A DNA stretch of 64,000 nucleotides from an uncultured Prevotellaceae bacterium. GTDB lineage: Bacteria; Bacteroidota; Bacteroidia; Bacteroidales; Bacteroidaceae. The stretch spans positions 62,001-126,000 of the forward strand of contig CADBAG010000007.1 of NCBI GenBank assembly GCA_902792635.1. Direction: 5' to 3'. Within the stretch, counting starts at the first letter, position 1, and every line of letters begins with the position of its first letter. Of this stretch, positions 1-64,000 are shown piece after piece. Both the position numbers and the translations under genes were made by a program. The notes below the pieces were generated by a model. The model worked only from the letters and a program-made list of their open reading frames with translations. It ran no database searches and was not told the origin of the DNA.

Positions 1-390
1 AAGAATGAGCATGGGCGTTTGATGTATACTGGAAAGCGAGGTAAGACAGGTATAGAGTTCACTTTCCTCTTGCTTAAACCGGCCATTGCTATACTGCACA
101 AGTACCATGGTCATCTTCCTCTGCTTAGCAACGTCAAGTACAATCAGTACCTGAAGGTCGTCGCTCAGACCGCCGGTGTCGATAAGCCAATCACTACCCA
201 CTGGGCGCGCCATACAGGTGCAACGATGCTGCTTAATGCCGGCGTCGACATGGAGACAGTGGCTAAGATCCTTGGCCATTCATCGACAAAGATCACGCGT
301 TCCACCTATGCAAAACTTCTCGACGATACAGTGGCCAAAGAAATGATAAGGGCCGAGAGCAAACTACCCTCGGCCTCATCATCGCTATAG
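1..390 (+). CDS. Tyrosine recombinase (phage integrase), C-terminal part
   Basis: The open frame runs to the window edge, so the gene is 5' partial. The visible 130 residues hold the C-terminal catalytic half of a Bacteroidota phage/transposon-type tyrosine recombinase. Present are the KTG...F beta-hairpin lysine, the HWARHTGAT motif (H-x-x-R), the GH of ILGHSS, and the nucleophile tyrosine in TRSTYAKL. The first catalytic arginine must lie before position 1. The protein would integrate and excise the phage genome. Its stop codon (388-390) directly abuts the tape measure stop on the other strand (385-387), so the two genes converge with no space between them. The family call is sure; the target site cannot be seen. 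Confidence 0.93.
   Translation, partial: KNEHGRLMYTGKRGKTGIEFTFLLLKPAIAILHKYHGHLPLLSNVKYNQYLKVVAQTAGVDKPITTHWARHTGATMLLNAGVDMETVAKILGHSSTKITRSTYAKLLDDTVAKEMIRAESKLPSASSSL
351..375. terminator. Hairpin at the int / tape measure convergence
   Basis: Arms GGCCGAG (351-357) and CTCGGCC (369-375) form a perfect 7-bp stem with an 11-base loop, inside the last codons of the integrase and just beyond the tape measure stop. No clear T-run follows on either strand. It may help separate the two convergent transcripts; this is inference from position. Confidence 0.35.
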
Positions 391-3300
391 TATAATCTTA
401 GTTCTCTTTCCCGTCTTGGCCATCGTGCGCGACTTATTGGCGATCACTCCAATCAGTTTGTCACCATCGATGATGAACCGCACATCACCGCCGATATCGC
501 CTGCTGACATCACCGATGGGCGCGAGAACGTCGTATTTACCTTTGCTGACGTAGGTATGTTGATTCTAGGAGTCAACTGCCCGTCAGCAATGGCTAATAA
601 ACGATTCTGCTGCCTTCTATTGATCACCGCTTCCCCCGCATTACCACGGAATAGCAATTTATCGCCGGAAGAATACTTTCCATCCAGTATACCTCCGCCC
701 TGATAGCCTTTCAGCGTAGCTATAGTGCTGGCGACTATACCAAGACCAGATGCAACAGCGGCTACCCATCCCCATGGACCCAACTTTGCGCTCTCTGCGG
801 TATAAGTAGCAAATCCGAGCACAATCTGACCGATAGCGGCCATCACTGCACCCACTTTTGCAGCAGCTCCATTACCGCCGATCTGCTGAAGTGCACTACC
901 CATGGCAGCAAGTCCGGTTGCACCCGCTGCTGCATATCCGGCAACGGCATTGAAACTGTCGCCGGTTCCGTCTCCCTGCTTCTTTGCTTCCTTGCTTGCA
1001 GCAGCCACGCTTCTAAAGGCATTAACAACATCTACAACACTGTTGCCGATCTGCGAACCGGTACCGCCCCATTGCTGGGCAAGACTCTGGATGTTCTCCT
1101 TTGCCTTGTCAATGGCAGAGGTCTCCAATTCAAGCTTAACCGGCTTGATACCTTTGCCGAGTTTGCTCAGCTCCTTATTAATGCCATCTATGCGCTTTTT
1201 AGCCTCATCCTCGCTGATGATGCCTGCATCCAATAGACTCTGCACATTCGATGCCTTGTTCTGAGCATTGCGATAGCTCTGAATCTTATCGGCCTCCGAG
1301 CCTTTGGTGATATACGTCGGCTCTACATCGGCCTCGATGGTCAGCTCTCCCTTTGTGGCAATATCAATCTGTTTCTGAATATTGGCAATGTTGGCAGAAG
1401 CTGCTACGCGTGCCTCAACAGTGGTGGCATTATCCATCTGCTTCTGGGCGTCACGAAGTTTGTCTTGCAGTTGCTCTACGTAGCTCTTAACCTCCTTCTG
1501 CTCTGGCTGCTCAAGCCCAATCTTCACCTTGAGGGCTTTGCTCTTACCCTCAAGAGCTTTATACTGCTTCTGAAGAGATTCTGCAGTGGATTCGTTATTC
1601 GTGGCATAGATCTTCTTTCTCAGGGCGCTCATCTGCTGGTCATACCAGTCAAGGGATCCCTTTAGAGCCTTCTTATCTGCATCCGTGTTGGTATTAGTAG
1701 TGTGACCACCGCCCGAGTTCCGTGCGGAGCCGCCCTCGGCTCCGGCCCCCGTTCTGCTCTGATAAGGCCTCAGGCCTTTGTTGGCTCTTGCTGCTGCCGA
1801 AGCAGACCGCTTATTCAAGTTGCGCACTCTCTGTCGTGAAGCATTGAGTGCGCGCTCATCAGCCTGAGTAGCCTTACTCGTTACCTTTATACCGCCGTTG
1901 TCAACAAGGGCGTCCACCGCCAAATCCTCTCCGGTTTTCCCTGTATGGTGTTGATTCTTGTAGTTTCGTTTATCGCGCTGACGATCCTTGCTTACCTTAT
2001 CCTCAAGCTCAAGAGCCTTCTGCATCTCCTGCTCAGCCATAGCCGCAGCTGCCGCAGCCTCAGCACGTGCATACATGGCGTCCTGCACGCTCTTTGTGTT
2101 ATTCACGAAGAAGTTCTCAGCCTGGCTTACTCCGTCGATGCCAACACCCAACTGCTTAAAGGCGTCCTGGTTGTCTTTGATAAACTTGTTCTTCTCATGC
2201 ACACTCTTGAGCGACTTCCATTTCTCCTGTAATTCCTGGTACTTTGTGAGCACGGGCGCAAGAGCCTGTTGGCGCTGCTGATCAAAGGAGTTGCCCGTTC
2301 TCTCCATCTGCTGACCGAACTTCTCAGATGCGTCACTACTCTTTGCGAAATGCTCGACAAGCTTCTCCAGTCCGATACTCAGACCCGTTATGGCTGCACC
2401 GATAATAGTAGAGGTTAGCAACCCTCGAAGCGCCCATTTCAAGGTCGTTGCGCCAATAGCCGCACCATTGAACGCCGCAGTGACTGCGTTTGTCATGGCA
2501 GTTGTCATCACCGATCGAGCATTCCACGCTGCTGTAGCTATGGAAGTTAATCCAATAACACGGGAAAGACCCATGATAGCAGCTCTCAGCTGACCAATAC
2601 CGCCCAACGCGAGCCCCACCTGTGCCATTTGGTTCATCAGTCCTTGAAATGGAGCAATGGCCTTACCAATGGCGACCTCAATGCCAGCGAAAGCCATCTG
2701 TGCTTTCTTCACCTGACCTGCGTCAGTCTTAGCCAGTTCGGCATTCATGTTACCCACGTTGTCAGTGATCGCTTGAGCCAAAGTAGAGGCCCTGGTGTAT
2801 TCGTCGCCCGTCTTGATAAGCTCTTTCTGATGATCAGTGAGTGTGATACCCACACGTGTAAGCGCACCGACATTACCCATCAATGCCTTACCCATGAGGT
2901 TAGCCACACCTACCGCATCCTCGCTTGTCGCATTCAGCCCTTTCTGCTGTGCAAGCAAGTTGTTCATTGCCGGTAGTAATGTCTGAAGAGTCTGTCGCTG
3001 ACTGGCGAATGTGGCTAATTGCTGCAAGCCGCTCTTTTGTACAGTGCCGCTGACAATGCCCAATTTCGTTTGTGCTGCAACAGAGTCATTGATAGCTGCC
3101 GTATCTGCCTCTGTAGCCCCCATACGCTGCCGCATGATGGTGGTCAGCTTGGTTTGCACCTCTGTCGCAGAATTGGCCTTGGCAACGTATCCCCCCATAA
3201 CACCGCTCAATGTACTGAGAGAATCGCTGATATTGGTATAAACCCTTGCCACCTGATTGAAGCGAATAAGAGCATCACCTAAGCGCTGACTGCCTGTTCG

Positions 3301-3408
3301 GGCAGCCATAAGATTACGCTGAAGCTCTTTCACGCTCTGCGATGCTTGGACGACAACATTCCTGCCGTCAATATTCAACCTAATGTTAAATTTTATGTCC
3401 TTTGCCAT
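385..3408 (-). CDS. Phage tail tape measure protein
   Basis: This 1007-residue protein is the longest in the phage. It follows the tail assembly chaperones in the minus-strand order, as tape measure genes do. It is rich in Ala, Gln and Lys, with long predicted helices. Hydrophobic stretches lie near residues 265-350 (including AAITGLSIGL) and 855-905 (AAIGQIVLGFATYT, then a GWVAAVASGLGIVAS stretch). The C-terminal GEAVINRRQ segment resembles the end of many tape measure proteins. It would set tail length and assist DNA passage through the membrane. A palindromic element lies in frame at 1717-1744 and encodes a Gly/Ser-rich linker. The unrelated plus-strand gene 3479-3715 separates it from the gp10-like gene. 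Confidence 0.88.
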   Translation of the reverse strand: MAKDIKFNIRLNIDGRNVVVQASQSVKELQRNLMAARTGSQRLGDALIRFNQVARVYTNISDSLSTLSGVMGGYVAKANSATEVQTKLTTIMRQRMGATEADTAAINDSVAAQTKLGIVSGTVQKSGLQQLATFASQRQTLQTLLPAMNNLLAQQKGLNATSEDAVGVANLMGKALMGNVGALTRVGITLTDHQKELIKTGDEYTRASTLAQAITDNVGNMNAELAKTDAGQVKKAQMAFAGIEVAIGKAIAPFQGLMNQMAQVGLALGGIGQLRAAIMGLSRVIGLTSIATAAWNARSVMTTAMTNAVTAAFNGAAIGATTLKWALRGLLTSTIIGAAITGLSIGLEKLVEHFAKSSDASEKFGQQMERTGNSFDQQRQQALAPVLTKYQELQEKWKSLKSVHEKNKFIKDNQDAFKQLGVGIDGVSQAENFFVNNTKSVQDAMYARAEAAAAAAMAEQEMQKALELEDKVSKDRQRDKRNYKNQHHTGKTGEDLAVDALVDNGGIKVTSKATQADERALNASRQRVRNLNKRSASAAARANKGLRPYQSRTGAGAEGGSARNSGGGHTTNTNTDADKKALKGSLDWYDQQMSALRKKIYATNNESTAESLQKQYKALEGKSKALKVKIGLEQPEQKEVKSYVEQLQDKLRDAQKQMDNATTVEARVAASANIANIQKQIDIATKGELTIEADVEPTYITKGSEADKIQSYRNAQNKASNVQSLLDAGIISEDEAKKRIDGINKELSKLGKGIKPVKLELETSAIDKAKENIQSLAQQWGGTGSQIGNSVVDVVNAFRSVAAASKEAKKQGDGTGDSFNAVAGYAAAGATGLAAMGSALQQIGGNGAAAKVGAVMAAIGQIVLGFATYTAESAKLGPWGWVAAVASGLGIVASTIATLKGYQGGGILDGKYSSGDKLLFRGNAGEAVINRRQQNRLLAIADGQLTPRINIPTSAKVNTTFSRPSVMSAGDIGGDVRFIIDGDKLIGVIANKSRTMAKTGKRTKIIL
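1717..1744 (+). repeat. Type I palindromic element, in-frame in tape measure gene
   Basis: GTTCCGTG is followed by CGGAGCCG-CCCT-CGGCTCCG, a perfect 8-bp stem. The stem differs in sequence from other copies but keeps full pairing. On the minus strand it encodes part of a Gly/Ser-rich linker (AEGGSARN). Confidence 0.75.
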
Positions 3409-3449
3409 ATCTTTTCTTATTTCGTGACAATATTATTGCTACTTATTTC

Positions 3450-3457
3450 TATCTTTG
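3450..3457 (+). promoter_or_regulatory. Bacteroidota -7 box for the 3479 gene
   Basis: TATCTTTG matches TAnnTTTG and lies 21 bases before the ATG at 3479. A clear TTTG at the usual -33 distance is not seen. The box overlaps an in-frame TTG at 3455, which argues for the ATG as the true start. Confidence 0.5.
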
Positions 3458-3478
3458 CGTTACAAAAGTAAACGTCTT

Positions 3479-3715
3479 ATGAGTAGGAAGTCTGAAGAAA
3501 GAAGAATGAAGTGGAAGAAAATTAACCTAATAGCTTCATGTATATTAGGAGTAATCCTTATAGCAGACATTCTCGTATGTCTCGCAGCAGCCACCTTCGG
3601 CAAGACGGAGGTTGCCGTTTACGCCTTCCTGGCACTTTTCGTTATCGTACCTCCATTAACAGGACTTGCAGCCAGAAACATAGATTTTTCATCTTTCCCT
3701 TGGTTCGTAGATTGA
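3479..3715 (+). CDS. Small membrane protein, possible phage moron
   Basis: This 78-residue protein has a charged N-terminus (SRKSEERRMKWKK) and two hydrophobic segments: residues about 16-36 (INLIASCILGVILIADILVC and on) and 44-63 (VAVYAFLALFVIVPPLTGLA). It is probably an inner membrane protein. It is the only plus-strand gene between the tape measure and the gp10-like gene and has its own -7 box, which is the classic arrangement of a moron expressed from the prophage. Its stop abuts the stop of the convergent minus-strand gene at 3716. I recognise no family. Superinfection exclusion or another lysogen trait is possible but unproven. The ATG at 3479 is chosen because the earlier TTG falls inside the promoter box. 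Confidence 0.68.
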   Translation: MSRKSEERRMKWKKINLIASCILGVILIADILVCLAAATFGKTEVAVYAFLALFVIVPPLTGLAARNIDFSSFPWFVD

Positions 3716-4273
3716 CTACAATCCTATTTTCTGTGCTCTTTTCCAAGCCGCTGCCTCGACTTCGCTTTGCAGATCATTTTCCACAAAGCTTATCGATTGA
3801 GCCTCAGCACGGTCTATGATATCATATCGCGGCATCCTTCCTCGATATGCTCCCCTTCTTCTCTTATGACCACTGTTCTTATGACCGTCCCAGTTAGTGC
3901 GGCCACGTACGGCAGTGCCCTCCGTTGCCCACATGAGTACAGGTTTGGTAGCTCCAGCCGAATTGGTATACTGTGCGCCACGTCTTCCCCTGGCTCTTGC
4001 ATCCACCATGAAGCCGCCACCACGGCTATAGACATGCACCTTCGCCGATGCACCCACCGCAGCGCCGTGCCTCAGCGTACTCCCCGCATGAGGGCCGCCC
4101 GAAGCAGTAGCACTTGCAGCCACTTCCTCCACGATCTTCTTCACCTTCTTGCCCTCCTTCCTATAGGCAGACTTGAGGGTAAGCTTCAGCTGGTGTGCGT
4201 CCATGGCACGGAGCACATCCATAAAGTCTTTGCCATCATAGGGATGACTCTCATCGTATACCGTCTCGTTCAT
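3716..4273 (-). CDS. HK97 gp10-like / neck or minor tail protein
   Basis: This 185-residue basic protein starts with a helical segment (LKLTLKSAYRKEGKKVKKIVEEVAAS), followed by a Gly/Arg-rich beta region (VHVYSRGGGFMVDARARGRRG). The overall pattern resembles HK97 gp10-like tail completion proteins of Bacteroides phages. It begins two bases after the tail chaperone stop (4276) and lies before the tape measure, later in the order than gp10 genes usually are. The assignment rests on gene context and general pattern, so an alternative minor tail role is possible. Confidence 0.5.
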   Translation of the reverse strand: MNETVYDESHPYDGKDFMDVLRAMDAHQLKLTLKSAYRKEGKKVKKIVEEVAASATASGGPHAGSTLRHGAAVGASAKVHVYSRGGGFMVDARARGRRGAQYTNSAGATKPVLMWATEGTAVRGRTNWDGHKNSGHKRRRGAYRGRMPRYDIIDRAEAQSISFVENDLQSEVEAAAWKRAQKIGL

Positions 4274-4275
4274 AT

Positions 4276-4659
4276 CTATTCAAGTTTTACTCGTTTTAAG
4301 AGTTTCTCAAGGTTCTCTTTCGCCTCTTCTTTCGTCTCTACGTGCCCATGGTTCTGTGCAGTGCCCTTTAGGGCACTGTCTTTCTTATCCCAGGGCAACG
4401 GCAGCACGCTCTCCGGTTTCACCCCTCCCTTCGACCATGGAGCGAGATTCAGACACCCTATGATCCTTGCCCGCTCCCATGCTCCCCGCTCCTGGTTGTC
4501 ATCATGCAGGGAAATGGCATCGACGACCTTCTGAAACTCAAAAGGCGTCAGCAGACAAAAGTCCTCGAACCTCAGTCTGCCAACGCCCAATGCCCAGCCC
4601 AATAGCTCTTCTATTGTCTGCCTGTCGTCAGAATCGACTACGCTTTTTTTCCTCGTCAT
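4276..4659 (-). CDS. Tail assembly chaperone, second part (gpT-like)
   Basis: The protein has about 127 residues if started at the ATG at 4659; the same frame stays open upstream to 4728. The sequence has the typical chaperone features LTPFEFQKVVDA and WERARIIG followed by PLPWD. It overlaps the first chaperone frame (4628-4975) and is read in the +1/-2 frame relative to it. The overlap contains a run of seven adenines (4644-4650, minus strand) in GAA-AAA-AAG. A frameshift product equivalent to lambda gpGT is therefore likely, though translation restart at 4659 is also possible. A palindromic element (4351-4378) is inserted in frame near the C-terminus, encoding SALKGTAQN. Confidence 0.78.
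   Translation of the reverse strand: MTRKKSVVDSDDRQTIEELLGWALGVGRLRFEDFCLLTPFEFQKVVDAISLHDDNQERGAWERARIIGCLNLAPWSKGGVKPESVLPLPWDKKDSALKGTAQNHGHVETKEEAKENLEKLLKRVKLE
4351..4378 (+). repeat. Type I palindromic element, in-frame in tail chaperone gene
   Basis: GTTCTGTG is followed by CAGTGCCC-TTTA-GGGCACTG, a perfect 8-bp stem. Compared with the commonest copy, both arms are changed so that pairing is kept. It is read in frame on the minus strand as ALKGTAQN. Confidence 0.82.
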
Positions 4660-4975
4660 CAGTGAGAAGCAACTCAGAGAGGCGCGCAAGCTCCTCCCCG
4701 TCGATATGATCTGCGAAGTCCTGCACATCCTCGAAAGGAAATTCCTTTATCTCGCGTCTGCATGCCGACTGGCTGCAAGCATAGAGATACACAGCGAAAT
4801 CGGAAAGGCCGTTGCTCATCTCTGTCGTGTCTCTTCCGGTGATATTCTTGAATGTGAGCGCTGCGCCCATGGTAAAGTAGCAAGGGTACTCCTTGCCGTC
4901 AATCTTCACAGTAAGCCGTTTTGTGACTTCCTCCATGGCTTTCTGCATATTTCCTGATTTTGTCTCTTTCTTCAT
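4628..4975 (-). CDS. Tail assembly chaperone, first part (gpG-like)
   Basis: This 115-residue protein contains a core typical of the N-terminal tail chaperone (EYPCYFTMGAALTFKNITGRD) and an acidic C-terminus (SELLLTDDEEKKRSRF). It lies between the major tail tube gene and the tape measure, as expected for the gpG part of the G/GT pair that guides tape measure folding. Its end overlaps the next frame by 32 bases past the ATG at 4659 and includes the A7 run at 4644-4650 proposed as the frameshift site. Confidence 0.78.
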   Translation of the reverse strand: MKKETKSGNMQKAMEEVTKRLTVKIDGKEYPCYFTMGAALTFKNITGRDTTEMSNGLSDFAVYLYACSQSACRREIKEFPFEDVQDFADHIDGEELARLSELLLTDDEEKKRSRF

Positions 4976-5020
4976 ATCTTTTTTTTTGTTTATTGATTAC
5001 GCTCTGTCTCATGACTAAAA

Positions 5021-5061
5021 GAGGGGCGACGCCTCAGCATCTTTACCTCGACGCGCCCCTC
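5021..5061. terminator. Hairpin between tail tube and tail chaperone genes
   Basis: Arms GAGGGGCG (5021-5028) and CGCCCCTC (5054-5061) pair perfectly across a 25-base loop. No U-run follows closely on the minus strand. The position after the highly expressed tail tube gene suggests partial termination or transcript protection, by inference. Confidence 0.4.
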
Positions 5062-5094
5062 AGACATGAAGATTCAGAGCGGATGTCTGTTATA

Positions 5095-5122
5095 GTTCTG
5101 TGCGCTGCCGCCCTCGGCGGCG
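5095..5122 (+). repeat. Type I palindromic element, just after tail tube stop
   Basis: GTTCTGTGC is followed by an imperfect palindrome with core GCCGCC-CTC-GGCGGC. On the minus strand it begins a few bases after the stop codon of the tail tube gene at 5127. Confidence 0.72.
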
Positions 5123-5126
5123 AGAT

Positions 5127-5681
5127 CTAAGCCGTCACCTTACCGGGATAAGTGTCAGGCTCACCGTCGTTCTCGAGATCGATGGTCCATGTTGCATCGT
5201 CCTGAGCCGGATTCGTCTCCTCGATGGCGGTGATGACAAACTTACCCTTCAGATAAGGAGCGGTATCACTGCCACGCTTGAATGCCTGCAGGTCTACGCT
5301 CTGACCCTTGCCCCAGAGAGCTGCACACTCCTCGAAGCCGTTCTCTGTGGCCTTATAGAAGCGGAAGCCCTCAGCATGAGCCGTGATGCTCATCTTTGTG
5401 ACGCCCTTGCTTGTGAAGAGAGCCTTCTTCTTTGCAGCAGTGGCCACTGGTTTGACGGCACGCTCCTTCGTCTCTGAGTTGTACTGGATATTATGGGTAG
5501 AGCACCGCGCGATGCAGCCGCCTCCTACGTTCAGCAGGATGTCGGAGCCGTTCTCATAGTCCCCGGTCTCCGTGGTTGTGCTCGAGCTCGTTCCGGTGCC
5601 ACCGTCAGCCATCTTTCGGTTTGCACCGATGATGTCAGGCGCCATACCTGCTACATGATTGATAACACTTTTTACAAACAT
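5127..5681 (-). CDS. Major tail tube protein
   Basis: This 184-residue protein lies between the tail terminator and the tail chaperones. It contains beta-rich segments such as GKFVITAIEETNPAQDDATWTIDLEND, which is typical of tube proteins. It would stack as hexamers to form the tail tube. Its N-terminus (MFVKSVINHVAG) and a Ser/Thr/Gly-rich linker near residues 26-38 precede the main domain. It is followed by two hairpins (5095-5122 and 5021-5061) that may cap the transcript. The assignment comes from size, context and fold-like pattern rather than a clear motif. Confidence 0.75.
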   Translation of the reverse strand: MFVKSVINHVAGMAPDIIGANRKMADGGTGTSSSTTTETGDYENGSDILLNVGGGCIARCSTHNIQYNSETKERAVKPVATAAKKKALFTSKGVTKMSITAHAEGFRFYKATENGFEECAALWGKGQSVDLQAFKRGSDTAPYLKGKFVITAIEETNPAQDDATWTIDLENDGEPDTYPGKVTA

Positions 5682-5712
5682 ATTATGGAAAAATTAAGTT
5701 ACTTAAATACTC

Positions 5713-5740
5713 GTTCTGTGCGCTGCCCTTTAGGGCAGCG
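5713..5740 (+). repeat. Type I palindromic element, just after tail terminator stop
   Basis: GTTCTGTG is followed by CGCTGCCC-TTTA-GGGCAGCG, the consensus form. On the minus strand it starts six bases after the stop at 5746. Confidence 0.85.
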
Positions 5741-5745
5741 TCAGC

Positions 5746-6183
5746 TTATCCTTCTCCCCATGCCTTGCATGAGAACTGAAGTTTCTGTACATAGCAGTCA
5801 AGATCCAAATCGTAGAATTCATCCACGTCCCTCAAAAGGAACTGACTGCCGGTGATACTTTTGCCATCCTCGAGTTTCAGGCTCTTGGTCCTGGAACCTG
5901 ACTCGATTGCAGATCTGACAGCTTCTGACACTCCTACACACTGGCTATAGGTCTTGGCGCAGCTCTCAATGGTGAATGTCACCTCATCCATCCCCTGGTT
6001 GTTCTTTACGGGAATATTCAGCGTACTGCCCGTATTGAAGAGAATGAACGGATACCCTTTCTCCGCATTCCTGTTATAACAAGGCTGGATAGTCTTCACA
6101 CCCAGCCCCATTACCTCTGTGCTCTGCGAAAGGATGCTGTACAAAAGCAGTCCTATGCTAAGACCTGTTACTGGTGTACTCAT
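5746..6183 (-). CDS. Tail terminator / tail completion protein
   Basis: This 145-residue protein lies between the head closure gene and the tail tube gene, the usual place of the tail terminator. The sequence starts with a helix-forming segment (GLSIGLLLYSILSQSTEV) and has PFILFNTGSTLNIP and VTFTIESCAKTYSQC segments. This is similar in layout to DUF3168-type terminators, which stop tube growth and join the tail to the head. The next gene upstream begins four bases away. A consensus palindromic element follows its stop. Confidence rests mainly on position and size. Confidence 0.65.
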   Translation of the reverse strand: MSTPVTGLSIGLLLYSILSQSTEVMGLGVKTIQPCYNRNAEKGYPFILFNTGSTLNIPVKNNQGMDEVTFTIESCAKTYSQCVGVSEAVRSAIESGSRTKSLKLEDGKSITGSQFLLRDVDEFYDLDLDCYVQKLQFSCKAWGEG

Positions 6184-6186
6184 GGC

Positions 6187-6525
6187 TTATTGATTGATTC
6201 TGTTGCACTTGAACGATACGATATCCTTTATCCGGCTGTCTGAAGTGATGCCTATAGACTCCACGCGGTAATCATGGCCTCGCCACCTCAGGATGGTGCC
6301 ATCGGAGATCTTACCGCTGCTCATCAGGTACCACCGCCCCATAAACACGACGTCATAATCCTGCACGCTTACGCCCTCTACCTGCTTATAGCTGCCCGAT
6401 AGGGAGTTGACGCCAAGATAGACCGTGCCGCTCTCCGTAAGGCTCTCTTCCTCCTCGCCGAAGCCGTTCTTCTTGACCGACTTCTTAAGGATAGTGACAG
6501 TTTCTGTAAGTTTCCCGGATTTCAT
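6187..6525 (-). CDS. Head-tail adaptor (head closure) protein
   Basis: This 112-residue protein matches the head closure family. It starts with MKSGKLTETVTILK, has a central GTVYLGVNSLSG and ends with DGTILRWRGHDYRVESI. It is the expected second connector after the gp6-like protein encoded just upstream (one base away). It would seal the portal channel and bind the tail. It is part of the tightly packed 8808-to-3716 morphogenesis operon. Confidence 0.8.
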   Translation of the reverse strand: MKSGKLTETVTILKKSVKKNGFGEEEESLTESGTVYLGVNSLSGSYKQVEGVSVQDYDVVFMGRWYLMSSGKISDGTILRWRGHDYRVESIGITSDSRIKDIVSFKCNRINQ

Positions 6526-6526
6526 A

Positions 6527-6829
6527 TCAGTAATTCTTCAGCTGATCGATAAGCATCTTGAAGGCCTTAGTCTCTACCATGGTGCCCACTGTCTCGCTCT
6601 CCCTATTCTCAAAAAGATCTGCGGCAAGCATCATGATGACACACTTACCTTTCTCCACAAGAGCCTCATCGGATGACGTGAATACGGAATCTCCGTTCTG
6701 ACCATCATCGATGTGGGTACGTACGGCATTCTCGGCAGTCATCAGGGCGCGCTTGATCTCGTTGTCCTGGGTCGTGTCATCCTGCTCAATACGCAGATGC
6801 TCTTTCATATCGTCAAGTGTAACTAACAT
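6527..6829 (-). CDS. Head-tail connector (gp6-like) protein
   Basis: This 100-residue, mostly helical protein begins MLVTLDDMKEHLRIEQDD, the signature opening of gp6-like connectors (VTLEEAKEHLRID type), and continues with helices typical of the family. It forms a ring under the portal. It lies between the major capsid and head closure genes as expected. Confidence 0.85.
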   Translation of the reverse strand: MLVTLDDMKEHLRIEQDDTTQDNEIKRALMTAENAVRTHIDDGQNGDSVFTSSDEALVEKGKCVIMMLAADLFENRESETVGTMVETKAFKMLIDQLKNY

Positions 6830-6859
6830 CTTTTGCTGTCTTGTTTGTACTTAACAAGC

Positions 6860-6886
6860 AGCCCCTTATTGGGGACTGCTTTTTTA
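6860..6886. terminator. Hairpin downstream of the major capsid gene
   Basis: Pairing GCAG...CTGC and CCCC...GGGG encloses a TTATT loop, with one unpaired base. On the plus strand a T6 run follows; on the minus strand no T-run follows. It lies right after the capsid stop at 6888, where it may stabilise or partly terminate the capsid mRNA. Confidence 0.45.
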
Positions 6887-6887
6887 C

Positions 6888-8102
6888 TTACGCGGTTACG
6901 CCACTCTTAAGAGTCTTGATCACGAACGGCATAACTTCATTGCCCTTCTTGTCGAAACCTCTGCGAACAAAGTAGTTGAAGTGAGCGTGAACAATGAGAC
7001 GCACGGTGTCCTTGAGAGCCTGGGTATACGGGTCATAAACAAGCTCGATGCCGCCCCACTGGCCGATAGTGAGCTCATGGAAGTCACCGGCAATGAGGCC
7101 CATGCTTGCAACGTTGTTGGAGCCGTAAGCGGTACGGCCGTCAATCTGACCGTTCTCAAGCAGATAAACCGGATATCCGCTCACTCTCTCCGTCTGCTTC
7201 AGCTTGCCTAAGGCATCGTAAGCACCGACGAAGGAGATGTTTGTGAAGTTGTTCTTCAGCAATGACGTCTCCATGTCAACGATGCCGCCGTACGTCATGT
7301 CTGTAGTCTCAGGCTTGACACCGTTGAACAGACCGGCAGGGTTGTTGTCACCTGCTGCACCGTTGCCGAACATGGTGCTCTCAAGCGTCCCGCGGACACT
7401 GGTCACGAGGCTGTTCTGAAGGTAGGCGTCGATAGAGTCGTTAGCCTGGGTGAGCAGCTGCTTCGAGATGTCGATATAGCCGCTGATACGGAAAGGAGAC
7501 AGAGTCTTCTTCCTGAACTTGCCAGCACCATCCTTGGCATCCTCGATTTCGCCACCCCATGCGGTTGTTGTGCCGGTATAGTAAGGCACCTCGATGTTGC
7601 CCGTAAGACCGGTGAGGAATGTACATCCTGCCTGAGCAGCGATAAGCTGATTCTCCAACGGTGTGACCAGGTCCAAAAGATCCGTAGAGACGTCCTCCTT
7701 ACCGGCCTCAGCAAGAGAAGCCTGTAAGGCTGAACGCTTCTCCATAGGAATGAGGATGGAGTTAGCGGCGCGGGTCTCAGGCTTGAAGGCATTCTGCTCA
7801 GCGATGCCGTTCACTGCTGCCTCAGGATCCTCGAGGCTGCGTTTCTCTACGAGAGACTTGATAGCCATCACGTAAGAGAACTTACGGCTCTGCTTGCGCT
7901 GCTCTGGCACTTTCTGCTCGGAAAGCCACTTCTCAAGAGCATCGATCTTGTCAGTCAGAGATCGCACCTCTGCCTTCTGCTTCTGAAACTCTTTCTCCTC
8001 TTCTTCAGCAAGGCTTCTTTTTTCTGTCTGAGCCTTGTCGAGAATGGCAGCCATCTTCTTCTCGGCCTGCATTCTCTTCTCTTTCAATTCAAGTACTGTC
8101 AT
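6888..8102 (-). CDS. HK97-family major capsid protein
   Basis: This 404-residue protein has an N-terminal charged coiled-coil delta (scaffold) domain, residues 1 to about 70 (LKEKRMQAEKKMAAIL to LEKWLSEQ). The HK97 fold follows, with NIEVPYYTGTTTAWGGE, a KTLSPFRISGYIDIS stretch, and the NNPAGLFNG motif typical of these capsids. The delta domain is expected to be removed by the protease encoded just upstream. It forms the icosahedral shell. A palindromic element lies in the 61-base spacer to the protease gene. Confidence 0.95.
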   Translation of the reverse strand: MTVLELKEKRMQAEKKMAAILDKAQTEKRSLAEEEEKEFQKQKAEVRSLTDKIDALEKWLSEQKVPEQRKQSRKFSYVMAIKSLVEKRSLEDPEAAVNGIAEQNAFKPETRAANSILIPMEKRSALQASLAEAGKEDVSTDLLDLVTPLENQLIAAQAGCTFLTGLTGNIEVPYYTGTTTAWGGEIEDAKDGAGKFRKKTLSPFRISGYIDISKQLLTQANDSIDAYLQNSLVTSVRGTLESTMFGNGAAGDNNPAGLFNGVKPETTDMTYGGIVDMETSLLKNNFTNISFVGAYDALGKLKQTERVSGYPVYLLENGQIDGRTAYGSNNVASMGLIAGDFHELTIGQWGGIELVYDPYTQALKDTVRLIVHAHFNYFVRRGFDKKGNEVMPFVIKTLKSGVTA

Positions 8103-8127
8103 AATTATGAAATTAATGGTTATTGTC

Positions 8128-8155
8128 GTTCTGTGCGATGCCCTTCAGGGCATCG
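8128..8155 (+). repeat. Type I palindromic element between protease and capsid genes
   Basis: GTTCTGTG is followed by CGATGCCC-TTCA-GGGCATCG, a perfect stem with a paired change from consensus. On the minus strand it lies nine bases past the protease stop at 8164. Confidence 0.85.
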
Positions 8156-8163
8156 ATATATCT

Positions 8164-8808
8164 TTATCCGAAGATCTCGTCCCGCTTCCGCATGTAGTAT
8201 TCCTTGCAAGCTCCGGCTTTCTTTGGCTCCGGCTTAGGGTCATTCGCTATGACCACCGACCTCAGGTCAACGCTTGTTTTGTCATAAGCGGGCATAGCAA
8301 CGAGAGACACGTCGAAGAGCTGCTCTACCTCCTTGATGACGCGGGTGTAGTTGCCGTCCTCGTCGTGGCTCCATTCGTCGGCCTTGGTCCAGAAACCAAT
8401 GCTCATGCCGCGAAGATCGCCACGCTTAACCGACTCGAGTACGTTGTCGCCAAGTGTCGTGTTAGGTAAATCAAACTCACAAAGCAACCCTTTCTTATCG
8501 ATGCTCAACTTCAACGTGCCCTTACCATTGGTACTGCGTGCCAGAATGCCGTTACGATAGTCATGCTCGTATAGGGCGCACACATCGCTCTTATCAATCA
8601 CACCGTCGAAGCAGTGAGGGTCGAGCCGCTCGGTGAAGCCGCGGCCTTCCTGATCCAGCTGGCTGTTGTCGGTGTTGAATACGGCGGCATAGCCCCTGAT
8701 GGTACGGCTCTCTTCCTTACCATCCTCGGCTGCACGAACCTCGAGCGGGATATTTACATACCTACGCTCAATGGCTACTTCTACTACTCCTTCCTTCTTC
8801 TCTGTCAT
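8164..8808 (-). CDS. HK97-family prohead protease
   Basis: This 214-residue protein is a U35-type assemblin-fold protease. It has the RTIRGYAAVFN opening, a likely catalytic histidine in YEHD (about residue 82) and a likely catalytic serine in RGMSIGF (about residue 136), then VSLVAMPAYDKT. It would process the scaffold part of the capsid protein encoded next. The ATG at 8808 is preferred over the one at 8835 because AAAGG lies a few bases upstream. The portal gene, normally adjacent, is about 15 kb away. Confidence 0.93.
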   Translation of the reverse strand: MTEKKEGVVEVAIERRYVNIPLEVRAAEDGKEESRTIRGYAAVFNTDNSQLDQEGRGFTERLDPHCFDGVIDKSDVCALYEHDYRNGILARSTNGKGTLKLSIDKKGLLCEFDLPNTTLGDNVLESVKRGDLRGMSIGFWTKADEWSHDEDGNYTRVIKEVEQLFDVSLVAMPAYDKTSVDLRSVVIANDPKPEPKKAGACKEYYMRKRDEIFG

Positions 8809-8854
8809 AGTTACCTTTTTCCCATAAAACAGCACGGATGTTATTAATTATCTG

Positions 8855-8862
8855 TATATTTG
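8855..8862 (+). promoter_or_regulatory. -7 box for the plus-strand terminase block
   Basis: TATATTTG matches TAnnTTTG and lies 37 bases upstream of the ATG at 8900, in the divergent gap with the protease gene. No TTTG is seen at the expected -33 position. Confidence 0.45.
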
Positions 8863-8899
8863 CCGCAACTTAAATACTCATACTCAAATCCTTATCTCA

Positions 8900-9049
8900 A
8901 TGCGAAAGAAAGAAACATTTCAGACTTGTCTCGATCCTCACGAGGCCATGACTATCCGGGAACTTGCAAGGCGCACCGGATGCTCTACGTCATCCATTCT
9001 GCGCCAGGGCGTCAAAGATCTATGCTCGCGTTACGATGCCACCCGATGA
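8900..9049 (+). CDS. Small helix-turn-helix protein
   Basis: This 49-residue protein reads MRKKETFQTCLDPHEAMTI and continues with a short helix-turn-helix-like segment (IRELARRTGCSTSSILRQGV). It opens the plus-strand terminase block directly behind the -7 box at 8855. It overlaps the next gene by 14 bases. The HTH pattern suggests DNA binding, perhaps regulating the block. No named family is recognised. Confidence 0.6.
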   Translation: MRKKETFQTCLDPHEAMTIRELARRTGCSTSSILRQGVKDLCSRYDATR

Positions 9050-9443
9050 ACTTCTCCGGCAACTCTATGCCGCACTCGTACATAGGGATGAGGATAGGGA
9101 TACGTTCAATGATACTTTTCTCTATCTCTATTCTCATCCATGCTCTTCCGAAGAGTATGGCCATCGTTTCGTCACCCGCTTCTATTTTCTGCGGAAAGAG
9201 CGGTGGCAGCGCTCGGCACGGGAATTTTCGTTGGATACCCTCCCCGATATTCCGCAGTACGATATCGCCCTTGACGCCCCCTCGGACGCATCGGTTCCGT
9301 GCGCTGCCCTTCAGGGCAGCGGCCATAAAGCTAATAACGCCGCCGGCGTTAATAATGAAAAGCAATTTCTTAATACACTCAAACATGCCATATCTGAAGA
9401 GGCACACAAGAAAAGACGGTCGAATAGCCCGCGAAAAAAATGA
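9036..9443 (+). CDS. Unidentified phage protein, weakly sigma-factor-like
   Basis: The protein has 135 residues from the ATG at 9036. The N-terminal part (DELLRQLYAALVHRDEDRDT followed by FNDTFLYLYSH) faintly resembles region 2 of phage sigma-70-like proteins seen near terminases in Bacteroides phages. This is a guess from pattern, and no motif is decisive. The C-terminus is very basic (EEAHKKRRSNSPRKK). A palindromic element (9294-9321) is in frame in the middle. It overlaps the HTH gene upstream and the HNH gene downstream. An earlier ATG at 8964 would overlap the upstream gene much more and is less likely. Confidence 0.5.
   Translation: MPPDELLRQLYAALVHRDEDRDTFNDTFLYLYSHPCSSEEYGHRFVTRFYFLRKERWQRSAREFSLDTLPDIPQYDIALDAPSDASVPCAALQGSGHKANNAAGVNNEKQFLNTLKHAISEEAHKKRRSNSPRKK
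9294..9321 (+). repeat. Type I palindromic element in a plus-strand gene
   Basis: GTTCCGTG is followed by CGCTGCCC-TTCA-GGGCAGCG. It has the same genomic orientation as all other copies although the host gene here is on the opposite strand, so orientation is not set by transcription. Confidence 0.82.
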
Positions 9444-9723
9444 TCTGAATCGCCGGGATAGGCAGAAGGTCTACCATTCCGCCAAATGGCGCCGCCTGGC
9501 TAATGCCTATCTCGCCGCCCATCCCCTCTGTGAGATGTGTGCGCAGAAAGGCATCCAGAAACTGGCAGCCGATGTCCACCACCGCGTCAGCTTCACGAAG
9601 TTCACCGGTATTGAGCGTATGGAGATGGCTTATAACCCGAATAACCTCATGGCGCTCTGCAAGGAGTGTCATGCTGAGATTCACTTACATAACAGGAACA
9701 GACATGAAGGTAACCAAGTCTAA
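9385..9723 (+). CDS. HNH endonuclease
   Basis: This 112-residue phage HNH nuclease contains KWRRLANAYLAAHPLCEMC, then VHHR, NNLMALCKECHAEIH. The two CxxC pairs bind zinc and the HH...N...H residues form the active site. Such nucleases next to the terminase small subunit are needed for cos-type packaging in several HK97-like phages, which is established for that arrangement. The ATG at 9385 starts the conserved protein; a longer open frame upstream belongs to other genes. It overlaps the small terminase by 20 bases. Confidence 0.9.
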   Translation: MPYLKRHTRKDGRIAREKNDLNRRDRQKVYHSAKWRRLANAYLAAHPLCEMCAQKGIQKLAADVHHRVSFTKFTGIERMEMAYNPNNLMALCKECHAEIHLHNRNRHEGNQV

Positions 9724-10102
9724 GAAAAAGAAAGAGCCGGCACCGATCTACGGTGTCTCCCTACAGGTAGAAGCGGCCATGATGGAAATCGTAGCCTATC
9801 TGAAGAAAAACAAGAAGTACGAGAAGGTTGACGAAGCGGCCATGCACATTCTCGCCACACAGCTCGACGTCTTTCACCGGCTCGCAAAGGAGGTGAAGGC
9901 AGAGGGCCCTATGGTGTGGAATAAGAACGAGACAAAGCTGATCACCAATCCAAAACTCTTCCCCATGAACCAGGCAGAGACCTATGCCCTTAAGATCATG
10001 AAGGAATATGGCCTCACTGCCCTTGCGCGCAAGAATCTCGGAAAGATGGATGCCGCTGCAGAGGAATCGCCACTGGAGAAGTTCATCAGTGGCGCTAAAT
10101 AA
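9704..10102 (+). CDS. Terminase small subunit (P27-like)
   Basis: This 132-residue, helix-rich, lysine-rich protein lies between the HNH nuclease and the large terminase. It has the pattern of the P27 family: N-terminal basic tail (MKVTKSKKKKEPAP), central helices (ILATQLDVFHRLAKEVKAEG) and a C-terminal segment NQAETYALKIMKEYGLTA. It recognises the packaging site and brings the large subunit to DNA. The ATG at 9704 is chosen over an earlier frame opening that overlaps the HNH gene. Confidence 0.8.
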   Translation: MKVTKSKKKKEPAPIYGVSLQVEAAMMEIVAYLKKNKKYEKVDEAAMHILATQLDVFHRLAKEVKAEGPMVWNKNETKLITNPKLFPMNQAETYALKIMKEYGLTALARKNLGKMDAAAEESPLEKFISGAK

Positions 10103-10110
10103 CCGTTGCT

Positions 10111-11766
10111 TTGGCGAAGGCTGCACCATACATGCAATATCCGAAAGACGTCCTTTCGGGAAAAATTAAGGCGGGTCTCTACATTCGCCAGGCTTGTCAG
10201 CGCTTTATCGATGACCTCCGCCGGCCTGACCTTACCTTCCGCCGTAAGGTCGTTGACCGCTGTATCTCTTTTATCGGCTGCATGCGTCATGGCCGTGCTC
10301 AGTTTTCCGGGAAGCCTTTCGTCCTCCTCCCCTGGCAGCAGTGGATCGTCGCCAACATCGTAGGCTTTTATTGGAAAGGTACCAACCGCCGTCGTTATGG
10401 CCAGTCCTACATCGAGATGAGCCGTAAGCAAGGAAAGACAGCGCTGGTGGCAGCGCTCTCCCTCTATTACCTCATCGCTGACGGTGAAGATGGTGCCGAA
10501 ATAGACCTCGCAGCCAACTCGAAGCAGCAGGCAAAGATCGCATTCCTCCAGGCGCGCACCTTTGCACGATCCATCGACCCGAACAAGGAACTTCTCAAGC
10601 CTTTCCGCGACACCATCACCCTTGATGCCAACGACTCTGTGATGAACGTCTTTGCATCTGATGATTCTACCCTCGATGGATACAATACCTCCTTTGGAGT
10701 CATCGATGAGTATCACAGCGCCCCAAATTCAGCCGTTCGAGACGTCATCAAGTCTTCCATGGGCATGCGCCTCAACCCGCACCTCTGCACAATCACAACA
10801 GCCGGTTTCGATAAGTCGCTCCCTTGCTATGAGCTCCGTTGCAAGTGCATCGATATGCTGGCAAGGCTCCGTAAGGATGATGACATGTTCGCGGCAATCT
10901 ACGAGATGGATGAAGGCGACGACTGGCGTGATGAGTCGTGTTGGCCGAAGTGTGCGCCCAACCTCGATATCACAGTCTCACGCCAGTGGCTTCGGGCGCA
11001 GGTCAACTCGGCCATCGGCTCCCCGCGTGAGGAAGTCAACGTCAAGACAAAGAATCTTAATATCTGGTGTGACTCATCTTCCACATGGATACCGGACGAC
11101 TATCTTCGCAAGTGCTCTATAGAATTCGACTGGTCAAAGTTCAATCCGGATGATGATCTATGCTTCGTAGGAGTCGACCTCTCTGCTGTATCTGACCTCA
11201 CAGCCGTATCCTATCTCATTTTCCATGATGACCGCATGTATCTCTATATCGACTATTACCTTCCTCATGAGGCGCTGGAAACGAAAGCCGACAAGGATAT
11301 GTACCGCGACTGGGCAGCGCGGCACCTCATCCATATCACGCCCGGCAACGTCACCGACTACGACTACATCACCCAGGATATCATACGTCACAACCAGGAC
11401 GTCACCATCGTGAAAATCGGCTATGATAAATGGAATGCTACTCAGTGGGCAATCGATTGTACGAATCTCGGTATGCCGCTTGAGGAATATCCGCAGACGC
11501 TCGGCAACTTCAACCGTCCTACGCGCGAGATGGAGCGCCTCATTCTGTCCTCACAGATTCTCATCGATAACAACGATATCACCCGTTTCTGCTTCCGCAA
11601 TGTAGAGCTTAAGTCAGACTGGAATGGAAATGTCAAGCCTATCAAGGATGTCAATAAGAAGAAAATCGATGGAGTAATAGCATCCCTCGAAGCTCTTGGC
11701 TGCGCCCTGATCAACCCATCCACCGCGTCACCTCTCCTTACGACCGATGTCTCTGAAGACGAATAA
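10111..11766 (+). CDS. Terminase large subunit
   Basis: This 551-residue packaging motor has a Walker A-type motif SRKQGKT (residues about 104-110), Walker B FGVIDEYH (about 195-202) and a nuclease domain starting at FVGVDLSAVSDLTAV with acidic D356. It pumps DNA through the portal and cuts concatemers. A TTG at 10111 or an ATG at 10132 could start translation; both lie just after the small subunit stop. Unusually it is on the plus strand, opposite to portal and capsid genes. Confidence 0.95.
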   Translation: MAKAAPYMQYPKDVLSGKIKAGLYIRQACQRFIDDLRRPDLTFRRKVVDRCISFIGCMRHGRAQFSGKPFVLLPWQQWIVANIVGFYWKGTNRRRYGQSYIEMSRKQGKTALVAALSLYYLIADGEDGAEIDLAANSKQQAKIAFLQARTFARSIDPNKELLKPFRDTITLDANDSVMNVFASDDSTLDGYNTSFGVIDEYHSAPNSAVRDVIKSSMGMRLNPHLCTITTAGFDKSLPCYELRCKCIDMLARLRKDDDMFAAIYEMDEGDDWRDESCWPKCAPNLDITVSRQWLRAQVNSAIGSPREEVNVKTKNLNIWCDSSSTWIPDDYLRKCSIEFDWSKFNPDDDLCFVGVDLSAVSDLTAVSYLIFHDDRMYLYIDYYLPHEALETKADKDMYRDWAARHLIHITPGNVTDYDYITQDIIRHNQDVTIVKIGYDKWNATQWAIDCTNLGMPLEEYPQTLGNFNRPTREMERLILSSQILIDNNDITRFCFRNVELKSDWNGNVKPIKDVNKKKIDGVIASLEALGCALINPSTASPLLTTDVSEDE

Positions 11767-11886
11767 TCCCCGATAGTGCATCACGCATTACCGGGGACTA
11801 TCGTCTTCTCTAAGACTGACAAAACATAAATCTTTTAATCGTAATAACTAATACATCCTAAACATAACATTATGAAACAGTTAACC
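11767..11886. other. Convergent gap between terminase and lysis genes
   Basis: This 120-base gap separates convergent genes. Arms CGATAGT and ACTATCG around 11770-11808 could pair across a long loop, and a CCCCG/CGGGG pairing competes with it. No T-run follows. An A/T-rich stretch follows from about 11820. Nothing else is seen. Confidence 0.4.
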
Positions 11887-12486
11887 TTACCAAATTCTTA
11901 TTGAACCTCCTATACCTAAGAAGACATCCGGTTTCTTTGAAAACACACCGTATCCGGCACCTCCTATGATGCCCAGACTGAATGGCTGCTTCTTTACCAC
12001 CGTCTGCTTTTCTACTACCCTTACCGTCTTTCGGTATACATAGATGGAGTCGAGCTTAGCATCGTAGCCGCTCACCCATGCCTCGTAGGTGCTGTCTTGG
12101 TATCTCTTTTGAGACCTCGGCAGTGTTACCCAGGCGGTATCCAGATGTGTCGAATTCGGCACATTTCCGTCCATGCCTAAAGAGCTGCTATCGTCTGCGC
12201 GTTCCGTATGCTTGCGCATTGCGCGTGCCTCCTCAGTGTGCTCCTCTCCGCTATGGTTCTGTGCGCTGCCCTTTAGGGCAACGACAGGCACTCTTATCCA
12301 CCCAATAGTAGCCGAGTCTTTTGCTATAGGCTTAGCCGCTTTAGTGGTATCAACAGTCGTTTTAGCCTCATCTTTATGCGAGAAGTAACCTTTATGCACG
12401 CTCCATCCGATGATGAATCCAGCCACGATTCCGCAGAACATGAATGTCAGATCCTCGAGAAGTCTGTCTTTTTCTTCGATGGTCAT
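11887..12486 (-). CDS. N-terminally anchored lysis-region protein (possible spanin)
   Basis: This 199-residue protein has a membrane helix at residues about 14-30 (FMFCGIVAGFIIGWSVHKGY) and then a mainly periplasmic part. The C-terminal half (TLPRSQKRYQDSTYEAWVSG, then VYRKTVRVVEKQTVVKKQP) resembles proteins found next to glucosaminidase/holin genes in Bacteroides phages. A spanin-like role is inferred from this place and topology. Two palindromic elements (12201-12228 and 12256-12283) sit in frame in the linker and encode VALKGSAQN and EEARAMRKHTERADD-type stretches. They probably lengthen a natural linker. Confidence 0.6.
   Translation of the reverse strand: MTIEEKDRLLEDLTFMFCGIVAGFIIGWSVHKGYFSHKDEAKTTVDTTKAAKPIAKDSATIGWIRVPVVALKGSAQNHSGEEHTEEARAMRKHTERADDSSSLGMDGNVPNSTHLDTAWVTLPRSQKRYQDSTYEAWVSGYDAKLDSIYVYRKTVRVVEKQTVVKKQPFSLGIIGGAGYGVFSKKPDVFLGIGGSIRIW
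12201..12228 (+). repeat. Type II palindromic element, in-frame
   Basis: GTTCCGTAT is followed by GCTTGCGC-ATT-GCGCGTGC (one mismatch, one G-T pair) and then CTCC. It shares the GTTCCGT head with type I elements and is one of three copies (also 24995 and 26526). Confidence 0.7.
12256..12283 (+). repeat. Type I palindromic element, in-frame
   Basis: GTTCTGTG is followed by CGCTGCCC-TTTA-GGGCAACG (one mismatch in the stem). It lies 27 bases from a type II copy inside the same gene. Confidence 0.82.
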
Positions 12487-12489
12487 ACG

Positions 12490-13008
12490 CTATTCCTCCA
12501 CTATTTTTCTTACGCTCTCGATCATTGCCCGCATGACGGTTGCATAGTTAGGATCAGTCGCATATTTGCATCCTTTGCAGTCTGCTATCTTCTTTGCAAA
12601 CTCATACGCATTCCTGCGGTATGGCCATGCATCAGCATACCCGGGCTTTTTGAAGATTCTCAAGTGCTCCTGTAGACACTCATCGTAGGAGCCGAAGTCT
12701 TTGAACTGACGATACACCTTGTATCTGTATTTGCCTTGCGAGGTCTTAATGACACTGACAACCTTTTCGGGAGGGTAGAACTTCTTGCCGGGAACGTTGA
12801 ACACTTCGCTTGTCAAAACAAGTACGGTCTTGCCATTCCAGTTGCTACCTTTCGTTATACCGAAGATGTTGTAGTTGCCTACCTTCCTGGCTCCCCATGC
12901 AGATTCAAGACACGCTTGGGCTGCAACGAAAAGAGGGGAAATCTCATTAATCTTCTTAGCCGCATCGTACACGGCCTTACAGAAATCTTGTTGTTGCTTT
13001 GTTGCCAT
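12490..13008 (-). CDS. Phage glucosaminidase (endolysin)
   Basis: This 172-residue protein has a GH73-type mannosyl-glycoprotein endo-beta-N-acetylglucosaminidase fold. It has the catalytic-type glutamate in AAQACLESAWG (about residue 35), then NYNIFGITKGSNWNG, and ends with YATDPNYATVM. It would cut peptidoglycan during lysis. The ATG at 13008 follows the holin stop (13016) closely and gives the usual N-terminus; an earlier in-frame ATG would overlap the holin. No signal peptide is seen, so release depends on the holin. Confidence 0.9.
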   Translation of the reverse strand: MATKQQQDFCKAVYDAAKKINEISPLFVAAQACLESAWGARKVGNYNIFGITKGSNWNGKTVLVLTSEVFNVPGKKFYPPEKVVSVIKTSQGKYRYKVYRQFKDFGSYDECLQEHLRIFKKPGYADAWPYRRNAYEFAKKIADCKGCKYATDPNYATVMRAMIESVRKIVEE

Positions 13009-13015
13009 AACAGAT

Positions 13016-13564
13016 CTATTTTCTTTTATCAATATTGGCACCATGCTCATGCTTGTCACGGTGCTCCCATCGTTTACGCTCTCTATCTCTTATTTCTCCA
13101 AGACCATTCTCATCAACCTCTACATCGGCAGGCTCAACATTAAGAACCTTAGCAGAGAAGAAGCCTGCTACGTACTTAAAGATATTCTTAGGGGTAATAT
13201 CAATGCCGTAGGGCTTCAAAAGATTGCTAACGATACTTCCTCCTTCAATGGCGCAGATGAATAGACACCCATACATGGCCACATGGAAAGAGTGGTCACT
13301 TGCAGAATCTATCATCGCTACCATAAGAACGAAGGCAACGTATGTAACCATCTTACCCATTGTCTCACGAAATGCCATGCTCCATGAGATATGTACACCT
13401 AACTTCAAGCTCTTTCTGAGCCCTGCCACGAGGTCGCATATCACAACGCTTAGCATAACCATAATCCAAGGCAGCATTGTCTTGACTGTATCTTGAAGAA
13501 ACATTACTGCAAGCGGTGTAAACAGACTGCTTGCAGTGTTTGTTGCTGACTGTGGTATTCTCAT
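13016..13564 (-). CDS. Phage holin
   Basis: This 182-residue protein has three or four hydrophobic segments between residues 15 and 125 (LPWIMVMLSVVICDLVAG, VTYVAFVLMVAMIDSA, MYGCLFICAIEGGSIVSNL) and a charged C-terminal tail (RDRERKRWEHRDKHEHGANI). This is the layout of the larger phage holin family found with glucosaminidases. It would open the inner membrane at lysis. It is directly followed by the endolysin gene. Confidence 0.82.
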   Translation of the reverse strand: MRIPQSATNTASSLFTPLAVMFLQDTVKTMLPWIMVMLSVVICDLVAGLRKSLKLGVHISWSMAFRETMGKMVTYVAFVLMVAMIDSASDHSFHVAMYGCLFICAIEGGSIVSNLLKPYGIDITPKNIFKYVAGFFSAKVLNVEPADVEVDENGLGEIRDRERKRWEHRDKHEHGANIDKRK

Positions 13565-13613
13565 GCCTTACGACTTGTTGTGCAGCCAATGAATGACATA
13601 CGTTAATAATTCA

Positions 13614-13644
13614 GTTCCGTGCCGCCCTTTTAAGGGGGCGGCAC
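13614..13644 (+). repeat. Type I palindromic element after the lectin-like tail protein
   Basis: GTTCCGT is followed by GTGCCGCCC and GGGCGGCAC arms (perfect 9-bp stem, 8-base loop). On the minus strand it lies 21 bases past the stop of the 13665 gene. That is the position where diversity-generating retroelements have a hairpin/cruciform. Confidence 0.78.
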
Positions 13645-13664
13645 ATTAAGTATTAAGTATTCAG

Positions 13665-14438
13665 TTATTGAAGTGCTGAAACTGGACGCACATGACTCTT
13701 GTTCTGGGACTTATTGAGCCAGCCGTGGAGGAGGCCATCGCCGAGGCCCAAGCCCCATGCGAGGGAGGCATTTTTCTCCGTAGAAAGCCAATACCAATCT
13801 CTAACGAGTTGCGTGGCTCCATTGATGAGAGAGAGGCAGTGGTTAATCTTCATCATGTTAGCGTAGACCATCATCCACTCAGCTACAGACGGAAGCCACC
13901 AACAGCCTGCGGTCAAGCCTTTGCCGTTGGCATTGGTGCGTGAGTAGAGGTTACAGAAGCCTGCGGCATACTGTGCAGTATTGGTAACGCTCTTATCAGA
14001 GCTTGCTGCGATAATCTTTGCAGTCTTGGCTTTTCCATCCCAATCGCTCATAGCGACAAGTCTGTCTGTGATGAGAGGGTTACCAGTGGTAATGTCGGCA
14101 GACGACCATAACAGATAGGATGTGGATTCAGTAGGCGCAACAACGAGCACATGGCCTCCTTCGACCACTACCACACCTTCTGCGACTTCGCCTCCGTTCT
14201 GAATACTCGGCCAATACTGCGGCTTAACCATCAGTGGGAAGTCATCATCCTTTCTGTGATACATGATGAACACGTTATCATAGATGTCGTTGAGATCGAA
14301 GCCTCCTAAGATGGCAGACCTCAAACTTGCCTTGCTGATGGGGAGGATTCCTCCGTTCTTGTCAACGAGAATTGCATAGTTATCATCGTTGAACGTGGTA
14401 ACTGGAGTGTAGCCAGTTATTACTTTTGGTTTACTCAT
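13665..14438 (-). CDS. Tail-tip protein with C-type-lectin-like end, probable DGR target
   Basis: This 257-residue protein has a C-terminal segment with CWWLPSVAEWMMVYANM, then DWYWLSTEKNASLAWGLGLG and a VRPV ending. This is the pattern of DUF1566/formylglycine-enzyme-like C-lectin folds used as variable proteins by diversity-generating retroelements. From NAS to QN, 15 of 23 codons are NNC, as expected when AAC codons of an adenine-mutated template are randomised. A perfect hairpin (13614-13644) lies 3' of the variable end. No reverse transcriptase or template repeat is visible in this window, so the retroelement would have to lie left of position 1 or elsewhere, or be lost. The protein lies last in the tail-fibre block, suggesting receptor binding. 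Confidence 0.8.
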   Translation of the reverse strand: MSKPKVITGYTPVTTFNDDNYAILVDKNGGILPISKASLRSAILGGFDLNDIYDNVFIMYHRKDDDFPLMVKPQYWPSIQNGGEVAEGVVVVEGGHVLVVAPTESTSYLLWSSADITTGNPLITDRLVAMSDWDGKAKTAKIIAASSDKSVTNTAQYAAGFCNLYSRTNANGKGLTAGCWWLPSVAEWMMVYANMMKINHCLSLINGATQLVRDWYWLSTEKNASLAWGLGLGDGLLHGWLNKSQNKSHVRPVSALQ

Positions 14439-14456
14439 ATTACTTAATATTAAAAT

Positions 14457-16352
14457 TTATGACTGTTTTTCTGTTTCAAGATGATACCAAAATAGTTCGC
14501 TTCTTGATTTTATCTCAAAGAAGAAACTTTGATCGTTTCTGCTATCATCATCTGCACAACTGAAATATATCTTATTATCTACCAAGTCTATGTTAGTGAC
14601 CATGACATTGGCAGACCTAGCAAGGGCTCTATTACCATTAGTGTCATATTCGGGGAGGTATGGAGTAGCAATCACATGGATTCCGTTACTATTGAACTTC
14701 CACGATGATGGCATGGTGATGCAATAGTATCCTATCCCGAGCCTTGTGACAGAAAGCGTTAAACCGTCATAGGACTCATAGTCAATGTTAATAGACCACT
14801 TGCTACTTGAATAGGTCACTTCGACTACACCATAAGCAAGCACTCCTATGGGCATTCCGTGGCACTTTCCGAGAGAGCCAAAGACACCCCTACGCATGAC
14901 TTGCCAATGGTCAAAGGTTCCATTGAGGCCCATGCCAAGTAACTCCACATACGTTCTGCCTAATAGATAGAAGTGTCCAGTTATAGCCTTGCCAACCTCA
15001 GTGTATACAGTGCAATTACTTAGAGTAATATCAAGGTTTCCGCCATTCTTGGCGAATATCTTAATGGTTCTTCCAATGTCGTTTGGAGTGCCAGTTAACG
15101 TAGCTCCGAACAAAGCCCATCCACTGGTGGTTTCTGCAATGTAGTTATCGCAATTAACTCCCTCAAGACTATTCTTAGCTTCTTGGAAGGCTGAGCGCAT
15201 TGAACCTTCAAGGTTAATATTTGTCAACTCTGAATTCTGCACCTTAATGCTATCGAACGTACCAGTCTTGCAAGTGAGACTTCCATCTTGCGCATCGAAA
15301 ACGATATTGTTACCGTCTTTGTCATACATCTGTATGCCCTCGGCAATAAGATTCTTGATAATGGCTTTCTTGGCAAGAAGCAGTGAAGTGGCTACAATCT
15401 CAATCTTCTCGTCTACCTTCCAGTTGGTGCTATCATTGGATGGTGCAAGCGATGAAGCCGATTTCGTATGCGTGGTGATGCAAGAATAGTAGTTCTTATC
15501 GCTTGAATCATATACAGTGTCTTTGTATTTATCGCCATTAGCAGAGTTGCCTGCAAAGAACTTATACCCTTCTGCAACGTCTTGCCATATCTGAGGGCCA
15601 CGCACAGAAGGGCCTTGCAGTCCTTGTATGCCCTGTATACCATCAGCGACTGTCTTGATGGGGATAGATTGCTCATAGTCTACTCCATCAAGACTAACCT
15701 TGAAAGTAATCTCGCCAGTAGGCACATTGTTTGCAGAAACCTTAAACTGAACTTGGTTCTTGTTTCCATTACTATCTGAGGGTTGGAGTATAGTGTACTC
15801 ATCAACTCCCAAAGGCAAACTGAAATCATACATTCCAAAGGACGTATTTTTCTTCTTACCTCTTTTTACTGACACATCAACCACATAGTAGGCATCGTCA
15901 CTCTGTTTCTTGTGCAGGATGGCAGATGGCGACAAAGAGACTTGCACTGCGCTCTGACCATCCTTAGACACTGGTATGGTCTTGCGCGCTATGATGGTAG
16001 AATCGTTTACATTGTCATGCGAAACGAGTTTGGAGATACAGAACTCGTATGCAGAGCAAGTGGTGTCGCTCTTAACGGAAATACCGCCAGTGTACGTCCA
16101 CCATTGGCTCCAAGTGCTACCTATAAGATAACGATAGTATATCTGATAAGTATCATTCTCAAAGCCTATAGGCTGGTCAGCAACACTAACGGTTGTTTTC
16201 TTGGAACGCTTGACATATCCACACGTCACCTTATATTGCGAGGGGGTGAGACTATCATCATCCCCTCTCGCAAAAGATAACGCCATAACGGACGGTACTA
16301 CGTCATAGACGTAGACCGACGGAATGTAATGTATGGTCGTTGACTTCATCAT
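14457..16352 (-). CDS. Tail fibre protein with collagen-like repeat
   Basis: This 631-residue protein has beta-rich N-terminal parts. A short collagen-like stretch (GIQGIQGLQGPSVRGP, near residues 238-253) is followed by a segment KYKDTVYDSSDKNYYSC, as seen in carbohydrate-binding modules. A possible beta-helix/chaperone-like part (KNLIAEGIQMYDKDGNNIVF, DSIKVQNSELTNINLEGSM) precedes the C-terminal domain. It is likely a host-contacting fibre. It lies just upstream of the probable DGR target protein and after three other tail proteins. The exact receptor is unknown. Confidence 0.75.
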   Translation of the reverse strand: MMKSTTIHYIPSVYVYDVVPSVMALSFARGDDDSLTPSQYKVTCGYVKRSKKTTVSVADQPIGFENDTYQIYYRYLIGSTWSQWWTYTGGISVKSDTTCSAYEFCISKLVSHDNVNDSTIIARKTIPVSKDGQSAVQVSLSPSAILHKKQSDDAYYVVDVSVKRGKKKNTSFGMYDFSLPLGVDEYTILQPSDSNGNKNQVQFKVSANNVPTGEITFKVSLDGVDYEQSIPIKTVADGIQGIQGLQGPSVRGPQIWQDVAEGYKFFAGNSANGDKYKDTVYDSSDKNYYSCITTHTKSASSLAPSNDSTNWKVDEKIEIVATSLLLAKKAIIKNLIAEGIQMYDKDGNNIVFDAQDGSLTCKTGTFDSIKVQNSELTNINLEGSMRSAFQEAKNSLEGVNCDNYIAETTSGWALFGATLTGTPNDIGRTIKIFAKNGGNLDITLSNCTVYTEVGKAITGHFYLLGRTYVELLGMGLNGTFDHWQVMRRGVFGSLGKCHGMPIGVLAYGVVEVTYSSSKWSINIDYESYDGLTLSVTRLGIGYYCITMPSSWKFNSNGIHVIATPYLPEYDTNGNRALARSANVMVTNIDLVDNKIYFSCADDDSRNDQSFFFEIKSRSELFWYHLETEKQS

Positions 16353-16354
16353 AG

Positions 16355-17440
16355 TTAGTCAACCGTCTCTACGTCAAGCGACACATCGTTGTACTGAGCT
16401 TGCATATACTTCATCGTAACGGTGAACGTGGTGAGTGCTTTCTTGCAATAGTCTGCATCGCTTGAGTTATTGTTCAGAATAACACCAGTGGCATCTGTAA
16501 CGGTGAAATAGAAGTTCTTATACAAGTCCGTTTCAGTTCCATCGCTTGAAGCAACCTTTGGCGTATATGTCACCGACTGCCTTGTGGAATCATCCTCATC
16601 AATGGTCTCGTCAGCAGGATTGGGGTGCAGATTGATAGTCCACGGGTCGCTTGCATCAGTAACACCTTGCTGATCATAGTAAGCTACAGAGTTGTAAGTG
16701 ATGGCAACACGATACATACCGTAGGAGTGCACATCCTCCTCTTTCACTGTATACGTGCGGCTTGTGGCTCCAACAATAGCCACCCATGCACCTCCGCTCA
16801 TCTTATACCACTGATAAGATAATTTTCCGCTAACGGTATCAGTATACTCAGTGCCATTCAGATAGAAGTCTGCTCTTAATACTGCGGTACCGCCTTTCTC
16901 GGTGATGATGAAAGCGGACGTATCGGAAGGTGATGCGATGGTTGCTCTGAATCCGCTCTCCGAGTTGCCTTTGGTGATAGGAATGGTGAAAGATGCACCA
17001 ATCGTATCAGTCTGCTTGCCGCTTGACATAACGGCTTCCATTCTGATAACGGCAGACGTGAAGTTGGAAAGTTCTACAAGGTTCTTTACAATTCTCAAAC
17101 CATAGTAAAGCTCACCACTTTTGCTATCGGGCGCGATCTTCTCAAACGCACCATCAAAGTTGGATGATGTCGTTCCGGCAGAGAAATCTATCTTTGTACC
17201 GTTGAAATAATAGACGACTGCATCGGGGGTGGAAATACCTTCGGCTTTGCGTGAGCTTGTGACATACAGATTAAGTCTCGGCTTCGTCTTAGTGAAGTCG
17301 GGGCCTACCCCTACGGCCTTGCCGTTAACGTTGTCTTGGTAGTTCTGAAAGAGGTCTCCCGAAGGTGACACGATGGTAACTGTGAAAGTTCCAAGTCTCT
17401 TATTGAACTTGATTTTGGTTGACGCTTGTGCTATACTCAT
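16355..17440 (-). CDS. Tail structural protein with Ig-like segment
   Basis: This 361-residue protein is beta-rich, with an Ig-like stretch (KLSYQWYKMSGGAWVAIVGA, then YTVKEEDVHSYGMYRVAI) around residues 207-250. Ig-like domains are common on phage tail surfaces. It overlaps its upstream neighbour by four bases (ATGA type), which points to translational coupling in the tail-fibre operon. Its precise role is not recognised. Confidence 0.68.
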   Translation of the reverse strand: MSIAQASTKIKFNKRLGTFTVTIVSPSGDLFQNYQDNVNGKAVGVGPDFTKTKPRLNLYVTSSRKAEGISTPDAVVYYFNGTKIDFSAGTTSSNFDGAFEKIAPDSKSGELYYGLRIVKNLVELSNFTSAVIRMEAVMSSGKQTDTIGASFTIPITKGNSESGFRATIASPSDTSAFIITEKGGTAVLRADFYLNGTEYTDTVSGKLSYQWYKMSGGAWVAIVGATSRTYTVKEEDVHSYGMYRVAITYNSVAYYDQQGVTDASDPWTINLHPNPADETIDEDDSTRQSVTYTPKVASSDGTETDLYKNFYFTVTDATGVILNNNSSDADYCKKALTTFTVTMKYMQAQYNDVSLDVETVD

Positions 17441-17802
17441 ACTGTAGCCTCGCTTTCTTTATTATCGGTTGATGTATTGGTATCATCAGAAGCGGTTGCC
17501 TCCTTAGCAGAGGATGAGCTATCTGTGCTCACTCCACTTTCGCTAACAGACGTTTCCTTGCTTCCATAGATGTCGTTAGTCGGGTCATTGAGAGGAATAG
17601 ACGATTTACCTCTCTGCTCGCTCTTTGCTTCCTCGGGTGTGATGGCAACGGAGCCAGTCTGAGTGAGCGCATCATTGAGGTCATGGCTCACATCGTCCAT
17701 ATCACCCTCCCACAAAAGAAAGTTTCCGTCAGCCGTTACGGGTCTGTCGGAATCGTGGCCTAAGAGCTTTGCCACTTTAGGTGAAGTCTTGATGTAATAC
17801 AT
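17437..17802 (-). CDS. Small tail-region protein with Ser/Thr-rich tail
   Basis: This 121-residue protein has a structured first half (MYYIKTSPKVAKLLGHDSDR, NFLLWEGDM) and a low-complexity acidic, Ser/Thr-rich second half (KETSVSESGVSTDSSSSAKE and on). The N-terminal pattern of reading a residue state and DGNFLLWEGDM is seen in small proteins between tail genes of Bacteroides phages. The function is unknown. It overlaps the 16355 gene by four bases. Confidence 0.6.
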   Translation of the reverse strand: MYYIKTSPKVAKLLGHDSDRPVTADGNFLLWEGDMDDVSHDLNDALTQTGSVAITPEEAKSEQRGKSSIPLNDPTNDIYGSKETSVSESGVSTDSSSSAKEATASDDTNTSTDNKESEATV

Positions 17803-17813
17803 ATCTTCTTATT

Positions 17814-19004
17814 TTAATGAATCAATATCGGTGTTCCTTCGGAATCTACAATAACGTTACCATCTTTGTCAGTCCACGCTCCAAGAGCCTTGCGGTCTTT
17901 GAGGTCGAAACCTAACATACCTCCGTATTGAGAATCCATGTTGAGTTCAATGTCAGGCTCCAGTCCATGGTCTGCAAGGGAGTAGCTGAGGTTTGCGCTC
18001 GCATTATTCTTGGCAGTGTACCACAACGCAAGTAGCTCTTTCTCAATGTCCACGGACTCATCGATGCCTTTAGCATAGCCTATTGGGTGGGCTTCATTGT
18101 ATCCATAGGGAATTCTATCAACGACAGATTTCCAATCGGGTTCAAAAGGCGGTATCACCCTTGCAAAAGCGACATCCTTACTCGGCAGTCCGCTATAATC
18201 ATCATTCTTAACGGTTACACCTGCAAGAACACCAACGCATCTGAGATAGCAAATATCGCCAGTCAGAGACATATCTACGGTGCATGAAAGGGTATCGTCA
18301 GACACGGTCATATCATAGTCGGTGAGAGCGTCAGAACCTATCTTATGCCAATCGTTGAAAGCGTCCTTTTTGAGCCATACAAACTTTACCTTGCTACTGT
18401 CAGTGGTGAGGTTGGAGCCTATACGCATGGCAGCATGAACTATTTGCGTCGAAACTGCTCCTTTTGCCAATGGGTCGTATTTCACAACGCTATCAGTGTC
18501 AAGTTCTACGGTCTTTCTCTCTGAAATGGTCGTGGTGTTGATGAGGTGCGATTCGTTGATTTTGTACACCTCTTTAGTGCGAGGGTCAACATACTGCGCC
18601 TTGACACGGACTGTGAGGGGCTTTGTAGGAGAGACGTTCTTCTTAACGATGATAAGTCCTGCCTGCGTGCCACTTCTCACGCAAGTGTAGTTCTTGTCGC
18701 TATCTTGAATCTCGGTCTCTACTCCGTTCTCAATGGCAAAGAACTGAACGTTGGCGAGCTTGTCATTGATAGGGCCTTGCGACAGTATTCCGTCTAAGTC
18801 CATCTGCGATACTTGGAGGGGGATTTTAAGATGAGTGTCTGACGTTACATTACCTTTGTCGTCCACATCCTCATGGGTGTAGTCGGGGGTATAGGTATTA
18901 GTGTCGGCATTGTATGTCTGTCTGTCCGGCACACTGCCTCCGACAAGGAAGCTGCTTGTTATCCTTAACGGACGAAAGTTAAAATCAAATCGTCTTGTTT
19001 TCAT
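17814..19004 (-). CDS. Phage tail protein of unknown role
   Basis: This 396-residue, beta-rich protein has FNFRPLRITSSFLVGGS near the N-terminus and repeated Ig-like-sized sections (TYTPDYTHEDVDDKGNVTSD, CTVDMSLTGDICYLRCVGVL). It lies in the fibre block between the 524-residue and the small Ser-rich protein. The sequence suggests a tail surface or baseplate component, but I recognise no defined family. Confidence 0.62.
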   Translation of the reverse strand: MKTRRFDFNFRPLRITSSFLVGGSVPDRQTYNADTNTYTPDYTHEDVDDKGNVTSDTHLKIPLQVSQMDLDGILSQGPINDKLANVQFFAIENGVETEIQDSDKNYTCVRSGTQAGLIIVKKNVSPTKPLTVRVKAQYVDPRTKEVYKINESHLINTTTISERKTVELDTDSVVKYDPLAKGAVSTQIVHAAMRIGSNLTTDSSKVKFVWLKKDAFNDWHKIGSDALTDYDMTVSDDTLSCTVDMSLTGDICYLRCVGVLAGVTVKNDDYSGLPSKDVAFARVIPPFEPDWKSVVDRIPYGYNEAHPIGYAKGIDESVDIEKELLALWYTAKNNASANLSYSLADHGLEPDIELNMDSQYGGMLGFDLKDRKALGAWTDKDGNVIVDSEGTPILIH

Positions 19005-19019
19005 ATCTAATCAATTTTG

Positions 19020-20594
19020 TCATTTCTCGTATGTTGCAGTGGCAGTCATACCGTCTCTAAGAGTGGCAGTGGCCATGAACTTTATGCTCTTAGGGATATA
19101 GCCGTTGAAATCCATATCAGCCTCGGTCAGAACAATACTCTTACCACTGTTGGCATGGTTGACCGCCCACAAATTGTCAGAGGCGGCGCGCTCGTTTCCG
19201 TCTGCATCCACGGAATATCTCGTCCATGCAACATCAGTATCCTTAATATCTTTGGTAACATCTTGGTTGTAGAGCGTGCAGACAAGATGCAGGGGGATAT
19301 TGATATTCTCGGGGTCTACAACTTGGTCTGTTCCTTCCTCAAACTCGGCAGTGAAGTTAGGGTTGCCCTCTATCATTGCCCAGTCGGTGTTGTTCCATGC
19401 AGGGGCGGTGGTAGTCAGATTCTTGCAGCAACGCCATTTGCAACCATAATACCACACGTCAGAGGTCTCATACACACCAGTGTCAGGATTGGTGGCTTCG
19501 CAGTAGTACTTGCCTCCTTGCACAAACTGACCCTCATCAACATAGTTCGGCTCTCGCTTCATCGTCCACTTGTTGATGCGGATGATGTCTCGTGTGACTA
19601 TGCCGGGCGCGTATAAGTAATCTATTCCGTCAATCAGTGGCAGAGGATTACCATTCTCGTCAGTGATGGACTTCACAAACTCGGGTAGGGTGCCAATGAC
19701 AGAGCCATAGTTCTCTTTGCCAATAATCGGCTTGGTGACATTGACAAGATGCACTATCCTACCCTCATTGGAGGAGAGATAGAAGCAAGACTGCAACGCT
19801 GTGTCTGTCTGGTGCCCCCAGCGCGAAATTTTCATCAACGAACACGGAGGATAGTTCTTGCCCGCAGGTGTATCACTATCAGCGTACATAGACACTTCGA
19901 TGTAGTTGTTAGCCGTGTTCACTGAGTTCACTCTGAACCATGCCGTGTAATACGTGCCGCTGCCTTTCGCAAGGGTGTTCATTATGGCCCTCAAAACAGA
20001 ACCTTCCTTGATAGCAGTGAAGTAACCATCCCATTTCCTTTTGAGGTGCAGCCCATACGTTCCATCGCCTATGTTGTCAACGGTGTCAATGGTGTCTGTT
20101 TCGGTGAAAACTTGGTCACCTTCGAGAGCCGCCAGGCGGTTAACGATAAGCTCAAGAGCCTCTATGGATGAGCGAGAACGGATGCTCTCAAACTCGGCAT
20201 TACCTTTACTGTCAACACGACCGCCTGTGCCTGTGAGGATGCCCTGTGTGAAGTCACCGAAATCGGCATTCCCCTTGACCTTGGAGCCGCCCATCGTCAA
20301 GGTGTAGGCCGTCTCATCGTCCTTGTCTTTGCGAAGAAATACGTCCTTCAGAGACTCATTGGCATTGGCGATCCATGCCCGTATGGTGTTCCACACCGAG
20401 CTGCCTCCGTCGAGTTCCTTGGCCGAAGAAGCATGGGCGGACTCATCAGCGCGCTGGGCATGGGCGGCCTCATCAGCATTGATGGCGTGCTGAGCCTCTC
20501 CGTTACCGCCCACCACGGTAGTGCCGTTCTGTACACCGCCGTTTACGGCGGTGTCTCCGCTTCTTTTTCTCTTTATGATATCAACCTCGATCAT
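19020..20594 (-). CDS. Tail protein with Ala/His/Glu-rich N-terminal repeats
   Basis: This 524-residue protein has N-terminal residues about 30-60 with short repeats of the type NADEAAHAQRADESAHASSA, likely a trimerising stem. It then has a beta-rich part with WFRVNSVNTANNYIEVSMYA and MKISRWGHQTDTALQSCFYL, resembling fibre proteins that attach to the tail tip. Position right after the 892-residue tip protein suggests a baseplate-linked fibre. No enzymatic motif is seen. Confidence 0.68.
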   Translation of the reverse strand: MIEVDIIKRKRSGDTAVNGGVQNGTTVVGGNGEAQHAINADEAAHAQRADESAHASSAKELDGGSSVWNTIRAWIANANESLKDVFLRKDKDDETAYTLTMGGSKVKGNADFGDFTQGILTGTGGRVDSKGNAEFESIRSRSSIEALELIVNRLAALEGDQVFTETDTIDTVDNIGDGTYGLHLKRKWDGYFTAIKEGSVLRAIMNTLAKGSGTYYTAWFRVNSVNTANNYIEVSMYADSDTPAGKNYPPCSLMKISRWGHQTDTALQSCFYLSSNEGRIVHLVNVTKPIIGKENYGSVIGTLPEFVKSITDENGNPLPLIDGIDYLYAPGIVTRDIIRINKWTMKREPNYVDEGQFVQGGKYYCEATNPDTGVYETSDVWYYGCKWRCCKNLTTTAPAWNNTDWAMIEGNPNFTAEFEEGTDQVVDPENINIPLHLVCTLYNQDVTKDIKDTDVAWTRYSVDADGNERAASDNLWAVNHANSGKSIVLTEADMDFNGYIPKSIKFMATATLRDGMTATATYEK

Positions 20595-20624
20595 GGAGTG
20601 CTTTCTATAATATCAGCAGTATTG

Positions 20625-23303
20625 TTAATAAGTCTCTTCCAACGACAAGTTCTCCGTTCCGTCCATAAGGTTCCTTCCAACGCTTCTCACGTAGAAGTTC
20701 TTCCCCAATGCCGCATGCTGGTATAGCGGCAATGGCCATGTAAGAGCCTCATCATCGATGACGTTCTGAGTGAGTATAATCCTTGGCTGATGCAGCTCGT
20801 CATAATAATGGCTCACATACAGTTTCTCGGGTTTCCCGCTCTCTCCGGAAATCTTATCATCGATATTCAGCAAAGCCACCCCGTTAGGACCGACAACTGA
20901 TGTATACATCATTTTCCCGCTCAAGCCGTAGGCGCTCATTTCGTCGGAGGTAAAGCCGGAATGCACAAGGAATTCCAGGTCATCTTTCTTGTTATAGAAA
21001 GTATGGCTGCAACGGCTCATGTAAACAATATCGCTATCCCCGTCATCAGCAACGTCAGAGTATAACTTCACCGAGAAGTCTTTAATCAAGATATCACTCA
21101 CATGCGCCATCAATGGAATATTGCTCGTGCCGTATTTCGTATGTCTGAACATGGTATGGTGGCGGGTCACATGGTAGTCAGCCCATACCGGGTTATCGAT
21201 GCCCAATATCTGGAAGATCATCTTACCGTGAAGCTTGGCGTCGTAAGGCAGAGGTATGGCCATACCCTTGTCCGCACTGATGTTTGTATCATAGTCAAAG
21301 TTAGAAGCAACATTGAAGTCTGTACCAATCAGCTTGTCACCGATCTTGGGATTGATGCCGATGGTGAACGTTTGCTGGAGATAAGCATCGATACCGTCCT
21401 GCGTGTTTCCGCCGCACTCGGCAAGCGTCTTATAAGTCTGCCAGGAGAAAGCGTCCACGCCCCCTTGCTTGCTGCGATCCTCTACGAGTACCATGTCGCC
21501 GATCCTCAGCATGCACCACAGGATATCCACCTTCTCTACCGTGTCCTTGCCGTCCGATGTCTTGTATTCGTACAATTCAGGGCCGTCTTGCGTATAAGGT
21601 ACATAACCCTTTCTTGTTCCTGTCTGAGCACCTTTCTTCCACCATTCAAAAGCAAGATAGCGCCCATGCTTGTCCACACGGCTTGGAGAGACCCCTGCTA
21701 ATATGCCGGCCCGCCCATCGAGAATAGAAAGATTATTGTCCTTAACATAATTGTTCCAGAAATCATCGCCCGACGAATACTTACGCACTTTCTCCACCTC
21801 AAAGGATGTATCCATGATCGGGCAAAGCGTAAGTGTTCCATCAATGACAAGATAGTTATGATATCCCTCGCCTGATACATCAGCAACCGATGGGGAGTAT
21901 ACGGCCGTAGAGTCTCCTCCCTCATAGCTCATGAGCGGCATAGCTGCTTTAATGGCATCGTCTGTCGGATAGTGTCCGGTATTGGTATCATCTTCATTGC
22001 CATTGACGGAAATAATAAGCTCATCCGTCATACTGATGGTCGTCTGCCTACTTGTATCCCCGGTGCCAGGCTTATGATCAAGCGTGCCAACTTGCACCAG
22101 CAGAGCGCCTAAGTTTGTTCTCAGTTTGTCCGTCACATCCTCAGGGTAAGCAGGATTGTCCTGTGTGCTGTCCTTTATGGCAGCAGCTACCCAGTCCGTC
22201 ACCTCACTCAGCTCTCCCTTGACCGTATCGATGCCCGACCCGCTGCCTATCTTCCAGTACACATTGCGCATAACCCTTATGAGCCAGTCTTTCCATGCCT
22301 GACTATTATAGCCACTGTCGCTATGCCCTTTGATAAGATCAAAGAAAGCACGGGCCGGCTCTACCTTGTTTCCATCGGCAGCATATTCGGTAACATAGTA
22401 CTGTCTTCCGCCCATAGCCGGTATTCGTCCGCTGCTGTCAAGTGGTGATTTTATGACCGTATCATCGCCTTTAGGACTCACCGTAAGGCTGAGCTGATTG
22501 AACACTTCCTGAACGTCGAGCTGAGTATCCATATCAGCGACATTATCAGCAGAGAGAGTAATAGTCTTGTCGTTACCCTTTCTTATCGTCTCCCACGAGA
22601 AGATGTAGAACGAAGTGCCGATCTGCACGATATGGAGATCCAAGTACTTCATCAATGCTTCTAACACCTCCAAGTACGTCTTGCAGTCGTCGGCATCGTC
22701 ACCTAAGAATGCCATCGTGCTCACCGACAGAGACGTGAAAATAGCGGATGCCTCACCCCCTGGCAGTGCCCTTGACCCGTCATAGCTCAGACTGTAGTCC
22801 GTTCCTCCTGTTGCCACCTTCAGACACTCTTTGATCAGCGCGTCAAAGGTGCATAATGCCGTCTTCTCCCGCTCTGCGGTATACGTTGTTGAATCATTTA
22901 CTCCTCTGAATGGCGAATACTGCAACGATGACAAAGAATCGACGCACGAAAGCGAAAGGTCATCATACCGCTCGTTGAAAGGCTGCGAGAATGTCCTTGG
23001 TTCCAACCATCCGGAAAAGATAATGGCATCGCCTCTCTTTACCGTTACCGCTACGTCCTTATATTCCTTGGCGAACAGCTCCGGCACATACCTCAGTGCA
23101 TGCAGATTGATGGTGCAAGAGTGTTGCAGTACCGCATCGAGGCTGTCATTGATGGATCCGTCAATCGTCACAGCGTCCTCTGCTGCATACTCGAGGTCTG
23201 ACCCGGGTTCAATGCTGATATCGGCAGACGTCGACCCGGCAATGACAATGCTCACCGTGATCGTTGACCCCATCTTGTTAACAAAGCTTCCTTCTATCTT
23301 CAT
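20625..23303 (-). CDS. Large tail tip / hub protein
   Basis: This 892-residue protein is the largest of the tail block after the tape measure. The N-terminal 130 residues have SADISIEPGSDLEYAAEDAV and AVTVKRGDAIIFSGWLEPRT, the sort of oligosaccharide-binding/beta-sandwich sequence found in distal tail (tip) proteins. The middle contains KTYLEVLEALMKYLDLHIVQ, then FYIFSWETIRKG. It probably anchors the fibres and closes the tail. It begins the tail block that, unusually, follows the portal instead of the tape measure. Confidence 0.7.
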   Translation of the reverse strand: MKIEGSFVNKMGSTITVSIVIAGSTSADISIEPGSDLEYAAEDAVTIDGSINDSLDAVLQHSCTINLHALRYVPELFAKEYKDVAVTVKRGDAIIFSGWLEPRTFSQPFNERYDDLSLSCVDSLSSLQYSPFRGVNDSTTYTAEREKTALCTFDALIKECLKVATGGTDYSLSYDGSRALPGGEASAIFTSLSVSTMAFLGDDADDCKTYLEVLEALMKYLDLHIVQIGTSFYIFSWETIRKGNDKTITLSADNVADMDTQLDVQEVFNQLSLTVSPKGDDTVIKSPLDSSGRIPAMGGRQYYVTEYAADGNKVEPARAFFDLIKGHSDSGYNSQAWKDWLIRVMRNVYWKIGSGSGIDTVKGELSEVTDWVAAAIKDSTQDNPAYPEDVTDKLRTNLGALLVQVGTLDHKPGTGDTSRQTTISMTDELIISVNGNEDDTNTGHYPTDDAIKAAMPLMSYEGGDSTAVYSPSVADVSGEGYHNYLVIDGTLTLCPIMDTSFEVEKVRKYSSGDDFWNNYVKDNNLSILDGRAGILAGVSPSRVDKHGRYLAFEWWKKGAQTGTRKGYVPYTQDGPELYEYKTSDGKDTVEKVDILWCMLRIGDMVLVEDRSKQGGVDAFSWQTYKTLAECGGNTQDGIDAYLQQTFTIGINPKIGDKLIGTDFNVASNFDYDTNISADKGMAIPLPYDAKLHGKMIFQILGIDNPVWADYHVTRHHTMFRHTKYGTSNIPLMAHVSDILIKDFSVKLYSDVADDGDSDIVYMSRCSHTFYNKKDDLEFLVHSGFTSDEMSAYGLSGKMMYTSVVGPNGVALLNIDDKISGESGKPEKLYVSHYYDELHQPRIILTQNVIDDEALTWPLPLYQHAALGKNFYVRSVGRNLMDGTENLSLEETY

Positions 23304-23362
23304 CGTTTATCTTCTTTCATTTACGTCTCTACCTTTCGTGTCTTTTGTGTCCTTCGTGGATC

Positions 23363-23390
23363 GTTCTGTGCGCTGCCCTTTAGGGAAGCG
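23363..23390 (+). repeat. Type I palindromic element after portal stop
   Basis: GTTCTGTG is followed by CGCTGCCC-TTTA-GGGAAGCG with one stem mismatch. On the minus strand it starts six bases past the portal stop at 23396. Confidence 0.8.
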
Positions 23391-23395
23391 ACCGC

Positions 23396-24664
23396 CTACT
23401 CCTGGCTGCTCGGGTCGTTCTGCTTCTGGTTGTTAGACCCGTTCTTATTAGGGTCAGGCTGCTGCTGTGCTTGCTTAGCATCCAGTGGCTTATCAATGGG
23501 CACGAGGTTGCTCTGAATAAACGCCTGGTCTCCTCCATCAATCGGCTCAAAGTCAAGATCGCGCCTGATGTCGTTGCTTGTGATTGCTCCAAGCTGATAG
23601 AGTTTCGTATACCACTCAGCCAACGCCGCTTTATCTGTCCGGATGACCTTGGCAGTGTTGAACTTGATCTCGTAGTGGTATTTCTCACTTGGAAGGAAGA
23701 TCTTGCGCCACATCTCAAGTTCAATGCGCGTCAGCCATGGCTGCAACGTATCAGTGAGGAAGGAGAGCTGCGTTGCCTCAATGGTGGAGTAGCTGCTTTT
23801 GCTCAGATCGTATGCTTTCACGGGTGAAACGCCAAAGAACCTGCAGATATCCTCTACCTGATATTTGCGGGTTTCGAGCAACTGTGCCTGTTCAGGGTTC
23901 ACAGTGATGGGCTTATAGTCCATGTCGGCCTCCATGATCGCAACGCCATTGGGCTTTCCGGTCACCGGATCTGTCATCTTGTACCACGACTCAAGGAAGT
24001 CTTTCTTCTGCTGCTTTGTCAGCACGCGGTTCACCGACACGATACCGGATAGATTGGCACCGCCCTTGAAGAATCCTCTTGCATGGGCATCAGCGTCAGT
24101 GGCTAAGGTAATGGTGTTGAGCGCAAAGTCGAGTGTGGAGATGCCATGCTCTCCGTCTTTGGAAAAGTTGATGATATGCACCATGTCGCCCGGCTCTATC
24201 CACCCATACTTAGGATGAGCAAAAGCCATGATATGCTGATCGCTGTCGTCGACAATCGTCACCTGGGTAGCAGGAAGGAACTCAAGTGAGGTAGCATAGC
24301 CGTCCCTGTTGCGATGGATATAGGCATAGCCGTTGCCATGCATCAGCGTGGATATCATGATCTGCCACAAGAAATCATACCTGCTCATCCTCGCATTTGG
24401 CTCCGATGTGATGACCCCATAAGCCGGATAGTCGTTGGCACGATGCTTATACCCATCGTTGCCAATCTTCAGTACCTCGATAGGCAACTGAGCGATGGAA
24501 CTCGAAATCACGTCTACGCATCGGTACACGGCTGACAGTCTCAATGCCTGTCTGACCGATTTCCGGTTACTGTTACCAAAGAGCAGCCCAATGGAAGTAC
24601 CATCGCCAGGACTGGCAGAATCAATGGCGGCTGACCGCTTGAAAATCTTTGAAAAAATACTCAT
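23396..24664 (-). CDS. HK97-family portal protein
   Basis: This 422-residue protein is a clear HK97 portal. It has RQALRLSAVYRCVDVISSSI near residue 40-60, FLWQIMISTLMHGNGYAYI, then FGVSPVKAYDLSKSSYST and LTRIELEMWRK, followed by a Gln/Asn-rich C-terminal tail. It forms the ring through which DNA enters the capsid. Here it lies about 15 kb from protease and capsid genes, directly upstream of tail tip genes. A perfect 10-bp inverted repeat (24679-24701) lies 14 bases before its start. Confidence 0.93.
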   Translation of the reverse strand: MSIFSKIFKRSAAIDSASPGDGTSIGLLFGNSNRKSVRQALRLSAVYRCVDVISSSIAQLPIEVLKIGNDGYKHRANDYPAYGVITSEPNARMSRYDFLWQIMISTLMHGNGYAYIHRNRDGYATSLEFLPATQVTIVDDSDQHIMAFAHPKYGWIEPGDMVHIINFSKDGEHGISTLDFALNTITLATDADAHARGFFKGGANLSGIVSVNRVLTKQQKKDFLESWYKMTDPVTGKPNGVAIMEADMDYKPITVNPEQAQLLETRKYQVEDICRFFGVSPVKAYDLSKSSYSTIEATQLSFLTDTLQPWLTRIELEMWRKIFLPSEKYHYEIKFNTAKVIRTDKAALAEWYTKLYQLGAITSNDIRRDLDFEPIDGGDQAFIQSNLVPIDKPLDAKQAQQQPDPNKNGSNNQKQNDPSSQE

Positions 24665-24678
24665 ATCTTGCTCATTTT

Positions 24679-24701
24679 CTGTTTTTCTATCAGAAAAACA
24701 G
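24679..24701. promoter_or_regulatory. Perfect inverted repeat before portal
   Basis: CTGTTTTTCT-ATC-AGAAAAACAG is a perfect 10-bp palindrome with a 3-base centre, 14 bases upstream of the portal start. It could be an operator or an RNA hairpin covering the translation start of the first late gene. Confidence 0.5.
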
Positions 24702-24935
24702 CCACTTTGTTATTAATGGCAAGGCTGTTATATCAGTGAAAATGGTTTTTCGTGACACAAGATTCTCTCGCTATTAGGGTTAGGATTAATGTTTTTAGTG
24801 TTTTAGGTTTATCAATGTATTAGTTGTTGATTGCTGAAATTTACTTATTATTTTCATATAGTCTAAGAAGTAGCCGCAGCGGTGGCATCTTTCTGCTAAT
24901 ATCCGTTAATGAACTTTGTAATTAAAGGGTATTGA

Positions 24936-24973
24936 CGAAAGAAGGAGTAACCGTGAGGCTACTCCTTCTTTCG
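24936..24973. terminator. Strong hairpin before the late region
   Basis: The arm CGAAAGAAGGAGTA (24936-24949) pairs perfectly with 24960-24973 across a 10-base loop. On the minus strand, the direction of the early transcript, no T-run follows, so classic termination is uncertain. It may instead be an antitermination or stability site. Confidence 0.5.
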
Positions 24974-24994
24974 TTATGCATCTGTGTCGCTTGC

Positions 24995-25025
24995 GTTCCG
25001 TATGCCGGCGCAGTGCGCTGGCCTC
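24995..25025 (+). repeat. Type II palindromic element
   Basis: GTTCCGTAT is followed by GCCGGCGC-AGT-GCGCTGGC (complete stem with one G-T pair) and then CTC. A type I copy starts two bases later (25027), so the two kinds lie in tandem. Confidence 0.72.
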
Positions 25026-25026
25026 A

Positions 25027-25053
25027 GTTCTGTGCGCTATCCTAAGGGTAGCG
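25027..25053 (+). repeat. Type I palindromic element overlapping a stop codon
   Basis: GTTCTGTG is followed by CGCTATCC-TAA-GGGTAGCG, paired with one G-T. The stop codon of the minus-strand gene at 25037 lies inside the stem, so the element supplies the last codons of that gene. Confidence 0.75.
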
Positions 25054-25786
25054 TAAGCTTTATCTTGACAGCATCCTTCTTTCTGAGACACTTGTCACAA
25101 GGCCAGAAAGCCTTACCTTCATCGATGCCGTGAGGCATGACTGCTATGTAGATGTACCCGTCATCAGTCCTATACCTGAACCCTGCCTTGCTATAGTCTT
25201 CTTCGTCCCTGTCTTTATCCGTATGGTAGGACATACGTTCGATATCCAGCAATTGCATGATGCGAAGAATCTTATAGATGAGGTCTGATCTGAAATACTG
25301 ACCGTCTATAAGCACGGGGAATTCATCCACCGGCACCTTCTGGCCCGGATGCAGATATACGCGGCCGGTACCTGAGCAGATAGGGCACTCTGCCGGAAGG
25401 CTATATTCCTCACCATTCTTGGCAGTATAATCAACACTTACCTCGCCCTTCCCGTGACATTCCTCGCATTCTCCGTAGTCTTTCAGTGGTACGGCTTCAA
25501 TCCCTTTCTCTAAGACGTCACGTCTCAAATCATATTTGCTGTCATCGCTAAGAGTATGCAGCATTTCATCGACATTAGGCTTGTCAAGATCCTTATAAGC
25601 TGGTTTACTGACATATTTAAGTGCCAGCTCTTCGTCAACTGCCACCATCAGATGCCCGTCTGTCGCTACGAGTTTCTGGTCTTGCCAGAATGGAGCCACA
25701 TATGCCGGAAAATATTCTTCCGACGCGTCAGGATCAGTCGCTAACAGCAGCGCATCCTTGAAATCCTCACTAATAATCTCTTTCAT
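25037..25786 (-). CDS. Phage protein with DnaJ-type zinc motif
   Basis: This 249-residue protein has two cysteine pairs of the kind CxxCxGxG: GECEECHGKGEV and ECPICSGTGRVYL (residues about 115-155), a zinc-binding hairpin as in DnaJ. A further CDKC is near the C-terminus. The N-terminal part (LVATDGHLMVAVDEELALKY) resembles phage proteins that echo the sliding-clamp N-domain; this is only a weak similarity. It lies at the end of the early/middle block. The function is not known. The last codons come from a palindromic element. Confidence 0.65.
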   Translation of the reverse strand: MKEIISEDFKDALLLATDPDASEEYFPAYVAPFWQDQKLVATDGHLMVAVDEELALKYVSKPAYKDLDKPNVDEMLHTLSDDSKYDLRRDVLEKGIEAVPLKDYGECEECHGKGEVSVDYTAKNGEEYSLPAECPICSGTGRVYLHPGQKVPVDEFPVLIDGQYFRSDLIYKILRIMQLLDIERMSYHTDKDRDEEDYSKAGFRYRTDDGYIYIAVMPHGIDEGKAFWPCDKCLRKKDAVKIKLTLPLG

Positions 25787-25871
25787 CTTCTTTGTCTTTT
25801 ATGTTATTTACAATAGCCAGGCTCATGAATCCAACCATCGCCCCGACCATGAATGCTACAATTATTGCCAT
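25770..25871 (-). CDS. 33-residue single-span membrane microprotein
   Basis: The sequence begins MAIIVAFMVGAMVGFMSLAI and ends with a charged tail NNIKDKEDERDY. One membrane helix with a charged C-terminal tail is predicted. It overlaps the downstream zinc-motif gene by 17 bases, which suggests coupled translation. The small size, sensible protein and packing argue for a real gene, but no homologue is recognised. Confidence 0.6.
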   Translation of the reverse strand: MAIIVAFMVGAMVGFMSLAIVNNIKDKEDERDY

Positions 25872-25896
25872 GATTTCTAAATTTTATGATTTTTAT

Positions 25897-26058
25897 TTAT
25901 TCATCAAAATAAATCGCCACCGCTCCTACCACGAATACCGTCACCAAGGCGAACATAAAACCTATCGCCGCATCTTTGATAGTTTCTCGAACGGTAAGAT
26001 AAAGCATGGTAGCAACCATCATCGCGGATAGAAGCTGAACGTAAGTCTTGTTATTCAT
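25897..26058 (-). CDS. 53-residue membrane protein
   Basis: The protein begins MNNKTYVQLLSAMMVATMLY and has a second hydrophobic span (AAIGFMFALVTVFVVGAVAI), so two membrane helices are predicted. It overlaps the stop of the upstream gene (26051) by eight bases. It forms part of a run of three small membrane proteins (26374 to 25770). The function is unknown. Confidence 0.65.
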   Translation of the reverse strand: MNNKTYVQLLSAMMVATMLYLTVRETIKDAAIGFMFALVTVFVVGAVAIYFDE

Positions 26059-26374
26059 AGCTCGTTATTCTTGAATAGTTCTTATTGACGTTGTAGATTT
26101 CTTCCAGGGAATCCGTGTGCAGCTGTAGGGTATCGTATCTCCATTCCGCCGATGACACTTTTGCCTTCATCCCCATGTAGTTGAAGATATTCGTCAGCAA
26201 TAGAATGATGCCAAAGGCAATCATCGCACGTATTGGGTACTTTTCGATGAGTTCTGCCAATTTCCTCAGTAGCCACGCCCCACATCCGATGACCACAAAC
26301 CACACAATCGGCGGGATGATGAGCTTTGCGAAGTTCTTTATGAACCTCAATATTTTAAAAACAATTTTCTTCAT
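26051..26374 (-). CDS. Small membrane protein, two spans
   Basis: This 107-residue protein has a basic N-terminus (MKKIVFKILRFIKNFAK) and two hydrophobic segments: LIIPPIVWFVVIGCGAWLL (about 18-36) and MIAFGIILLLTNIFNYMGM (about 50-68). The C-terminal third is probably soluble and helical. It lies upstream of two more tiny membrane proteins. No family is recognised. In the 188-base gap above it (26375-26562), an open frame 26389-26523 could encode 44 residues but is not convincing. Confidence 0.62.
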   Translation of the reverse strand: MKKIVFKILRFIKNFAKLIIPPIVWFVVIGCGAWLLRKLAELIEKYPIRAMIAFGIILLLTNIFNYMGMKAKVSSAEWRYDTLQLHTDSLEEIYNVNKNYSRITSYE

Positions 26375-26525
26375 GATAGTTTCTTTTTTTAAAACTCCCC
26401 GGCTCTCACGAGTGAGGGAGTATGAACATGGATCATTTTACTTATTTCCCCACGCCTGGGGACCACCTTTATAAACTTTATGAATATTATGAAATTGAAT
26501 AAAGAGAGGTTATTTCTTCCCATGC

Positions 26526-26555
26526 GTTCGGTATGCACGCGCAGTGCGCGGGCCT
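26526..26555 (+). repeat. Type II palindromic element after a stop codon
   Basis: GTTCGGTAT is followed by GCACGCGC-AGT-GCGCGGGC (one mismatch) and then CTCC. On the minus strand it begins eight bases after the stop of the 26563 gene. Confidence 0.7.
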
Positions 26556-26562
26556 CCTATGC

Positions 26563-27471
26563 CTACAGCCCCACTTTCTTCCTGAAGAAAGCCTCGGCAG
26601 CTGCACAGTCTTTCTCAATGATACCCGGGTTGTCGTCGAACCACTCCTTGACCTCGATGTTATACTTCAGTGCTGCGGCGCTGGCTCTCTCGGCAACCTC
26701 CGGAGACGTCATGCGGTTGGACAGCGCCTGAAGGGCTTCCTTACAAGCCTTGTCGCGGTGCAGATCCTGCGCCTCTTCGGTATCAAGACTGCCCGCAGCT
26801 ACCTTGAACTTCTCCTTCAGCCTTCCCAGACGTCCGTCGGCAAACTCCTTGCGGATATCCGCCTCGTATCTGTCCAGGCACAACTGCATGTAAGCATCGA
26901 AGAAGGTGCAGGCGTAGCAAAGTACATTGTAGGCAGTGAAGACGTAACTTGCCAGCTCCACATCCCGAGTATACCTAACCTTCAACAGGAAGTTTGAAAT
27001 GCTCATGCGGATGATGAAGACATCGTGATTCCATGAGTCCTGCCAGGAGTCCAGATAGTCCCTGATGAACTGACTGCGGTCGATATTGAAGTTATCCGTG
27101 CCACTCAGCACCACTTCCAACCGTTTGTCATACCGGTCCATGAATCGCTCACACTCCTGGCATGCAGCTCTGATGCCTTTCTTCTTCCATTTGGGAGAAT
27201 CTTTCAACTTGTCGATGGCATCATTGAGCGCGATGAAGGCAACTTCGTTGACCGGCGCCACCATAGAGTACCATCTTGCGCATGCCTCTCCATGGTTCCG
27301 GTATTCCTCGACCATGCTCTTGATAGCAGCGTTGCGGATGGCGTTGGCTGATGCATGGATCATGCCGTATCTGCGGCCAAATTCACCCTGAAAAGGTGCT
27401 TTCGCGGCGTTTTTGGCCGCATTATGGACGTTTTGCGCTATTTTAGCGCTATTTTCGCTTGTTTTATCCAT
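26563..27471 (-). CDS. Hypothetical helical phage protein
   Basis: This 302-residue protein is mostly helical and rich in Ala, Asp and Lys, with segments IKSMVEEYRNHGEACARWYS and VVLSGTDNFNIDRSQFIRDY. It has many conserved-looking aromatic and cysteine residues but no motif I can name. It lies in the middle of the early/middle operon between the putative nuclease group and small membrane proteins. The function is unknown. Confidence 0.6.
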   Translation of the reverse strand: MDKTSENSAKIAQNVHNAAKNAAKAPFQGEFGRRYGMIHASANAIRNAAIKSMVEEYRNHGEACARWYSMVAPVNEVAFIALNDAIDKLKDSPKWKKKGIRAACQECERFMDRYDKRLEVVLSGTDNFNIDRSQFIRDYLDSWQDSWNHDVFIIRMSISNFLLKVRYTRDVELASYVFTAYNVLCYACTFFDAYMQLCLDRYEADIRKEFADGRLGRLKEKFKVAAGSLDTEEAQDLHRDKACKEALQALSNRMTSPEVAERASAAALKYNIEVKEWFDDNPGIIEKDCAAAEAFFRKKVGL

Positions 27472-27538
27472 TTCCGATTAACTATACCATTTTGATGTTT
27501 TACGCGATTTTTGCCCCACTTCTGCAAGCGTAGCGGCA

Positions 27539-27874
27539 TTATAAGCGTATATTTGTGCGTAGACATACCTTTGAATAGTGGCGTGAATCGATGAAAACTG
27601 CCGGAATATCCTCGAAAAACTCCGAACTGACGGCCGTATAGACCACTTTCTGGGTCTTTTTCTCGACTACCGCTGTCATGTAAGCCGTACGAGGGTAATA
27701 GTGGCTTCTGCTGCCTGTATGCAACTGTCTTTCCATCTCGGCGGCATCCCAGGAGCATCTTTCGAGCCTGATCCGCTCTTCGGCTTCGATGGATGCAGCT
27801 CTCGCCCGCAGTTTTCTGACTCCTTCCTCCCTTCTTGCCTCGATTCTCGCTTTAGCGGATGGTGTCATACCCAT
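27539..27874 (-). CDS. Hypothetical small phage protein
   Basis: This 111-residue protein has a basic helical N-terminal half (SAKARIEARREEGVRKLRAR, then EERIRLERCSWDAAEMERQL). It also has a beta-like C-terminal half (TAYMTAVVEKKTQKVVYTAV). It lies 12 bases after the stop at 27887. No family is recognised. Confidence 0.5.
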   Translation of the reverse strand: MGMTPSAKARIEARREEGVRKLRARAASIEAEERIRLERCSWDAAEMERQLHTGSRSHYYPRTAYMTAVVEKKTQKVVYTAVSSEFFEDIPAVFIDSRHYSKVCLRTNIRL

Positions 27875-27886
27875 ACCTCGCTCGTT

Positions 27887-28069
27887 TTATGGTTGAACAT
27901 CGGCTTTCTCGTTCTGTGCGACGCCCTTTAGGGTATCGCCCCTGTGCTCATCCGCCCATCTTGCGCCGGCTTCAAAAGCACACTTGCGTGAAAGGTACCC
28001 ATGTCTGCCCGCTGCTATGGCGTAGGCACTTGCTTCTCTCGAAATCTGTCTGTCTCTATCCATATCCAA
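27887..28069 (-). CDS. Small phage protein with element-derived C-terminus
   Basis: This 60-residue protein, MDMDRDRQISREASAYAIAA and on, has a helical pattern (CAFEAGARWADEH) seen in many tiny Bacteroides phage proteins. Its last part (DTLKGVAQNEKADVQP) is encoded by the palindromic element at 27911-27938, which probably replaced the original end. The function is unknown. Confidence 0.55.
   Translation of the reverse strand: MDMDRDRQISREASAYAIAAGRHGYLSRKCAFEAGARWADEHRGDTLKGVAQNEKADVQP
27911..27938 (+). repeat. Type I palindromic element, in-frame
   Basis: GTTCTGTG is followed by CGACGCCC-TTTA-GGGTATCG; two stem positions are weakened, so this copy is decaying. It is read in frame on the minus strand as TLKGVAQN. 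Confidence 0.72.
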
Positions 28070-28076
28070 ATGCTTT

Positions 28077-28430
28077 TTATTGATTATCCTTTGAACTGTT
28101 ATTAAATTCCACCTTACGGAGGATGATATCGGTATTGATGACGAAGACAGCCGTACCGTCGTTGTTGGCTTTCATGAGAGCCAACTGAGGATGCAGCCCT
28201 TCGCCTACGCCTCCGACCATGTGCGCGCTCAAGACAGGCTTGCGGCATCTCGAGAACTCCTTCATGGACGTATCGATACACTGAATGACGTCTTCCTTGA
28301 TCTTCTCGAAGTCCTCTGCGTCCACGATCACGCGGTCGTACATGAACCGCACATAGTCCTCGACCTTCTTGCACAGCCGGTTCCCCGGTGCATTTGCTAT
28401 TACCTTCACGAAATACTGTTTCTTTGCCAT
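28077..28430 (-). CDS. Hypothetical phage protein
   Basis: This 117-residue mixed alpha/beta protein has KVEDYVRFMYDRVIVDAEDF and CIDTSMKEFSRCRKPVLSAH segments, with a C-terminal beta strand AVFVINTDIILRKVEF. It lies between the nuclease gene and two tiny genes of the early operon. No family is recognised. Confidence 0.55.
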   Translation of the reverse strand: MAKKQYFVKVIANAPGNRLCKKVEDYVRFMYDRVIVDAEDFEKIKEDVIQCIDTSMKEFSRCRKPVLSAHMVGGVGEGLHPQLALMKANNDGTAVFVINTDIILRKVEFNNSSKDNQ

Positions 28431-28480
28431 AATGATTATTTTGTTTTGATGATTATTCGCTGTTTCTTGATGATCATTCT

Positions 28481-29095
28481 CTATTTCTTGCCGACTATCC
28501 GCTGAAGTTTCTTTTTCTCCATGTCGGTCTCTGTTTGCTGTAAGGCTGCATGCACTTTCTTCAGGCGCTGCACCGTGCCGGCATTCATGCCATGAAGATA
28601 ACGCCCCACCATCTCCACGAAGTCATCGAAGCTTCGGCAGATAATGTACTTGCCGCCGGCATTCTCAAGATACGCCTGGAACACTTTCTGCTGGTACGAC
28701 TGCTTTCCTGCCTTCGTCTTCATCTCGATAGCCAGGCATGTATGATCCCATGCCGGCACCTGGAGTATCAGATCCGCGACGCCCGCCACGACTCCTTCTG
28801 CCTTACCGATGGCGCCCTGCACTCTCCCGTTGGCCGTTCCTTCATTCTTCGGATGGTACAGTAGCGTCTTGAGATACGGATACTGGTATCCGAACCATCT
28901 CACGCACATGATCTGTAGCTCCGTCTCCTTGTGCTGATATTTCTTCTTATCCATGGCCAATGTCTTATTATCCATGACCAATGTCTTCTTATCCATGACC
29001 AATGTCTTCTTATCCATGACCAATGTCTTCTTATCCATGACCAATGTCTTCTTATCCATGACCAATGACCAATGTCTTCTTATCCATGACTTCAA
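28481..29095 (-). CDS. VRR-NUC nuclease with tandem-repeat N-terminus
   Basis: This protein has up to 204 residues. The core (KETELQIMCVRWFGYQYPYL, HPKNEG, GVADLILQVP, AIEMKTKAGKQS) is a VRR-NUC domain of the PD-(D/E)xK family: D in GVADL, and E and K in EMK. Such nucleases act on branched or replicating DNA in phages. The first 47 residues are copies of MDKKTLV from a 21-base tandem repeat (28948-29091), and each copy holds an ATG. Translation may start at any of them; the shortest sensible form begins at 28954. Confidence 0.88.
   Translation of the reverse strand: MKSWIRRHWSLVMDKKTLVMDKKTLVMDKKTLVMDKKTLVMDNKTLAMDKKKYQHKETELQIMCVRWFGYQYPYLKTLLYHPKNEGTANGRVQGAIGKAEGVVAGVADLILQVPAWDHTCLAIEMKTKAGKQSYQQKVFQAYLENAGGKYIICRSFDDFVEMVGRYLHGMNAGTVQRLKKVHAALQQTETDMEKKKLQRIVGKK
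28948..29091. repeat. 21-base tandem repeat at the VRR-NUC start
   Basis: About 6.5 copies of TTATCCATGACCAATGTCTTC-type units, 21 bases each, with small variants at both ends. One unit near 29064-29070 carries a 7-base internal duplication. Each unit encodes MDKKTLV on the minus strand, so copy-number change alters the N-terminus by seven residues without a frameshift. Confidence 0.9.
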
Positions 29096-29218
29096 CTGTT
29101 AATTTTTAACACAAAAATACCCCTAAAAATCCGCCGTGCGTGTGAAAAAGGGTCAGGCGCGGTTTGCGGCCATCCGGTCCTAAAATCGAAGGCCTATGGG
29201 GTATAGGGGCGATGATGA

Positions 29219-29851
29219 TCAGAATGCCCGATTAGCTTCCGACACGGCTGCTTCGACGTGCTCCCTTGTGAGATATCCGGTGCGAACCATGCCGCTCTGC
29301 TGCATGAAGGCATTGATGCCTTTGTTGCCGCCACCTAACTTCTCGACTGACTCACTGATGTATTGCTGGAGTGCCGGCTTACCCGTGACTTCGACCATCT
29401 TCTGTGGCTGTTCGCCTCTATCGTAGTACTTGCCTTGAAGCTGCTGCCAATATGGTAGGAAGTTAGAGCGAAAAGCAGAGAGAAGGTCGCCGGTGTCGAA
29501 TGCAGTGTAGCTGCGCTTGCTTTTGTAGCTGCCTTGATAGCCCGCAAAGTATAGCGCTGCTTCATAGATCCCGCATCCCTTATTCGATGCCACGAACATG
29601 TTGGCAGTCATATCCATCGCTTGCGGATTAGGAGTGCTACCGTTGGGGGCGCTCAGCGTATAGATGCCCATGATCTGCGTCTTGACCAGAGACACCGCAA
29701 GGCCAGGGAGGCGGTACAGGCTGTCTATTCTGCCTAATGCTACCGATGGTGCTTTCACGCACTTCTCTTCGTCGCTGAGGAACTTGCCCCAATTGGCAGG
29801 CTTGAAAGCCTCGACAACCTTTTCCTTGGTGGGAAACTTATCAAAAAACAT
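29219..29851 (-). CDS. Hypothetical protein, replication region
   Basis: The protein has 210 residues when started at the ATG at 29851, which overlaps the stop of the upstream gene by 11 bases. An open frame continues upstream but yields a Ser/Arg-rich stretch that is probably not translated. The protein (FFDKFPTKEKVVEAFKPANW, YLTREHVEAAVSEANRAF) is helical with no obvious domain. In context it could act in phage DNA replication, which is inference. A 123-base non-coding gap lies beyond it toward the nuclease gene. Confidence 0.6.
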   Translation of the reverse strand: MFFDKFPTKEKVVEAFKPANWGKFLSDEEKCVKAPSVALGRIDSLYRLPGLAVSLVKTQIMGIYTLSAPNGSTPNPQAMDMTANMFVASNKGCGIYEAALYFAGYQGSYKSKRSYTAFDTGDLLSAFRSNFLPYWQQLQGKYYDRGEQPQKMVEVTGKPALQQYISESVEKLGGGNKGINAFMQQSGMVRTGYLTREHVEAAVSEANRAF

Positions 29852-30371
29852 CTGTTCCTGCTGACGCCTGCTGCATCTTGCTGAGGTCGAACCCCATGCG
29901 CTGGTATTCCTCGCGCTGCTGTTGCTCGAACTCCTTGAGGAATCTGTCTTTTGGTGTGAGCTGTTTGTTTCCATTGTTATTTTCTTTATTTAGTTTTATC
30001 ATGAGCCAGGAGTTGAAATGACTCTTGGCATCTTGTAAGTTCTCGTGCGACTGATGGCCGCGGCATTGTTGGTCAACAAAGAACTCCTCGATTGTGTCTT
30101 TCAGTTTCTGTGGAGTGATCTTGTATTTCATGCACATCGTCTCGCTCCATGAAGTATCGGAGAGCATCTGCTGCTTATAGTCGTCAGGCCCTTTGCTCAC
30201 ATGAGCGCGAACCCAGTCACAGAAGCGAGTCTTATAGTCGGTCATGCTCGTGTGCTGCACACCTTTAGCAATGCATTCGCGGTCGTACGACGCCAAGAGT
30301 GACCAATAGCGGTCCGGACTCAATCCGAAATCTTGCTTCAGGCGCGTCATCATCTCAACCGAACCTTTCAT
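29841..30371 (-). CDS. Probable replication-associated helical protein
   Basis: This 176-residue protein, KQDFGLSPDRYWSLLASYDR, then YKTRFCDWVRAHVSK, resembles helical proteins often fused to or next to replication initiators in Bacteroides phages (pattern HFNSWLMIKLNKE). It follows the winged-helix gene at 30452 and overlaps the next gene. A helper or replisome-organiser role is plausible but not proven. Confidence 0.55.
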   Translation of the reverse strand: MKGSVEMMTRLKQDFGLSPDRYWSLLASYDRECIAKGVQHTSMTDYKTRFCDWVRAHVSKGPDDYKQQMLSDTSWSETMCMKYKITPQKLKDTIEEFFVDQQCRGHQSHENLQDAKSHFNSWLMIKLNKENNNGNKQLTPKDRFLKEFEQQQREEYQRMGFDLSKMQQASAGTDVF

Positions 30372-30451
30372 GTCGTCATAGAAATTCTTTTCTGAATCTC
30401 CCTCGCGCGCGGAAGAAGGAGAAGAAGATAATTCTTTCTTTCTTACTTTCT

Positions 30452-30859
30452 TTATATTCTAAGGATATGTTGGGTGTCATCTGTGGTGTCATCTGTGGTG
30501 TCATCTGTGGTGTCATCTGTGGTGTCATCTGTGGTGTCAAATGTTACCGATTGGTATTTATCGAATTTCTTAATTGTAATGAGTGTATATTTTCGGGTAG
30601 GCTCTTTGGCTATCTCCCCGGACTCTGTCAACCTAGCCAGGTCACGTATCACGGTCCTCTTTGAAAGTCCCGTCTGCGCAACAAGTTTATTAGCACTGGT
30701 TATCAGCTGGCCTCTTTTTATGGCTATACCTTTCCATTTCTTATCTTTCTGATTGGCTATAAAGAGCAAGTGAATGAACAGGTGAGCCATAGACGGCACA
30801 GTGTACCATTCCCACTCAGTGATCTTCCGATAAAGTTTTATCCATCCTTCTGCCATCAT
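30452..30859 (-). CDS. Winged-helix replication/regulatory protein with repeat tail
   Basis: In this 135-residue protein the N-terminal part (GWIKLYRKITEWEWY, LFIHLLFIAN) and the winged helix (KLVAQTGLSKRTVIRDLARL, then ESGEIAKEP) match the N-terminus of phage replication initiator/replisome organiser proteins. The C-terminus is a DDTT repeat from a 12-base tandem repeat (30474-30540), possibly where a longer protein has been cut short. It overlaps the upstream gene by four bases. Confidence 0.75.
   Translation of the reverse strand: MMAEGWIKLYRKITEWEWYTVPSMAHLFIHLLFIANQKDKKWKGIAIKRGQLITSANKLVAQTGLSKRTVIRDLARLTESGEIAKEPTRKYTLITIKKFDKYQSVTFDTTDDTTDDTTDDTTDDTTDDTQHILRI
30474..30540. repeat. 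12-base tandem repeat encoding DDTT
   Basis: About five and a half copies of GTGTCATCTGTG follow one another. On the minus strand they give DDTTDDTT at the C-terminus of the winged-helix protein. Copy-number change keeps the frame. Confidence 0.9.
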
Positions 30860-31116
30860 TGTAGATATTTATAGAGCGCGTCTTCGAGGAAGAGCAGCTG
30901 ACCTTGCTTGGCACCATCACCGAGTTTCTTATGCGGAAATTCGTTTTTATGCAGTCTCATCCATGCCACAGACCTTCTGACAATAGTAGCAGCCTCCTTG
31001 AGTGTCACGTACTGGGGCTTGTCGTTAGCCAGCTCATGAAGCTTTGCGAGTTTCGCCACTACAGCATCTGCGACATCGTCGACTAACTTCCTGTATTCAT
31101 ATCTCGACATATCCAT
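30856..31116 (-). CDS. Helix-turn-helix (excisionase-like) protein
   Basis: This 86-residue protein has YVTLKEAATIVRRSVAWMRL (HTH) followed by HKKLGDGAKQGQLLFLEDAL, the layout of MerR/excisionase-type winged helices common in Bacteroidota phages. An N-terminal helix (KLVDDVADAVVAKLAKL) may dimerise. It may regulate early genes or assist excision. It overlaps the winged-helix replication gene by four bases. Confidence 0.72.
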   Translation of the reverse strand: MDMSRYEYRKLVDDVADAVVAKLAKLHELANDKPQYVTLKEAATIVRRSVAWMRLHKNEFPHKKLGDGAKQGQLLFLEDALYKYLQ

Positions 31117-31128
31117 AGCCGTAACCTT

Positions 31129-31296
31129 TTAGTAAGCGAACACATTACCGGCGACGACTGCCACGACGATCATGAGGAGTGTGACAGTATTCATGGCCAG
31201 CACCTCAGCACGCGTGAATGACTCACCGCAGAGGATGGAGAATGTTTTCGACTCCTTATGAAGCCAGCTATTGAGTGATGTGACATGGTTTTTCAT
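31129..31296 (-). CDS. 55-residue membrane protein
   Basis: The protein begins MKNHVTSLNSWLHKESKTFS and ends with a hydrophobic helix (NTVTLLMIVVAVVAGNVFAY). It fills most of the gap between the HTH gene and the cysteine microprotein gene. The frame, size and hydrophobic C-terminus are sensible for an early phage protein. The function is unknown. Confidence 0.6.
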   Translation of the reverse strand: MKNHVTSLNSWLHKESKTFSILCGESFTRAEVLAMNTVTLLMIVVAVVAGNVFAY

Positions 31297-31335
31297 AGTG
31301 AATAATCTTTGATGGTTTTACATGGAGGCGTCTTG

Positions 31336-31440
31336 TCATAGTTGACATACCTTCGCTACTTTCGGGCAGTACCTGCCGTTGAGAGAGTTTCTTGCGAGTG
31401 AACAAGTGCGGCATGGTTCCGGAGGGAGATAAGAGCTCAT
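31336..31440 (-). CDS. 34-residue four-cysteine microprotein
   Basis: The protein reads MSSYLPPEPCRTCSLARNSL and continues with GRYCPKVAKVCQL. It has CxxC and two further cysteines, a likely zinc knuckle. The start overlaps the upstream stop in an ATGA arrangement, strong support for translation. Similar short CxxC-NGRYC proteins occur in Bacteroides phages; the role is unknown. Confidence 0.62.
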   Translation of the reverse strand: MSSYLPPEPCRTCSLARNSLNGRYCPKVAKVCQL

Positions 31441-31730
31441 TTCTTCTTAGAAATCTTTGATGGACCTTTGATAACCTTTAGCCTGATCAGACACTTCCTT
31501 ATACCCTCGGAGCATGTGATTGAGTAAAATCCTTTTTTGTAAAGGAAGTCTACAGCAAGTCGGCATACTTGAGTCTGTGAGTATTGAATATCCTTACGCC
31601 CCATCATACTCTTGTAGTAGTTCTTCAGTGCAAGATCTCTTTCCTTCTCCTTCAGTTTTGATTGTGTTACTATGTCTTCCGCAAGGTTTGCAGGATCATT
31701 GTCTGTGTTGTTGTGGATGTTCTTTGCCAT
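31437..31730 (-). CDS. Hypothetical early phage protein
   Basis: This 97-residue protein is acidic at the N-terminus (IHNNTDNDPANLAEDIVTQS) and basic later (GRKDIQYSQTQVCRLAVDFL, ending KISKKK). It is probably helical, and a nucleic-acid contact is possible from its charge but unproven. It overlaps the four-cysteine microprotein by four bases. Confidence 0.55.
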   Translation of the reverse strand: MAKNIHNNTDNDPANLAEDIVTQSKLKEKERDLALKNYYKSMMGRKDIQYSQTQVCRLAVDFLYKKGFYSITCSEGIRKCLIRLKVIKGPSKISKKK

Positions 31731-31837
31731 TGTATATTGATTTTTTTTTGTTCTAAAGGCGGCTCAGCCTCATCATCGATTGATAAATCGCCAAATTTCC
31801 AATTCGCTATTATGAATGGCCTCGCCGCCGAATATTT

Positions 31838-32077
31838 TTACCGTATGATCCGAGCAAGTATATCTGGATAACGTTTCCCTAACGCCATCGCACAAACGCA
31901 TACGTCCTCTCGCATTTTGTCGTAGGTTTCGGGGAAGGGGTTGTACTCGCCAAATATTGAATTCATCTTGCTCATGTAATCAATGGAGGCAGCAAATGCT
32001 TTCGCAATCTCGTGAAACTGATTATCTTTATAAAGCCCTTCGGCCCTTGCTTTTAATTCTTCGTCGGTCATGCTCAC
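31838..32077 (-). CDS. Hypothetical early phage protein
   Basis: This 79-residue helical protein, starting MSMTDEELKARAEGLYKD, shows no recognised family. Its start overlaps the antirepressor stop by four bases, so it is co-translated with the antirepressor. Confidence 0.55.
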   Translation of the reverse strand: MSMTDEELKARAEGLYKDNQFHEIAKAFAASIDYMSKMNSIFGEYNPFPETYDKMREDVCVCAMALGKRYPDILARIIR

Positions 32078-32892
32078 TCTGCCTTTTTGAGCCCTCTTTC
32101 GAGGAACTTGTTCACGAAATACACCTGACCTTTCCCTGTCACCTTGGGAGTGCGGGTTGTGACGTTCTCGCCCTGGCCATTGACATACGAGCCTTCCTTG
32201 ATGACGAACAGTCCCATTTCCATGGCGCGCTGCGTGGGCATGTTCTTTGAGGAGCCTGACTTGATGAGGTAGCCAGCCTCCCGCAGTTTCTCGAACAGCC
32301 GTCTGCCACCGATCTCCACACCGTTCTGCTTGAGAAGCTTTGCGAGGTCGAAGATAAGAATGGATGTGTTCGACACGCTCACCGCATCGGCAAAGACGAT
32401 CTTTGGCTTAGCATCATGGAGGTTCTTTTCTGCCACGCCCAGTCTCTGCTCTGCTTCCATGCGCTTAGCCCGTTCCGCTTTCATGTTCGTCAGCAGTCCG
32501 ATCATGAAGTCCGGGTCTGCCGTAGCCTTAGCCAGAAGACTGTCGGTGGCGTACATGCCGTGCTTGCGGATGCTCGGTATCACCTCGTGAGTGATCCAGC
32601 GCTTGAACTGCTTTGCCGATGGGAGCTTCGAGGAAAGGACCAGGGAGTAAAGACCGGACTCGTTGATGATGATCATTGCTCTTGCTTGACCTGAGTCGGT
32701 GAATTGCCGAGTCAGCTTATCTTCATCTTCAACATGAGCTGTTATAGCATCAGCAGTTCTTGAATACCCCAGTGCCTCAGCTACATCCTTACCCACGAAC
32801 CAAGGTTCATCGTTGATGAGCATTGCTCTCACACTCCCGAAGTTGCCATTATTGAAAATGGACAGCTTGTTTTCATTGTTCTCGTTTTCCAT
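32074..32892 (-). CDS. Phage antirepressor (BRO-N / KilAC type)
   Basis: This 272-residue protein has a BRO-N domain at about residues 10-110 (GSVRAMLINDEPWFVGKDVA, ALGYSRTADAI, RWITHEVIPSIRKHG). A coiled linker (MKAERAKRMEAEQRLGVAEK) is followed by a KilAC-like DNA-binding domain (about 165-265; FDLAKLLKQNGVEIGGRRLF, then TPKVTGKGQVYF). Such proteins release lysogeny by countering the repressor. It is the second gene of the early leftward operon. Its leader (32926-33019) can form a three-stem RNA. Confidence 0.92.
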   Translation of the reverse strand: MENENNENKLSIFNNGNFGSVRAMLINDEPWFVGKDVAEALGYSRTADAITAHVEDEDKLTRQFTDSGQARAMIIINESGLYSLVLSSKLPSAKQFKRWITHEVIPSIRKHGMYATDSLLAKATADPDFMIGLLTNMKAERAKRMEAEQRLGVAEKNLHDAKPKIVFADAVSVSNTSILIFDLAKLLKQNGVEIGGRRLFEKLREAGYLIKSGSSKNMPTQRAMEMGLFVIKEGSYVNGQGENVTTRTPKVTGKGQVYFVNKFLERGLKKAE

Positions 32893-32925
32893 AGTCTTGT
32901 ATCGTCGCTTTATGTGCTTTTGAAT

Positions 32926-33019
32926 AATTCCCCGCTGCTGCCGGGACCGCCAAGTTTACTGATTACTGATCTCCCGTGGCATGTGGTCGGAGACATGCCC
33001 AAGAGCAGGACGGGGAATT
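32926..33019 (-). promoter_or_regulatory. Three-stem structured leader before the antirepressor
   Basis: Outer arms AATTCCCCG (32926-32934) and CGGGGAATT (33011-33019) pair perfectly and are extended by CTGCT/AGCAG. Inside are two further stems: CGGGA/TCCCG, and GGCATGT/ACATGCC around an 8-base loop. Together they could form a three-way junction in the leader of the antirepressor mRNA. This is seen by eye only. It may control antirepressor translation or be an operator/origin. Confidence 0.5.
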
Positions 33020-33026
33020 GAATGTC

Positions 33027-33395
33027 TTACTGTAAGTGCGCCTTCACGTACTTGGTCTCATCAGCATCAAGGCTGAGACCTCTATCAAGCTTCATCTTGA
33101 TGGTGCCCTTCAAACCGTAGACCGTATGAAGGGCATCGGTGTATTCGTAGGTGAGGATGCCTTCGGTCAGCTTCGCCTTGTCATCCTCCAACTTCTTGAC
33201 ATACGCCTGCATGATGCGGATTCTTACCGTTGCCTCGGCGAGCAGAGACGGAAGGTCATTAATAAGCAGGTCGCAGAAGTCCTGCTTATCCATGTCGGGG
33301 AGCTCATTGTAGAGGCTCTCGATCTTCTGATAGTCCTCATCGCTGACCTCGTTGTCAGTCTTGTGTGTCAACTCTAAAAATTCTTTCTTCAACAT
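33027..33395 (-). CDS. Hypothetical first early gene
   Basis: This 122-residue acidic, helical protein (TDNEVSDEDYQKIESLYNEL, PSLLAEATVRIRIMQAYVKK) is the first gene behind the early promoter at 33487-33517, with the start codon about 90 bases downstream. Its position points to an early regulatory or takeover role. No family is recognised. Confidence 0.6.
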   Translation of the reverse strand: MLKKEFLELTHKTDNEVSDEDYQKIESLYNELPDMDKQDFCDLLINDLPSLLAEATVRIRIMQAYVKKLEDDKAKLTEGILTYEYTDALHTVYGLKGTIKMKLDRGLSLDADETKYVKAHLQ

Positions 33396-33443
33396 AGCTT
33401 TAATATTTTTGGTGTTTTCGTTGTGCCTTTCGGCAATTTTACT

Positions 33444-33451
33444 TAACTTTG
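33444..33451 (+). promoter_or_regulatory. Repressor promoter -7 box
   Basis: TAACTTTG lies on the plus strand, about 113 bases before the repressor gene; a TTGT lies near the -33 position. It forms a symmetric pair with the early promoter box at 33487 (TAACTTTGC / GCAAAGTTA), so one regulator could cover both. Confidence 0.55.
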
Positions 33452-33486
33452 CCCAAACAAGTTGGCAAGCTGTTGTTAACTGCTTG

Positions 33487-33517
33487 CAAAGTTAGAACAT
33501 TTCTCTAATACAGCAAA
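33487..33517 (-). promoter_or_regulatory. Early leftward phage promoter
   Basis: On the minus strand TTTG (33514-33517) and TAACTTTG (33487-33494) are exactly 19 bases apart, the Bacteroidota consensus. It faces the antirepressor operon. Flanking GCAAGC and GCTTGC arms form a likely operator. Confidence 0.75.
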
Positions 33518-33564
33518 ATAATAATAGAGATATTTTCTACATTTAACTCTAATTAATAGAACGT

Positions 33565-33975
33565 ATGGATAAGTCAGTAAAAGAAAGAATCGTAGAATTT
33601 GCTAAGGCTAAGCAAATTACGATACGTGATTTTGAGAGGAAAAGCGGCCTCTCAAATGGCTACGTCAACGCCATGCGCAAAGGTTTGGGAACCGAGAAGT
33701 TAGAAAATGTTCTATCAGCCTTTCCCGATCTCAGTAGAGACTGGCTCTTGTACGGTGAGGGTCCCATGCTCACTTCATCCTCTGACATGTCGATAGTGAA
33801 TGGCGATCACAGCAGTCAGGCAGTTGGCGATGGTGCCACGGCGACGAACAGCGAGGGCGTGAAGGAGTGCTTGGAGATCATCAAGCAGCAGCAGGAGATG
33901 ATGAAAAGTCAGGCAGAAACGATAAAAAATCAGTCAGACGCAATAACAAGGCTGATCGAAAGGTTAAGTAATTAG
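33565..33975 (+). CDS. Phage repressor, helix-turn-helix type
   Basis: This 136-residue protein has an N-terminal HTH of the XRE-like kind at about residues 10-60 (QITIRDFERKSGLSNGYVNA, then LENVLSAFPDLSRDWLLYGE), common to Bacteroidota phage repressors. A glycine/serine linker leads to a C-terminal coiled coil (ECLEIIKQQQEMMKSQAETI) that likely makes it oligomeric. No LexA-like protease domain is present, so induction would be through the antirepressor rather than self-cleavage. It is divergent from the early operon. Confidence 0.87.
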   Translation: MDKSVKERIVEFAKAKQITIRDFERKSGLSNGYVNAMRKGLGTEKLENVLSAFPDLSRDWLLYGEGPMLTSSSDMSIVNGDHSSQAVGDGATATNSEGVKECLEIIKQQQEMMKSQAETIKNQSDAITRLIERLSN

Positions 33976-33981
33976 GGTAAT

Positions 33982-34170
33982 ATGTGGAAAGAGAAACTTG
34001 GAAATGCGCTGATCGATATAGCGAAATACTTCATTACTGGCGTATTCGTGACATCGCTCGTGAAAGATCTTGAGGATGTAAGATGGCTTATCTACTTGCT
34101 CAGCCTTGCGGTAGCAGCTCTTCTTTTCATAATAGGCATAAGATTGACAAATAACAATAAAGACAAATAA
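33982..34170 (+). CDS. 62-residue two-span membrane protein
   Basis: The protein reads MWKEKLGNALIDIAKYFITG, with two hydrophobic segments around residues 13-27 and 33-53 (LIYLLSLAVAALLFIIGIRL). It resembles small membrane proteins (DUF6722-like) I recall from Bacteroides; this match is not certain. It begins six bases after the repressor stop and heads a run of five small membrane proteins that would be made in lysogens. Confidence 0.68.
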   Translation: MWKEKLGNALIDIAKYFITGVFVTSLVKDLEDVRWLIYLLSLAVAALLFIIGIRLTNNNKDK

Positions 34171-34172
34171 AT

Positions 34173-34283
34173 ATGGGAACAATAGTTTTTCTTCTTATGA
34201 TAGCAGTGCCATGCGTAGCGGTTCTTCTTTGGTGGAAAACTCCGAAGGGGGAAAGTTGGCTCAAACGGAATAATCTTTTATAG
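34173..34283 (+). CDS. 36-residue membrane microprotein, paralogue 1
   Basis: An N-terminal membrane helix (GTIVFLLMIAVPCVAVLLWW) is followed by KTPKGESWLKRNNLL. It shares the motif W-x-[KY]-T-x-x-G-x-x-W-L with the products at 34295 and 34621. It starts two bases after the previous gene. Confidence 0.68.
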   Translation: MGTIVFLLMIAVPCVAVLLWWKTPKGESWLKRNNLL

Positions 34284-34294
34284 GATCTTAGTCT

Positions 34295-34399
34295 ATGAAC
34301 ATCTTAGGTTTGATATTGGTTTTGACAATGGTTGTCTCTGGTGCCATCCTTCTTTGGATGAAGACTCCAAGCGGCAAGAAGTGGCTTGCGTCACTATAA
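34295..34399 (+). CDS. 34-residue membrane microprotein, paralogue 2
   Basis: Membrane helix (NILGLILVLTMVVSGAILLW), then MKTPSGKKWLASL. It has the same C-terminal motif as its neighbours and the same topology (short outside or periplasmic start, helix, basic WL end). Confidence 0.68.
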   Translation: MNILGLILVLTMVVSGAILLWMKTPSGKKWLASL

Positions 34400-34408
34400 T
34401 CTTGTGAT

Positions 34409-34612
34409 ATGGAAGAGAAAGAAAAACTCAAGAAGGAGAAAACCGCGGGGCTATTTATGCACCTCTGCGAATTGTCGTTTGCAGGAATGGTCATAGGCGG
34501 TATGGTCAGCATACCTTCAGGAACTGTAGATGCACTGTCAATAGCCAAAGTTATTGTCGGCGGCATCCTTTCAATAGTTTTTGCAAGAATCGGATTTATA
34601 ATATTAAAGTAG
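34409..34612 (+). CDS. 67-residue two-span membrane protein
   Basis: The charged start (MEEKEKLKKEKTAGLFMHLC) is followed by two hydrophobic segments (ELSFAGMVIGGMVSIPSG and AKVIVGGILSIVFARIGFII). It resembles small membrane proteins found beside KTPxGKKWL microproteins in other Bacteroidota genomes, a recollection that needs checking. The function is unknown. Confidence 0.68.
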   Translation: MEEKEKLKKEKTAGLFMHLCELSFAGMVIGGMVSIPSGTVDALSIAKVIVGGILSIVFARIGFIILK

Positions 34613-34620
34613 ATTATATC

Positions 34621-34725
34621 ATGGACATGTTTCTTTTAGTATATTCAGTGGCACTTGTTTTCGCCCTTTCTTTCCTCGGCTGGTTGTATACCAAGAGTGG
34701 TAAGAAGTGGCTCAAGAGCCTGTAA
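34621..34725 (+). CDS. 34-residue membrane microprotein, paralogue 3
   Basis: Membrane helix (DMFLLVYSVALVFALSFLGW), then LYTKSGKKWLKSL. It is the third copy of the microprotein with the conserved W-x-[KY]-T-x-x-G-x-x-W-L ending. It is followed by the possible structured RNA and terminator. Confidence 0.68.
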   Translation: MDMFLLVYSVALVFALSFLGWLYTKSGKKWLKSL

Positions 34726-34729
34726 TGTA

Positions 34730-34900
34730 GAGCTTATGTTTACCAATCGTTTACCATGGAGCGGGTGAAGGAGTAACCACAAAATAGAAAGCCGTTGACT
34801 TCCAAAGACATAAGGCGGTAGAGTGGGGTATAAGAACAATAGCCCCGTCTTTCCGCTGTCTGAAGAGGAGAAGCAACAAAATGTTTCTCCTCTTTTTTTA
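34730..34900 (+). ncRNA. Candidate structured RNA after the microprotein cluster
   Basis: Three nested pairings fit together: AGACA/TGTCT (34806-34810 with 34857-34861), GCGG/CCGC (34815-34818 with 34853-34856) and GGGG/CCCC (34825-34828 with 34843-34846). A strong terminator hairpin follows directly. It could be the 3' UTR or a small RNA. No known RNA family is recognised. Confidence 0.4.
34864..34900 (+). terminator. Intrinsic terminator ending the lysogeny transcript
   Basis: AGAGGAGAA (34864-34872) pairs with TTCTCCTCT (34885-34893), followed by a T7 run. It ends the repressor/microprotein transcript. Confidence 0.85.
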
Positions 34901-34972
34901 TTTGCTTTTCATTTACTCACTGTTCAGTTTTACACATTTTGCTGAATAAAGAAGACTTTTTGCTGAAAGTAT

Positions 34973-35003
34973 TTTGGTACTAAAAGTTTTCTGCTTATCT
35001 TTG
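34973..35003 (+). promoter_or_regulatory. Promoter upstream of the LytS-type kinase
   Basis: TTTG (34973-34976), 19 bases, then TATCTTTG (34996-35003): a full match to the Bacteroidota consensus. It lies about 290 bases before the kinase start. Confidence 0.7.
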
Positions 35004-35295
35004 CAACTGAAAAAGAAACAAGACTTCATTAAGAAACATGATAAAAAAGACAATAATCGCTGGAAGCAGAGTGATAAAAGTTAACACGACACAAATCGCT
35101 CCAAATCGCACTATAATAAACGCTTTATTGCGTCTGTAGAACATACAAAAGGAATACATACAAGTAGAATCTATATTACATTTTTATATTACATTCTTTT
35201 CATTCATAAATTACTCTCCGGCGCAAAGTTCGTGGTGACACGCGCTTTGCGCACTTTTTTTATAATAATTTAAATACGAAATTTCCGTCAAAATA

Positions 35296-36432
35296 ATGCA
35301 TACTAAAAGGATCATCACACCAGAATATATCGTGTACGCCTGCCTGTGGGTAGTGCTCACGGTCATGCCCGTAGCTATCTTCTATCTGCGGGCCAGGGCT
35401 GATGCTTATAATGAGTTCAGATGGGATGAGGTGTTCCATATATGGGCTTGGTTCGTCCTCTTCTTCGTCTGTTTCATGATTCACGACATTTTCTTCGCAC
35501 CCATGTTGCTTAAAAAGCACACAGCAGCTTATTTAGCATCCGTTGTAAGCCTGCTCGTTGTTTTTACTATCGCATGCGGTTTTATGCATGATCCGGGACC
35601 AATGGGACGTAGACCACCACGAATGGAAATGAGAGGAAGAGACAACAGAGGACCTGAAATGGACAAGGACAGACACCGTCCGGGAAAACCTATGGGTGAT
35701 CGTTTCTTTGGACCGGAGGTGCCGATCAACATCCTCATACTTATAGGACTTTTAGGCCTTAACCTCGGCGTGAAATTATTTTTCAAGTCAGAGCAAGACC
35801 GAGAGAATCTGCAACAGTTGGAGAAGGAGAAGATGTACCTGCAGCTCCAATACCTCAAGTTCCAGATTAACCCACATTTCTTCATGAACACGCTCAACAA
35901 TATCCAAGTGCTCATTGATTTGGATGCAGAGAAAGCCAAGGCCTCACTGAGAGATCTTTCTGTCATGATGCGCTTCGTCCTCTATGAGGGCGATAAGGAC
36001 TGGGTAAGCATAAAGAAAGATATTGAATTTTTGCGCAACTACATCAAACTGATGCAATTGCGCTATACAGACCAGTTAGCCGTCACGATAGATATTCCTG
36101 ACGAGCTACCCGATATTGCTATACCTCCTCTCATCTTCCCAACATTCGTTGAGAATGCTTTTAAACATGGAGTGAGTTACAAGCATAACAGCTTTATTAC
36201 TATTATGTTCGACGTAGAGGATAAGATGCTTATATTCGGCTGTATCAACAGTAAACCTCATGAAGACCGAACAAAGGACATGCCACGGCAAGGTGGGGTA
36301 GGACTGGTGAACGTTAAGAGACGTCTCGACCTTATTTATGGGAACCGGTATTCATTAGAAATAAAAGATAATGACGAAGCTTATAATGTCTTACTTCGCC
36401 TACCCATCAACAATAACATTAAAACATCATAA
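35296..36432 (+). CDS. LytS-type sensor histidine kinase
   Basis: This 378-residue protein has four membrane spans (about 11-30, 48-70, 79-95, 143-162) with an Arg/Met/Pro-rich loop (100-135) between the third and fourth. The His_kinase domain has the phosphoacceptor histidine H194 in FQINPHFFMNTL, and the ATPase part has PTFVENAFKHGVSYKHN as N-box. It phosphorylates the LytTR regulator encoded six bases downstream. The signal is unknown. Confidence 0.93.
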   Translation: MHTKRIITPEYIVYACLWVVLTVMPVAIFYLRARADAYNEFRWDEVFHIWAWFVLFFVCFMIHDIFFAPMLLKKHTAAYLASVVSLLVVFTIACGFMHDPGPMGRRPPRMEMRGRDNRGPEMDKDRHRPGKPMGDRFFGPEVPINILILIGLLGLNLGVKLFFKSEQDRENLQQLEKEKMYLQLQYLKFQINPHFFMNTLNNIQVLIDLDAEKAKASLRDLSVMMRFVLYEGDKDWVSIKKDIEFLRNYIKLMQLRYTDQLAVTIDIPDELPDIAIPPLIFPTFVENAFKHGVSYKHNSFITIMFDVEDKMLIFGCINSKPHEDRTKDMPRQGGVGLVNVKRRLDLIYGNRYSLEIKDNDEAYNVLLRLPINNNIKTS

Positions 36433-36437
36433 GCTAT

Positions 36438-37223
36438 ATGATCAGATGCTTAGCAATTGATGATGAGCCTTTAGCTCTCGAACAACTCAAGAACTTCATC
36501 TCCAAGATTCCTTATCTTGAACTTGTAGCTGCTTGTCCAAGCGCCATGGATGCAAAGGATGTACTTTCACATGAGATGATTGACGCCATCTTCTGCGATA
36601 TCAACATGCCTGACCTTAACGGTATGGACTTCATCAAAAGTCTGGCAAGCCCTCCGCTCGTTGTGTTTACAACGGCCTATTCGGAATATGCACTTGAAGG
36701 CTATAAGGTGGATGCCGTCGACTATTTACTCAAGCCGTTCGGACTGGATGAGTTCCGACGTGCAGCTGAAAAACTATTGAAAAGGATAGGAGAGACAGGA
36801 ATAAGTCCTGTTTCGGAAAAATCAGAGATAGAAGAGATAACAACAAAGGAGCCGACACAGAAAATAGAAGCAAGCACCGACTCGCTTTTTGTCAAGGTAG
36901 AGAACAGAATGGTAAAGATTACCCTATCCAACGTAATCTATATTGAAGGAATGAGCGAATATCTGAAGATTCATCTAACAGGTACCGACGAACGCGGACT
37001 GCCACAAAAGCCAGTCATCGCCCTTTATAGCCTTAAGCGGATTGAAGAACGCTTGCCTGAGGTCTTCATGCGTATCCACCGCTCATACATCATTAACCTT
37101 CGCTACGTAAAAGAGGTGTCCAAAACTCGTGTAACGATGGAAAACAATGTCATTCTGCCCATCGGAGAACTCTACAAAGAGAACCTCAACAATTATCTGT
37201 TACGCAACTATATAGGCAAATAG
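36438..37223 (+). CDS. LytTR-family response regulator
   Basis: This 261-residue protein has a receiver domain at residues 1-120 with phosphoacceptor D54 in FCDINMPDLNG and acidic D8/D9. A linker leads to a LytTR DNA-binding domain at about 148-255 (VKVENRMVKITLSNVIYIEG, RIHRSYIINLRYVKEV). It is the partner of the upstream kinase and binds direct repeats upstream of its targets. The target genes cannot be told from this window. Confidence 0.95.
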   Translation: MIRCLAIDDEPLALEQLKNFISKIPYLELVAACPSAMDAKDVLSHEMIDAIFCDINMPDLNGMDFIKSLASPPLVVFTTAYSEYALEGYKVDAVDYLLKPFGLDEFRRAAEKLLKRIGETGISPVSEKSEIEEITTKEPTQKIEASTDSLFVKVENRMVKITLSNVIYIEGMSEYLKIHLTGTDERGLPQKPVIALYSLKRIEERLPEVFMRIHRSYIINLRYVKEVSKTRVTMENNVILPIGELYKENLNNYLLRNYIGK

Positions 37224-37289
37224 AGAATGATTTTAAGCCCGAAAAGTCAAAAATGCGTATAATAGCATGTCTATGTCATTTCTTTTTTT

Positions 37290-37297
37290 TACTTTTG
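37290..37297 (+). promoter_or_regulatory. -7 box for the exonuclease gene
   Basis: TACTTTTG lies 22 bases before the ATG at 37319 and falls inside the longer open frame, which argues for the downstream start. Confidence 0.55.
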
Positions 37298-37318
37298 CAC
37301 AGATATTTAAAAATAGCG

Positions 37319-38155
37319 ATGAATAAGACCATATACAGCCGATTTGACAAGAAGGCGATTACAGATCTCCCCATAGTGACTTTCCCCGGAAGAGTGATAA
37401 CCATCATCACTCCGGGGGAGGCAGAGAAAGCTGTCGACTATCTTCTCCAAAGCGACATTATGGGCGTAGACACCGAGACCAAGCCCGCGTTTCATAAAGG
37501 AGAGCAGAACAAGGTGGCCTTACTGCAAGTGTCGAACCGTGATACATGCTTTCTTTTCCGACTCAATGTCATAGGAATTACTCCTGCCATCAAACGATTA
37601 TTGGAAGACAAGAGCGTCAAGAAAATAGGACTTTCATGGCACGATGACATCAGAGGACTGGAAGCGAGAGAACCATTCACCCCAGGACTTTTCATCGACT
37701 TGCAAGACATTGTTGGCGAGATAGGCATCAAGGATCTTAGCCTGCAGAAGATATACGCCAACATCTTTCATCAGAAAATTTCCAAACGGCAGCGACTTAC
37801 CAATTGGGAAGCCACGGCTCTGTCAGATAAGCAAAAACAGTATGCAGCGATTGATGCATGGAGCTGCATCCTCATTTACGAGGAACTTGTCAGACTAAAG
37901 AAAACGGGAGCCTACAACCTCGTTGTCGTTCCCGAACCCGAGAACAATCAGCCCACAAGCAACGCTGATTCTAAGGGAACAAAAATAAAGTCGGAGAAAA
38001 AAGATACGAAGGCAAGCACAGCCAAAAAGAAAACAACAAAAGCCAAGGTTGCTAAAAAGTCTTCAAGAGCGAAAGCCGTAAAGAAGTCCTCAAGGAGAGC
38101 CAAGGCCTCCCAAACGGGAGTTGGAGATTCAGTACAGGTTATTGAGAATAAGTAA
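37319..38155 (+). CDS. RNase D-like 3'-5' exonuclease
   Basis: This 278-residue protein has a DEDDy exonuclease domain: MGVDTETKPAF (motif I D and E), IGLSWHDDIRGLE (motif II) and QKQYAAIDAWSCILIYEEL (motif III, Y and D). It is similar to Bacteroidota exonucleases related to RNase D/WRN. The C-terminal 60 residues are Lys/Ala/Ser-rich (KKKTTKAKVAKKSSRAKAVK) and likely bind nucleic acid. It is followed by the rRNA methyltransferase gene with a short tandem repeat between. Confidence 0.9.
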   Translation: MNKTIYSRFDKKAITDLPIVTFPGRVITIITPGEAEKAVDYLLQSDIMGVDTETKPAFHKGEQNKVALLQVSNRDTCFLFRLNVIGITPAIKRLLEDKSVKKIGLSWHDDIRGLEAREPFTPGLFIDLQDIVGEIGIKDLSLQKIYANIFHQKISKRQRLTNWEATALSDKQKQYAAIDAWSCILIYEELVRLKKTGAYNLVVVPEPENNQPTSNADSKGTKIKSEKKDTKASTAKKKTTKAKVAKKSSRAKAVKKSSRRAKASQTGVGDSVQVIENK

Positions 38156-38183
38156 TTAAGAATAGGTAATTAAGAATAGGTAA
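38154..38183. repeat. Two-copy 14-base repeat before the methyltransferase
   Basis: TAATTAAGAATAGG occurs twice in tandem, with a partial third copy, filling the spacer just before the ATG at 38183. Confidence 0.8.
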
Positions 38184-39364
38184 TGTATAAAAATATATAT
38201 CTTAAGAAAGGTAAGGACGAATCGCTGAAGCGTTTCCATCCATGGGTTTTCTCCGGTGCTATCCAACGAATGGATGATGGCATTGAAGAAGGTGAGGTCG
38301 TAAGAGTGATCAATGCCAACGGCGACTTTATTGCTGTGGGTCATTATCAGAAAGGAACGATCACTGTCCGTGTGTTATCTTTCGAAGATATAGCTATCGA
38401 CGATGCCTTCTGGGAGAAGAGCATCTTGTCGGCTTTGAACATGCGCATCCGCATTGGCATTGCCGATAACCCGAACAACAACACCTACCGTCTCATTCAT
38501 GGAGAAGGCGATTATCTTCCGGGCCTTGTCATCGATTGTTACGGCAAGACAGCTGTCATCCAAGCGCATAGCGTCGGCATGCACTATAGTCGTAACGAGG
38601 TCTGCAAGGCGCTGCTGAAGGTGATGGGAGGCCGGATAGAGAATGTCTTCTATAAGAGTGAGACAACCATCCCTCAGAAGAAAGATCTGCATCAGGAAGA
38701 CGGATTTCTCTATGGGCATACGGATGATAATGTGGCTGTGGAGAACGGCCTGAAGTTTCATATCGACTGGCTCAAAGGACAGAAGACAGGGTTCTTCATC
38801 GACCAGCGTGAGAATCGCTCACTCTTGGAGCATTATGCCAAAGGCAAGAGCGTACTCAATATGTTCTGCTACACGGGTGGCTTCTCCGTCTATGCCATGC
38901 GGGGTGGGGCAAAGGTTGTTCACTCAGTGGACAGCAGTGCGAAAGCCATTGAGCTCACGAAGCGCAACATTGACATGAACTTTCCCGGTGACGGCCGGCA
39001 TGAAGCCATCTGCGATGATGCTTTCGATTATCTCGACAGTCATGATGACACTTATGATCTTATCATCCTTGACCCGCCAGCCTTTGCCAAGCACCGTTCA
39101 GCACTGCGCAATGCGCTGAAAGGATATATCCGACTGAACGTGAAAGGACTGGAGAAGATCAAGCATGGTGGCATTCTGTTCACCTTCAGTTGCTCTCAGG
39201 TCGTAACCAAAGAGAACTTCCGTACGGCTGTCTTTACCGCAGCTGCACAGGCTCATCGCAAGGTACGGATTCTGCACCAGCTCCATCAGCCAGCTGATCA
39301 TCCCATCAACATTTACCACCCTGAAGGCGAGTATCTGAAAGGTCTTGTGCTGTACGTGGAATAA
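38183..39364 (+). CDS. rlmI: Class I SAM-dependent 23S rRNA methyltransferase (RlmI-like)
   Basis: This 393-residue protein has an N-terminal PUA domain (residues 1-75; KGKDESLKRFHPWVFSGAIQ), then the family EEHRE-like region GFFIDQRENRSLL. The SAM motif NMFCYTGGFSVYAMRGGAKV and the catalytic-site pattern ILDPPAFAKHRSAL follow, as in the RlmI/RlmK family that makes m5C in 23S rRNA. The symbol is used for the family; the modified base in this organism is unproven. Confidence 0.88.
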   Translation: MYKNIYLKKGKDESLKRFHPWVFSGAIQRMDDGIEEGEVVRVINANGDFIAVGHYQKGTITVRVLSFEDIAIDDAFWEKSILSALNMRIRIGIADNPNNNTYRLIHGEGDYLPGLVIDCYGKTAVIQAHSVGMHYSRNEVCKALLKVMGGRIENVFYKSETTIPQKKDLHQEDGFLYGHTDDNVAVENGLKFHIDWLKGQKTGFFIDQRENRSLLEHYAKGKSVLNMFCYTGGFSVYAMRGGAKVVHSVDSSAKAIELTKRNIDMNFPGDGRHEAICDDAFDYLDSHDDTYDLIILDPPAFAKHRSALRNALKGYIRLNVKGLEKIKHGGILFTFSCSQVVTKENFRTAVFTAAAQAHRKVRILHQLHQPADHPINIYHPEGEYLKGLVLYVE

Positions 39365-39368
39365 GGGA

Positions 39369-39992
39369 CTACAACAATTTTTCCAGTTCCTCTATTCCTT
39401 TGAGCGTGCAGAACCCACGTACATAGAGCATCGTGATATTTCTGAAGACTTCCTGGATACCGTATTTATCCAGGAAGCCATTCTCTATAGCGTCAGCAAT
39501 GGATATGTCAGAGTATTCAGAGATAAGTTCATAGTTGACATCCTTTCTGAAATAGCCATTCTTGATGCCGCCCTCAAAGAATATTTTAGACTCTTCCTTC
39601 ATTTTTTCATGCGACTCGTCCATCCATTTAATCACGGAGGGATATTTCTGCAGTTCCTTGACAAAACTCAAAGAGACCTTAGATGAACGACGCAACTGGA
39701 AACGGTAAAACTCGAGAATCATCTCTATTTCCGTATGCGGACCCTGTTTTTCAAAATGCTTGAAATGCTCTTCGCGGGCTTCTTTCATGGCCATGACACA
39801 ATGCAGCAGCAACAGTTCCTTATTGCTGAACAGCTCATAGAGCGTACGCTTGGATATAGATAGCTCATTAGCGACATCGTCCATCTTGACGGCTTTAATG
39901 CCCCTGGCCATGAACATTTCTGTCGCTTTCTCAACGATTCTGCGGCTTAGCAGAACCTTGTAGTCAGATGAATTGTCAATCTTAGATGTCAT
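39369..39992 (-). CDS. TetR-family transcription regulator
   Basis: This 207-residue protein has an N-terminal HTH (RIVEKATEMFMARGIKAVKM, DDVANELSISKRTLYELFSN) and a helical ligand/dimer domain. Start 39992 is chosen because the -7 box at 40011-40018 lies just upstream and inside the longer open frame. It is divergent from maeB, whose promoter is at 40060, so it may control maeB or itself; this is inference. Confidence 0.88.
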   Translation of the reverse strand: MTSKIDNSSDYKVLLSRRIVEKATEMFMARGIKAVKMDDVANELSISKRTLYELFSNKELLLLHCVMAMKEAREEHFKHFEKQGPHTEIEMILEFYRFQLRRSSKVSLSFVKELQKYPSVIKWMDESHEKMKEESKIFFEGGIKNGYFRKDVNYELISEYSDISIADAIENGFLDKYGIQEVFRNITMLYVRGFCTLKGIEELEKLL

Positions 39993-40010
39993 TTCTGTGT
40001 TATTTGCATA

Positions 40011-40018
40011 CAAAATTA
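40011..40018 (-). promoter_or_regulatory. -7 box of the TetR gene
   Basis: TAATTTTG on the minus strand, 18 bases before the ATG at 39992. Confidence 0.55.
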
Positions 40019-40059
40019 CAAAAAAGCGCAAAACTATTTTCATTTTCTACGTTTTTTTG

Positions 40060-40067
40060 TAACTTTG
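40060..40067 (+). promoter_or_regulatory. -7 box of maeB
   Basis: TAACTTTG lies 34 bases upstream of the maeB ATG, with TTTT at the -33 distance (one base off TTTG). Confidence 0.65.
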
Positions 40068-40101
40068 CCATCAAATACATCCAATATTTAACAAATTTGT
40101 T

Positions 40102-42390
40102 ATGGTAAAGATTACCAAAGAAGCTGCTTTAGCTTATCATGAGAATGGACGGCCGGGTAAAATCGAGGTAAAGCCTACGAAACCCTACCGCACACAAACT
40201 GACCTCAGCCTGGCTTATTCTCCCGGTGTGGCTTTCCCATGCCTTGAAATTCAGAAGAACCCCGATGATGTCTACAAATATACAGACAAGGGAAACCTCG
40301 TCGCAGTGATCTCCAACGGTACAGCCGTCTTAGGACTGGGCGATATCGGCGCTATGAGCGGTAAGCCGGTAATGGAAGGTAAGGGCCTGTTGTTCAAGAT
40401 CTACGGTGGCATCGATGTGTTCGACATCGAAGTCAACGAGAAAGATCCGGAGAAGTTCTGTGAGGCTGTAGAGAAGATTGCCCCGACCTTCGGTGGCATC
40501 AACCTTGAGGACATCAAGGCTCCTGAGTGCTTCTATATCGAGAATCGTCTGAAGAAGACCCTCGACATCCCCGTGATGCACGATGACCAGCACGGTACAG
40601 CTATCATCTCTGCTGCCGGACTGCTCAATGCCTTGGAGGTTGCAGGCAAGAAGATTGAAGACGCTAAGATCGTTGTCAATGGTGCTGGTGCCGCTGCTAT
40701 CAGCTGCACAAAACTTTATTGCTCATTAGGTGCCAAGCATGAGAACATCGTAATGCTCGACTCTCGCGGCGTCATCTACAAAGGCCGTGACCACGTGAAC
40801 GAGCAGAAGGCCGAGTTCGCTACGGACCGTACCGATATCCATACATTAGAAGAGGCTATCAAGGGCGCTGATGTCTTCGTAGGTCTCTCTAAGGGCAATG
40901 TTCTCAGTCAGGATATGGTTCGCTCCATGGCTCACATGCCTATCGTCTTCGCACTCGCTAACCCTGTGCCTGAGATTTCTTACGAGGATGCTATAGCTGC
41001 TCGTCCTGACATTCTGATGTCCACTGGCCGTTCCGATTATCCTAACCAGATCAACAACGTCATCGGCTTCCCTTATATCTTCCGCGGTGCACTCGACGTT
41101 CACGCCAAAGCCATCAACGAAGAGATGAAGCTTGCTGCTGTAAGAGCCATCGCTGACCTGGCTAAACAGCCTGTACCGGAGATCGTCAACCAGGTCTATC
41201 ACGTCACAGACCTGTCGTTCGGTCCTAAGTACTTCATTCCGAAGCCTGTTGATCCACGTCTTATCACGGAGGTCTCTGCTGCTGTGGCTAAGGCTGCTAT
41301 CGAGAGTGGGGTAGCAAGAAAGACCATCACCGACTGGGATGAATACAAGAACCATCTGAAACAGTTGCTCGGTCAGGAGACAAAGCTCACCCGTACCCTT
41401 CACGCTACGGCAGCTCTGCATCCACAGCGCGTAGTCTTTGCAGAGGGTGGCCACCCGACAATGATGAAAGCAGCCGTAACGGCTCAGCAGGAAGGTTTCT
41501 GCCATCCTATTCTTCTCGGTAACCCCGATCGTCTTAACCGTCTTGCTAAGCGTCTGAAACTTGACCTCAGCAACGTGGAGATCGTTGATATGCGTGCCGA
41601 CAAGGAGCAGGGACGTCGTGCTACTTATGCTAAGCACCTCGCTGAGAAGCGTGCACGTCAGGGCGTGACCTTTGAGGAGGCTTACGATAAGATGTATGAG
41701 CGCAACTACTTCGGTATGTCTATGGTGGAGCAGGGCGATGCTGATGCTTTCATCACAGGTCTTTACACCAAGTACAGCAATACGATCAAGGTAGCTAAGG
41801 AAGTGATCGGCGTACGTCCTGAGTACAGCACATTCGCTACCATGCATATTCTCAACTCAAAGAAGGGCGTTCTGTACCTCGCTGATACACTTATCAACCG
41901 CCATCCTGATCAGAACGTGCTCTATGATGTAGCAAGACTTTCTGCTCACACTGTACGGTTCTTCAACCAGGAGCCTGTCATCGCCATGGCAAGTTATTCG
42001 AACTTCGGCACCGATACCGTTGGTTCACCGGTGGCTGTCCATCAGGCTGTTGAGAAACTGCAGAAGGATTATCCTGACATGCTCGTTGATGGTGAGATGC
42101 AGGTTAACTTCGCACTGAACCGTGAGCTGCGCGACGACAAGTATCCGTTCACAAGACTGAAGGGTAAGGACGTGAATACAATCGTGTTCGCCAATATGAA
42201 TGCAGCCAACAGCAGCTACAAGCTCATCCAGGCGCTGGATCCTGACTGCGAGGTCATTGGTCCTGTTCAGATGGGTCTGAATAAGCCAATTCACTTCACA
42301 GACTTCGAAGCAAGTGTCAGTGATGTAGTTAATGTCACAGCTGTTGCCGTGATTGATGCATACGTCGAGAAACTGAAGAATAACAAGTAA
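40102..42390 (+). CDS. maeB: NADP-dependent malic enzyme with PTA-like C-domain
   Basis: This 762-residue protein has N-terminal malic enzyme domains at about residues 1-410 ([60 protein letters not shown]). A phosphotransacetylase-like domain follows at about 425-762 ([32 protein letters not shown]). It decarboxylates malate to pyruvate, making NADPH; the C-domain is regulatory in related enzymes. This is the usual MaeB length and architecture. A strong terminator follows. Confidence 0.95.
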
Positions 42391-42408
42391 TAATATTCAA
42401 AGCAAAAT

Positions 42409-42446
42409 AAAGAGTGGACTTCCTAAAAGGGAGCCCACTCTTTTTT
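42409..42446 (+). terminator. Intrinsic terminator after maeB
   Basis: AAAGAGTGG pairs with CCACTCTTT over a TAAAA-capped inner stem and is followed by a T6 run. The mirror A-rich side makes it likely to work in both directions, which also serves the convergent bamD operon. Confidence 0.88.
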
Positions 42447-42515
42447 ATTAATATCACTTATTTATCATAACGGCCCTAATTCGATCAAAGCGTTACCGAG
42501 AATGGGGGACAGTTA

Positions 42516-42965
42516 TTATCTGATTCTGTCCATAGACTTCAGCAGATTCTCATCAGCCTTAATACCATTGCGTGCCAGTATAAACAAGACAATAGCGACA
42601 AAAGGCAGACAAGCTGCGAAAGAGATGGAGAACGTACCCAAAGACTTAAAGCCAGCCAATGCCATGAAAGCATAATAGCCATACCAAGCCAGACACAGAA
42701 CAATATTGGCTACGCATATTCCTATCTGCAATTTGCGCTTGTTATAAAGGAAGATATCAATCAATGTGAGAGATGCTGCAATGACGATATCAACAAAGAG
42801 CAACGGATGAGCTGCAAGTTTGCCTTGAGCAAAGATGCCAATATTATACACAGAAGCCGTAGCCCCCAACGAATTGCCTGTCAGTTTGCCTATTGGCAGG
42901 CAAAGACAGACAATCAGAGCAGCCAAGGCTAACAGCAAGTAAACGGTTTGCTTACGCTGTATCAT
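42516..42965 (-). CDS. Four-span membrane protein (DUF4293-like)
   Basis: This 149-residue protein has four hydrophobic segments (QTVYLLLALAALIVCLCLPI; LLFVDIVIAASLTLIDIFLY; ANIVLCLAWYGYYAFMAL; FAACLPFVAIVLFILARNGI). It resembles the DUF4293 family, which in Bacteroidota lies next to rpoZ and bamD as here. The function is unknown. It is the last gene of the bamD-rpoZ operon. Confidence 0.8.
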   Translation of the reverse strand: MIQRKQTVYLLLALAALIVCLCLPIGKLTGNSLGATASVYNIGIFAQGKLAAHPLLFVDIVIAASLTLIDIFLYNKRKLQIGICVANIVLCLAWYGYYAFMALAGFKSLGTFSISFAACLPFVAIVLFILARNGIKADENLLKSMDRIR

Positions 42966-42982
42966 TTCTGTAATATTATAGT

Positions 42983-43330
42983 TTACAAGTCCTTATCTTC
43001 GTTCTCCTCCGTAGTCTTCGAAGGATCTCTCCAATACACGTTACCCTCGATAAACTCCTGAGTAGCAAGGAGTGTCGGCTTCGGGAGCTTCTCATAGTAA
43101 CGGCTGATCTCGATCTGCTCGCGGTTCTCGAAAACCTCTTCCAAAGAGTCGTTATAAGAGGCAAACTCCTGAAGTTTCTTGCTCAGGTCAGCCTTGATCT
43201 CCACAGCAATCTGGTTAGCTCGCTTGCCAATGATCACCACGCTCTCATAGATATTGCCAGTGTCCTTGCACAGCTCCATGATGTTACGTGTCACGGTATT
43301 CACCGGTGCCTTTGATTTTCTGTAATCCAT
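42983..43330 (-). CDS. rpoZ: DNA-directed RNA polymerase omega subunit
   Basis: This 115-residue protein has the Bacteroidota omega pattern: APVNTVTRNIMELCKDTGNI, YESVVIIGKRANQIAVEIKA. This is the Rpb6/RpoZ fold with the variable-residue VVIIGKRANQI helix that clamps the beta-prime subunit. It lies between bamD and the DUF4293-like gene, an arrangement common in this phylum. Confidence 0.88.
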   Translation of the reverse strand: MDYRKSKAPVNTVTRNIMELCKDTGNIYESVVIIGKRANQIAVEIKADLSKKLQEFASYNDSLEEVFENREQIEISRYYEKLPKPTLLATQEFIEGNVYWRDPSKTTEENEDKDL

Positions 43331-43382
43331 ATTTAAATACAGTATATAAAAATGTTATTTATTATCTTATTAAGTCTGATTA

Positions 43383-44222
43383 TTAATCTTTTGCGTTGGC
43401 TGTAACCTTTTTGCACTTCTCAATAAATTCCTCAGCCGTTTTCTTTTCCTTTGAGTCGGGATACTCATTGAGGAAGCCATAGCATTCATCCTCTGCATCC
43501 TGATAGCGTTCTATCTTCTTCGACTCCACGCTCTGCTCAGCAAGATGGAACTTGCTCTTCATGATAAGCGATGCAAAATTCTCACGCAGTTTCGTATAAG
43601 GATAATCCTTCAATGCATTCTGCGAAGTAACGATGCAAGCTTCATAATTGTTACCGCCGTCATCGCCCATACAGTTGCCGAAATAAGTACCAAGGTTATA
43701 ATACAACTCTGCCGAGTACAGCTCCTTCTTTACAAGTTTGTCTTGCAAAGCGAAAAGCTTGTTCTGTGCATCTTCCTTGTACTTCGCATCCGGATAGAGA
43801 TCGAGGTATTCCTGGAAGGCATTGATTGCATTTATTGTTTGTGTTTGATCCAGTCGTGGCTCTGGAGTGCTCATATAAAGGCTTTGACCTACATAATACT
43901 TAGCAATCTCTGCATATTGACCACGAGGATAAGACTGTACATACTTCTTGAATGTCTCGGAAGCAGTCTCATAGTCCATATTCTTGTATTCAGCCATACC
44001 CAACATGTACAAACACTCTTGCGCATCCTGACTACCTTTCTCTGGGATAATCAGATCCTGAAGGAGCGTTGCCGCACGCTGATACTTGCCTAAGGCAAAA
44101 CTTTCCTTGGCATACTCGTACTTGTATTTATAGTCTTGTGACTTATACACATTGTTGAACTCCTTCGCACATCCACTAAGGAGAAGCAATGGAAGAAGAG
44201 CCGCTATAGCTTGTTTTCTCAT
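43383..44222 (-). CDS. bamD: Outer membrane assembly lipoprotein BamD
   Basis: This 279-residue protein has a lipoprotein signal with lipobox LLSGC (lipidated C18). TPR-like repeats follow (KYEYAKESFALGKYQRAATL, YEYAKESFALGK-type helices, YPRGQYAEIAKYYVGQSLYM), the normal BamD set of about five. It works with BamA to insert barrel proteins in the outer membrane. It heads the bamD-rpoZ-DUF4293 operon behind the promoter at 44245. Confidence 0.92.
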   Translation of the reverse strand: MRKQAIAALLPLLLLSGCAKEFNNVYKSQDYKYKYEYAKESFALGKYQRAATLLQDLIIPEKGSQDAQECLYMLGMAEYKNMDYETASETFKKYVQSYPRGQYAEIAKYYVGQSLYMSTPEPRLDQTQTINAINAFQEYLDLYPDAKYKEDAQNKLFALQDKLVKKELYSAELYYNLGTYFGNCMGDDGGNNYEACIVTSQNALKDYPYTKLRENFASLIMKSKFHLAEQSVESKKIERYQDAEDECYGFLNEYPDSKEKKTAEEFIEKCKKVTANAKD

Positions 44223-44244
44223 ACAACTTTGATATATGGACTTG

Positions 44245-44276
44245 CAAATTTACATAGAATATTCTACTGAGCCAAA
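44245..44276 (-). promoter_or_regulatory. Promoter of the bamD operon
   Basis: TAAATTTG on the minus strand (44245-44252), with TTTG at 44273-44276, spacing 20 bases. Confidence 0.6.
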
Positions 44277-44337
44277 GAAGAATGTGATTTTTTAGTAAAA
44301 TTACGAGTTTTATCATCCACTACTGACAAAATATAAC

Positions 44338-44345
44338 TAACTTTG
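44338..44345 (+). promoter_or_regulatory. -7 box of uvrB
   Basis: TAACTTTG ends seven bases before the ATG at 44352. It overlaps an in-frame TTG at 44343, so that TTG is not the start; the mRNA leader must be very short. Confidence 0.6.
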
Positions 44346-44351
44346 TCGTCT

Positions 44352-46382
44352 ATGAAGTTTCAAATATCATCCAAATACAAGCCGACAGGCGATCAGCCTC
44401 AGGCAATAGCGCAATTGACTGAAGGTGTTGAGCGCGGAGACCCTGCTCAAGTACTCTTGGGCGTGACAGGTTCCGGAAAGACATTCACGGTGGCCAATGT
44501 CATCGCCAATGTTAACAAGCCAACACTTGTATTGAGCCACAACAAGACTCTTGCTGCCCAGCTCTACGAGGAGATGAAAGGATTCTTCCCGAACAATGCC
44601 GTTGACTATTACGTCAGCTACTATGATTATTATCAGCCAGAGGCATACCTGCCTACCACAGACACTTACATTGAGAAGGACTTAGCCATCAACGACGAGA
44701 TAGACAAGTTACGTCTTGCTGCGGTCAGCGATCTACTCTCCGGTCGCAAAGATGTCGTCATCGTCTCTTCTGTGTCCTGCATCTATGGTATGGGCGCACC
44801 GGTGGCTATGGAAGAGAACGTCATCAACATTAAGCAAGGACAGAAATTAGACCGCAATGAGTTTCTGCGCCGACTTGTCAATGCACTCTATGTCCGGAAC
44901 GACATTGACCTGCAACGTGGCTGCTTCTCTGTGAAAGGCGATACGGTAACGATCGCCATGGCCTATTCAGACTATCTCCTTCGAGTCACCTGGTGGGATG
45001 ATGAGATAGACAGCATCGAGGAAGTGGATGCCATCTCTATGCATTCCATGCAACATTTTGCCGAATATGCCATCTATCCGGCAAACCTGTTTGTAACATC
45101 TAAGGAGCAGACGGAGAATGCGATACGAATGATACAGGATGACCTCGTCAAACAAGTGGAATACTTCCACAGCATTGGCGATGACATCAAAGCACAACGT
45201 ATCAAGGAGCGTGTTGAATACGACATGGAGATGATCAAAGAGCTCGGACATTGCTCCGGCATTGAGAACTATTCGCGTTACTTCGACGGACGTCAGCCCG
45301 GCGAGCGTCCTTACTGCTTGCTCGATTTCTTCCCGAAAGACTATCTCATGGTCATCGACGAGAGTCATGTCACCGTACCTCAGATCAACGCCATGTATGG
45401 AGGCGACCGTGCACGAAAGCAGAACCTCGTGGAATACGGCTTCCGTTTACCCGCAGCTTTTGATAACCGTCCGCTCCGTTTTGACGAGTTCCATGACATG
45501 ATTCATCAGGTCATCTATGTCTCAGCTACCCCCGCCAACTATGAGTTGCAGGAGGCGGATGGCGTCGTTGTAGAACAGCTCATTCGTCCTACTGGCCTCC
45601 TCGACCCAGAGATCGAAGTAAGGCCCTCGGAAAATCAGATTGATGATCTGCTTGACGAGATTCTCACTCGCAGCAATCGTCATGAGCGCGTGCTCGTCAC
45701 GACGCTGACCAAGCGTATGGCCGAGGAGCTTACTGAATACTTACTCAACCACAATGTGAAAGCCAACTACATACACAGCGATGTAGCTACGCTTGACCGT
45801 GTGAAGATCATGAATGATCTGAGAGCAGGAGTATACGATGTTCTCGTTGGTGTCAACCTTCTGCGTGAAGGCCTTGACCTTCCGGAAGTATCGCTCGTCG
45901 CCATACTTGATGCTGACAAGGAAGGGTTTCTGCGCAGTCACCGCAGTCTGACACAGACAGCCGGTCGTGCAGCTCGAAATGTCAATGGCAAGGTCATCAT
46001 GTATGCTGATACTATCACAGAAAGCATGCAAAAGACTATCGACGAGACAGCAAGGCGGCGGAGCATCCAGATGAAATACAATGAGGATCACCACATCACG
46101 CCGAAGCAGATTGTCAAAGCTATCAAGGGCACCCTACCCGACTCTGATGGCTCGACCTATCAAAAGCCACAGGAGACCAGCCGTCAGGTCTATCTCGAGC
46201 CGGAGAACGGAGCTTTCGCTGCTGATCCTATAATCAAGGAGATGACAAGACCGGAGCTTGAAAAGAGCATTGAAAATACAAAGCGTCTCATGGAGGAGGC
46301 AGCTAAGAAACTCGACTTCATCCAGGCCGCACAATACCGTGATGAGATGCTTAGACTACAGAAGCAACTTGAACTTAAGTAA
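44352..46382 (+). CDS. uvrB: Excinuclease ABC subunit B
   Basis: This 676-residue protein has Walker A GVTGSGKT (about 37-44), the beta-hairpin region YYQPEAYLPTTDTYIEKD, helicase motif II LMVIDESH, motif V-VI VGVNLLREGLDLPEVSL and QTAGRAARN. The C-terminal UVR domain (about 635-670; LEKSIENTKRLMEEAAKKLD) binds UvrA/UvrC. It acts in nucleotide excision repair. Full length and all motifs are present. Confidence 0.97.
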   Translation: MKFQISSKYKPTGDQPQAIAQLTEGVERGDPAQVLLGVTGSGKTFTVANVIANVNKPTLVLSHNKTLAAQLYEEMKGFFPNNAVDYYVSYYDYYQPEAYLPTTDTYIEKDLAINDEIDKLRLAAVSDLLSGRKDVVIVSSVSCIYGMGAPVAMEENVINIKQGQKLDRNEFLRRLVNALYVRNDIDLQRGCFSVKGDTVTIAMAYSDYLLRVTWWDDEIDSIEEVDAISMHSMQHFAEYAIYPANLFVTSKEQTENAIRMIQDDLVKQVEYFHSIGDDIKAQRIKERVEYDMEMIKELGHCSGIENYSRYFDGRQPGERPYCLLDFFPKDYLMVIDESHVTVPQINAMYGGDRARKQNLVEYGFRLPAAFDNRPLRFDEFHDMIHQVIYVSATPANYELQEADGVVVEQLIRPTGLLDPEIEVRPSENQIDDLLDEILTRSNRHERVLVTTLTKRMAEELTEYLLNHNVKANYIHSDVATLDRVKIMNDLRAGVYDVLVGVNLLREGLDLPEVSLVAILDADKEGFLRSHRSLTQTAGRAARNVNGKVIMYADTITESMQKTIDETARRRSIQMKYNEDHHITPKQIVKAIKGTLPDSDGSTYQKPQETSRQVYLEPENGAFAADPIIKEMTRPELEKSIENTKRLMEEAAKKLDFIQAAQYRDEMLRLQKQLELK

Positions 46383-46425
46383 AGTTAAATCTCACAATAG
46401 TCTCCTTAAAGACACGTTTAATTTG

Positions 46426-46433
46426 TAATTTTG
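46426..46433 (+). promoter_or_regulatory. -7 box upstream of the 46455 gene
   Basis: TAATTTTG lies 21 bases upstream of the ATG, in the 72-base gap after uvrB. Confidence 0.5.
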
Positions 46434-46454
46434 CTAATATAATCGTATAATGCC

Positions 46455-47114
46455 ATGAAGAAACTGATAGTAGCCCTACTCGCCCTCTGCCCGATCGTTG
46501 GCATGGCTCAGAAAAATGTTTGGGAAATTCCAGACCAGCCACAACAGCAAGTTGTCAAGAAAGAGACAAAGAAGGCAACACCTACTGTTGACAAGAAGTA
46601 TCTTGCCGGTGCCGTTCCAGAGGTTAATGGCGAAGTAGTCTTCACACTTGACAAGGACGTTCCGGGAATGTCTGCTGACAGCATTTATAGTAAGGTCTAC
46701 GACGTTATCAGCCAGATTGTTGAAGAAGGAAAGAGCCAAGACCTGCAGCCAGCAGGACGCATTGCAGCTGTAAACAAATCGGAGCATACCATCGCAGCGC
46801 GTCTGAAGGAATGGCTTGTCTTCTCATCCAATTTCATTTCTCTTGATCGCACAGTATTCAACTATACGCTTGTCGCGCAAGCCACAGACGGACATATCCA
46901 TGTCACGCTCGACCGCATCAGTTATGCTTACGAAATGGATCGCAAAGATACTGAGGGACTGAAAGTGAAGGCAGAGGAATGGATCACGGATCAATATGCG
47001 CTTAACAAGAAAGGCACTAAGCTCTCCCGCATCAGTGGTAAGTTCAGACGCAAGACCATCGACCGCAAGGATAACATCTTTGAGCGTATTGATGCTGCTT
47101 TAGGAATAAAATAA
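46455..47114 (+). CDS. Secreted protein, DUF4468-like
   Basis: This 219-residue protein has a signal peptide (residues 1-18, KKLIVALLALCPIVGMAQ). The mature part has a DUF4468-like alpha/beta domain (VVFTLDKDVPGMSADSIYSK, then KSEHTIAARLKEWLVFSSNF). It is probably periplasmic; the function is unknown. It is six bases upstream of the 47120 gene, which overlaps the porin gene by four bases. Confidence 0.82.
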   Translation: MKKLIVALLALCPIVGMAQKNVWEIPDQPQQQVVKKETKKATPTVDKKYLAGAVPEVNGEVVFTLDKDVPGMSADSIYSKVYDVISQIVEEGKSQDLQPAGRIAAVNKSEHTIAARLKEWLVFSSNFISLDRTVFNYTLVAQATDGHIHVTLDRISYAYEMDRKDTEGLKVKAEEWITDQYALNKKGTKLSRISGKFRRKTIDRKDNIFERIDAALGIK

Positions 47115-47119
47115 TAGTC

Positions 47120-47359
47120 ATGCTGACAAATAATAACACATTCGAGCACAAACCATTCGGCAACAGACGTGAAGAGCAGAAGCCTGTGAATGACCACTTC
47201 CGCTCTACACGTCAGTGGCTCAATATCATCTTCATGGTAGGAGCAGTCATCGGTGTACTGCTCTATGTCTTTCATACGCCACAGACCGTGGGTATCATTG
47301 TCATCCTCGTATCCATGATCTTCAAAATTATTGAATGCGCTTTACGCTTTATTAAATGA
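47120..47359 (+). CDS. Small two-span membrane protein
   Basis: This 79-residue protein has a basic/acidic N-terminus (DHFRSTRQWLNII) and two hydrophobic segments (IIFMVGAVIGVLLYVFHTPQ; TVGIIVILVSMIFKIIECAL). The function is unknown. Its end overlaps the start of the porin gene (ATGA type), so the two are probably co-translated. Confidence 0.75.
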   Translation: MLTNNNTFEHKPFGNRREEQKPVNDHFRSTRQWLNIIFMVGAVIGVLLYVFHTPQTVGIIVILVSMIFKIIECALRFIK

Positions 47360-49671
47360 AGAAAATTCTTTCCTTCATCCTATTGCTGTTGTCCGCAGCT
47401 CCCATGTGGGCACAATTCGACACGGACAACTATAACTCCATGACCCCTGATGGCACCATCACCAACCAACGGAACCGTCAGGGGAAAACCGACTCATTGG
47501 GGACAGACAAAGAGATTCCTCAAGGCATCCATGTATGGACTGTTGACAGTCGGTTTGGCGATCGCACAGAGGCCAAGCCCGATACGTTGTCGCATATGTT
47601 TATGAACTCCATCTTCACCACAGGCCTCCATGGAGAATATAACACAACCGGTAACCTGGGTGCACCAAGACAAGCCAGAATCTTCATCGACAGAAATGAA
47701 ACGAACAATTTCATCTTTGTCAATCCCTACGATTATGTTGTCACGCCTGTAGACCAGTTCAAGTTCACGAATACCCTCTCGCCACTGACCAATATCTCTT
47801 ATAACAATTGTGGCAACCGCACCAATGGCGAGGATCATTTCAAGACAAAATTCGCAGTCAATGCCGGCAAACGCCTTGGCATGGGCTTCCTCGTTGATTA
47901 TCTTTATGGTCGAGGATATTATAATGCACAGTCAACCTCCCATTTCAAGTTTGGTCTCTACGGCAGCTATATCGGTGACCGCTATCAGGCTCACTTGCTT
48001 TTCAACACACTACATGAGAAAGTGACCGAGAACGGAGGCATCACAAGTGACCTCTATATCACCCACCCGGAATCATTCAACGAGAACTTTGCCACGTCCG
48101 AGATTCCCACGATGCTTGAGCAGAACTGGAACCGCAACGACAATCAGCACGTCTTCTTCACCCAGCGTTATAATGTAGGCTTCAACCGCAAGGTGCCCAT
48201 GACACCTGAGGAGATCAAGGCCCGTAAGTTTGCACTCGCATCCCAGAAAGAGAAAGATGCACGCGAGGCCAAGCAAAAAGCCATGCAAGAAGCAGAAGAT
48301 GTTAGTGAAAAAGTAGATAAGAACAATATTAAAGTTCCTAAGACTTACTCCGGCCGACCGGATAATGCTAAGATTGCTACAACAGCAGCTCCAAAAGATT
48401 CCATCCAAGCTAACGGCCGCATCAAAGTCGGCGACAAGAACGCAGCTGACAGCCTCATCGCTGTAGCCAACAAAGCCAAGGAGGATACGGCATGGCTGAA
48501 AAATGAGTATGTGCCAGTGACGAGTTTCATCCATACGCTCGACTTCACCACTTACCGCCGCATCTATGAGGCCTATCAGACGCCCACAAACTATTATCAG
48601 AAAACATACTCTGTCCAAGAGAGACTGTCCAACGACTCTATCTTCGACAAGACAAGCAACTGGAATCTCCGAAACACATTTGCTATAGCCCTTTTGGAAG
48701 GGTTCAACAAATGGGTCAAGACAGGTGCCAAGATCTTTGCTTCGCACACCTTGAGCCACTATGTCCTCCCCGACTCCACCGGCACGTCATCATGGAATGA
48801 GCACAGTGTCACCGTAGGTGCTCAGCTTAGCAAGACACAAGGAAAGACCTTACACTTCAATGCAACCGGAGAACTCGCTGTTCTCGGATACAATATAGGA
48901 GAACTGAAGATCGATGGAGGCATTGACCTCAACTTCCCATTGCTCGGCGATACCATGACGCTTGCTGCCACGGGGTTCTACCACCACATGAAGCCATCGT
49001 TTTATTATCGTCATTATCAGTCACGCCATCTGTGGTGGAATGATGATGACCTCTCCATGATCGACCATTTCCGGGCGCAGGGCATTCTCAACTATCAGAA
49101 GACACGCACACGGTTAAGGTTCGCGTTCGACGAGATCAAGAATTATACATATTTTGCAAGTACCTATACATCAAGTGATGACGGACGACTCTACAACTTG
49201 GCCTACTCCCGACAGTCAAGCAGTCCGATAACTGTCCTCACAGCAGAAGTAAACCAGGACCTGACCTTCGGGCCACTCAACTGGGAGACACAACTCACTT
49301 GGCAGAAGTCGACAAAGCAAGACGTTCTTCCGCTGCCTTCCATCAATGTCTACACCAATCTTTACTTGCGCTTCAAGATAGCTCATGTATTGCATTGCGA
49401 CTTTGGTGCTGACATGCGGTACTTCACAAAATATGCAGCACCCGACTACTTCCCGTCTTTAGGGCAGTATACGGTACAGGCCAATGACGATAAAGTGAAG
49501 ATAGGTGGATTTCCACTCGTCAACGTCTACTTCAACTTCAAGTTGAGCCGCGCACGCTTCTTCGCCATGATGAGCCATATTAACGGTGGCAAAAACTACT
49601 TCTTCACGCCTCACAATCCGCTCAACGGCCGCGTGTTCCGTTTCGGCATCAGCTGGGACTTCGCGGACTAA
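47356..49671 (+). CDS. Putative outer membrane porin
   Basis: This 771-residue protein has a signal peptide (residues 1-19, MKKILSFILLLLSAAPMWA) and the organisation of the Bacteroidota putative porin family. The N-terminal half has PRQARIFIDRNETNNFIFVN and a charged Lys/Ala-rich insert (KEKDAREAKQKAMQEAEDVS). The C-terminal barrel ends in an aromatic strand (VFRFGISWDFAD). It probably forms an outer membrane channel; the substrate is unknown. It is in an operon with 47120 and 46455. Confidence 0.88.
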   Translation: MKKILSFILLLLSAAPMWAQFDTDNYNSMTPDGTITNQRNRQGKTDSLGTDKEIPQGIHVWTVDSRFGDRTEAKPDTLSHMFMNSIFTTGLHGEYNTTGNLGAPRQARIFIDRNETNNFIFVNPYDYVVTPVDQFKFTNTLSPLTNISYNNCGNRTNGEDHFKTKFAVNAGKRLGMGFLVDYLYGRGYYNAQSTSHFKFGLYGSYIGDRYQAHLLFNTLHEKVTENGGITSDLYITHPESFNENFATSEIPTMLEQNWNRNDNQHVFFTQRYNVGFNRKVPMTPEEIKARKFALASQKEKDAREAKQKAMQEAEDVSEKVDKNNIKVPKTYSGRPDNAKIATTAAPKDSIQANGRIKVGDKNAADSLIAVANKAKEDTAWLKNEYVPVTSFIHTLDFTTYRRIYEAYQTPTNYYQKTYSVQERLSNDSIFDKTSNWNLRNTFAIALLEGFNKWVKTGAKIFASHTLSHYVLPDSTGTSSWNEHSVTVGAQLSKTQGKTLHFNATGELAVLGYNIGELKIDGGIDLNFPLLGDTMTLAATGFYHHMKPSFYYRHYQSRHLWWNDDDLSMIDHFRAQGILNYQKTRTRLRFAFDEIKNYTYFASTYTSSDDGRLYNLAYSRQSSSPITVLTAEVNQDLTFGPLNWETQLTWQKSTKQDVLPLPSINVYTNLYLRFKIAHVLHCDFGADMRYFTKYAAPDYFPSLGQYTVQANDDKVKIGGFPLVNVYFNFKLSRARFFAMMSHINGGKNYFFTPHNPLNGRVFRFGISWDFAD

Positions 49672-49692
49672 AAATAGTTAGGAGGTTTATTG

Positions 49693-49853
49693 AGTTAGGA
49701 GTTAGGAGTTAGGAGATAGGAGATAGGAGTTAGGAGTTAGGAGTTAGGAGTTAGGAGTTAGGAGTTAGGAGTTAGGAGATAGGAGATAGGAGTTAGGAGT
49801 TAGGAGATAGGAGATAGGAGTTAGGAGTTAGGAGATAGGAGTTAGGAGTTAGA
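49693..49853. repeat. Heptamer tandem repeat before menA
   Basis: About 23 units of TTAGGAG or ATAGGAG follow each other from the porin gene to menA; the last lies just before the menA start. The two variants alternate in an irregular pattern. It is likely prone to copy-number change and could alter menA expression by moving its promoter or leader. Confidence 0.9.
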
Positions 49854-49861
49854 AAAAATTA

Positions 49862-50809
49862 ATGACAATGAATGAGAATGACGAGATAAAGACAAACTCA
49901 TTTGAGGCGTGGGTACTTGCTGCGCGCCCCAAGACACTCTCTGGAGCAGCAGTGCCTGTGATGATTGCAGTAGCCTTAGCACTGAAGACAACGGGATGGC
50001 AAGACTTCCGTCTGATACCAGCCATTCTCTGTTTTCTCTTTGCTTTCCTTATGCAGATCGACTCCAACCTTATCAACGATTATTTCGACTTCGTTCATGG
50101 CAATGACGATCCGGCAACGCGACTCGGGCCTAAACGAGCTTGTGCAGAAGGATGGATTACACCCGATGTCATGCGCAGAGGACTCATCGTAGTCTCAGCC
50201 TTGGCATGTGTCGTTGGTCTACCCTTAATCTACTATGGAGGATGGGAGATGGTCATCGTAGGCGCCGTCTGCGTGCTCTTTGCTTTCCTCTACACAACGT
50301 TCTTCTCCTATCGCGGTTTGGGCGACATCCTTGTATTGGTTTTCTTCGGCATTGTACCAATCTGCTTCACCTATTATGTCATCATGCCCGACAACTTCAA
50401 GGTTATCCCTTGGTCGGTGATCGTAATCTCGATTGGCTGCGGATTAGTCATCGACACATTGCTCTGCATCAATAACTTCCGCGACCGACACAACGATGAG
50501 AGAGACGGGAAACGGACACTCATTGTAAGATTAGGTGAAAAGCGGGGGGCTCAGCTTTACAATGCCGTTGGTTCCATAGGAGCAGCCCTGACGATGGTGG
50601 TCCTCTTACTCACAAGTCGTCATCCGCAGATTGCCATCGTGTGTATGTTTCCTTTCCTTATCTATGTCTACAAACACTCTCAGAGCTATATCCAACTCAA
50701 AGAAATCTGGGAGGGGAAAGGGCTCAATAAAGTTCTCGGCATGACAGCGCGCGACATGTTCATTTATGGACTGATGACTGTCGTAGCCGTATACCTCTCA
50801 ACGCTTTAG
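49862..50809 (+). CDS. menA: 1,4-dihydroxy-2-naphthoate octaprenyltransferase
   Basis: This 315-residue protein is a UbiA-type prenyltransferase with the aspartate-rich motifs NLINDYFDFVHGNDD (about 65-79) and NNFRDRHNDERDGKRTL (about 200-216), and eight or nine membrane spans. It attaches the prenyl chain to DHNA to make demethylmenaquinone for anaerobic respiration. The ATG at 49862 is chosen. It is four bases from the HD-domain gene. Confidence 0.94.
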   Translation: MTMNENDEIKTNSFEAWVLAARPKTLSGAAVPVMIAVALALKTTGWQDFRLIPAILCFLFAFLMQIDSNLINDYFDFVHGNDDPATRLGPKRACAEGWITPDVMRRGLIVVSALACVVGLPLIYYGGWEMVIVGAVCVLFAFLYTTFFSYRGLGDILVLVFFGIVPICFTYYVIMPDNFKVIPWSVIVISIGCGLVIDTLLCINNFRDRHNDERDGKRTLIVRLGEKRGAQLYNAVGSIGAALTMVVLLLTSRHPQIAIVCMFPFLIYVYKHSQSYIQLKEIWEGKGLNKVLGMTARDMFIYGLMTVVAVYLSTL

Positions 50810-50813
50810 AATC

Positions 50814-51464
50814 ATGAAGAAGAATGTCAGTCTTGATATCATGAACTTTGTGGAGCAACAGATTCTGCCACGCTACAATGCCTTTGGGCGTTCTCACGGC
50901 CTTGCTCACGTTCAGCGGGTCATCAAGAACTCCCTGGAACTCGCTGACATGTTAGGGGCAGACATCGACATGGCTTATGTCATCGCAGCCTACCATGATC
51001 TCGGTATGGAAGGTCCACGCGCCATCCATCATATCACAGGCGGAAAGATATTAGCTTCCGATGCCCGCTTGAAGAAATGGTTCTCACAAGAGCAAATAAA
51101 GATCATGAAAGAAGCCGTAGAGGATCACCGTGCTTCTTCCTCACGCATGCCCCGCTCTATCTATGGCAAGATCGTGGCCGAAGCTGACCGCGACCTTGAT
51201 CCTGAGGTTGTCTTCACGCGCGCCATCGAGTTCGGTTTGGAGCATTATCCAGAGTTGAACAAAGAACAGCAATGGCAGCGGTTCAACAAGCACATGGAAG
51301 AGAAATACAGTGCCCGTGGCTACATCCACCTATGGATCAACGGCTCTCCCAATGAGAAGAAACTAAAAGAGGTCCGCGAAGTCATTACCAATAAGCAGCG
51401 CCTTCGCGAGACCTTCGACCACATTTATTCAAAGTGTACGGATGGGAATGGCCTATCGGACTAA
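50814..51464 (+). CDS. HD-domain phosphohydrolase
   Basis: This 216-residue protein has H in GLAHVQRVI, HD in IAAYHDLGME, H in AVEDHRASSS and D in AEADRDLDP, the typical H-HD-H/D metal-binding set of small HD hydrolases. The substrate is unknown (nucleotide or similar). It is translated right after menA. Confidence 0.88.
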   Translation: MKKNVSLDIMNFVEQQILPRYNAFGRSHGLAHVQRVIKNSLELADMLGADIDMAYVIAAYHDLGMEGPRAIHHITGGKILASDARLKKWFSQEQIKIMKEAVEDHRASSSRMPRSIYGKIVAEADRDLDPEVVFTRAIEFGLEHYPELNKEQQWQRFNKHMEEKYSARGYIHLWINGSPNEKKLKEVREVITNKQRLRETFDHIYSKCTDGNGLSD

Positions 51465-51473
51465 GTGCTTCAA

Positions 51474-51561
51474 CGTAGGGGCGGCCCTTGTGGCCGTCCT
51501 AACCCCCGGATGGCAAATTCAACAATAGGACGGCCCTCCACAGCCAAACCCCGCCCCTACG
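51474..51561. repeat. 88-base inverted-repeat element, copy 1
   Basis: The ends CGTAGGGGCGG and CCGCCCCTACG are perfect inverted repeats. Inside, GGCCGTCCTA pairs with TAGGACGGCC; copy 2 at 62527 has a compensating change in both arms. It lies in the convergent gap between the HD gene and metH. It looks like a MITE/REP-type element. Confidence 0.82.
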
Positions 51562-51570
51562 GTGTATAAA

Positions 51571-54327
51571 TCAAAACAGATTAAGCTTGTTCTTCCTCGC
51601 CTCATCAAGCGACTTAAGCTTCACCTGTTCCTGATGATACCCTTCTCTCAACTTGTCATATTCTGCATAGAGCTCATCGAGGAAAGGCTTGCGCTCCTTC
51701 TCGTTCATCAGTTTGGCAAGGATACCTGCAGCCTGCGACGCATCCTTCTGCCACACGACCGGTCCTTCGTAAGCCGGAGCAATCTTCAAGGCCGTATGCA
51801 GGGCTGAAGTTGTGGCACCGCCGATAAGCACAGGGATACGCAGTCCTGCCTTCCCCATCTCCTTCACTGTATTGACCATCTCATCGAGCGAAGGCGTGAT
51901 CAGGCCACTGAGTCCCACCACATCGGCATGGACACTGATGGCTTTCTTAACAATCTGATCGGCAGGTACCATCACACCCATGTCAATGACATTATAGTTG
52001 TTGCATGCCATGACGACACTCACAATATTCTTACCGATATCGTGTACATCACCCTTCACCGTTGCCATGACAACAGTCCCGGCAGTAGAGGCGTCACCGG
52101 TCTTCTCCGCCTCAATATAAGGCTGGAGGATAGCTACCGCCTGCTTCATCGTACGCGCTGTCTTAACGACCTGCGGCAAGAACATCTTACCGTCACCGAA
52201 GAGCTTACCAACGACATTCATACCGTCCATCAGTGGTCCTTCAATGATATTCACGGCATGCGGGAACTCCTTCAGCGCCTCATCCAAGTCCTCTTGCAGA
52301 TAATCGCCTATTCCTTTCCGCAACGCATAGACGAGACGGTTGTGCAAAGGCTCTTTGCGCCATTCGTCAGAGACGGTTGCTTTGGGTACCACACCACCGT
52401 TAGCCGCCTTTGCTGCCTCTTTCTCTGCAAGCTTCTTTTCTGCGAGCTCCGTCAGTTTATCCGAAGCGCCATGATAGCGATTCAGTATGGCATCCTCGAT
52501 AATCTTCAATTCGTCTTGCGGAATATCCGAATAAGTAATCTTCGTAGCAGGATTGACGATGCCGAAGTCCATGCCATCATTGATCGCATGATACAGGAAG
52601 ACCGCATGCATAGCCTCGCGGATATAGTTGTTGCCACGGAACGAGAAACTGAGGTTGCTCACACCACCACTCACATGTGCACCTTTCAGATGTGTCCGGA
52701 TCCATTTTGTGGCACAGATAAACTCAAGAGCATAATTGTCGTGCTCCTCAATACCCGTTGCGATAGAAAGAATATTTGGGTCGAAAATGATGTCCAAAGG
52801 ATTCATCCCTACCTTCTCGGTCAACAGTTTGTAAGCGCGCTGAGCAATCTCTATCCTCCGCTCATAGGTTGTTGCCTGGCCCTGCTCATCAAAGCACATC
52901 ACGACAACGGCTGCACCAAAACGTTTCACGTCACGGGCATGAGAGAGGAAGACCTCCTCACCCTCTTTCAGAGAGATAGAATTGACGATACACTTTCCCT
53001 GCAAACACTTCAGACCCGCTGTTACAACATCCCATTTCGATGAGTCGATCATCACGGGCACCTTAGATATATCCGGCTCCGAAGCAATGAGGTTAAGGAA
53101 GTTGACCATCTCTTCTTTGGCATCGAGCAGGGCATCATCCATGTTGACATCGATGACAAGAGCACCGTCCTCCACCTGTTTTCTTGCGATAGAGAGCGCC
53201 TCCTCATAGTTCTTCTCCTTGATAAGGCGAAGGAACTTACGGCTACCGGCCACATTACAGCGCTCACCGACATTGACAAAGCGCACATCACTGTTCACAT
53301 CGAGCAGTTCCAGACCTGAGAGCCACAATGTCGTAGGTTTCGGTTGTGGCACATGCGGTTTCTTGCCTTGCGACAAAAGATAGTATTGATGGATAAAAGT
53401 CTCATCCGTACCACAGCAGCCTCCGACGATATTCACCAGTCCATCCTCCATCCATTGTCCGATAAGCGGCGACATGCTCTCTGCCGTCTCATCGTAGTTT
53501 CCCATAGCGTTAGGCATGCCGGCATTGGGATAGGCTGAGATATAATAAGGTGCCTTGCGCGCTAAATCCTCCAAGAACGGACGCATCTCCTGGGCACCGA
53601 AAGAGCAGTTGAGACCCACGGAGAAGATAGGATAGGAACTGATACTTCCGAGGAAAGCATCAAGCGTCTGACCACTGAGCGTACGTCCCGCAAGGTCACT
53701 CACAGAGATACTCATCATGATAGGCAGCTCCTTTCCCCGCTGTTCCATGACATGCATGGCGGCATCTACGGCACACTTGGCGTTGAGCGAGTCGAAGATC
53801 GTCTCAATGAGGATAGCATCTACCCCACCCTCAACAAGTCCGTCGATCTGCTCCACATAATCATTCCAAAGTTCATCGTAGGTCAGCTCGCGCGAAGCAG
53901 GATTAGTGACATCAGCCGACATCGACAGCGTCTTGTTTGTAGGACCCACAGATCCCGCAACAAAGCGTGGCCACTCTGCCGTCGAGAATTCATCAGCAGC
54001 CTGTCGGGCAAGACGCGCACCGGCAAGCGCCATCTCCCGCGCTTCATTCTCTAAATGGTAATCAGACTGAGAAATACGCTGCGAAGAGAAGGTATTGGTC
54101 TCGATGATGTCAGCGCCAGCCTTGAGGTAGCGGCGGTGGATATCAAGCAGCACGTCTGGACGAGTGATGTTCAACATATCGTTGTTGCCCTTTGTCTGTC
54201 CAACAGCATTTTTGAACCGCTCTCCACGGAAGTCTGCTTCCGTTAGGCCATAACCCTGGATAACAGTGCCCATAGCACCATCGAGGATCACGATCTTTTC
54301 CTTAACTATATCTTGCAGTTTCTTCAT
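51571..54327 (-). CDS. metH: Cobalamin-dependent methionine synthase
   Basis: This 918-residue protein contains a homocysteine-methyl domain (1-330; zinc ligands C241, C304 and C305 in [11 protein letters not shown]), a pterin-binding domain (about 350-620) and cobalamin-binding modules. The last include [10 protein letters not shown] with the cobalt-ligand histidine in the last 200 residues. The C-terminal SAM-activation domain of the 1227-residue E. coli form is absent, so reactivation needs another protein or route. It makes methionine from homocysteine and methyl-THF. A -7 box is at 54350. Confidence 0.95.
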
Positions 54328-54349
54328 CTCTTACTAATATTATAGGTGG

Positions 54350-54357
54350 CAAAATTA
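54350..54357 (-). promoter_or_regulatory. -7 box of metH
   Basis: TAATTTTG on the minus strand, 22 bases before the metH ATG. No cobalamin riboswitch is seen between the box and the start. Confidence 0.55.
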
Positions 54358-54488
54358 AGCAAAAAGAAACAATACACAAAAGAAAGACTTAGAAAAGTTG
54401 CACAAAAGACCGAATTCACATTCAACAACTAATTAGCATTAAACACAAGAAAACTTGTGTTTTATTAGTATAATCAGAAAATAAGTTG

Positions 54489-54496
54489 TAACTTTG
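54489..54496 (+). promoter_or_regulatory. -7 box of the symporter gene
   Basis: TAACTTTG with TTAG at the -33 distance, 48 bases before the ATG. Confidence 0.55.
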
Positions 54497-54544
54497 CACC
54501 AAATTACAATAAATGGTAATAGATTGTTATAATTCAGAAGCGTT

Positions 54545-55585
54545 ATGGTAAAAGCTTTAGTATCGTTTTCAGGATGGCTCGCCAAGCATGCAACCGTCTT
54601 TGTGATAGGTATTGCAGTGTTCACTTTCTTTCTCCCTCACATCTTCGACTGGGTGCGCGGCAACACGCAGACAGTCATCTTAGGAATCATTATGCTGACG
54701 ATGGGTCTAACCCTTACCACTGACGACTTCCGTATCCTTGCGCGCCGCCCGTTGGACATCTTCATCGGCGCCTGTGCCCAGTTTATCATCATGCCGGGCG
54801 TAGCCTACACGCTCGTTCACGTGTTCCATCTCGAGCCCGCCTTGGCTTTGGGTATCCTTCTTGTGGGCTGCTGTCCCGGTGGCGTGTCGAGCAATGTCAT
54901 GTCTTATCTGTGTCATGGCGACGTCGCCTTCTCTGTGGGTATGTCGTGTGCCTCCACGCTCGTTGCTCCGGTGATGACACCGCTGCTGATGCAGTTGCTC
55001 GGAGGTCAGATCATCCATATCGATACAGTAGGAATGTTCAGCAACATCATAATTGTCACGATCATCCCTGTCGCTGTTGGCTGCTTCCTCAATTACACGT
55101 TCAGCAAGCGCAGCTTCTTCCCCACCCTACAAGGTCTCATGCCCGGTCTTAGCGTGGTGTGTCTCGCTATCATCGTCGGTGGCGTCATCTCTACGGTTCA
55201 CGACGATCTCGTAGCCCGTGGCTTCATCCTCTTCATCTGGACCTTTGCCGTGGTGTTCTGCCACAACTCTTTGGGCTATCTCCTTGGCTGGTTTGCCGGT
55301 CGTCTGGCGCGTTTCAACGTTGCCAAGAAGCGTACCATCTCTATTGAGGTCGGTATGCAGAATGCCGGACTCGCTACGGTTTTAGCTTCCAACTTCTTTG
55401 CTTCTCAGCCTTTGGCCGTGCTGCCGTGCGCCATCAGCTGCGCCTGGCATAGTATCTCCGGCACCATCCTTGCCGGTCTCTATCTGCGTTGGGATCTCCG
55501 TCATCCCGAGGCTGCAACAGCCCAGTCAACTTCAGACACTGAGCCCGAACTCGCACCGGAAGCTGTGGTTGCCAAGGAAGACTAA
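54545..55585 (+). CDS. Bile acid:sodium symporter family transporter
   Basis: This 346-residue protein has nine or ten membrane segments and the BASS family motif region LVGCCPGGVSSNVMSYLCHGDVA in the middle, with ISIEVGMQNAGLATVLASNF later. Relatives move bile acids, pantothenate or 2-keto acids with sodium. The exact substrate is unknown. It has its own promoter and is monocistronic. Confidence 0.9.
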   Translation: MVKALVSFSGWLAKHATVFVIGIAVFTFFLPHIFDWVRGNTQTVILGIIMLTMGLTLTTDDFRILARRPLDIFIGACAQFIIMPGVAYTLVHVFHLEPALALGILLVGCCPGGVSSNVMSYLCHGDVAFSVGMSCASTLVAPVMTPLLMQLLGGQIIHIDTVGMFSNIIIVTIIPVAVGCFLNYTFSKRSFFPTLQGLMPGLSVVCLAIIVGGVISTVHDDLVARGFILFIWTFAVVFCHNSLGYLLGWFAGRLARFNVAKKRTISIEVGMQNAGLATVLASNFFASQPLAVLPCAISCAWHSISGTILAGLYLRWDLRHPEAATAQSTSDTEPELAPEAVVAKED

Positions 55586-55632
55586 GCTGCGATGGGTAAG
55601 GTCGTACTTATTGTAGAATGATAAAAAAATCA

Positions 55633-55934
55633 GTTCTTCCGGTTTTCGGATTGGAAAGGTCCCCGGAGGGGGCCAATTGGGTTAGCCCCAGGTGAGGAGC
55701 GCAGCGACGTAACCTGGGGTTTGTATCGGGCGGGTACACCTAACCTGTCGGCCTCGAAGAGGGCGAACCTATAAGAACCAGCACGCTGCCAAGGTTTGCC
55801 CTCTTCGAGGACACCTTTCAACGAAAACGTCTCACACCTAAACCCCAGGTTACGTCGCTGCGCTCCTCACCTGGGGCTAACCATGTTCAACCTCTTCGAG
55901 GTTGTTCTCCTACCAACCCGAAAACCGGAAGAAC
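55633..55934. repeat. Long nested inverted-repeat element
   Basis: The ends are perfect 17-base inverted repeats (GTTCTTCCGGTTTTCGG, 55633-55649, against 55918-55934). Nested inside are a 43-base perfect inverted pair with CCCCAGGT/ACCTGGGG stems, and CTCGAAGAGG-type hairpins. Copies or relatives lie at 58581-59162 and 63031-63269. It is not a known insertion sequence; no transposase is encoded. Confidence 0.85.
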
Positions 55935-56051
55935 CTTTTTTTTGTTTTCTAATGTTAAAGTTTAGCCTTAACCCTTTGAGGATAAAAGAAAAACCACTAA
56001 CTTTGGAGCATGTTGTTAGCGCACACGGCTTAGAAACTAAAAGATGATACC

Positions 56052-56408
56052 ATGAAGAAGAAAATATTATTGTCCTTGCTTTTCTCTTGCTGCACTCTCT
56101 GGTCTTTTGCTGACAGTGGGGTGAAACAAGTCGTGACGATTGAGGGTCAGACTCAGACGGAAGAGGTCAAGAGCCTTTCGTTCGAGGGTGACAGCGTGAC
56201 GATCACCTTCCGTGATGGTCAATCAATGGTTGTCGGAATCGATGATTTCAATATCTCGTTTACGAACACCACGACCGCTATCAGAAAGGTGAAGACGGAT
56301 AGGGGCGCTGAAGACAATGCCTATTACGATCTCCGGGGTGTCAAGACTAATGCCTCGGCGAAAGGAATCCTTATTCATAACGGAAAGAAAATAATCAAGA
56401 CTAAATAA
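56052..56408 (+). CDS. Small secreted protein with sorting-like C-terminus
   Basis: This 118-residue protein has a signal peptide (about 1-20, MKKKILLSLLFSCCTLWSFA). The C-terminal YYDLRGVKTNASAKGILIHN, then GKKIIKTK, resembles the short beta-strand ends found on many Prevotella surface proteins. The middle VKSLSFEGDSVTITFRDGQS may form a small beta domain. The function is unknown. Confidence 0.75.
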   Translation: MKKKILLSLLFSCCTLWSFADSGVKQVVTIEGQTQTEEVKSLSFEGDSVTITFRDGQSMVVGIDDFNISFTNTTTAIRKVKTDRGAEDNAYYDLRGVKTNASAKGILIHNGKKIIKTK

Positions 56409-56678
56409 TCGATTTTCTTCTAAATGAGTATATGCTAATGAATATTTGCGGTATTTTTTTATTTCACACGGATTTTAAAGATCTTAAGGATTTCGGCTTC
56501 GCCGATTACGCATTGATACTGTACGGTCAGATTTAATATGGTCTGCTGTGGTATGTGTAGCTGCGAAGCAGCGTAACAATCTTTAAAATCTTTAAGATCC
56601 GTGTGATAAAAATCTGTGTGAGCATGTATGTATTTATCGTATGAACCAAATAATAAAACACGATATTATAGAATAATT
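56409..56678. repeat. Inverted-repeat element between secreted protein and lyase
   Basis: The 270-base gap contains arms of about 31 bases: TTTCACACGGAT followed by TTAAAGATCTTAAGGATT (56462 onward), and their near-inverse ending in ATCCGTGTGATAAA (to about 56610). It is MITE-like and separate from the other families here. Confidence 0.75.
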
Positions 56679-58538
56679 ATGAAAAAATATCTACTCTTAT
56701 TCGTCCTCTTAATGCTCGTCACCTCTATCAGGGCCGTGGTGAGCACAAGTCGCAATGTCAACGTTAACCAGTTGTGTGTCATTCTGAAGAATGGCACGGT
56801 GTACTATTACAACACAAGCGACATCGAGAAAGTTAACTTCAATGATGACAACAGTCAAGTGGAGCTTGTCGTCAAGAACAGCGATGGAACCACTGAGACG
56901 GAGACGCTGCAGAATGTCGCCCGGGTTCGCGGCCTGAAAAAGATGGATAGCTCAGAAGGCAGTGGTACCTACGTCAATGCTTCGGGCAAAGTTGAGATTA
57001 TTGATGCCCGTGGCTGGCGTGAGAGTGCGTACATCACGTGGAAACCCTTTGACGGGGCTACAAGCTACCGCGTGCAGGTCAAGGGCGAAAATATCACTGC
57101 TTATACCACCATCGACCAACAGCTCGTGCGCAACTATGGCACGTATGGCCGCGCCGATGTCGTAGGACTGAAAGCCGGTACCTACAGTCTGCGTGTCATC
57201 CCCGTAAAGGACGGTGCGGAGGTAACGGATGCAGCCAATGAGGCGACCAGCCTTACGGTGAAGGCTTATCCGCGTCAGGACTTCGCTCATTTCAAATGGG
57301 CGAATGGCGTCGGTGCTTACAACAACGACGGTACGCTGAAGACAGGTGCCCGCGTGCTCTATGTCACGAAGGACAATGCGAAGACGGTGACCTGTGACGT
57401 CGTGCAGGACAAGAAAGGGAAGAAACAGACGTTCACAGGGATCCAGGCCATCCTGAACGCTTATCAGAAAGGTGTGGACACCACCGCCCTGGCCGTGCGC
57501 TTCATCGGTACCATCCCGAAGGACAGTCTTGACGCCACGCTCTCCAACGAGGGCCTGCAGATCAAAGGTAAAAGTGGATACAACACGCTGAATATTACGC
57601 TCGAAGGTATCGGCGACGATGCCACGGCGTGGGGCTTCGGCTTCCTCGTCAGAAACGCATCCAGTGTGGAGTTCCGCAACTTCGCTATTATGCTCCATCC
57701 CGACGACTGTATCTCGCTCGACACGAAGAACTCGCATGTGTGGGTGCATCACATGGACTTCTTCTATGGCAATGCGGGAAGTGACAAGGACCAGGCAAAA
57801 GGTGACGGCACGGTGGACTTGAAAGGCAACAGCCAGTATATCACGACCAGCTACTGCCGTTTCTGGGACTCGGGCAAGAGCTCACTCTGCGGCATGAAGA
57901 GTGAGACGGGACCTAACTGGATCGACTATGATCACAACTGGTTCGACCACAGTGACTCGCGTCACCCGCGCGTCCGTACGATGAGTGTGCATGTGTGGAA
58001 CAACTATTATGACGGTGTAGCGAAGTACGGGGTTGGTGTTACGACAGGCGGCAATGCTTTTGTCGACCGCAACTATTACCGTGATACTAAATATCCGATG
58101 ATGATCTCACAGCAAGGCACGGATGCCAAGGGCGATGGCACGTTCAGCGGAGAAACTGGTGGCATGATCAAGAGTTATGGCAATGTCTTTGCAGAGCGGA
58201 GCTCAAAGTTCAGTTATATCACCCAGAGCGAGTCGGCTACGAGTTTTGATGCATACGAAGCTTCGAAGGCTGATGAACTGGTGCCGGACACGTATAAGGC
58301 AAAGGTTGGTGGAACAAACTATAGCAATTTCGATACGGATAGCAGTCTGATGTATAGTTATGATGCCGATGATCCGCTCACGCTTCCTGCTCTCATCACC
58401 GGTTTCTACGGTGCAGGCCGTATCAATCATGGCGACTTAAAATATTCAATCCTTGGTGATGCGGATGCAGCAGTGGATACAAAGCTCAAAGCAACTCTGC
58501 AGAACTATAAGAGCACATTGGTAGGATTCTTTGAATAA
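56679..58538 (+). CDS. Secreted pectate lyase (PL1-like)
   Basis: This 619-residue protein has a signal peptide (KKYLLLFVLLMLVTSIRA; ATG at 56679 preferred over 56628). Domains: a short N-terminal beta region, a fibronectin-III-like part (about residues 130-200; YITWKPFDGATSYRVQVKGE) and a pectate lyase parallel beta-helix. The last has WVHHMDFFYG, DGTVDLKGNSQYITTSYCRF and the SRHPRVR motif with the catalytic arginine. It cleaves polygalacturonate with calcium. It fits plant cell-wall use by this bacterium. Confidence 0.92.
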   Translation: MKKYLLLFVLLMLVTSIRAVVSTSRNVNVNQLCVILKNGTVYYYNTSDIEKVNFNDDNSQVELVVKNSDGTTETETLQNVARVRGLKKMDSSEGSGTYVNASGKVEIIDARGWRESAYITWKPFDGATSYRVQVKGENITAYTTIDQQLVRNYGTYGRADVVGLKAGTYSLRVIPVKDGAEVTDAANEATSLTVKAYPRQDFAHFKWANGVGAYNNDGTLKTGARVLYVTKDNAKTVTCDVVQDKKGKKQTFTGIQAILNAYQKGVDTTALAVRFIGTIPKDSLDATLSNEGLQIKGKSGYNTLNITLEGIGDDATAWGFGFLVRNASSVEFRNFAIMLHPDDCISLDTKNSHVWVHHMDFFYGNAGSDKDQAKGDGTVDLKGNSQYITTSYCRFWDSGKSSLCGMKSETGPNWIDYDHNWFDHSDSRHPRVRTMSVHVWNNYYDGVAKYGVGVTTGGNAFVDRNYYRDTKYPMMISQQGTDAKGDGTFSGETGGMIKSYGNVFAERSSKFSYITQSESATSFDAYEASKADELVPDTYKAKVGGTNYSNFDTDSSLMYSYDADDPLTLPALITGFYGAGRINHGDLKYSILGDADAAVDTKLKATLQNYKSTLVGFFE

Positions 58539-58580
58539 AAGAATTCTATTTCTAAATTAATGCCGCGGAAATCCTATCCC

Positions 58581-59162
58581 GCACCTCGAAGAGGTGCCAC
58601 ATGGTTAGCCCCACGTGAGGCGCAGCCGAAACGTGGGGCTTAAGATTGGGTGGTTTAATCTGAACTGTCGGCCTCGAAGAGGGCGAAAATGGGGTTCTTC
58701 AGCTTTTTGGGTTGATACTGCAGTCAACCTCGAAGAGGTTGTACATGAGTAGCCCCAGGTAAGGAGCGCAGCGACGCAACCTGGGGCTCGGATTGAGCGA
58801 TTTAACCTGACTTGTCGGCCTCGAAGAGGGCGAACATGGGCGGGATGCTGGTTATAGGTGAAGTGCGTTTAAACCATGTTCGCCCTCTTCGAGGCCGGAT
58901 TGCAACGGAATTACATTGGACCTTAAACCCCACGTTTCGGCTGCGCCTCACGTGGGGCTAACCTAGTTCAACCTCTTCGAGGTTGTGTGAACCCATCAAC
59001 CCGAAAAGCTGAAGAATCGAAAATGGTCTATAGTGAATGATATATAACCATGTTCGGCCTCTTCGAGGCCGGATTGCAACAAAATCACACCGGAAATAAC
59101 CCCCAGGTTGCGTCGCTACGCTCCTTACCTGGGGCTAACCATGTGGCACCTCTTCGAGGTGC
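58581..59162. repeat. Composite inverted-repeat region
   Basis: The 730-base gap between lyase and tRNA is filled by repeats. The outer arms GCACCTCGAAGAGGTGC (58581-58597) and GCACCTCTTCGAGGTGC (59146-59162) bracket it. Within lies an element with ends like those at 63031 (58694 and 59017). Both CCCCAGGT- and CCCCACGT-type stem words occur, showing repeated nesting of one family. Confidence 0.8.
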
Positions 59163-59211
59163 TTAAATAATAGGACTAACCGGGCATGTCGCTCTATCAC
59201 TCAACAAATAC

Positions 59212-59243
59212 AAAAAAAACACAAACTCGAAAGAGTTTGTGTT
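59212..59243 (-). terminator. Terminator after tRNA-Val
   Basis: AACACAAACTC (59218-59228), loop GAAA, GAGTTTGTGTT (59233-59243), followed on the minus strand by a T-run (59211-59217). Confidence 0.9.
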
Positions 59244-59269
59244 CTTTTGATGAAAAATCGATTAATTGT

Positions 59270-59342
59270 GTCGACACTTGGATTCGAACCAAGGACCCCC
59301 ACCATGTCAAGGTGATACTCTAACCAACTGAGCTATGCCGAC
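59270..59342 (-). tRNA. tRNA-Val (GAC)
   Basis: This 73-base tRNA is on the minus strand. The acceptor stem starts GTCGGCA and ends TGTCGAC; the anticodon loop TTGACAT gives anticodon GAC (valine, codon GTC). The T-loop TTCGAAT and D-arm AGTTGGTTA are standard. CCA is not encoded. It lies between the repeat region and korB. Confidence 0.95.
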
Positions 59343-59431
59343 AATAAGGATTTGCTTTTTGAAAGCGAGTGCAAAATTAGACAAAAATATTCACACTGCA
59401 AAATTACAGTGTGAATATTATTATTTGTTAA

Positions 59432-60436
59432 CTATTTCACTTCCCAAATATCGTTGGTCTCAAGAAGCTCAGAGAAGTTGTGGTAATTCTTCTTCGCCTT
59501 CACCTCTTCGATCTGATCGTTCACAGCCTGATCGTAGGTCGGAGCCTCAACATCGCGAATGACACCGAGCGCTACGGGGAAGCCGTGCTCATTGTCCATC
59601 ATGGCGAGCTTGAGCTGCAGCGTGTTGTCGGGGTTATGACTGTCATGGATAAGGACATCATCCATTGTATATCCGTCTTTTCCAATCTCTACGACCTTCA
59701 AGCCGAAGCCCTCCTGAACGAGTCCGTATTCGTTGTGTTCACCGAAAACCAATGGCTTGCCGTCTTTCACGTAGATGGCGTTCTTGCTGCGCCCCTCCCG
59801 CGTGTAGATAGGATCATAGCATCCGTTGTTGAAGATCATGCAGTTCTGCAGGATCTCGCACACGGAGGCGCCTTTATGATGATAGGCAGCCTTGAGGATC
59901 TTCACCGTCTCGGGACCATCTGAAGCCACAGAGCGTGCGAAGAACCGTCCACGGGCCCCGAAGCAGAGCTCTGCGGGACGGAACGGATCCTCTACAGTGC
60001 CATAGGGAGAGGACTTCGAGACGAAGCCACGCGGAGAAGTCGGCGAATACTGACCTTTCGTCAAGCCATAGATACGGTTGTTGAGCAGGATCATGTTCAG
60101 GTCGATGTTACGGCGCATGGCATGGATGAAGTGGTTACCGCCGATAGCTAATCCATCACCGTCGCCACTGATCTGCCAGATAGTGAGCTTGGGGTTCACG
60201 ACCTTGGCTCCTGTGGCTATGGCAGCTGCACGGCCGTGGATGGTCTGCATGGCATAGGTACTGACGTAGTAAGGCAGACGGCTGGAGCAGCCGATGCCAC
60301 TGATGACGGCTGTCTCATAGGGAGGTACCCCTATCTCCGCCATCGCTTTCTGAAGACTGGCCAAGAAACTGTGGTCGCCGCAGCCCGGACACCAACGGGG
60401 CTGTCCTTTCTTATAATCGTTTGCTGTATATTCCAT
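59432..60436 (-). CDS. korB: 2-oxoacid:ferredoxin oxidoreductase beta subunit
   Basis: This 334-residue thiamine-diphosphate subunit has the CxxC pair in RWCPGCGDHSFLASLQ, the TPP motif GDGDGLAIGGNH, then NNRIYGLTKGQYSPTSPRGF. It works with the korA product next to it, probably on 2-oxoglutarate, giving succinyl-CoA and reduced ferredoxin in the branched TCA route of anaerobic Bacteroidota. Substrate identity is inferred. Confidence 0.93.
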   Translation of the reverse strand: MEYTANDYKKGQPRWCPGCGDHSFLASLQKAMAEIGVPPYETAVISGIGCSSRLPYYVSTYAMQTIHGRAAAIATGAKVVNPKLTIWQISGDGDGLAIGGNHFIHAMRRNIDLNMILLNNRIYGLTKGQYSPTSPRGFVSKSSPYGTVEDPFRPAELCFGARGRFFARSVASDGPETVKILKAAYHHKGASVCEILQNCMIFNNGCYDPIYTREGRSKNAIYVKDGKPLVFGEHNEYGLVQEGFGLKVVEIGKDGYTMDDVLIHDSHNPDNTLQLKLAMMDNEHGFPVALGVIRDVEAPTYDQAVNDQIEEVKAKKNYHNFSELLETNDIWEVK

Positions 60437-60482
60437 TGCTAATATTCAATTGTAAGAATTCAATGATTGAATGTATTATTGT

Positions 60483-62378
60483 TTATAATACCAATGTATT
60501 GAAGTAGTCACCACTGTTGTCTACCTCGTGGGTGATGAGCCGCTCGAAGTTCTCTACCAGGTCGCTGACGTTGAACGGCTGGCCTTTGACCTCGTTGTAC
60601 TGATAAGGCACAAAGCCGTTGATACGGATACGGAGCAAGGCAGCGAGCTGGCCGAGGTTCTGCTCAGCTACGACAACTTTCGGGTAGCGCAGCATGACCT
60701 CTGCTGTGTTCTTTGGCAATGGGTTGACATATTTGAGTTGCGCGAGTGCCACCTTACGTCCACGCTTACGCAGTTCGTTCATCGTGGCGCGCAGATGACC
60801 ATAAGTAGAGCCGAAGCCTACGATGAGCAGGTCGGCATCATCCTTGTCACCTTCTACCTCAAGGTCGGGAACGGGGATGAGCGCTACTTTCTCTGAGCGC
60901 AGATGATCCATGACGTTATGGTTCTCCGGTTCTGTGGAGATGGCACCGGTCATGCCGTCTTTCTCCAGTCCTCCAAGGATATGCTCGTAACCCTCCTGAC
61001 CGGGGATAGCCCAGTAGCGCACCTTCGTCTCCGGGTCACGGTGGTAAGGCGAGTATTTATATTTCTGATCTTCGGGGGCATAGTGGGGATGGATCTCCGG
61101 CAACTCATTGATGTCCGGCAAGCGCCATGCCGATGAACCGTTGGCAATGAATGCATCGGTGAGAAGCACGACGGGTGTGAGATGTTCCAAAGCAATCTTG
61201 GCAGCTTTATAGGCAGCATCGAAGCAGTCGGTAGGACTTGTGGCGGCGACGACAGGCATTGGGCTCTCACCGTTACGGCCATAGAGCACCTGCAGCAGGT
61301 CGGTCTGCTCACTCTTGGTAGGCAGACCTGTGGAAGGACCACCACGCTGCACGTCGACGATGACCAACGGGAGCTCATCGATGACAGCGAGGTTCATGGC
61401 CTCACTCTTCAGGCAGATACCGGGACCGGAGGTAGAAGTCACGGCTAAGGCGCCTGCGAAAGCAGCACCGATAGCTGAAGAGCATGCTGAGATCTCGTCT
61501 TCTGCCTGAACAGTGATGACACCGAGACTCTTGTGCTTCGAGAGCTCATGAAGAATATCTGTTGCGGGGGTGATAGGATAAGAGCCGAGATAGAGTTTCA
61601 ATCCGGCTTTCTCAGCTGCAGCAATGAGACCGTAGGCAGTAGCTTTGTTACCCGTGATATCCATATAACGTCCGGGCTTCTTGTCCTTCGTCTCAATGCG
61701 ATAAGTGGTAAAAGGTGTAGAAGCGTGCGTATTGGCACCATAGTCGTGTCCGGCCTTCACCACTTTGATGTTGGCTTCAGCGATAGTCGGTTTCTTGGCA
61801 AACTTCTCACGGAGGAAGTTATTGACGAGTTCAAGGTCACGGTTGAAGAGCCAGCAAACGATACCCAAGGCGAACATGTTGCGGCACTTGAGCATGCTCT
61901 TGTTGTCCATGCCCTCGTCTTTAAGGCATTCCTTCACCATCTTCGTGATGGGGCAAGCCACTACCCTATCGGGATCAATACCCATCTCCTCGAGATAGTC
62001 GTCGGTCTTGAACTGTGCCTTGGTAAGATCCTTAGGTCCGAAAGAGTCGGTGTCGATAATGATTGTTGCAGTAGGCTTGGCATATTTGTACTGCGTCTTC
62101 AGTGCTGCGGCATTCATTGCCACCAAGACATCGCACTGGTCACCCGGGGTGAACACCTGTCCCTCACCGATGTGAACCTGATAACCACTCACACCGGTCA
62201 ATGAGCCTTGCGGGGCGCGGATGTCAGCCGGATAGTCCGGAAATGTGGAGATACCATTTCCTACCGTAGCTGAGACAGTAGAGAAAATGTTTCCCGCCAA
62301 TTGCATTCCGTCACCGGAGTCTCCTGAGAAACGCACGACGACGTCGTTGAGTTCTTTCACTTCAATTTCTTCAGCCAT
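60483..62378 (-). CDS. korA: 2-oxoacid:ferredoxin oxidoreductase alpha subunit (gamma-alpha fusion)
   Basis: The 631-residue protein has the gamma domain at about residues 10-190 (VVRFSGDSGDGMQLAGNIFS) fused in front of the alpha domain (about 230-600; GLKLYLGSYPITPATDILHE, QAEDEISACSSAIGAAFAGA). This is the usual fused form with korB downstream. The promoter at 62455-62485 drives both genes. Confidence 0.94.
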   Translation of the reverse strand: MAEEIEVKELNDVVVRFSGDSGDGMQLAGNIFSTVSATVGNGISTFPDYPADIRAPQGSLTGVSGYQVHIGEGQVFTPGDQCDVLVAMNAAALKTQYKYAKPTATIIIDTDSFGPKDLTKAQFKTDDYLEEMGIDPDRVVACPITKMVKECLKDEGMDNKSMLKCRNMFALGIVCWLFNRDLELVNNFLREKFAKKPTIAEANIKVVKAGHDYGANTHASTPFTTYRIETKDKKPGRYMDITGNKATAYGLIAAAEKAGLKLYLGSYPITPATDILHELSKHKSLGVITVQAEDEISACSSAIGAAFAGALAVTSTSGPGICLKSEAMNLAVIDELPLVIVDVQRGGPSTGLPTKSEQTDLLQVLYGRNGESPMPVVAATSPTDCFDAAYKAAKIALEHLTPVVLLTDAFIANGSSAWRLPDINELPEIHPHYAPEDQKYKYSPYHRDPETKVRYWAIPGQEGYEHILGGLEKDGMTGAISTEPENHNVMDHLRSEKVALIPVPDLEVEGDKDDADLLIVGFGSTYGHLRATMNELRKRGRKVALAQLKYVNPLPKNTAEVMLRYPKVVVAEQNLGQLAALLRIRINGFVPYQYNEVKGQPFNVSDLVENFERLITHEVDNSGDYFNTLVL

Positions 62379-62454
62379 AACAGATTTATATTAGTTTTTG
62401 TTAATGCTTGATAGGGCGGTTCTTACGCCTGCTCCTATGCTTGGGTATTGGTGG

Positions 62455-62485
62455 CAAAGTTAAGGTAAGTTTTTCAATCCTCAAA
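62455..62485 (-). promoter_or_regulatory. Promoter of korAB
   Basis: On the minus strand TTTG (62482-62485), 19 bases, TAACTTTG (62455-62462): an exact match to the Bacteroidota consensus, 76 bases before korA. Confidence 0.8.
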
Positions 62486-62526
62486 ACTTTGGAACGATTA
62501 TTTATACCTTTTTTATGCAGCTCACT

Positions 62527-62614
62527 CGTAGGGGCGGCCCTTGTGGCCGCCCTAACCCCCGGATGGCAATCTCAACAATAGGGCGGCCCCCTAACCCAAC
62601 CTACCGCCCCTACG
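62527..62614. repeat. 88-base inverted-repeat element, copy 2
   Basis: Same length and ends as the copy at 51474. The inner arms read GGCCGCCCTA/TAGGGCGGCC, with both sides changed relative to copy 1 so that pairing is kept. Confidence 0.82.
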
Positions 62615-62618
62615 GTGT

Positions 62619-62987
62619 TCAACGTGCAGTGAACGAAAGCTGTGCGAACGTCTTGTCATCTTTTACCACATTGACCTTCGCCTTAACGGTATCCTCGCTG
62701 TCCTGGACAGAAGTAAACACGAAGTCGGCCTGTGGATTCTCTATCGGCGAGAGAATGTGCAGAAACTTGATGTTCTTGGCCTCGGATATCTCAAGTTGCT
62801 TACCTGTGAGATCTTCAAGCAGTTCGAGAGCCGTCTCAACCATGCACACCCCGGGTGTGATGGGGTTGTTGGGAAAATGCGCTTTATAGATGAAGCAATC
62901 CTTGTCAAGCGCTACATGGTACACTGTGCCTGCGTCTGTGTCCTCATGAGAGAGCACCCTATACAATACATTATTTAATATAGTCAT
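62619..62987 (-). CDS. Hotdog-fold 3-hydroxyacyl-ACP dehydratase-like protein
   Basis: The protein has 122 residues from the ATG at 62987. The hotdog pattern with KAHFPNNPITPGVCMVETAL matches FabZ/FabA-like dehydratases (HxFP...PGV), with the catalytic-type histidine in HFP. A 27-base duplication puts a second near-identical ATG region upstream (63014). It probably acts on an ACP-bound acyl chain, as does its neighbour. Confidence 0.82.
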   Translation of the reverse strand: MTILNNVLYRVLSHEDTDAGTVYHVALDKDCFIYKAHFPNNPITPGVCMVETALELLEDLTGKQLEISEAKNIKFLHILSPIENPQADFVFTSVQDSEDTVKAKVNVVKDDKTFAQLSFTAR

Positions 62988-63030
62988 AATAGTATCATTA
63001 TTTAATATAATCATAATAGTATCATTTTAT

Positions 63031-63269
63031 GGTTCTTCAGCTTTTCGGGTTGATGGGTTCACACAACCTCGAAGAGGTTGAACTAGGTTAGCCCCACGTG
63101 AGGCGTAGCCGAAACGTGGGGTTTAGGTCCGGTGTGATTTCGTTGCAATCCGACAGGTCAGGTTAAACCTCTCGATCAGAACCCCAGGTTGCGTCGCTGC
63201 GCTCCTTACCTGGGGCTAACCATGTGGCACCTCTCCGAGGTGCTCATCAACCCGAAAACCGGATAAACC
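63031..63269. repeat. Inverted-repeat element, third locus
   Basis: The ends are GTTCTTCAGCTTTTCGG at the left and the near-inverse CCGAAAACCGG then ATAAACC at the right. Inside are CCCCACGT and CCCCAGGT stem words and CTCGAAGAGG hairpins. It lies between the two hotdog genes. Confidence 0.8.
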
Positions 63270-63722
63270 TTATTTTGTTTCACTCACGGAAAGTTTCACT
63301 TGTGATGTAGCAAGGACCTTTCCATCTTCCTCGATCTTAGCATCGGCAAGCGTCATGCCCATCACTTCGGCTTTGACAGTCACCGTGGTCTCGATGACGG
63401 AGCCAGCCTTGGGATGCCCCATAATCTTGAGGTCTCTCACAGCAGCGATGACACCAATCTGAATGCCTTTCTTCAAGATATACTTGTTGACATAACCGAT
63501 TCGAACCGCACAGGTCTGAGCGATGTTCTCAATCATTCCTGCCGTAGCAAACTGGCCGTTGACGGTAAAAATGTTTTCATCAGTGACACGTAAACGGGTC
63601 TTGACCTGTGAATCATCATAGTGAGCCAGTTCGCTGACCATGACGAACGGCTCTTGTTGTGGAAGCAGCGTGTGAATGTCGATGCTTCTCAGAAATTCTT
63701 CTGTAGGATGCGTATAGTCCAT
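63270..63722 (-). CDS. Hotdog-fold dehydratase-like protein
   Basis: This 150-residue hotdog-fold protein has LLPQQEPFVMVSELAHYDDS and a GQFATAGMIENIAQTCAVRI helix. It is akin to FabZ-like proteins of aryl polyene/flexirubin-type lipid clusters. Such pairs act on ACP-bound intermediates, but only two genes are visible, so the pathway is a guess. Its leader holds a tandem repeat (63728-63775). Confidence 0.78.
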   Translation of the reverse strand: MDYTHPTEEFLRSIDIHTLLPQQEPFVMVSELAHYDDSQVKTRLRVTDENIFTVNGQFATAGMIENIAQTCAVRIGYVNKYILKKGIQIGVIAAVRDLKIMGHPKAGSVIETTVTVKAEVMGMTLADAKIEEDGKVLATSQVKLSVSETK

Positions 63723-63727
63723 GTTTT

Positions 63728-63775
63728 TAATTTGTAATTAGTAATTTGTAATTAGTAATTTGTAATTAGTAATTA
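63728..63775. repeat. 14-base tandem repeat in the dehydratase leader
   Basis: TAATTTGTAATTAG occurs three times in tandem, between the -7 box at 63785 and the ATG at 63722. Confidence 0.85.
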
Positions 63776-63784
63776 ATTACCCCG

Positions 63785-63792
63785 CAAACTTA
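63785..63792 (-). promoter_or_regulatory. -7 box of the 63722 gene
   Basis: TAAGTTTG on the minus strand, just upstream of the leader repeats. Confidence 0.5.
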
Positions 63793-63917
63793 CAAAAAAA
63801 GATAGAAACGATGAACAGTAATGGAAAGAAAATTCCGCGGAATGGGGCTAAAAATTCCGCAGATGTATCAAGAAGGTACATAAAATGTTGCAAATAGTGT
63901 AATTTTACACAATTGGT

Positions 63918-63948
63918 TTTGCGATTTCATGGAGAAAAGGTAACTTTG
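63918..63948 (+). promoter_or_regulatory. Promoter of the partial right-end gene
   Basis: TTTG (63918-63921), 19 bases, TAACTTTG (63941-63948): an exact consensus match, 20 bases before the ATG at 63968. Confidence 0.8.
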
Positions 63949-63967
63949 CAAGAAAATAAACCTAAAA

Positions 63968-64000
63968 ATGGAATATCAAGAAAAAGGCAGTAAAGCTTAC
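63968..64000 (+). CDS. Start of a gene cut by the window edge
   Basis: Eleven codons (MEYQEKGSKAY) follow a full promoter. Too little is visible to name the product. Confidence 0.6.
   Translation, partial: MEYQEKGSKAY

Follow-up and report, generated by a model that had tools for sequence, protein, structure and literature searches.

Hairpin elements along the prophage

The window (the whole 64,000-nucleotide stretch of DNA that was analyzed) contains a prophage with genes for, among others, tape measure-like, major tail, protease, major head, and portal proteins. Fifteen copies of a short hairpin element are scattered between and within the prophage genes, and all have the same orientation:

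1717-1744, plus strand: type I; in frame and antisense, residues 555-564 of the tape measure-like gene 385-3408
4351-4378, plus strand: type I; in frame and antisense, residues 117-126 of gene 4276-4728
5095-5122, plus strand: type I; 4 nt beyond the stop of the major tail gene 5127-5681
5713-5740, plus strand: type I; 5 nt beyond the stop of gene 5746-6183
8128-8155, plus strand: type I; in the spacer between the protease gene and the major head gene
9294-9321, plus strand: type I; in frame and sense, within the plus-strand gene 8964-9443
12201-12231, plus strand: type II; within gene 11887-12486
12256-12283, plus strand: type I; in frame and antisense, residues 68-77 of gene 11887-12486
13614-13644, plus strand: type I variant with a 9-bp stem and an 8-nt loop; 20 nt beyond the stop of 13665-14438
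20526-20553, plus strand: type I; in frame and antisense, residues 14-23 of gene 19020-20594
23363-23390, plus strand: type I; 5 nt beyond the stop of the portal gene 23396-24664
24995-25025, plus strand: type II; adjoins the type I copy at 25027, 11 nt from the end of 25037-25786
25027-25053, plus strand: type I variant; overlaps the 3' end of 25037-25786 and provides its stop codon
26526-26556, plus strand: type II; 6 nt beyond the stop of gene 26563-27471
27911-27938, plus strand: type I; intergenic, flanked by 27539-27874 and 28077-28430; no sizeable ORF ends next to it

Six of the 15 copies lie within genes (1717, 4351, 9294, 12201, 12256, and 20526), and six lie 4-20 nt beyond a stop codon (5095, 5713, 8128, 13614, 23363, and 26526). 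Fourteen of the starts had been reported by a sequence-only reading of the window, and all of them hold; the copy at 20526 is the 15th and extends the common orientation that had been noted. The head GTTCYGT ascribed to these copies is found except at 26526, where it reads GTTCGGT.

In type I elements, the tag GTTCYGTG precedes a stem of 8 bp with a 4-nt loop; in this they match REPs in the broad sense, which are short palindromes flanked on one side by a conserved, unpaired tag. Type II, with three copies, is weaker: its stems are imperfect by eye, and the covariation figures given here refer to type I only. Using a fixed geometry (head, 4-nt loop, and an 8-bp stem with no more than one position unpaired, G-T allowed), 11 matches were found in the window, all on the plus strand, compared with a mean of 0.09 and a maximum of 1 in 200 dinucleotide shuffles. 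The copy at 13614 passes this test, although its best hairpin is the longer one listed above, whereas the copy at 25027 fails. An alignment was made of 64 of 66 chromosomal copies (length 28; described later) and 10 of the 15 window copies, the remainder being those at 13614 and 25027 and the three of type II. The tag is GTTCTGTG or GTTCCGTG in 52 of the 64 aligned chromosomal copies and a close variant in the others.

The stem is maintained through paired changes, in keeping with the earlier remark that stems differ between copies and still pair. Among 65 distinct copies, 97.5% of the cells in the 8-bp stem are paired (73.2% in shuffles), and 134 cells show two-sided compensatory changes (41.1 in shuffles); slid stem registers all fall far below the true register. 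Seven stem pairs show any two-sided change, a number equalled in 55 of 500 shuffles. Pair 1 is C-G in 44/65 copies and T-A in 20/65, and pair 2 is G-C in 47/65.

At least one phage gene is lengthened in frame at the elements: across its two elements, the product of gene 11887-12486 is 33 residues longer than its relatives in L246, L247, L249, and L250 and 19 residues longer than that in L248. The plus-strand gene 8964-9443 is likewise longer than its relative in phage L069 at the element, and the spacer at 8128 is shorter and has no element in five relatives. The copy at 20526 is not accompanied by a clear gain in length over relatives, and a viral tblastn search with gene 4276-4728 gave no relatives. 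The loop at 9294 is TTCA; TTTA at this position would create TAG in frame. A PLPWDKK motif directly precedes the element at 4351 and is also present in L078. A GGATAAG motif near four of the phage copies was considered as an element tail and set aside because at 4351 it falls in the WDK codon run, also in L078.

Chromosomal copies and their orientation

A covariance model was built, as the sequence-only reading had proposed, from an alignment that included ten window copies and a chromosomal one (C4:62033). In the own genome (G000), the model finds at least 13 strong copies outside the prophage (E ≤ 0.002), C4:62033 among them; this is a lower bound because scoring covered 150 of 2326 first-look candidates. 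The earlier statement that the chromosomal part lacks copies therefore holds within the window but not genome-wide. At E ≤ 10, the own-genome list has 40 entries, and the tallies below take 14 of these, namely the 13 plus C42 (E = 0.82), which was retained because its orthologues are occupied. Among 398 genomes of the genus, three have at least 15 matches (G000, G305, and G307); with 18 candidates scored per genome, compared with 150 in the own genome, the family may have gone unnoticed in genomes that carry few copies. Among sister-species records, that of L055 has at least 17 copies and that of L053 at least 35 (E ≤ 0.05). Single weak matches were seen in G062, G108, G142, and G259 in the 398-genome search and in four genomes of another search. 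Pattern hits in Motilibacter and Paraburkholderia (2/22 outside Prevotella; 22.5 and 12.9 bits) were read as chance.

The family is thus present in both host and phage, and many host copies occupy orthologous sites in sister species: the 66 chromosomal copies represent 44 loci, of which 18 carry a copy in two or three species; the orthologous site is occupied for 11 of the 14 G000 copies. Across 17 hand-picked orthologous pairs, identity is 87% within the element, compared with 49% in the preceding 40 nt and 57% in the following 25 nt, figures that are biased toward copies that are still recognizable. Differences in presence and absence also exist. Because the intergenic flanks diverge, a target duplication or constant insertion unit is not readable. 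Relative to the rest of the genome, the density in the prophage is 76-fold higher when strong model matches are counted (10 versus 13) and 106-fold higher for all copies (15 versus 14), a comparison that favors the window copies since the model was trained on them.

With genes called as the longest non-overlapping ORFs, 38 of the 44 independent chromosomal loci have the gene preceding the tag on the strand of the element, and copies often sit between a stop and the next start. These crude calls place the loci in unidirectional or convergent, rarely divergent, contexts (30 "==", 8 "=x", 5 "xx", and 1 "x="). Called ORFs (start codons unchecked) contain 21 of the 66 copies, 14 in sense and 7 in antisense orientation. 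The prophage differs: among intergenic copies, the preceding gene is on the same strand for 0/9 in the phage versus 37/44 on the chromosome (Fisher P = 3e-6). Orientation tallies vary with the counting rule. If the gene before the tag is taken strictly, the 15 phage copies divide into 12 opposite and three same (1717, 12201, and 12256, which count as such because they lie inside minus-strand genes yet after plus-strand genes). By the same rule, the chromosome has 56 same and 9 opposite (65 in total, one of the 66 copies being without an upstream gene; P = 1.5e-6), or 38 to 6 by locus (P = 5e-6). Counted by the gene that is followed or interrupted, 14 of 15 phage copies are antisense, the one at 9294 being sense.

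Fourfold GC skew, averaged over plus and minus genes, is negative on the element strand for 42 of 62 usable chromosomal copies (25/33 in G307, 8/13 in G000, and 9/16 in G305), 4 of the 66 having too few sites. Given possible confounding by gene strand and the double counting of orthologues, no conclusion on replication strand was drawn; uncorrected skew tables were discarded because the coding strand by itself shifts the skew.

The base at position -1 is A in 52/66 chromosomal copies versus 4/15 phage copies (Fisher P = 2e-4), and no type II element was found beyond the prophage. These differences suggest that the phage copies may form a separate lineage.

Other phages, transposases, and known repeats

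The related phages L069-L076 yielded nothing with E under 3, and another 51 phage loci, many of them fragments, yielded nothing at E ≤ 5. Among related phages with a terminase 60-74% identical, the compared stretches, for the most part fragments, are without copies, which speaks against a general need for the element in that phage type. Other phage-borne copies were found in L010, L011, L257/L259, and L260. Those in L010, L257, and L260 are gene-oriented, all antisense; the orientation in L011 is ambiguous, being antisense to the integrase and sense to a small ORF. L259 duplicates the L257 locus, and the match in L258 is weak (15 bits). An arginine-rich ORF on the element strand of L260 was, by reading, taken as an antisense shadow.

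A scan of prophage proteins, omitting some small ORFs, revealed no transposase. Y1 transposase genes in the three genomes (L009, L145, L147, and L158) are flanked by other hairpins, and the family copy nearest to such a gene is about 6 kb away; the IS200-type gene of the host (L009) has no copy beside it. A Y1 gene occurs in 14 of 20 hand-picked genomes, and nine of those 14 have no family match. A link to a RAYT is unsupported, and no mobilizing enzyme could be tied to the family. A literature search for REPs and hairpins in Prevotella returned no papers, and no report of this repeat family appeared among the results listed by further searches.

Tagged REPs are hairpins of 20-40 nt with an unpaired tag at one end (PMC3733652). 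The GTAG and CGTC classes resemble the present family in lying intergenically, where the neighboring genes are unidirectional or convergent, close to 3' ends, and sometimes within genes or where they provide a stop; the 8-bp stem and 4-nt loop are identical in CGTC-1. However, the tag GTTCYGTG is neither GTAG nor CGTC, the stem lacks the A-T at the first two positions of CGTC REPs, and none of the four transposase loci here resembles the repeat-flanked Y1 transposase of GTAG REPs. Copy number is also lower, REPs usually exceeding 100 copies (PMC2817692), compared with tens here (at least 13, 17, and 35 chromosomal copies per genome). The present family further differs from tagged REPs in its strong concentration in a phage. 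Pseudomonas mobile elements are reported to be devoid of REPs (PMC3390384), which, for the same class of repeat, contrasts with the 76- to 106-fold enrichment in this prophage.

Rickettsia palindromic elements, which the sequence-only reading had invoked, are likewise palindromic insertions read in frame, but in Rickettsia genes rather than phage genes; the tag differs, RPE-1 is longer, and RPE-4 and RPE-6 have been classed among the CGTC REPs (PMC3733652). That comparison stands for the in-frame position in proteins but not for a phage-only element, since the family is chromosomal in three Prevotella genomes. IS200/IS605 elements and TnpAREP (PMC6006769) likewise involve a hairpin whose 5' side bears a short conserved sequence, and the IS200/IS605 handling of single-stranded DNA favors the lagging strand; no pair of left- and right-end hairpins bounding tnpA was seen here.

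Origin and spread of the family

The description that suits the family best is that of a tagged, REP-like host repeat, with a tag that fits neither described class. Several alternatives need to be weighed against this description. An RNA hairpin under selection, acting on the stability, processing, or intercistronic translation of mRNA and kept for its function instead of spreading selfishly, would fit the same-strand preceding gene at 38/44 chromosomal loci, the compensatory changes that keep copies while flanks diverge, and the gene-oriented copies of L010, L257, and L260. This explanation is unlikely in view of the flipped orientation in the phage and the six phage copies within coding sequence; moreover, no Rfam family reaches threshold in positions 1-34000, and the conservation figure carries the bias noted above. 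Signals for phage replication, packaging, or recombination, with an orientation that serves the phage, would account for the very high density and for 15/15 copies pointing one way, including that in the plus-strand gene at 9294, but such signals are highly improbable for a family that is also chromosomal and is missing from the compared relatives and from the 51 further loci, many of which are fragments.

The target hairpins of diversity-generating retroelements (a GC-rich stem of 7-10 bp with a 4-nt loop after the variable repeat; PMC3240598) resemble the elements in stem length, loop length, and position after a stop, and a reverse transcriptase gene lies near the single copy on the phage contig L010. 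This link was rejected: the own genome has no reverse transcriptase match (PF00078, E ≤ 0.001), the common loops do not match GRNA, and the 15 copies adjoin unrelated genes, leaving the idea a negligible probability. Hardly any weight can be given either to ordinary intrinsic terminators or chance palindromes, despite the several copies directly beyond stop codons; by reading, no T run lies downstream, shuffles yield 0.09 matches on average versus 11, and the near-invariant head and covarying stem refute both.

We put a probability of roughly 65% on the reading that a REP-like hairpin family of the chromosome of a small rumen Prevotella clade invaded this prophage and multiplied there, and, with marginally less assurance, consider the host-repeat account as a whole probably the best explanation. 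REPs are thought to spread through handling by HUH enzymes, and the present elements could have spread similarly, with a host HUH (Y1, IS200-like) enzyme acting in trans on the hairpin in its single-stranded form; this mechanism, drawn by analogy, is possible rather than probable. Insertions would survive at the least harmful positions, those directly after stop codons and those in flexible linkers. That all phage copies point one way might mirror the strand exposed during phage replication, a cause that we put forward very tentatively. REP-like repeats serve as marks of old, stable chromosome, and a prophage with such dense and reversed copies, some in frame in virion genes, would offer a tractable system for studying REP movement, the strand that is entered, and spread by phages.

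It is also conceivable, though unlikely, that the host repeat exists in two forms: a host form that follows genes in sense at fixed intergenic sites, and an oppositely oriented form with its own flank and with type II elements, multiplied in phages. The latter would be a parasite or passenger that enters one strand of replicating phage DNA, its insertions being tolerated even in virion protein genes. If so, phages would be the means by which the family travels from one Prevotella species to another, as suggested by RUG137, in which a single copy adjoins a phage-type integrase.

Structure and range of the hairpin family

A search of the window for the fixed head and geometry of the type I element (head GTTCYGT, 8-bp stem, and 4-nt loop) gave 11 matches on the + strand and none on the − strand, compared with an expectation of 0.09 matches per shuffle. 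All 14 copies listed by the sequence-only reading were confirmed at their positions on the + strand, and a 15th was found starting at 20526. In an alignment of 74 copies (65 distinct), the stem is 97.5% paired and two-sided changes occupy 134 cells, versus 41.1 in shuffles; shifting the stem register abolishes this signal. Seven of the eight stem pairs show two-sided change in some copy, a count also reached by 55 of 500 shuffles. The tag (GTTCYGTG) reads GTTCTGTG or GTTCCGTG in 52 of the 64 aligned chromosomal copies, and 57 of these 64 have TTTA or TTCA as their loop. The hairpin copies form a genuine family.

Model R1, a covariance model trained on ten copies from the window and one from the chromosome, was searched against the whole genome and matched at least 13 strong copies outside the prophage; therefore, the earlier claim that the chromosomal part holds none fails genome-wide. 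With 18 candidates scored per genome, matches with E ≤ 0.01 occur in nine of 398 genus genomes, and 15 or more only in the window's own genome and two sister genomes. Their match positions coincide with those in the records of L055 and L053, which identifies them as the Prevotella assemblies RUG136 (G305) and UBA2725 (G307), which we take to be rumen assemblies. Scanning the GTDB species genomes with a strict pattern yielded 22 stretches, of which three Prevotella assemblies account for 20. On these two counts, the family looks narrow in range.

Copies in the prophage

Judging from its recognizable terminase, portal, protease, major head, tape measure, tail, and lysis genes, together with the following two features, the copy-bearing region of the window is a prophage.

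1–390, + strand: end of a phage integrase gene
32074–32892: antirepressor

Its genes lie mostly on the − strand, those on the + strand being the terminase genes, the small gene preceding them, and the integrase. Element density is 76 times that of the rest of the genome for strong model matches only (10 versus 13) and 106 times with all copies counted (15 versus 14). A weak extra R1 match (22158–22185, + strand, 18.8 bits) lies within the gene at 20625–23303.

Fourteen of the 15 copies are antisense to the gene that they follow or interrupt, the sole sense copy being 9294, inside a + strand gene with relatives in phage stretches L069 and L074. Because copy-bearing phage genes nearly all run one way, fixed orientation and an antisense rule are separable only at 9294. 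When the strict rule applied to the chromosome is used, which considers the gene preceding the tag, 12 of the 15 copies have the opposite orientation. Antisense copies also occur at three other phage loci of clear context (L010, L257, and L260), that of L257 lying in frame within a 1895-residue protein. L010, a phage contig carrying a single copy, also codes for a reverse transcriptase some 0.7 kb from it (L010 3668–4957). The sole copy found in assembly RUG137 (L011 1219–1246, L050 6763–6790) adjoins a phage integrase gene that is 74% identical over 358 bases of DNA to the integrase at the window's left end.

The prophage copies were not found in the examined stretches of related phages, many of which are fragments. 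In five relatives, the protease–head spacer is shorter and without hairpin. The protein encoded at 11887–12486 has extra residues spanning copies 12256 and 12201, 33 compared with four relatives and 19 compared with L248, three other relatives being left out because the alignment was too loose there. Extra residues also occur at 9294 compared with L069, and the L074 alignment ends short of this copy. Copy 4351 shows a 5-residue difference from L217, and copy 20526 no clear length change relative to relatives. The in-frame antisense type I copies (1717, 4351, 12256, 20526, and that of L257) share a reading frame, whose peptide ends in GSAQN or similar; on reading the sequences, TTTA-loop copies carry a stop in just one of the three antisense frames.

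The three type II copies (12201, 24995, and 26526) were found in this prophage only; a search allowing up to two mismatches gave none in the rest of the genome or in six others, and the exact pattern gave none in viral contigs.

Copies in host chromosomes

The 66 chromosomal copies merge into 44 loci, 18 of them filled in two or three species; some sites filled in one species are empty in a second. An A immediately precedes the tag in 52 of the 66, versus 4 of 15 phage copies. At 38 of the 44 loci, the gene preceding the tag lies on the same strand; for intergenic copies, the figures are 37 of 44 in the chromosome versus 0 of 9 in the phage (P = 3e-6). Across 17 paired sites, which include some pairs with a common copy and one pair out of register, identity is 87% for the element and 49% and 57% for the flanks. 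This suggests that the chromosomal element is under constraint, although copies that have decayed would escape detection. At two intergenic sites of L103 (5950–6240 and 4150–4720), a sister species has the element and the window's genome a different sequence; at one of these, other hairpin repeats stand in its place. Turnover at these two sites therefore seems to be rapid. At L031, L159, L173, and L174, the chromosomal copy is closely followed by another hairpin whose stem resembles its own and whose tag is absent or altered.

Relation to REP systems and origin of the phage copies

The family works like repetitive extragenic palindromic (REP) repeats and has anatomy in common with CGTC-1 REPs, but it fails the tag tests of both described superfamilies, GTAG and CGTC, and no repeat-flanked transposase was found for it; it should therefore not be filed in either. 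What is unusual is the enrichment within a phage, since Pseudomonas mobile elements are reported to be devoid of REPs (PMC3390384).

If the element were a selected RNA hairpin acting on mRNA, the orientation of the host copies would be well accounted for, but that of the phage copies would not. Most likely, a host REP-like repeat got into phage DNA and then multiplied there. By analogy with REP biology (PMC6006769, PMC3733652), an HUH enzyme may act on the hairpin in single-stranded form. The uniform phage orientation could reflect which strand is chosen at the replication fork of the phage. The window's genome has one Y1 match, above the cut-off for the IS200/IS605 family and below that for REP-associated transposases; the neighboring hairpins examined differ from this family. 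This Y1 transposase gene lies within L009 1330–2980 (own-genome contig C25; IS200/IS605 family by NCBIfam), and such a gene is also found at L145 and L147. Together with the hairpins around it, it makes up another REP-like system in these genomes, unrelated to the present family, with alternating 7-bp hairpins, GTGCCTC..GAGGCAC and CAGCCTC..GAGGCTG, flanking the gene at all three loci.
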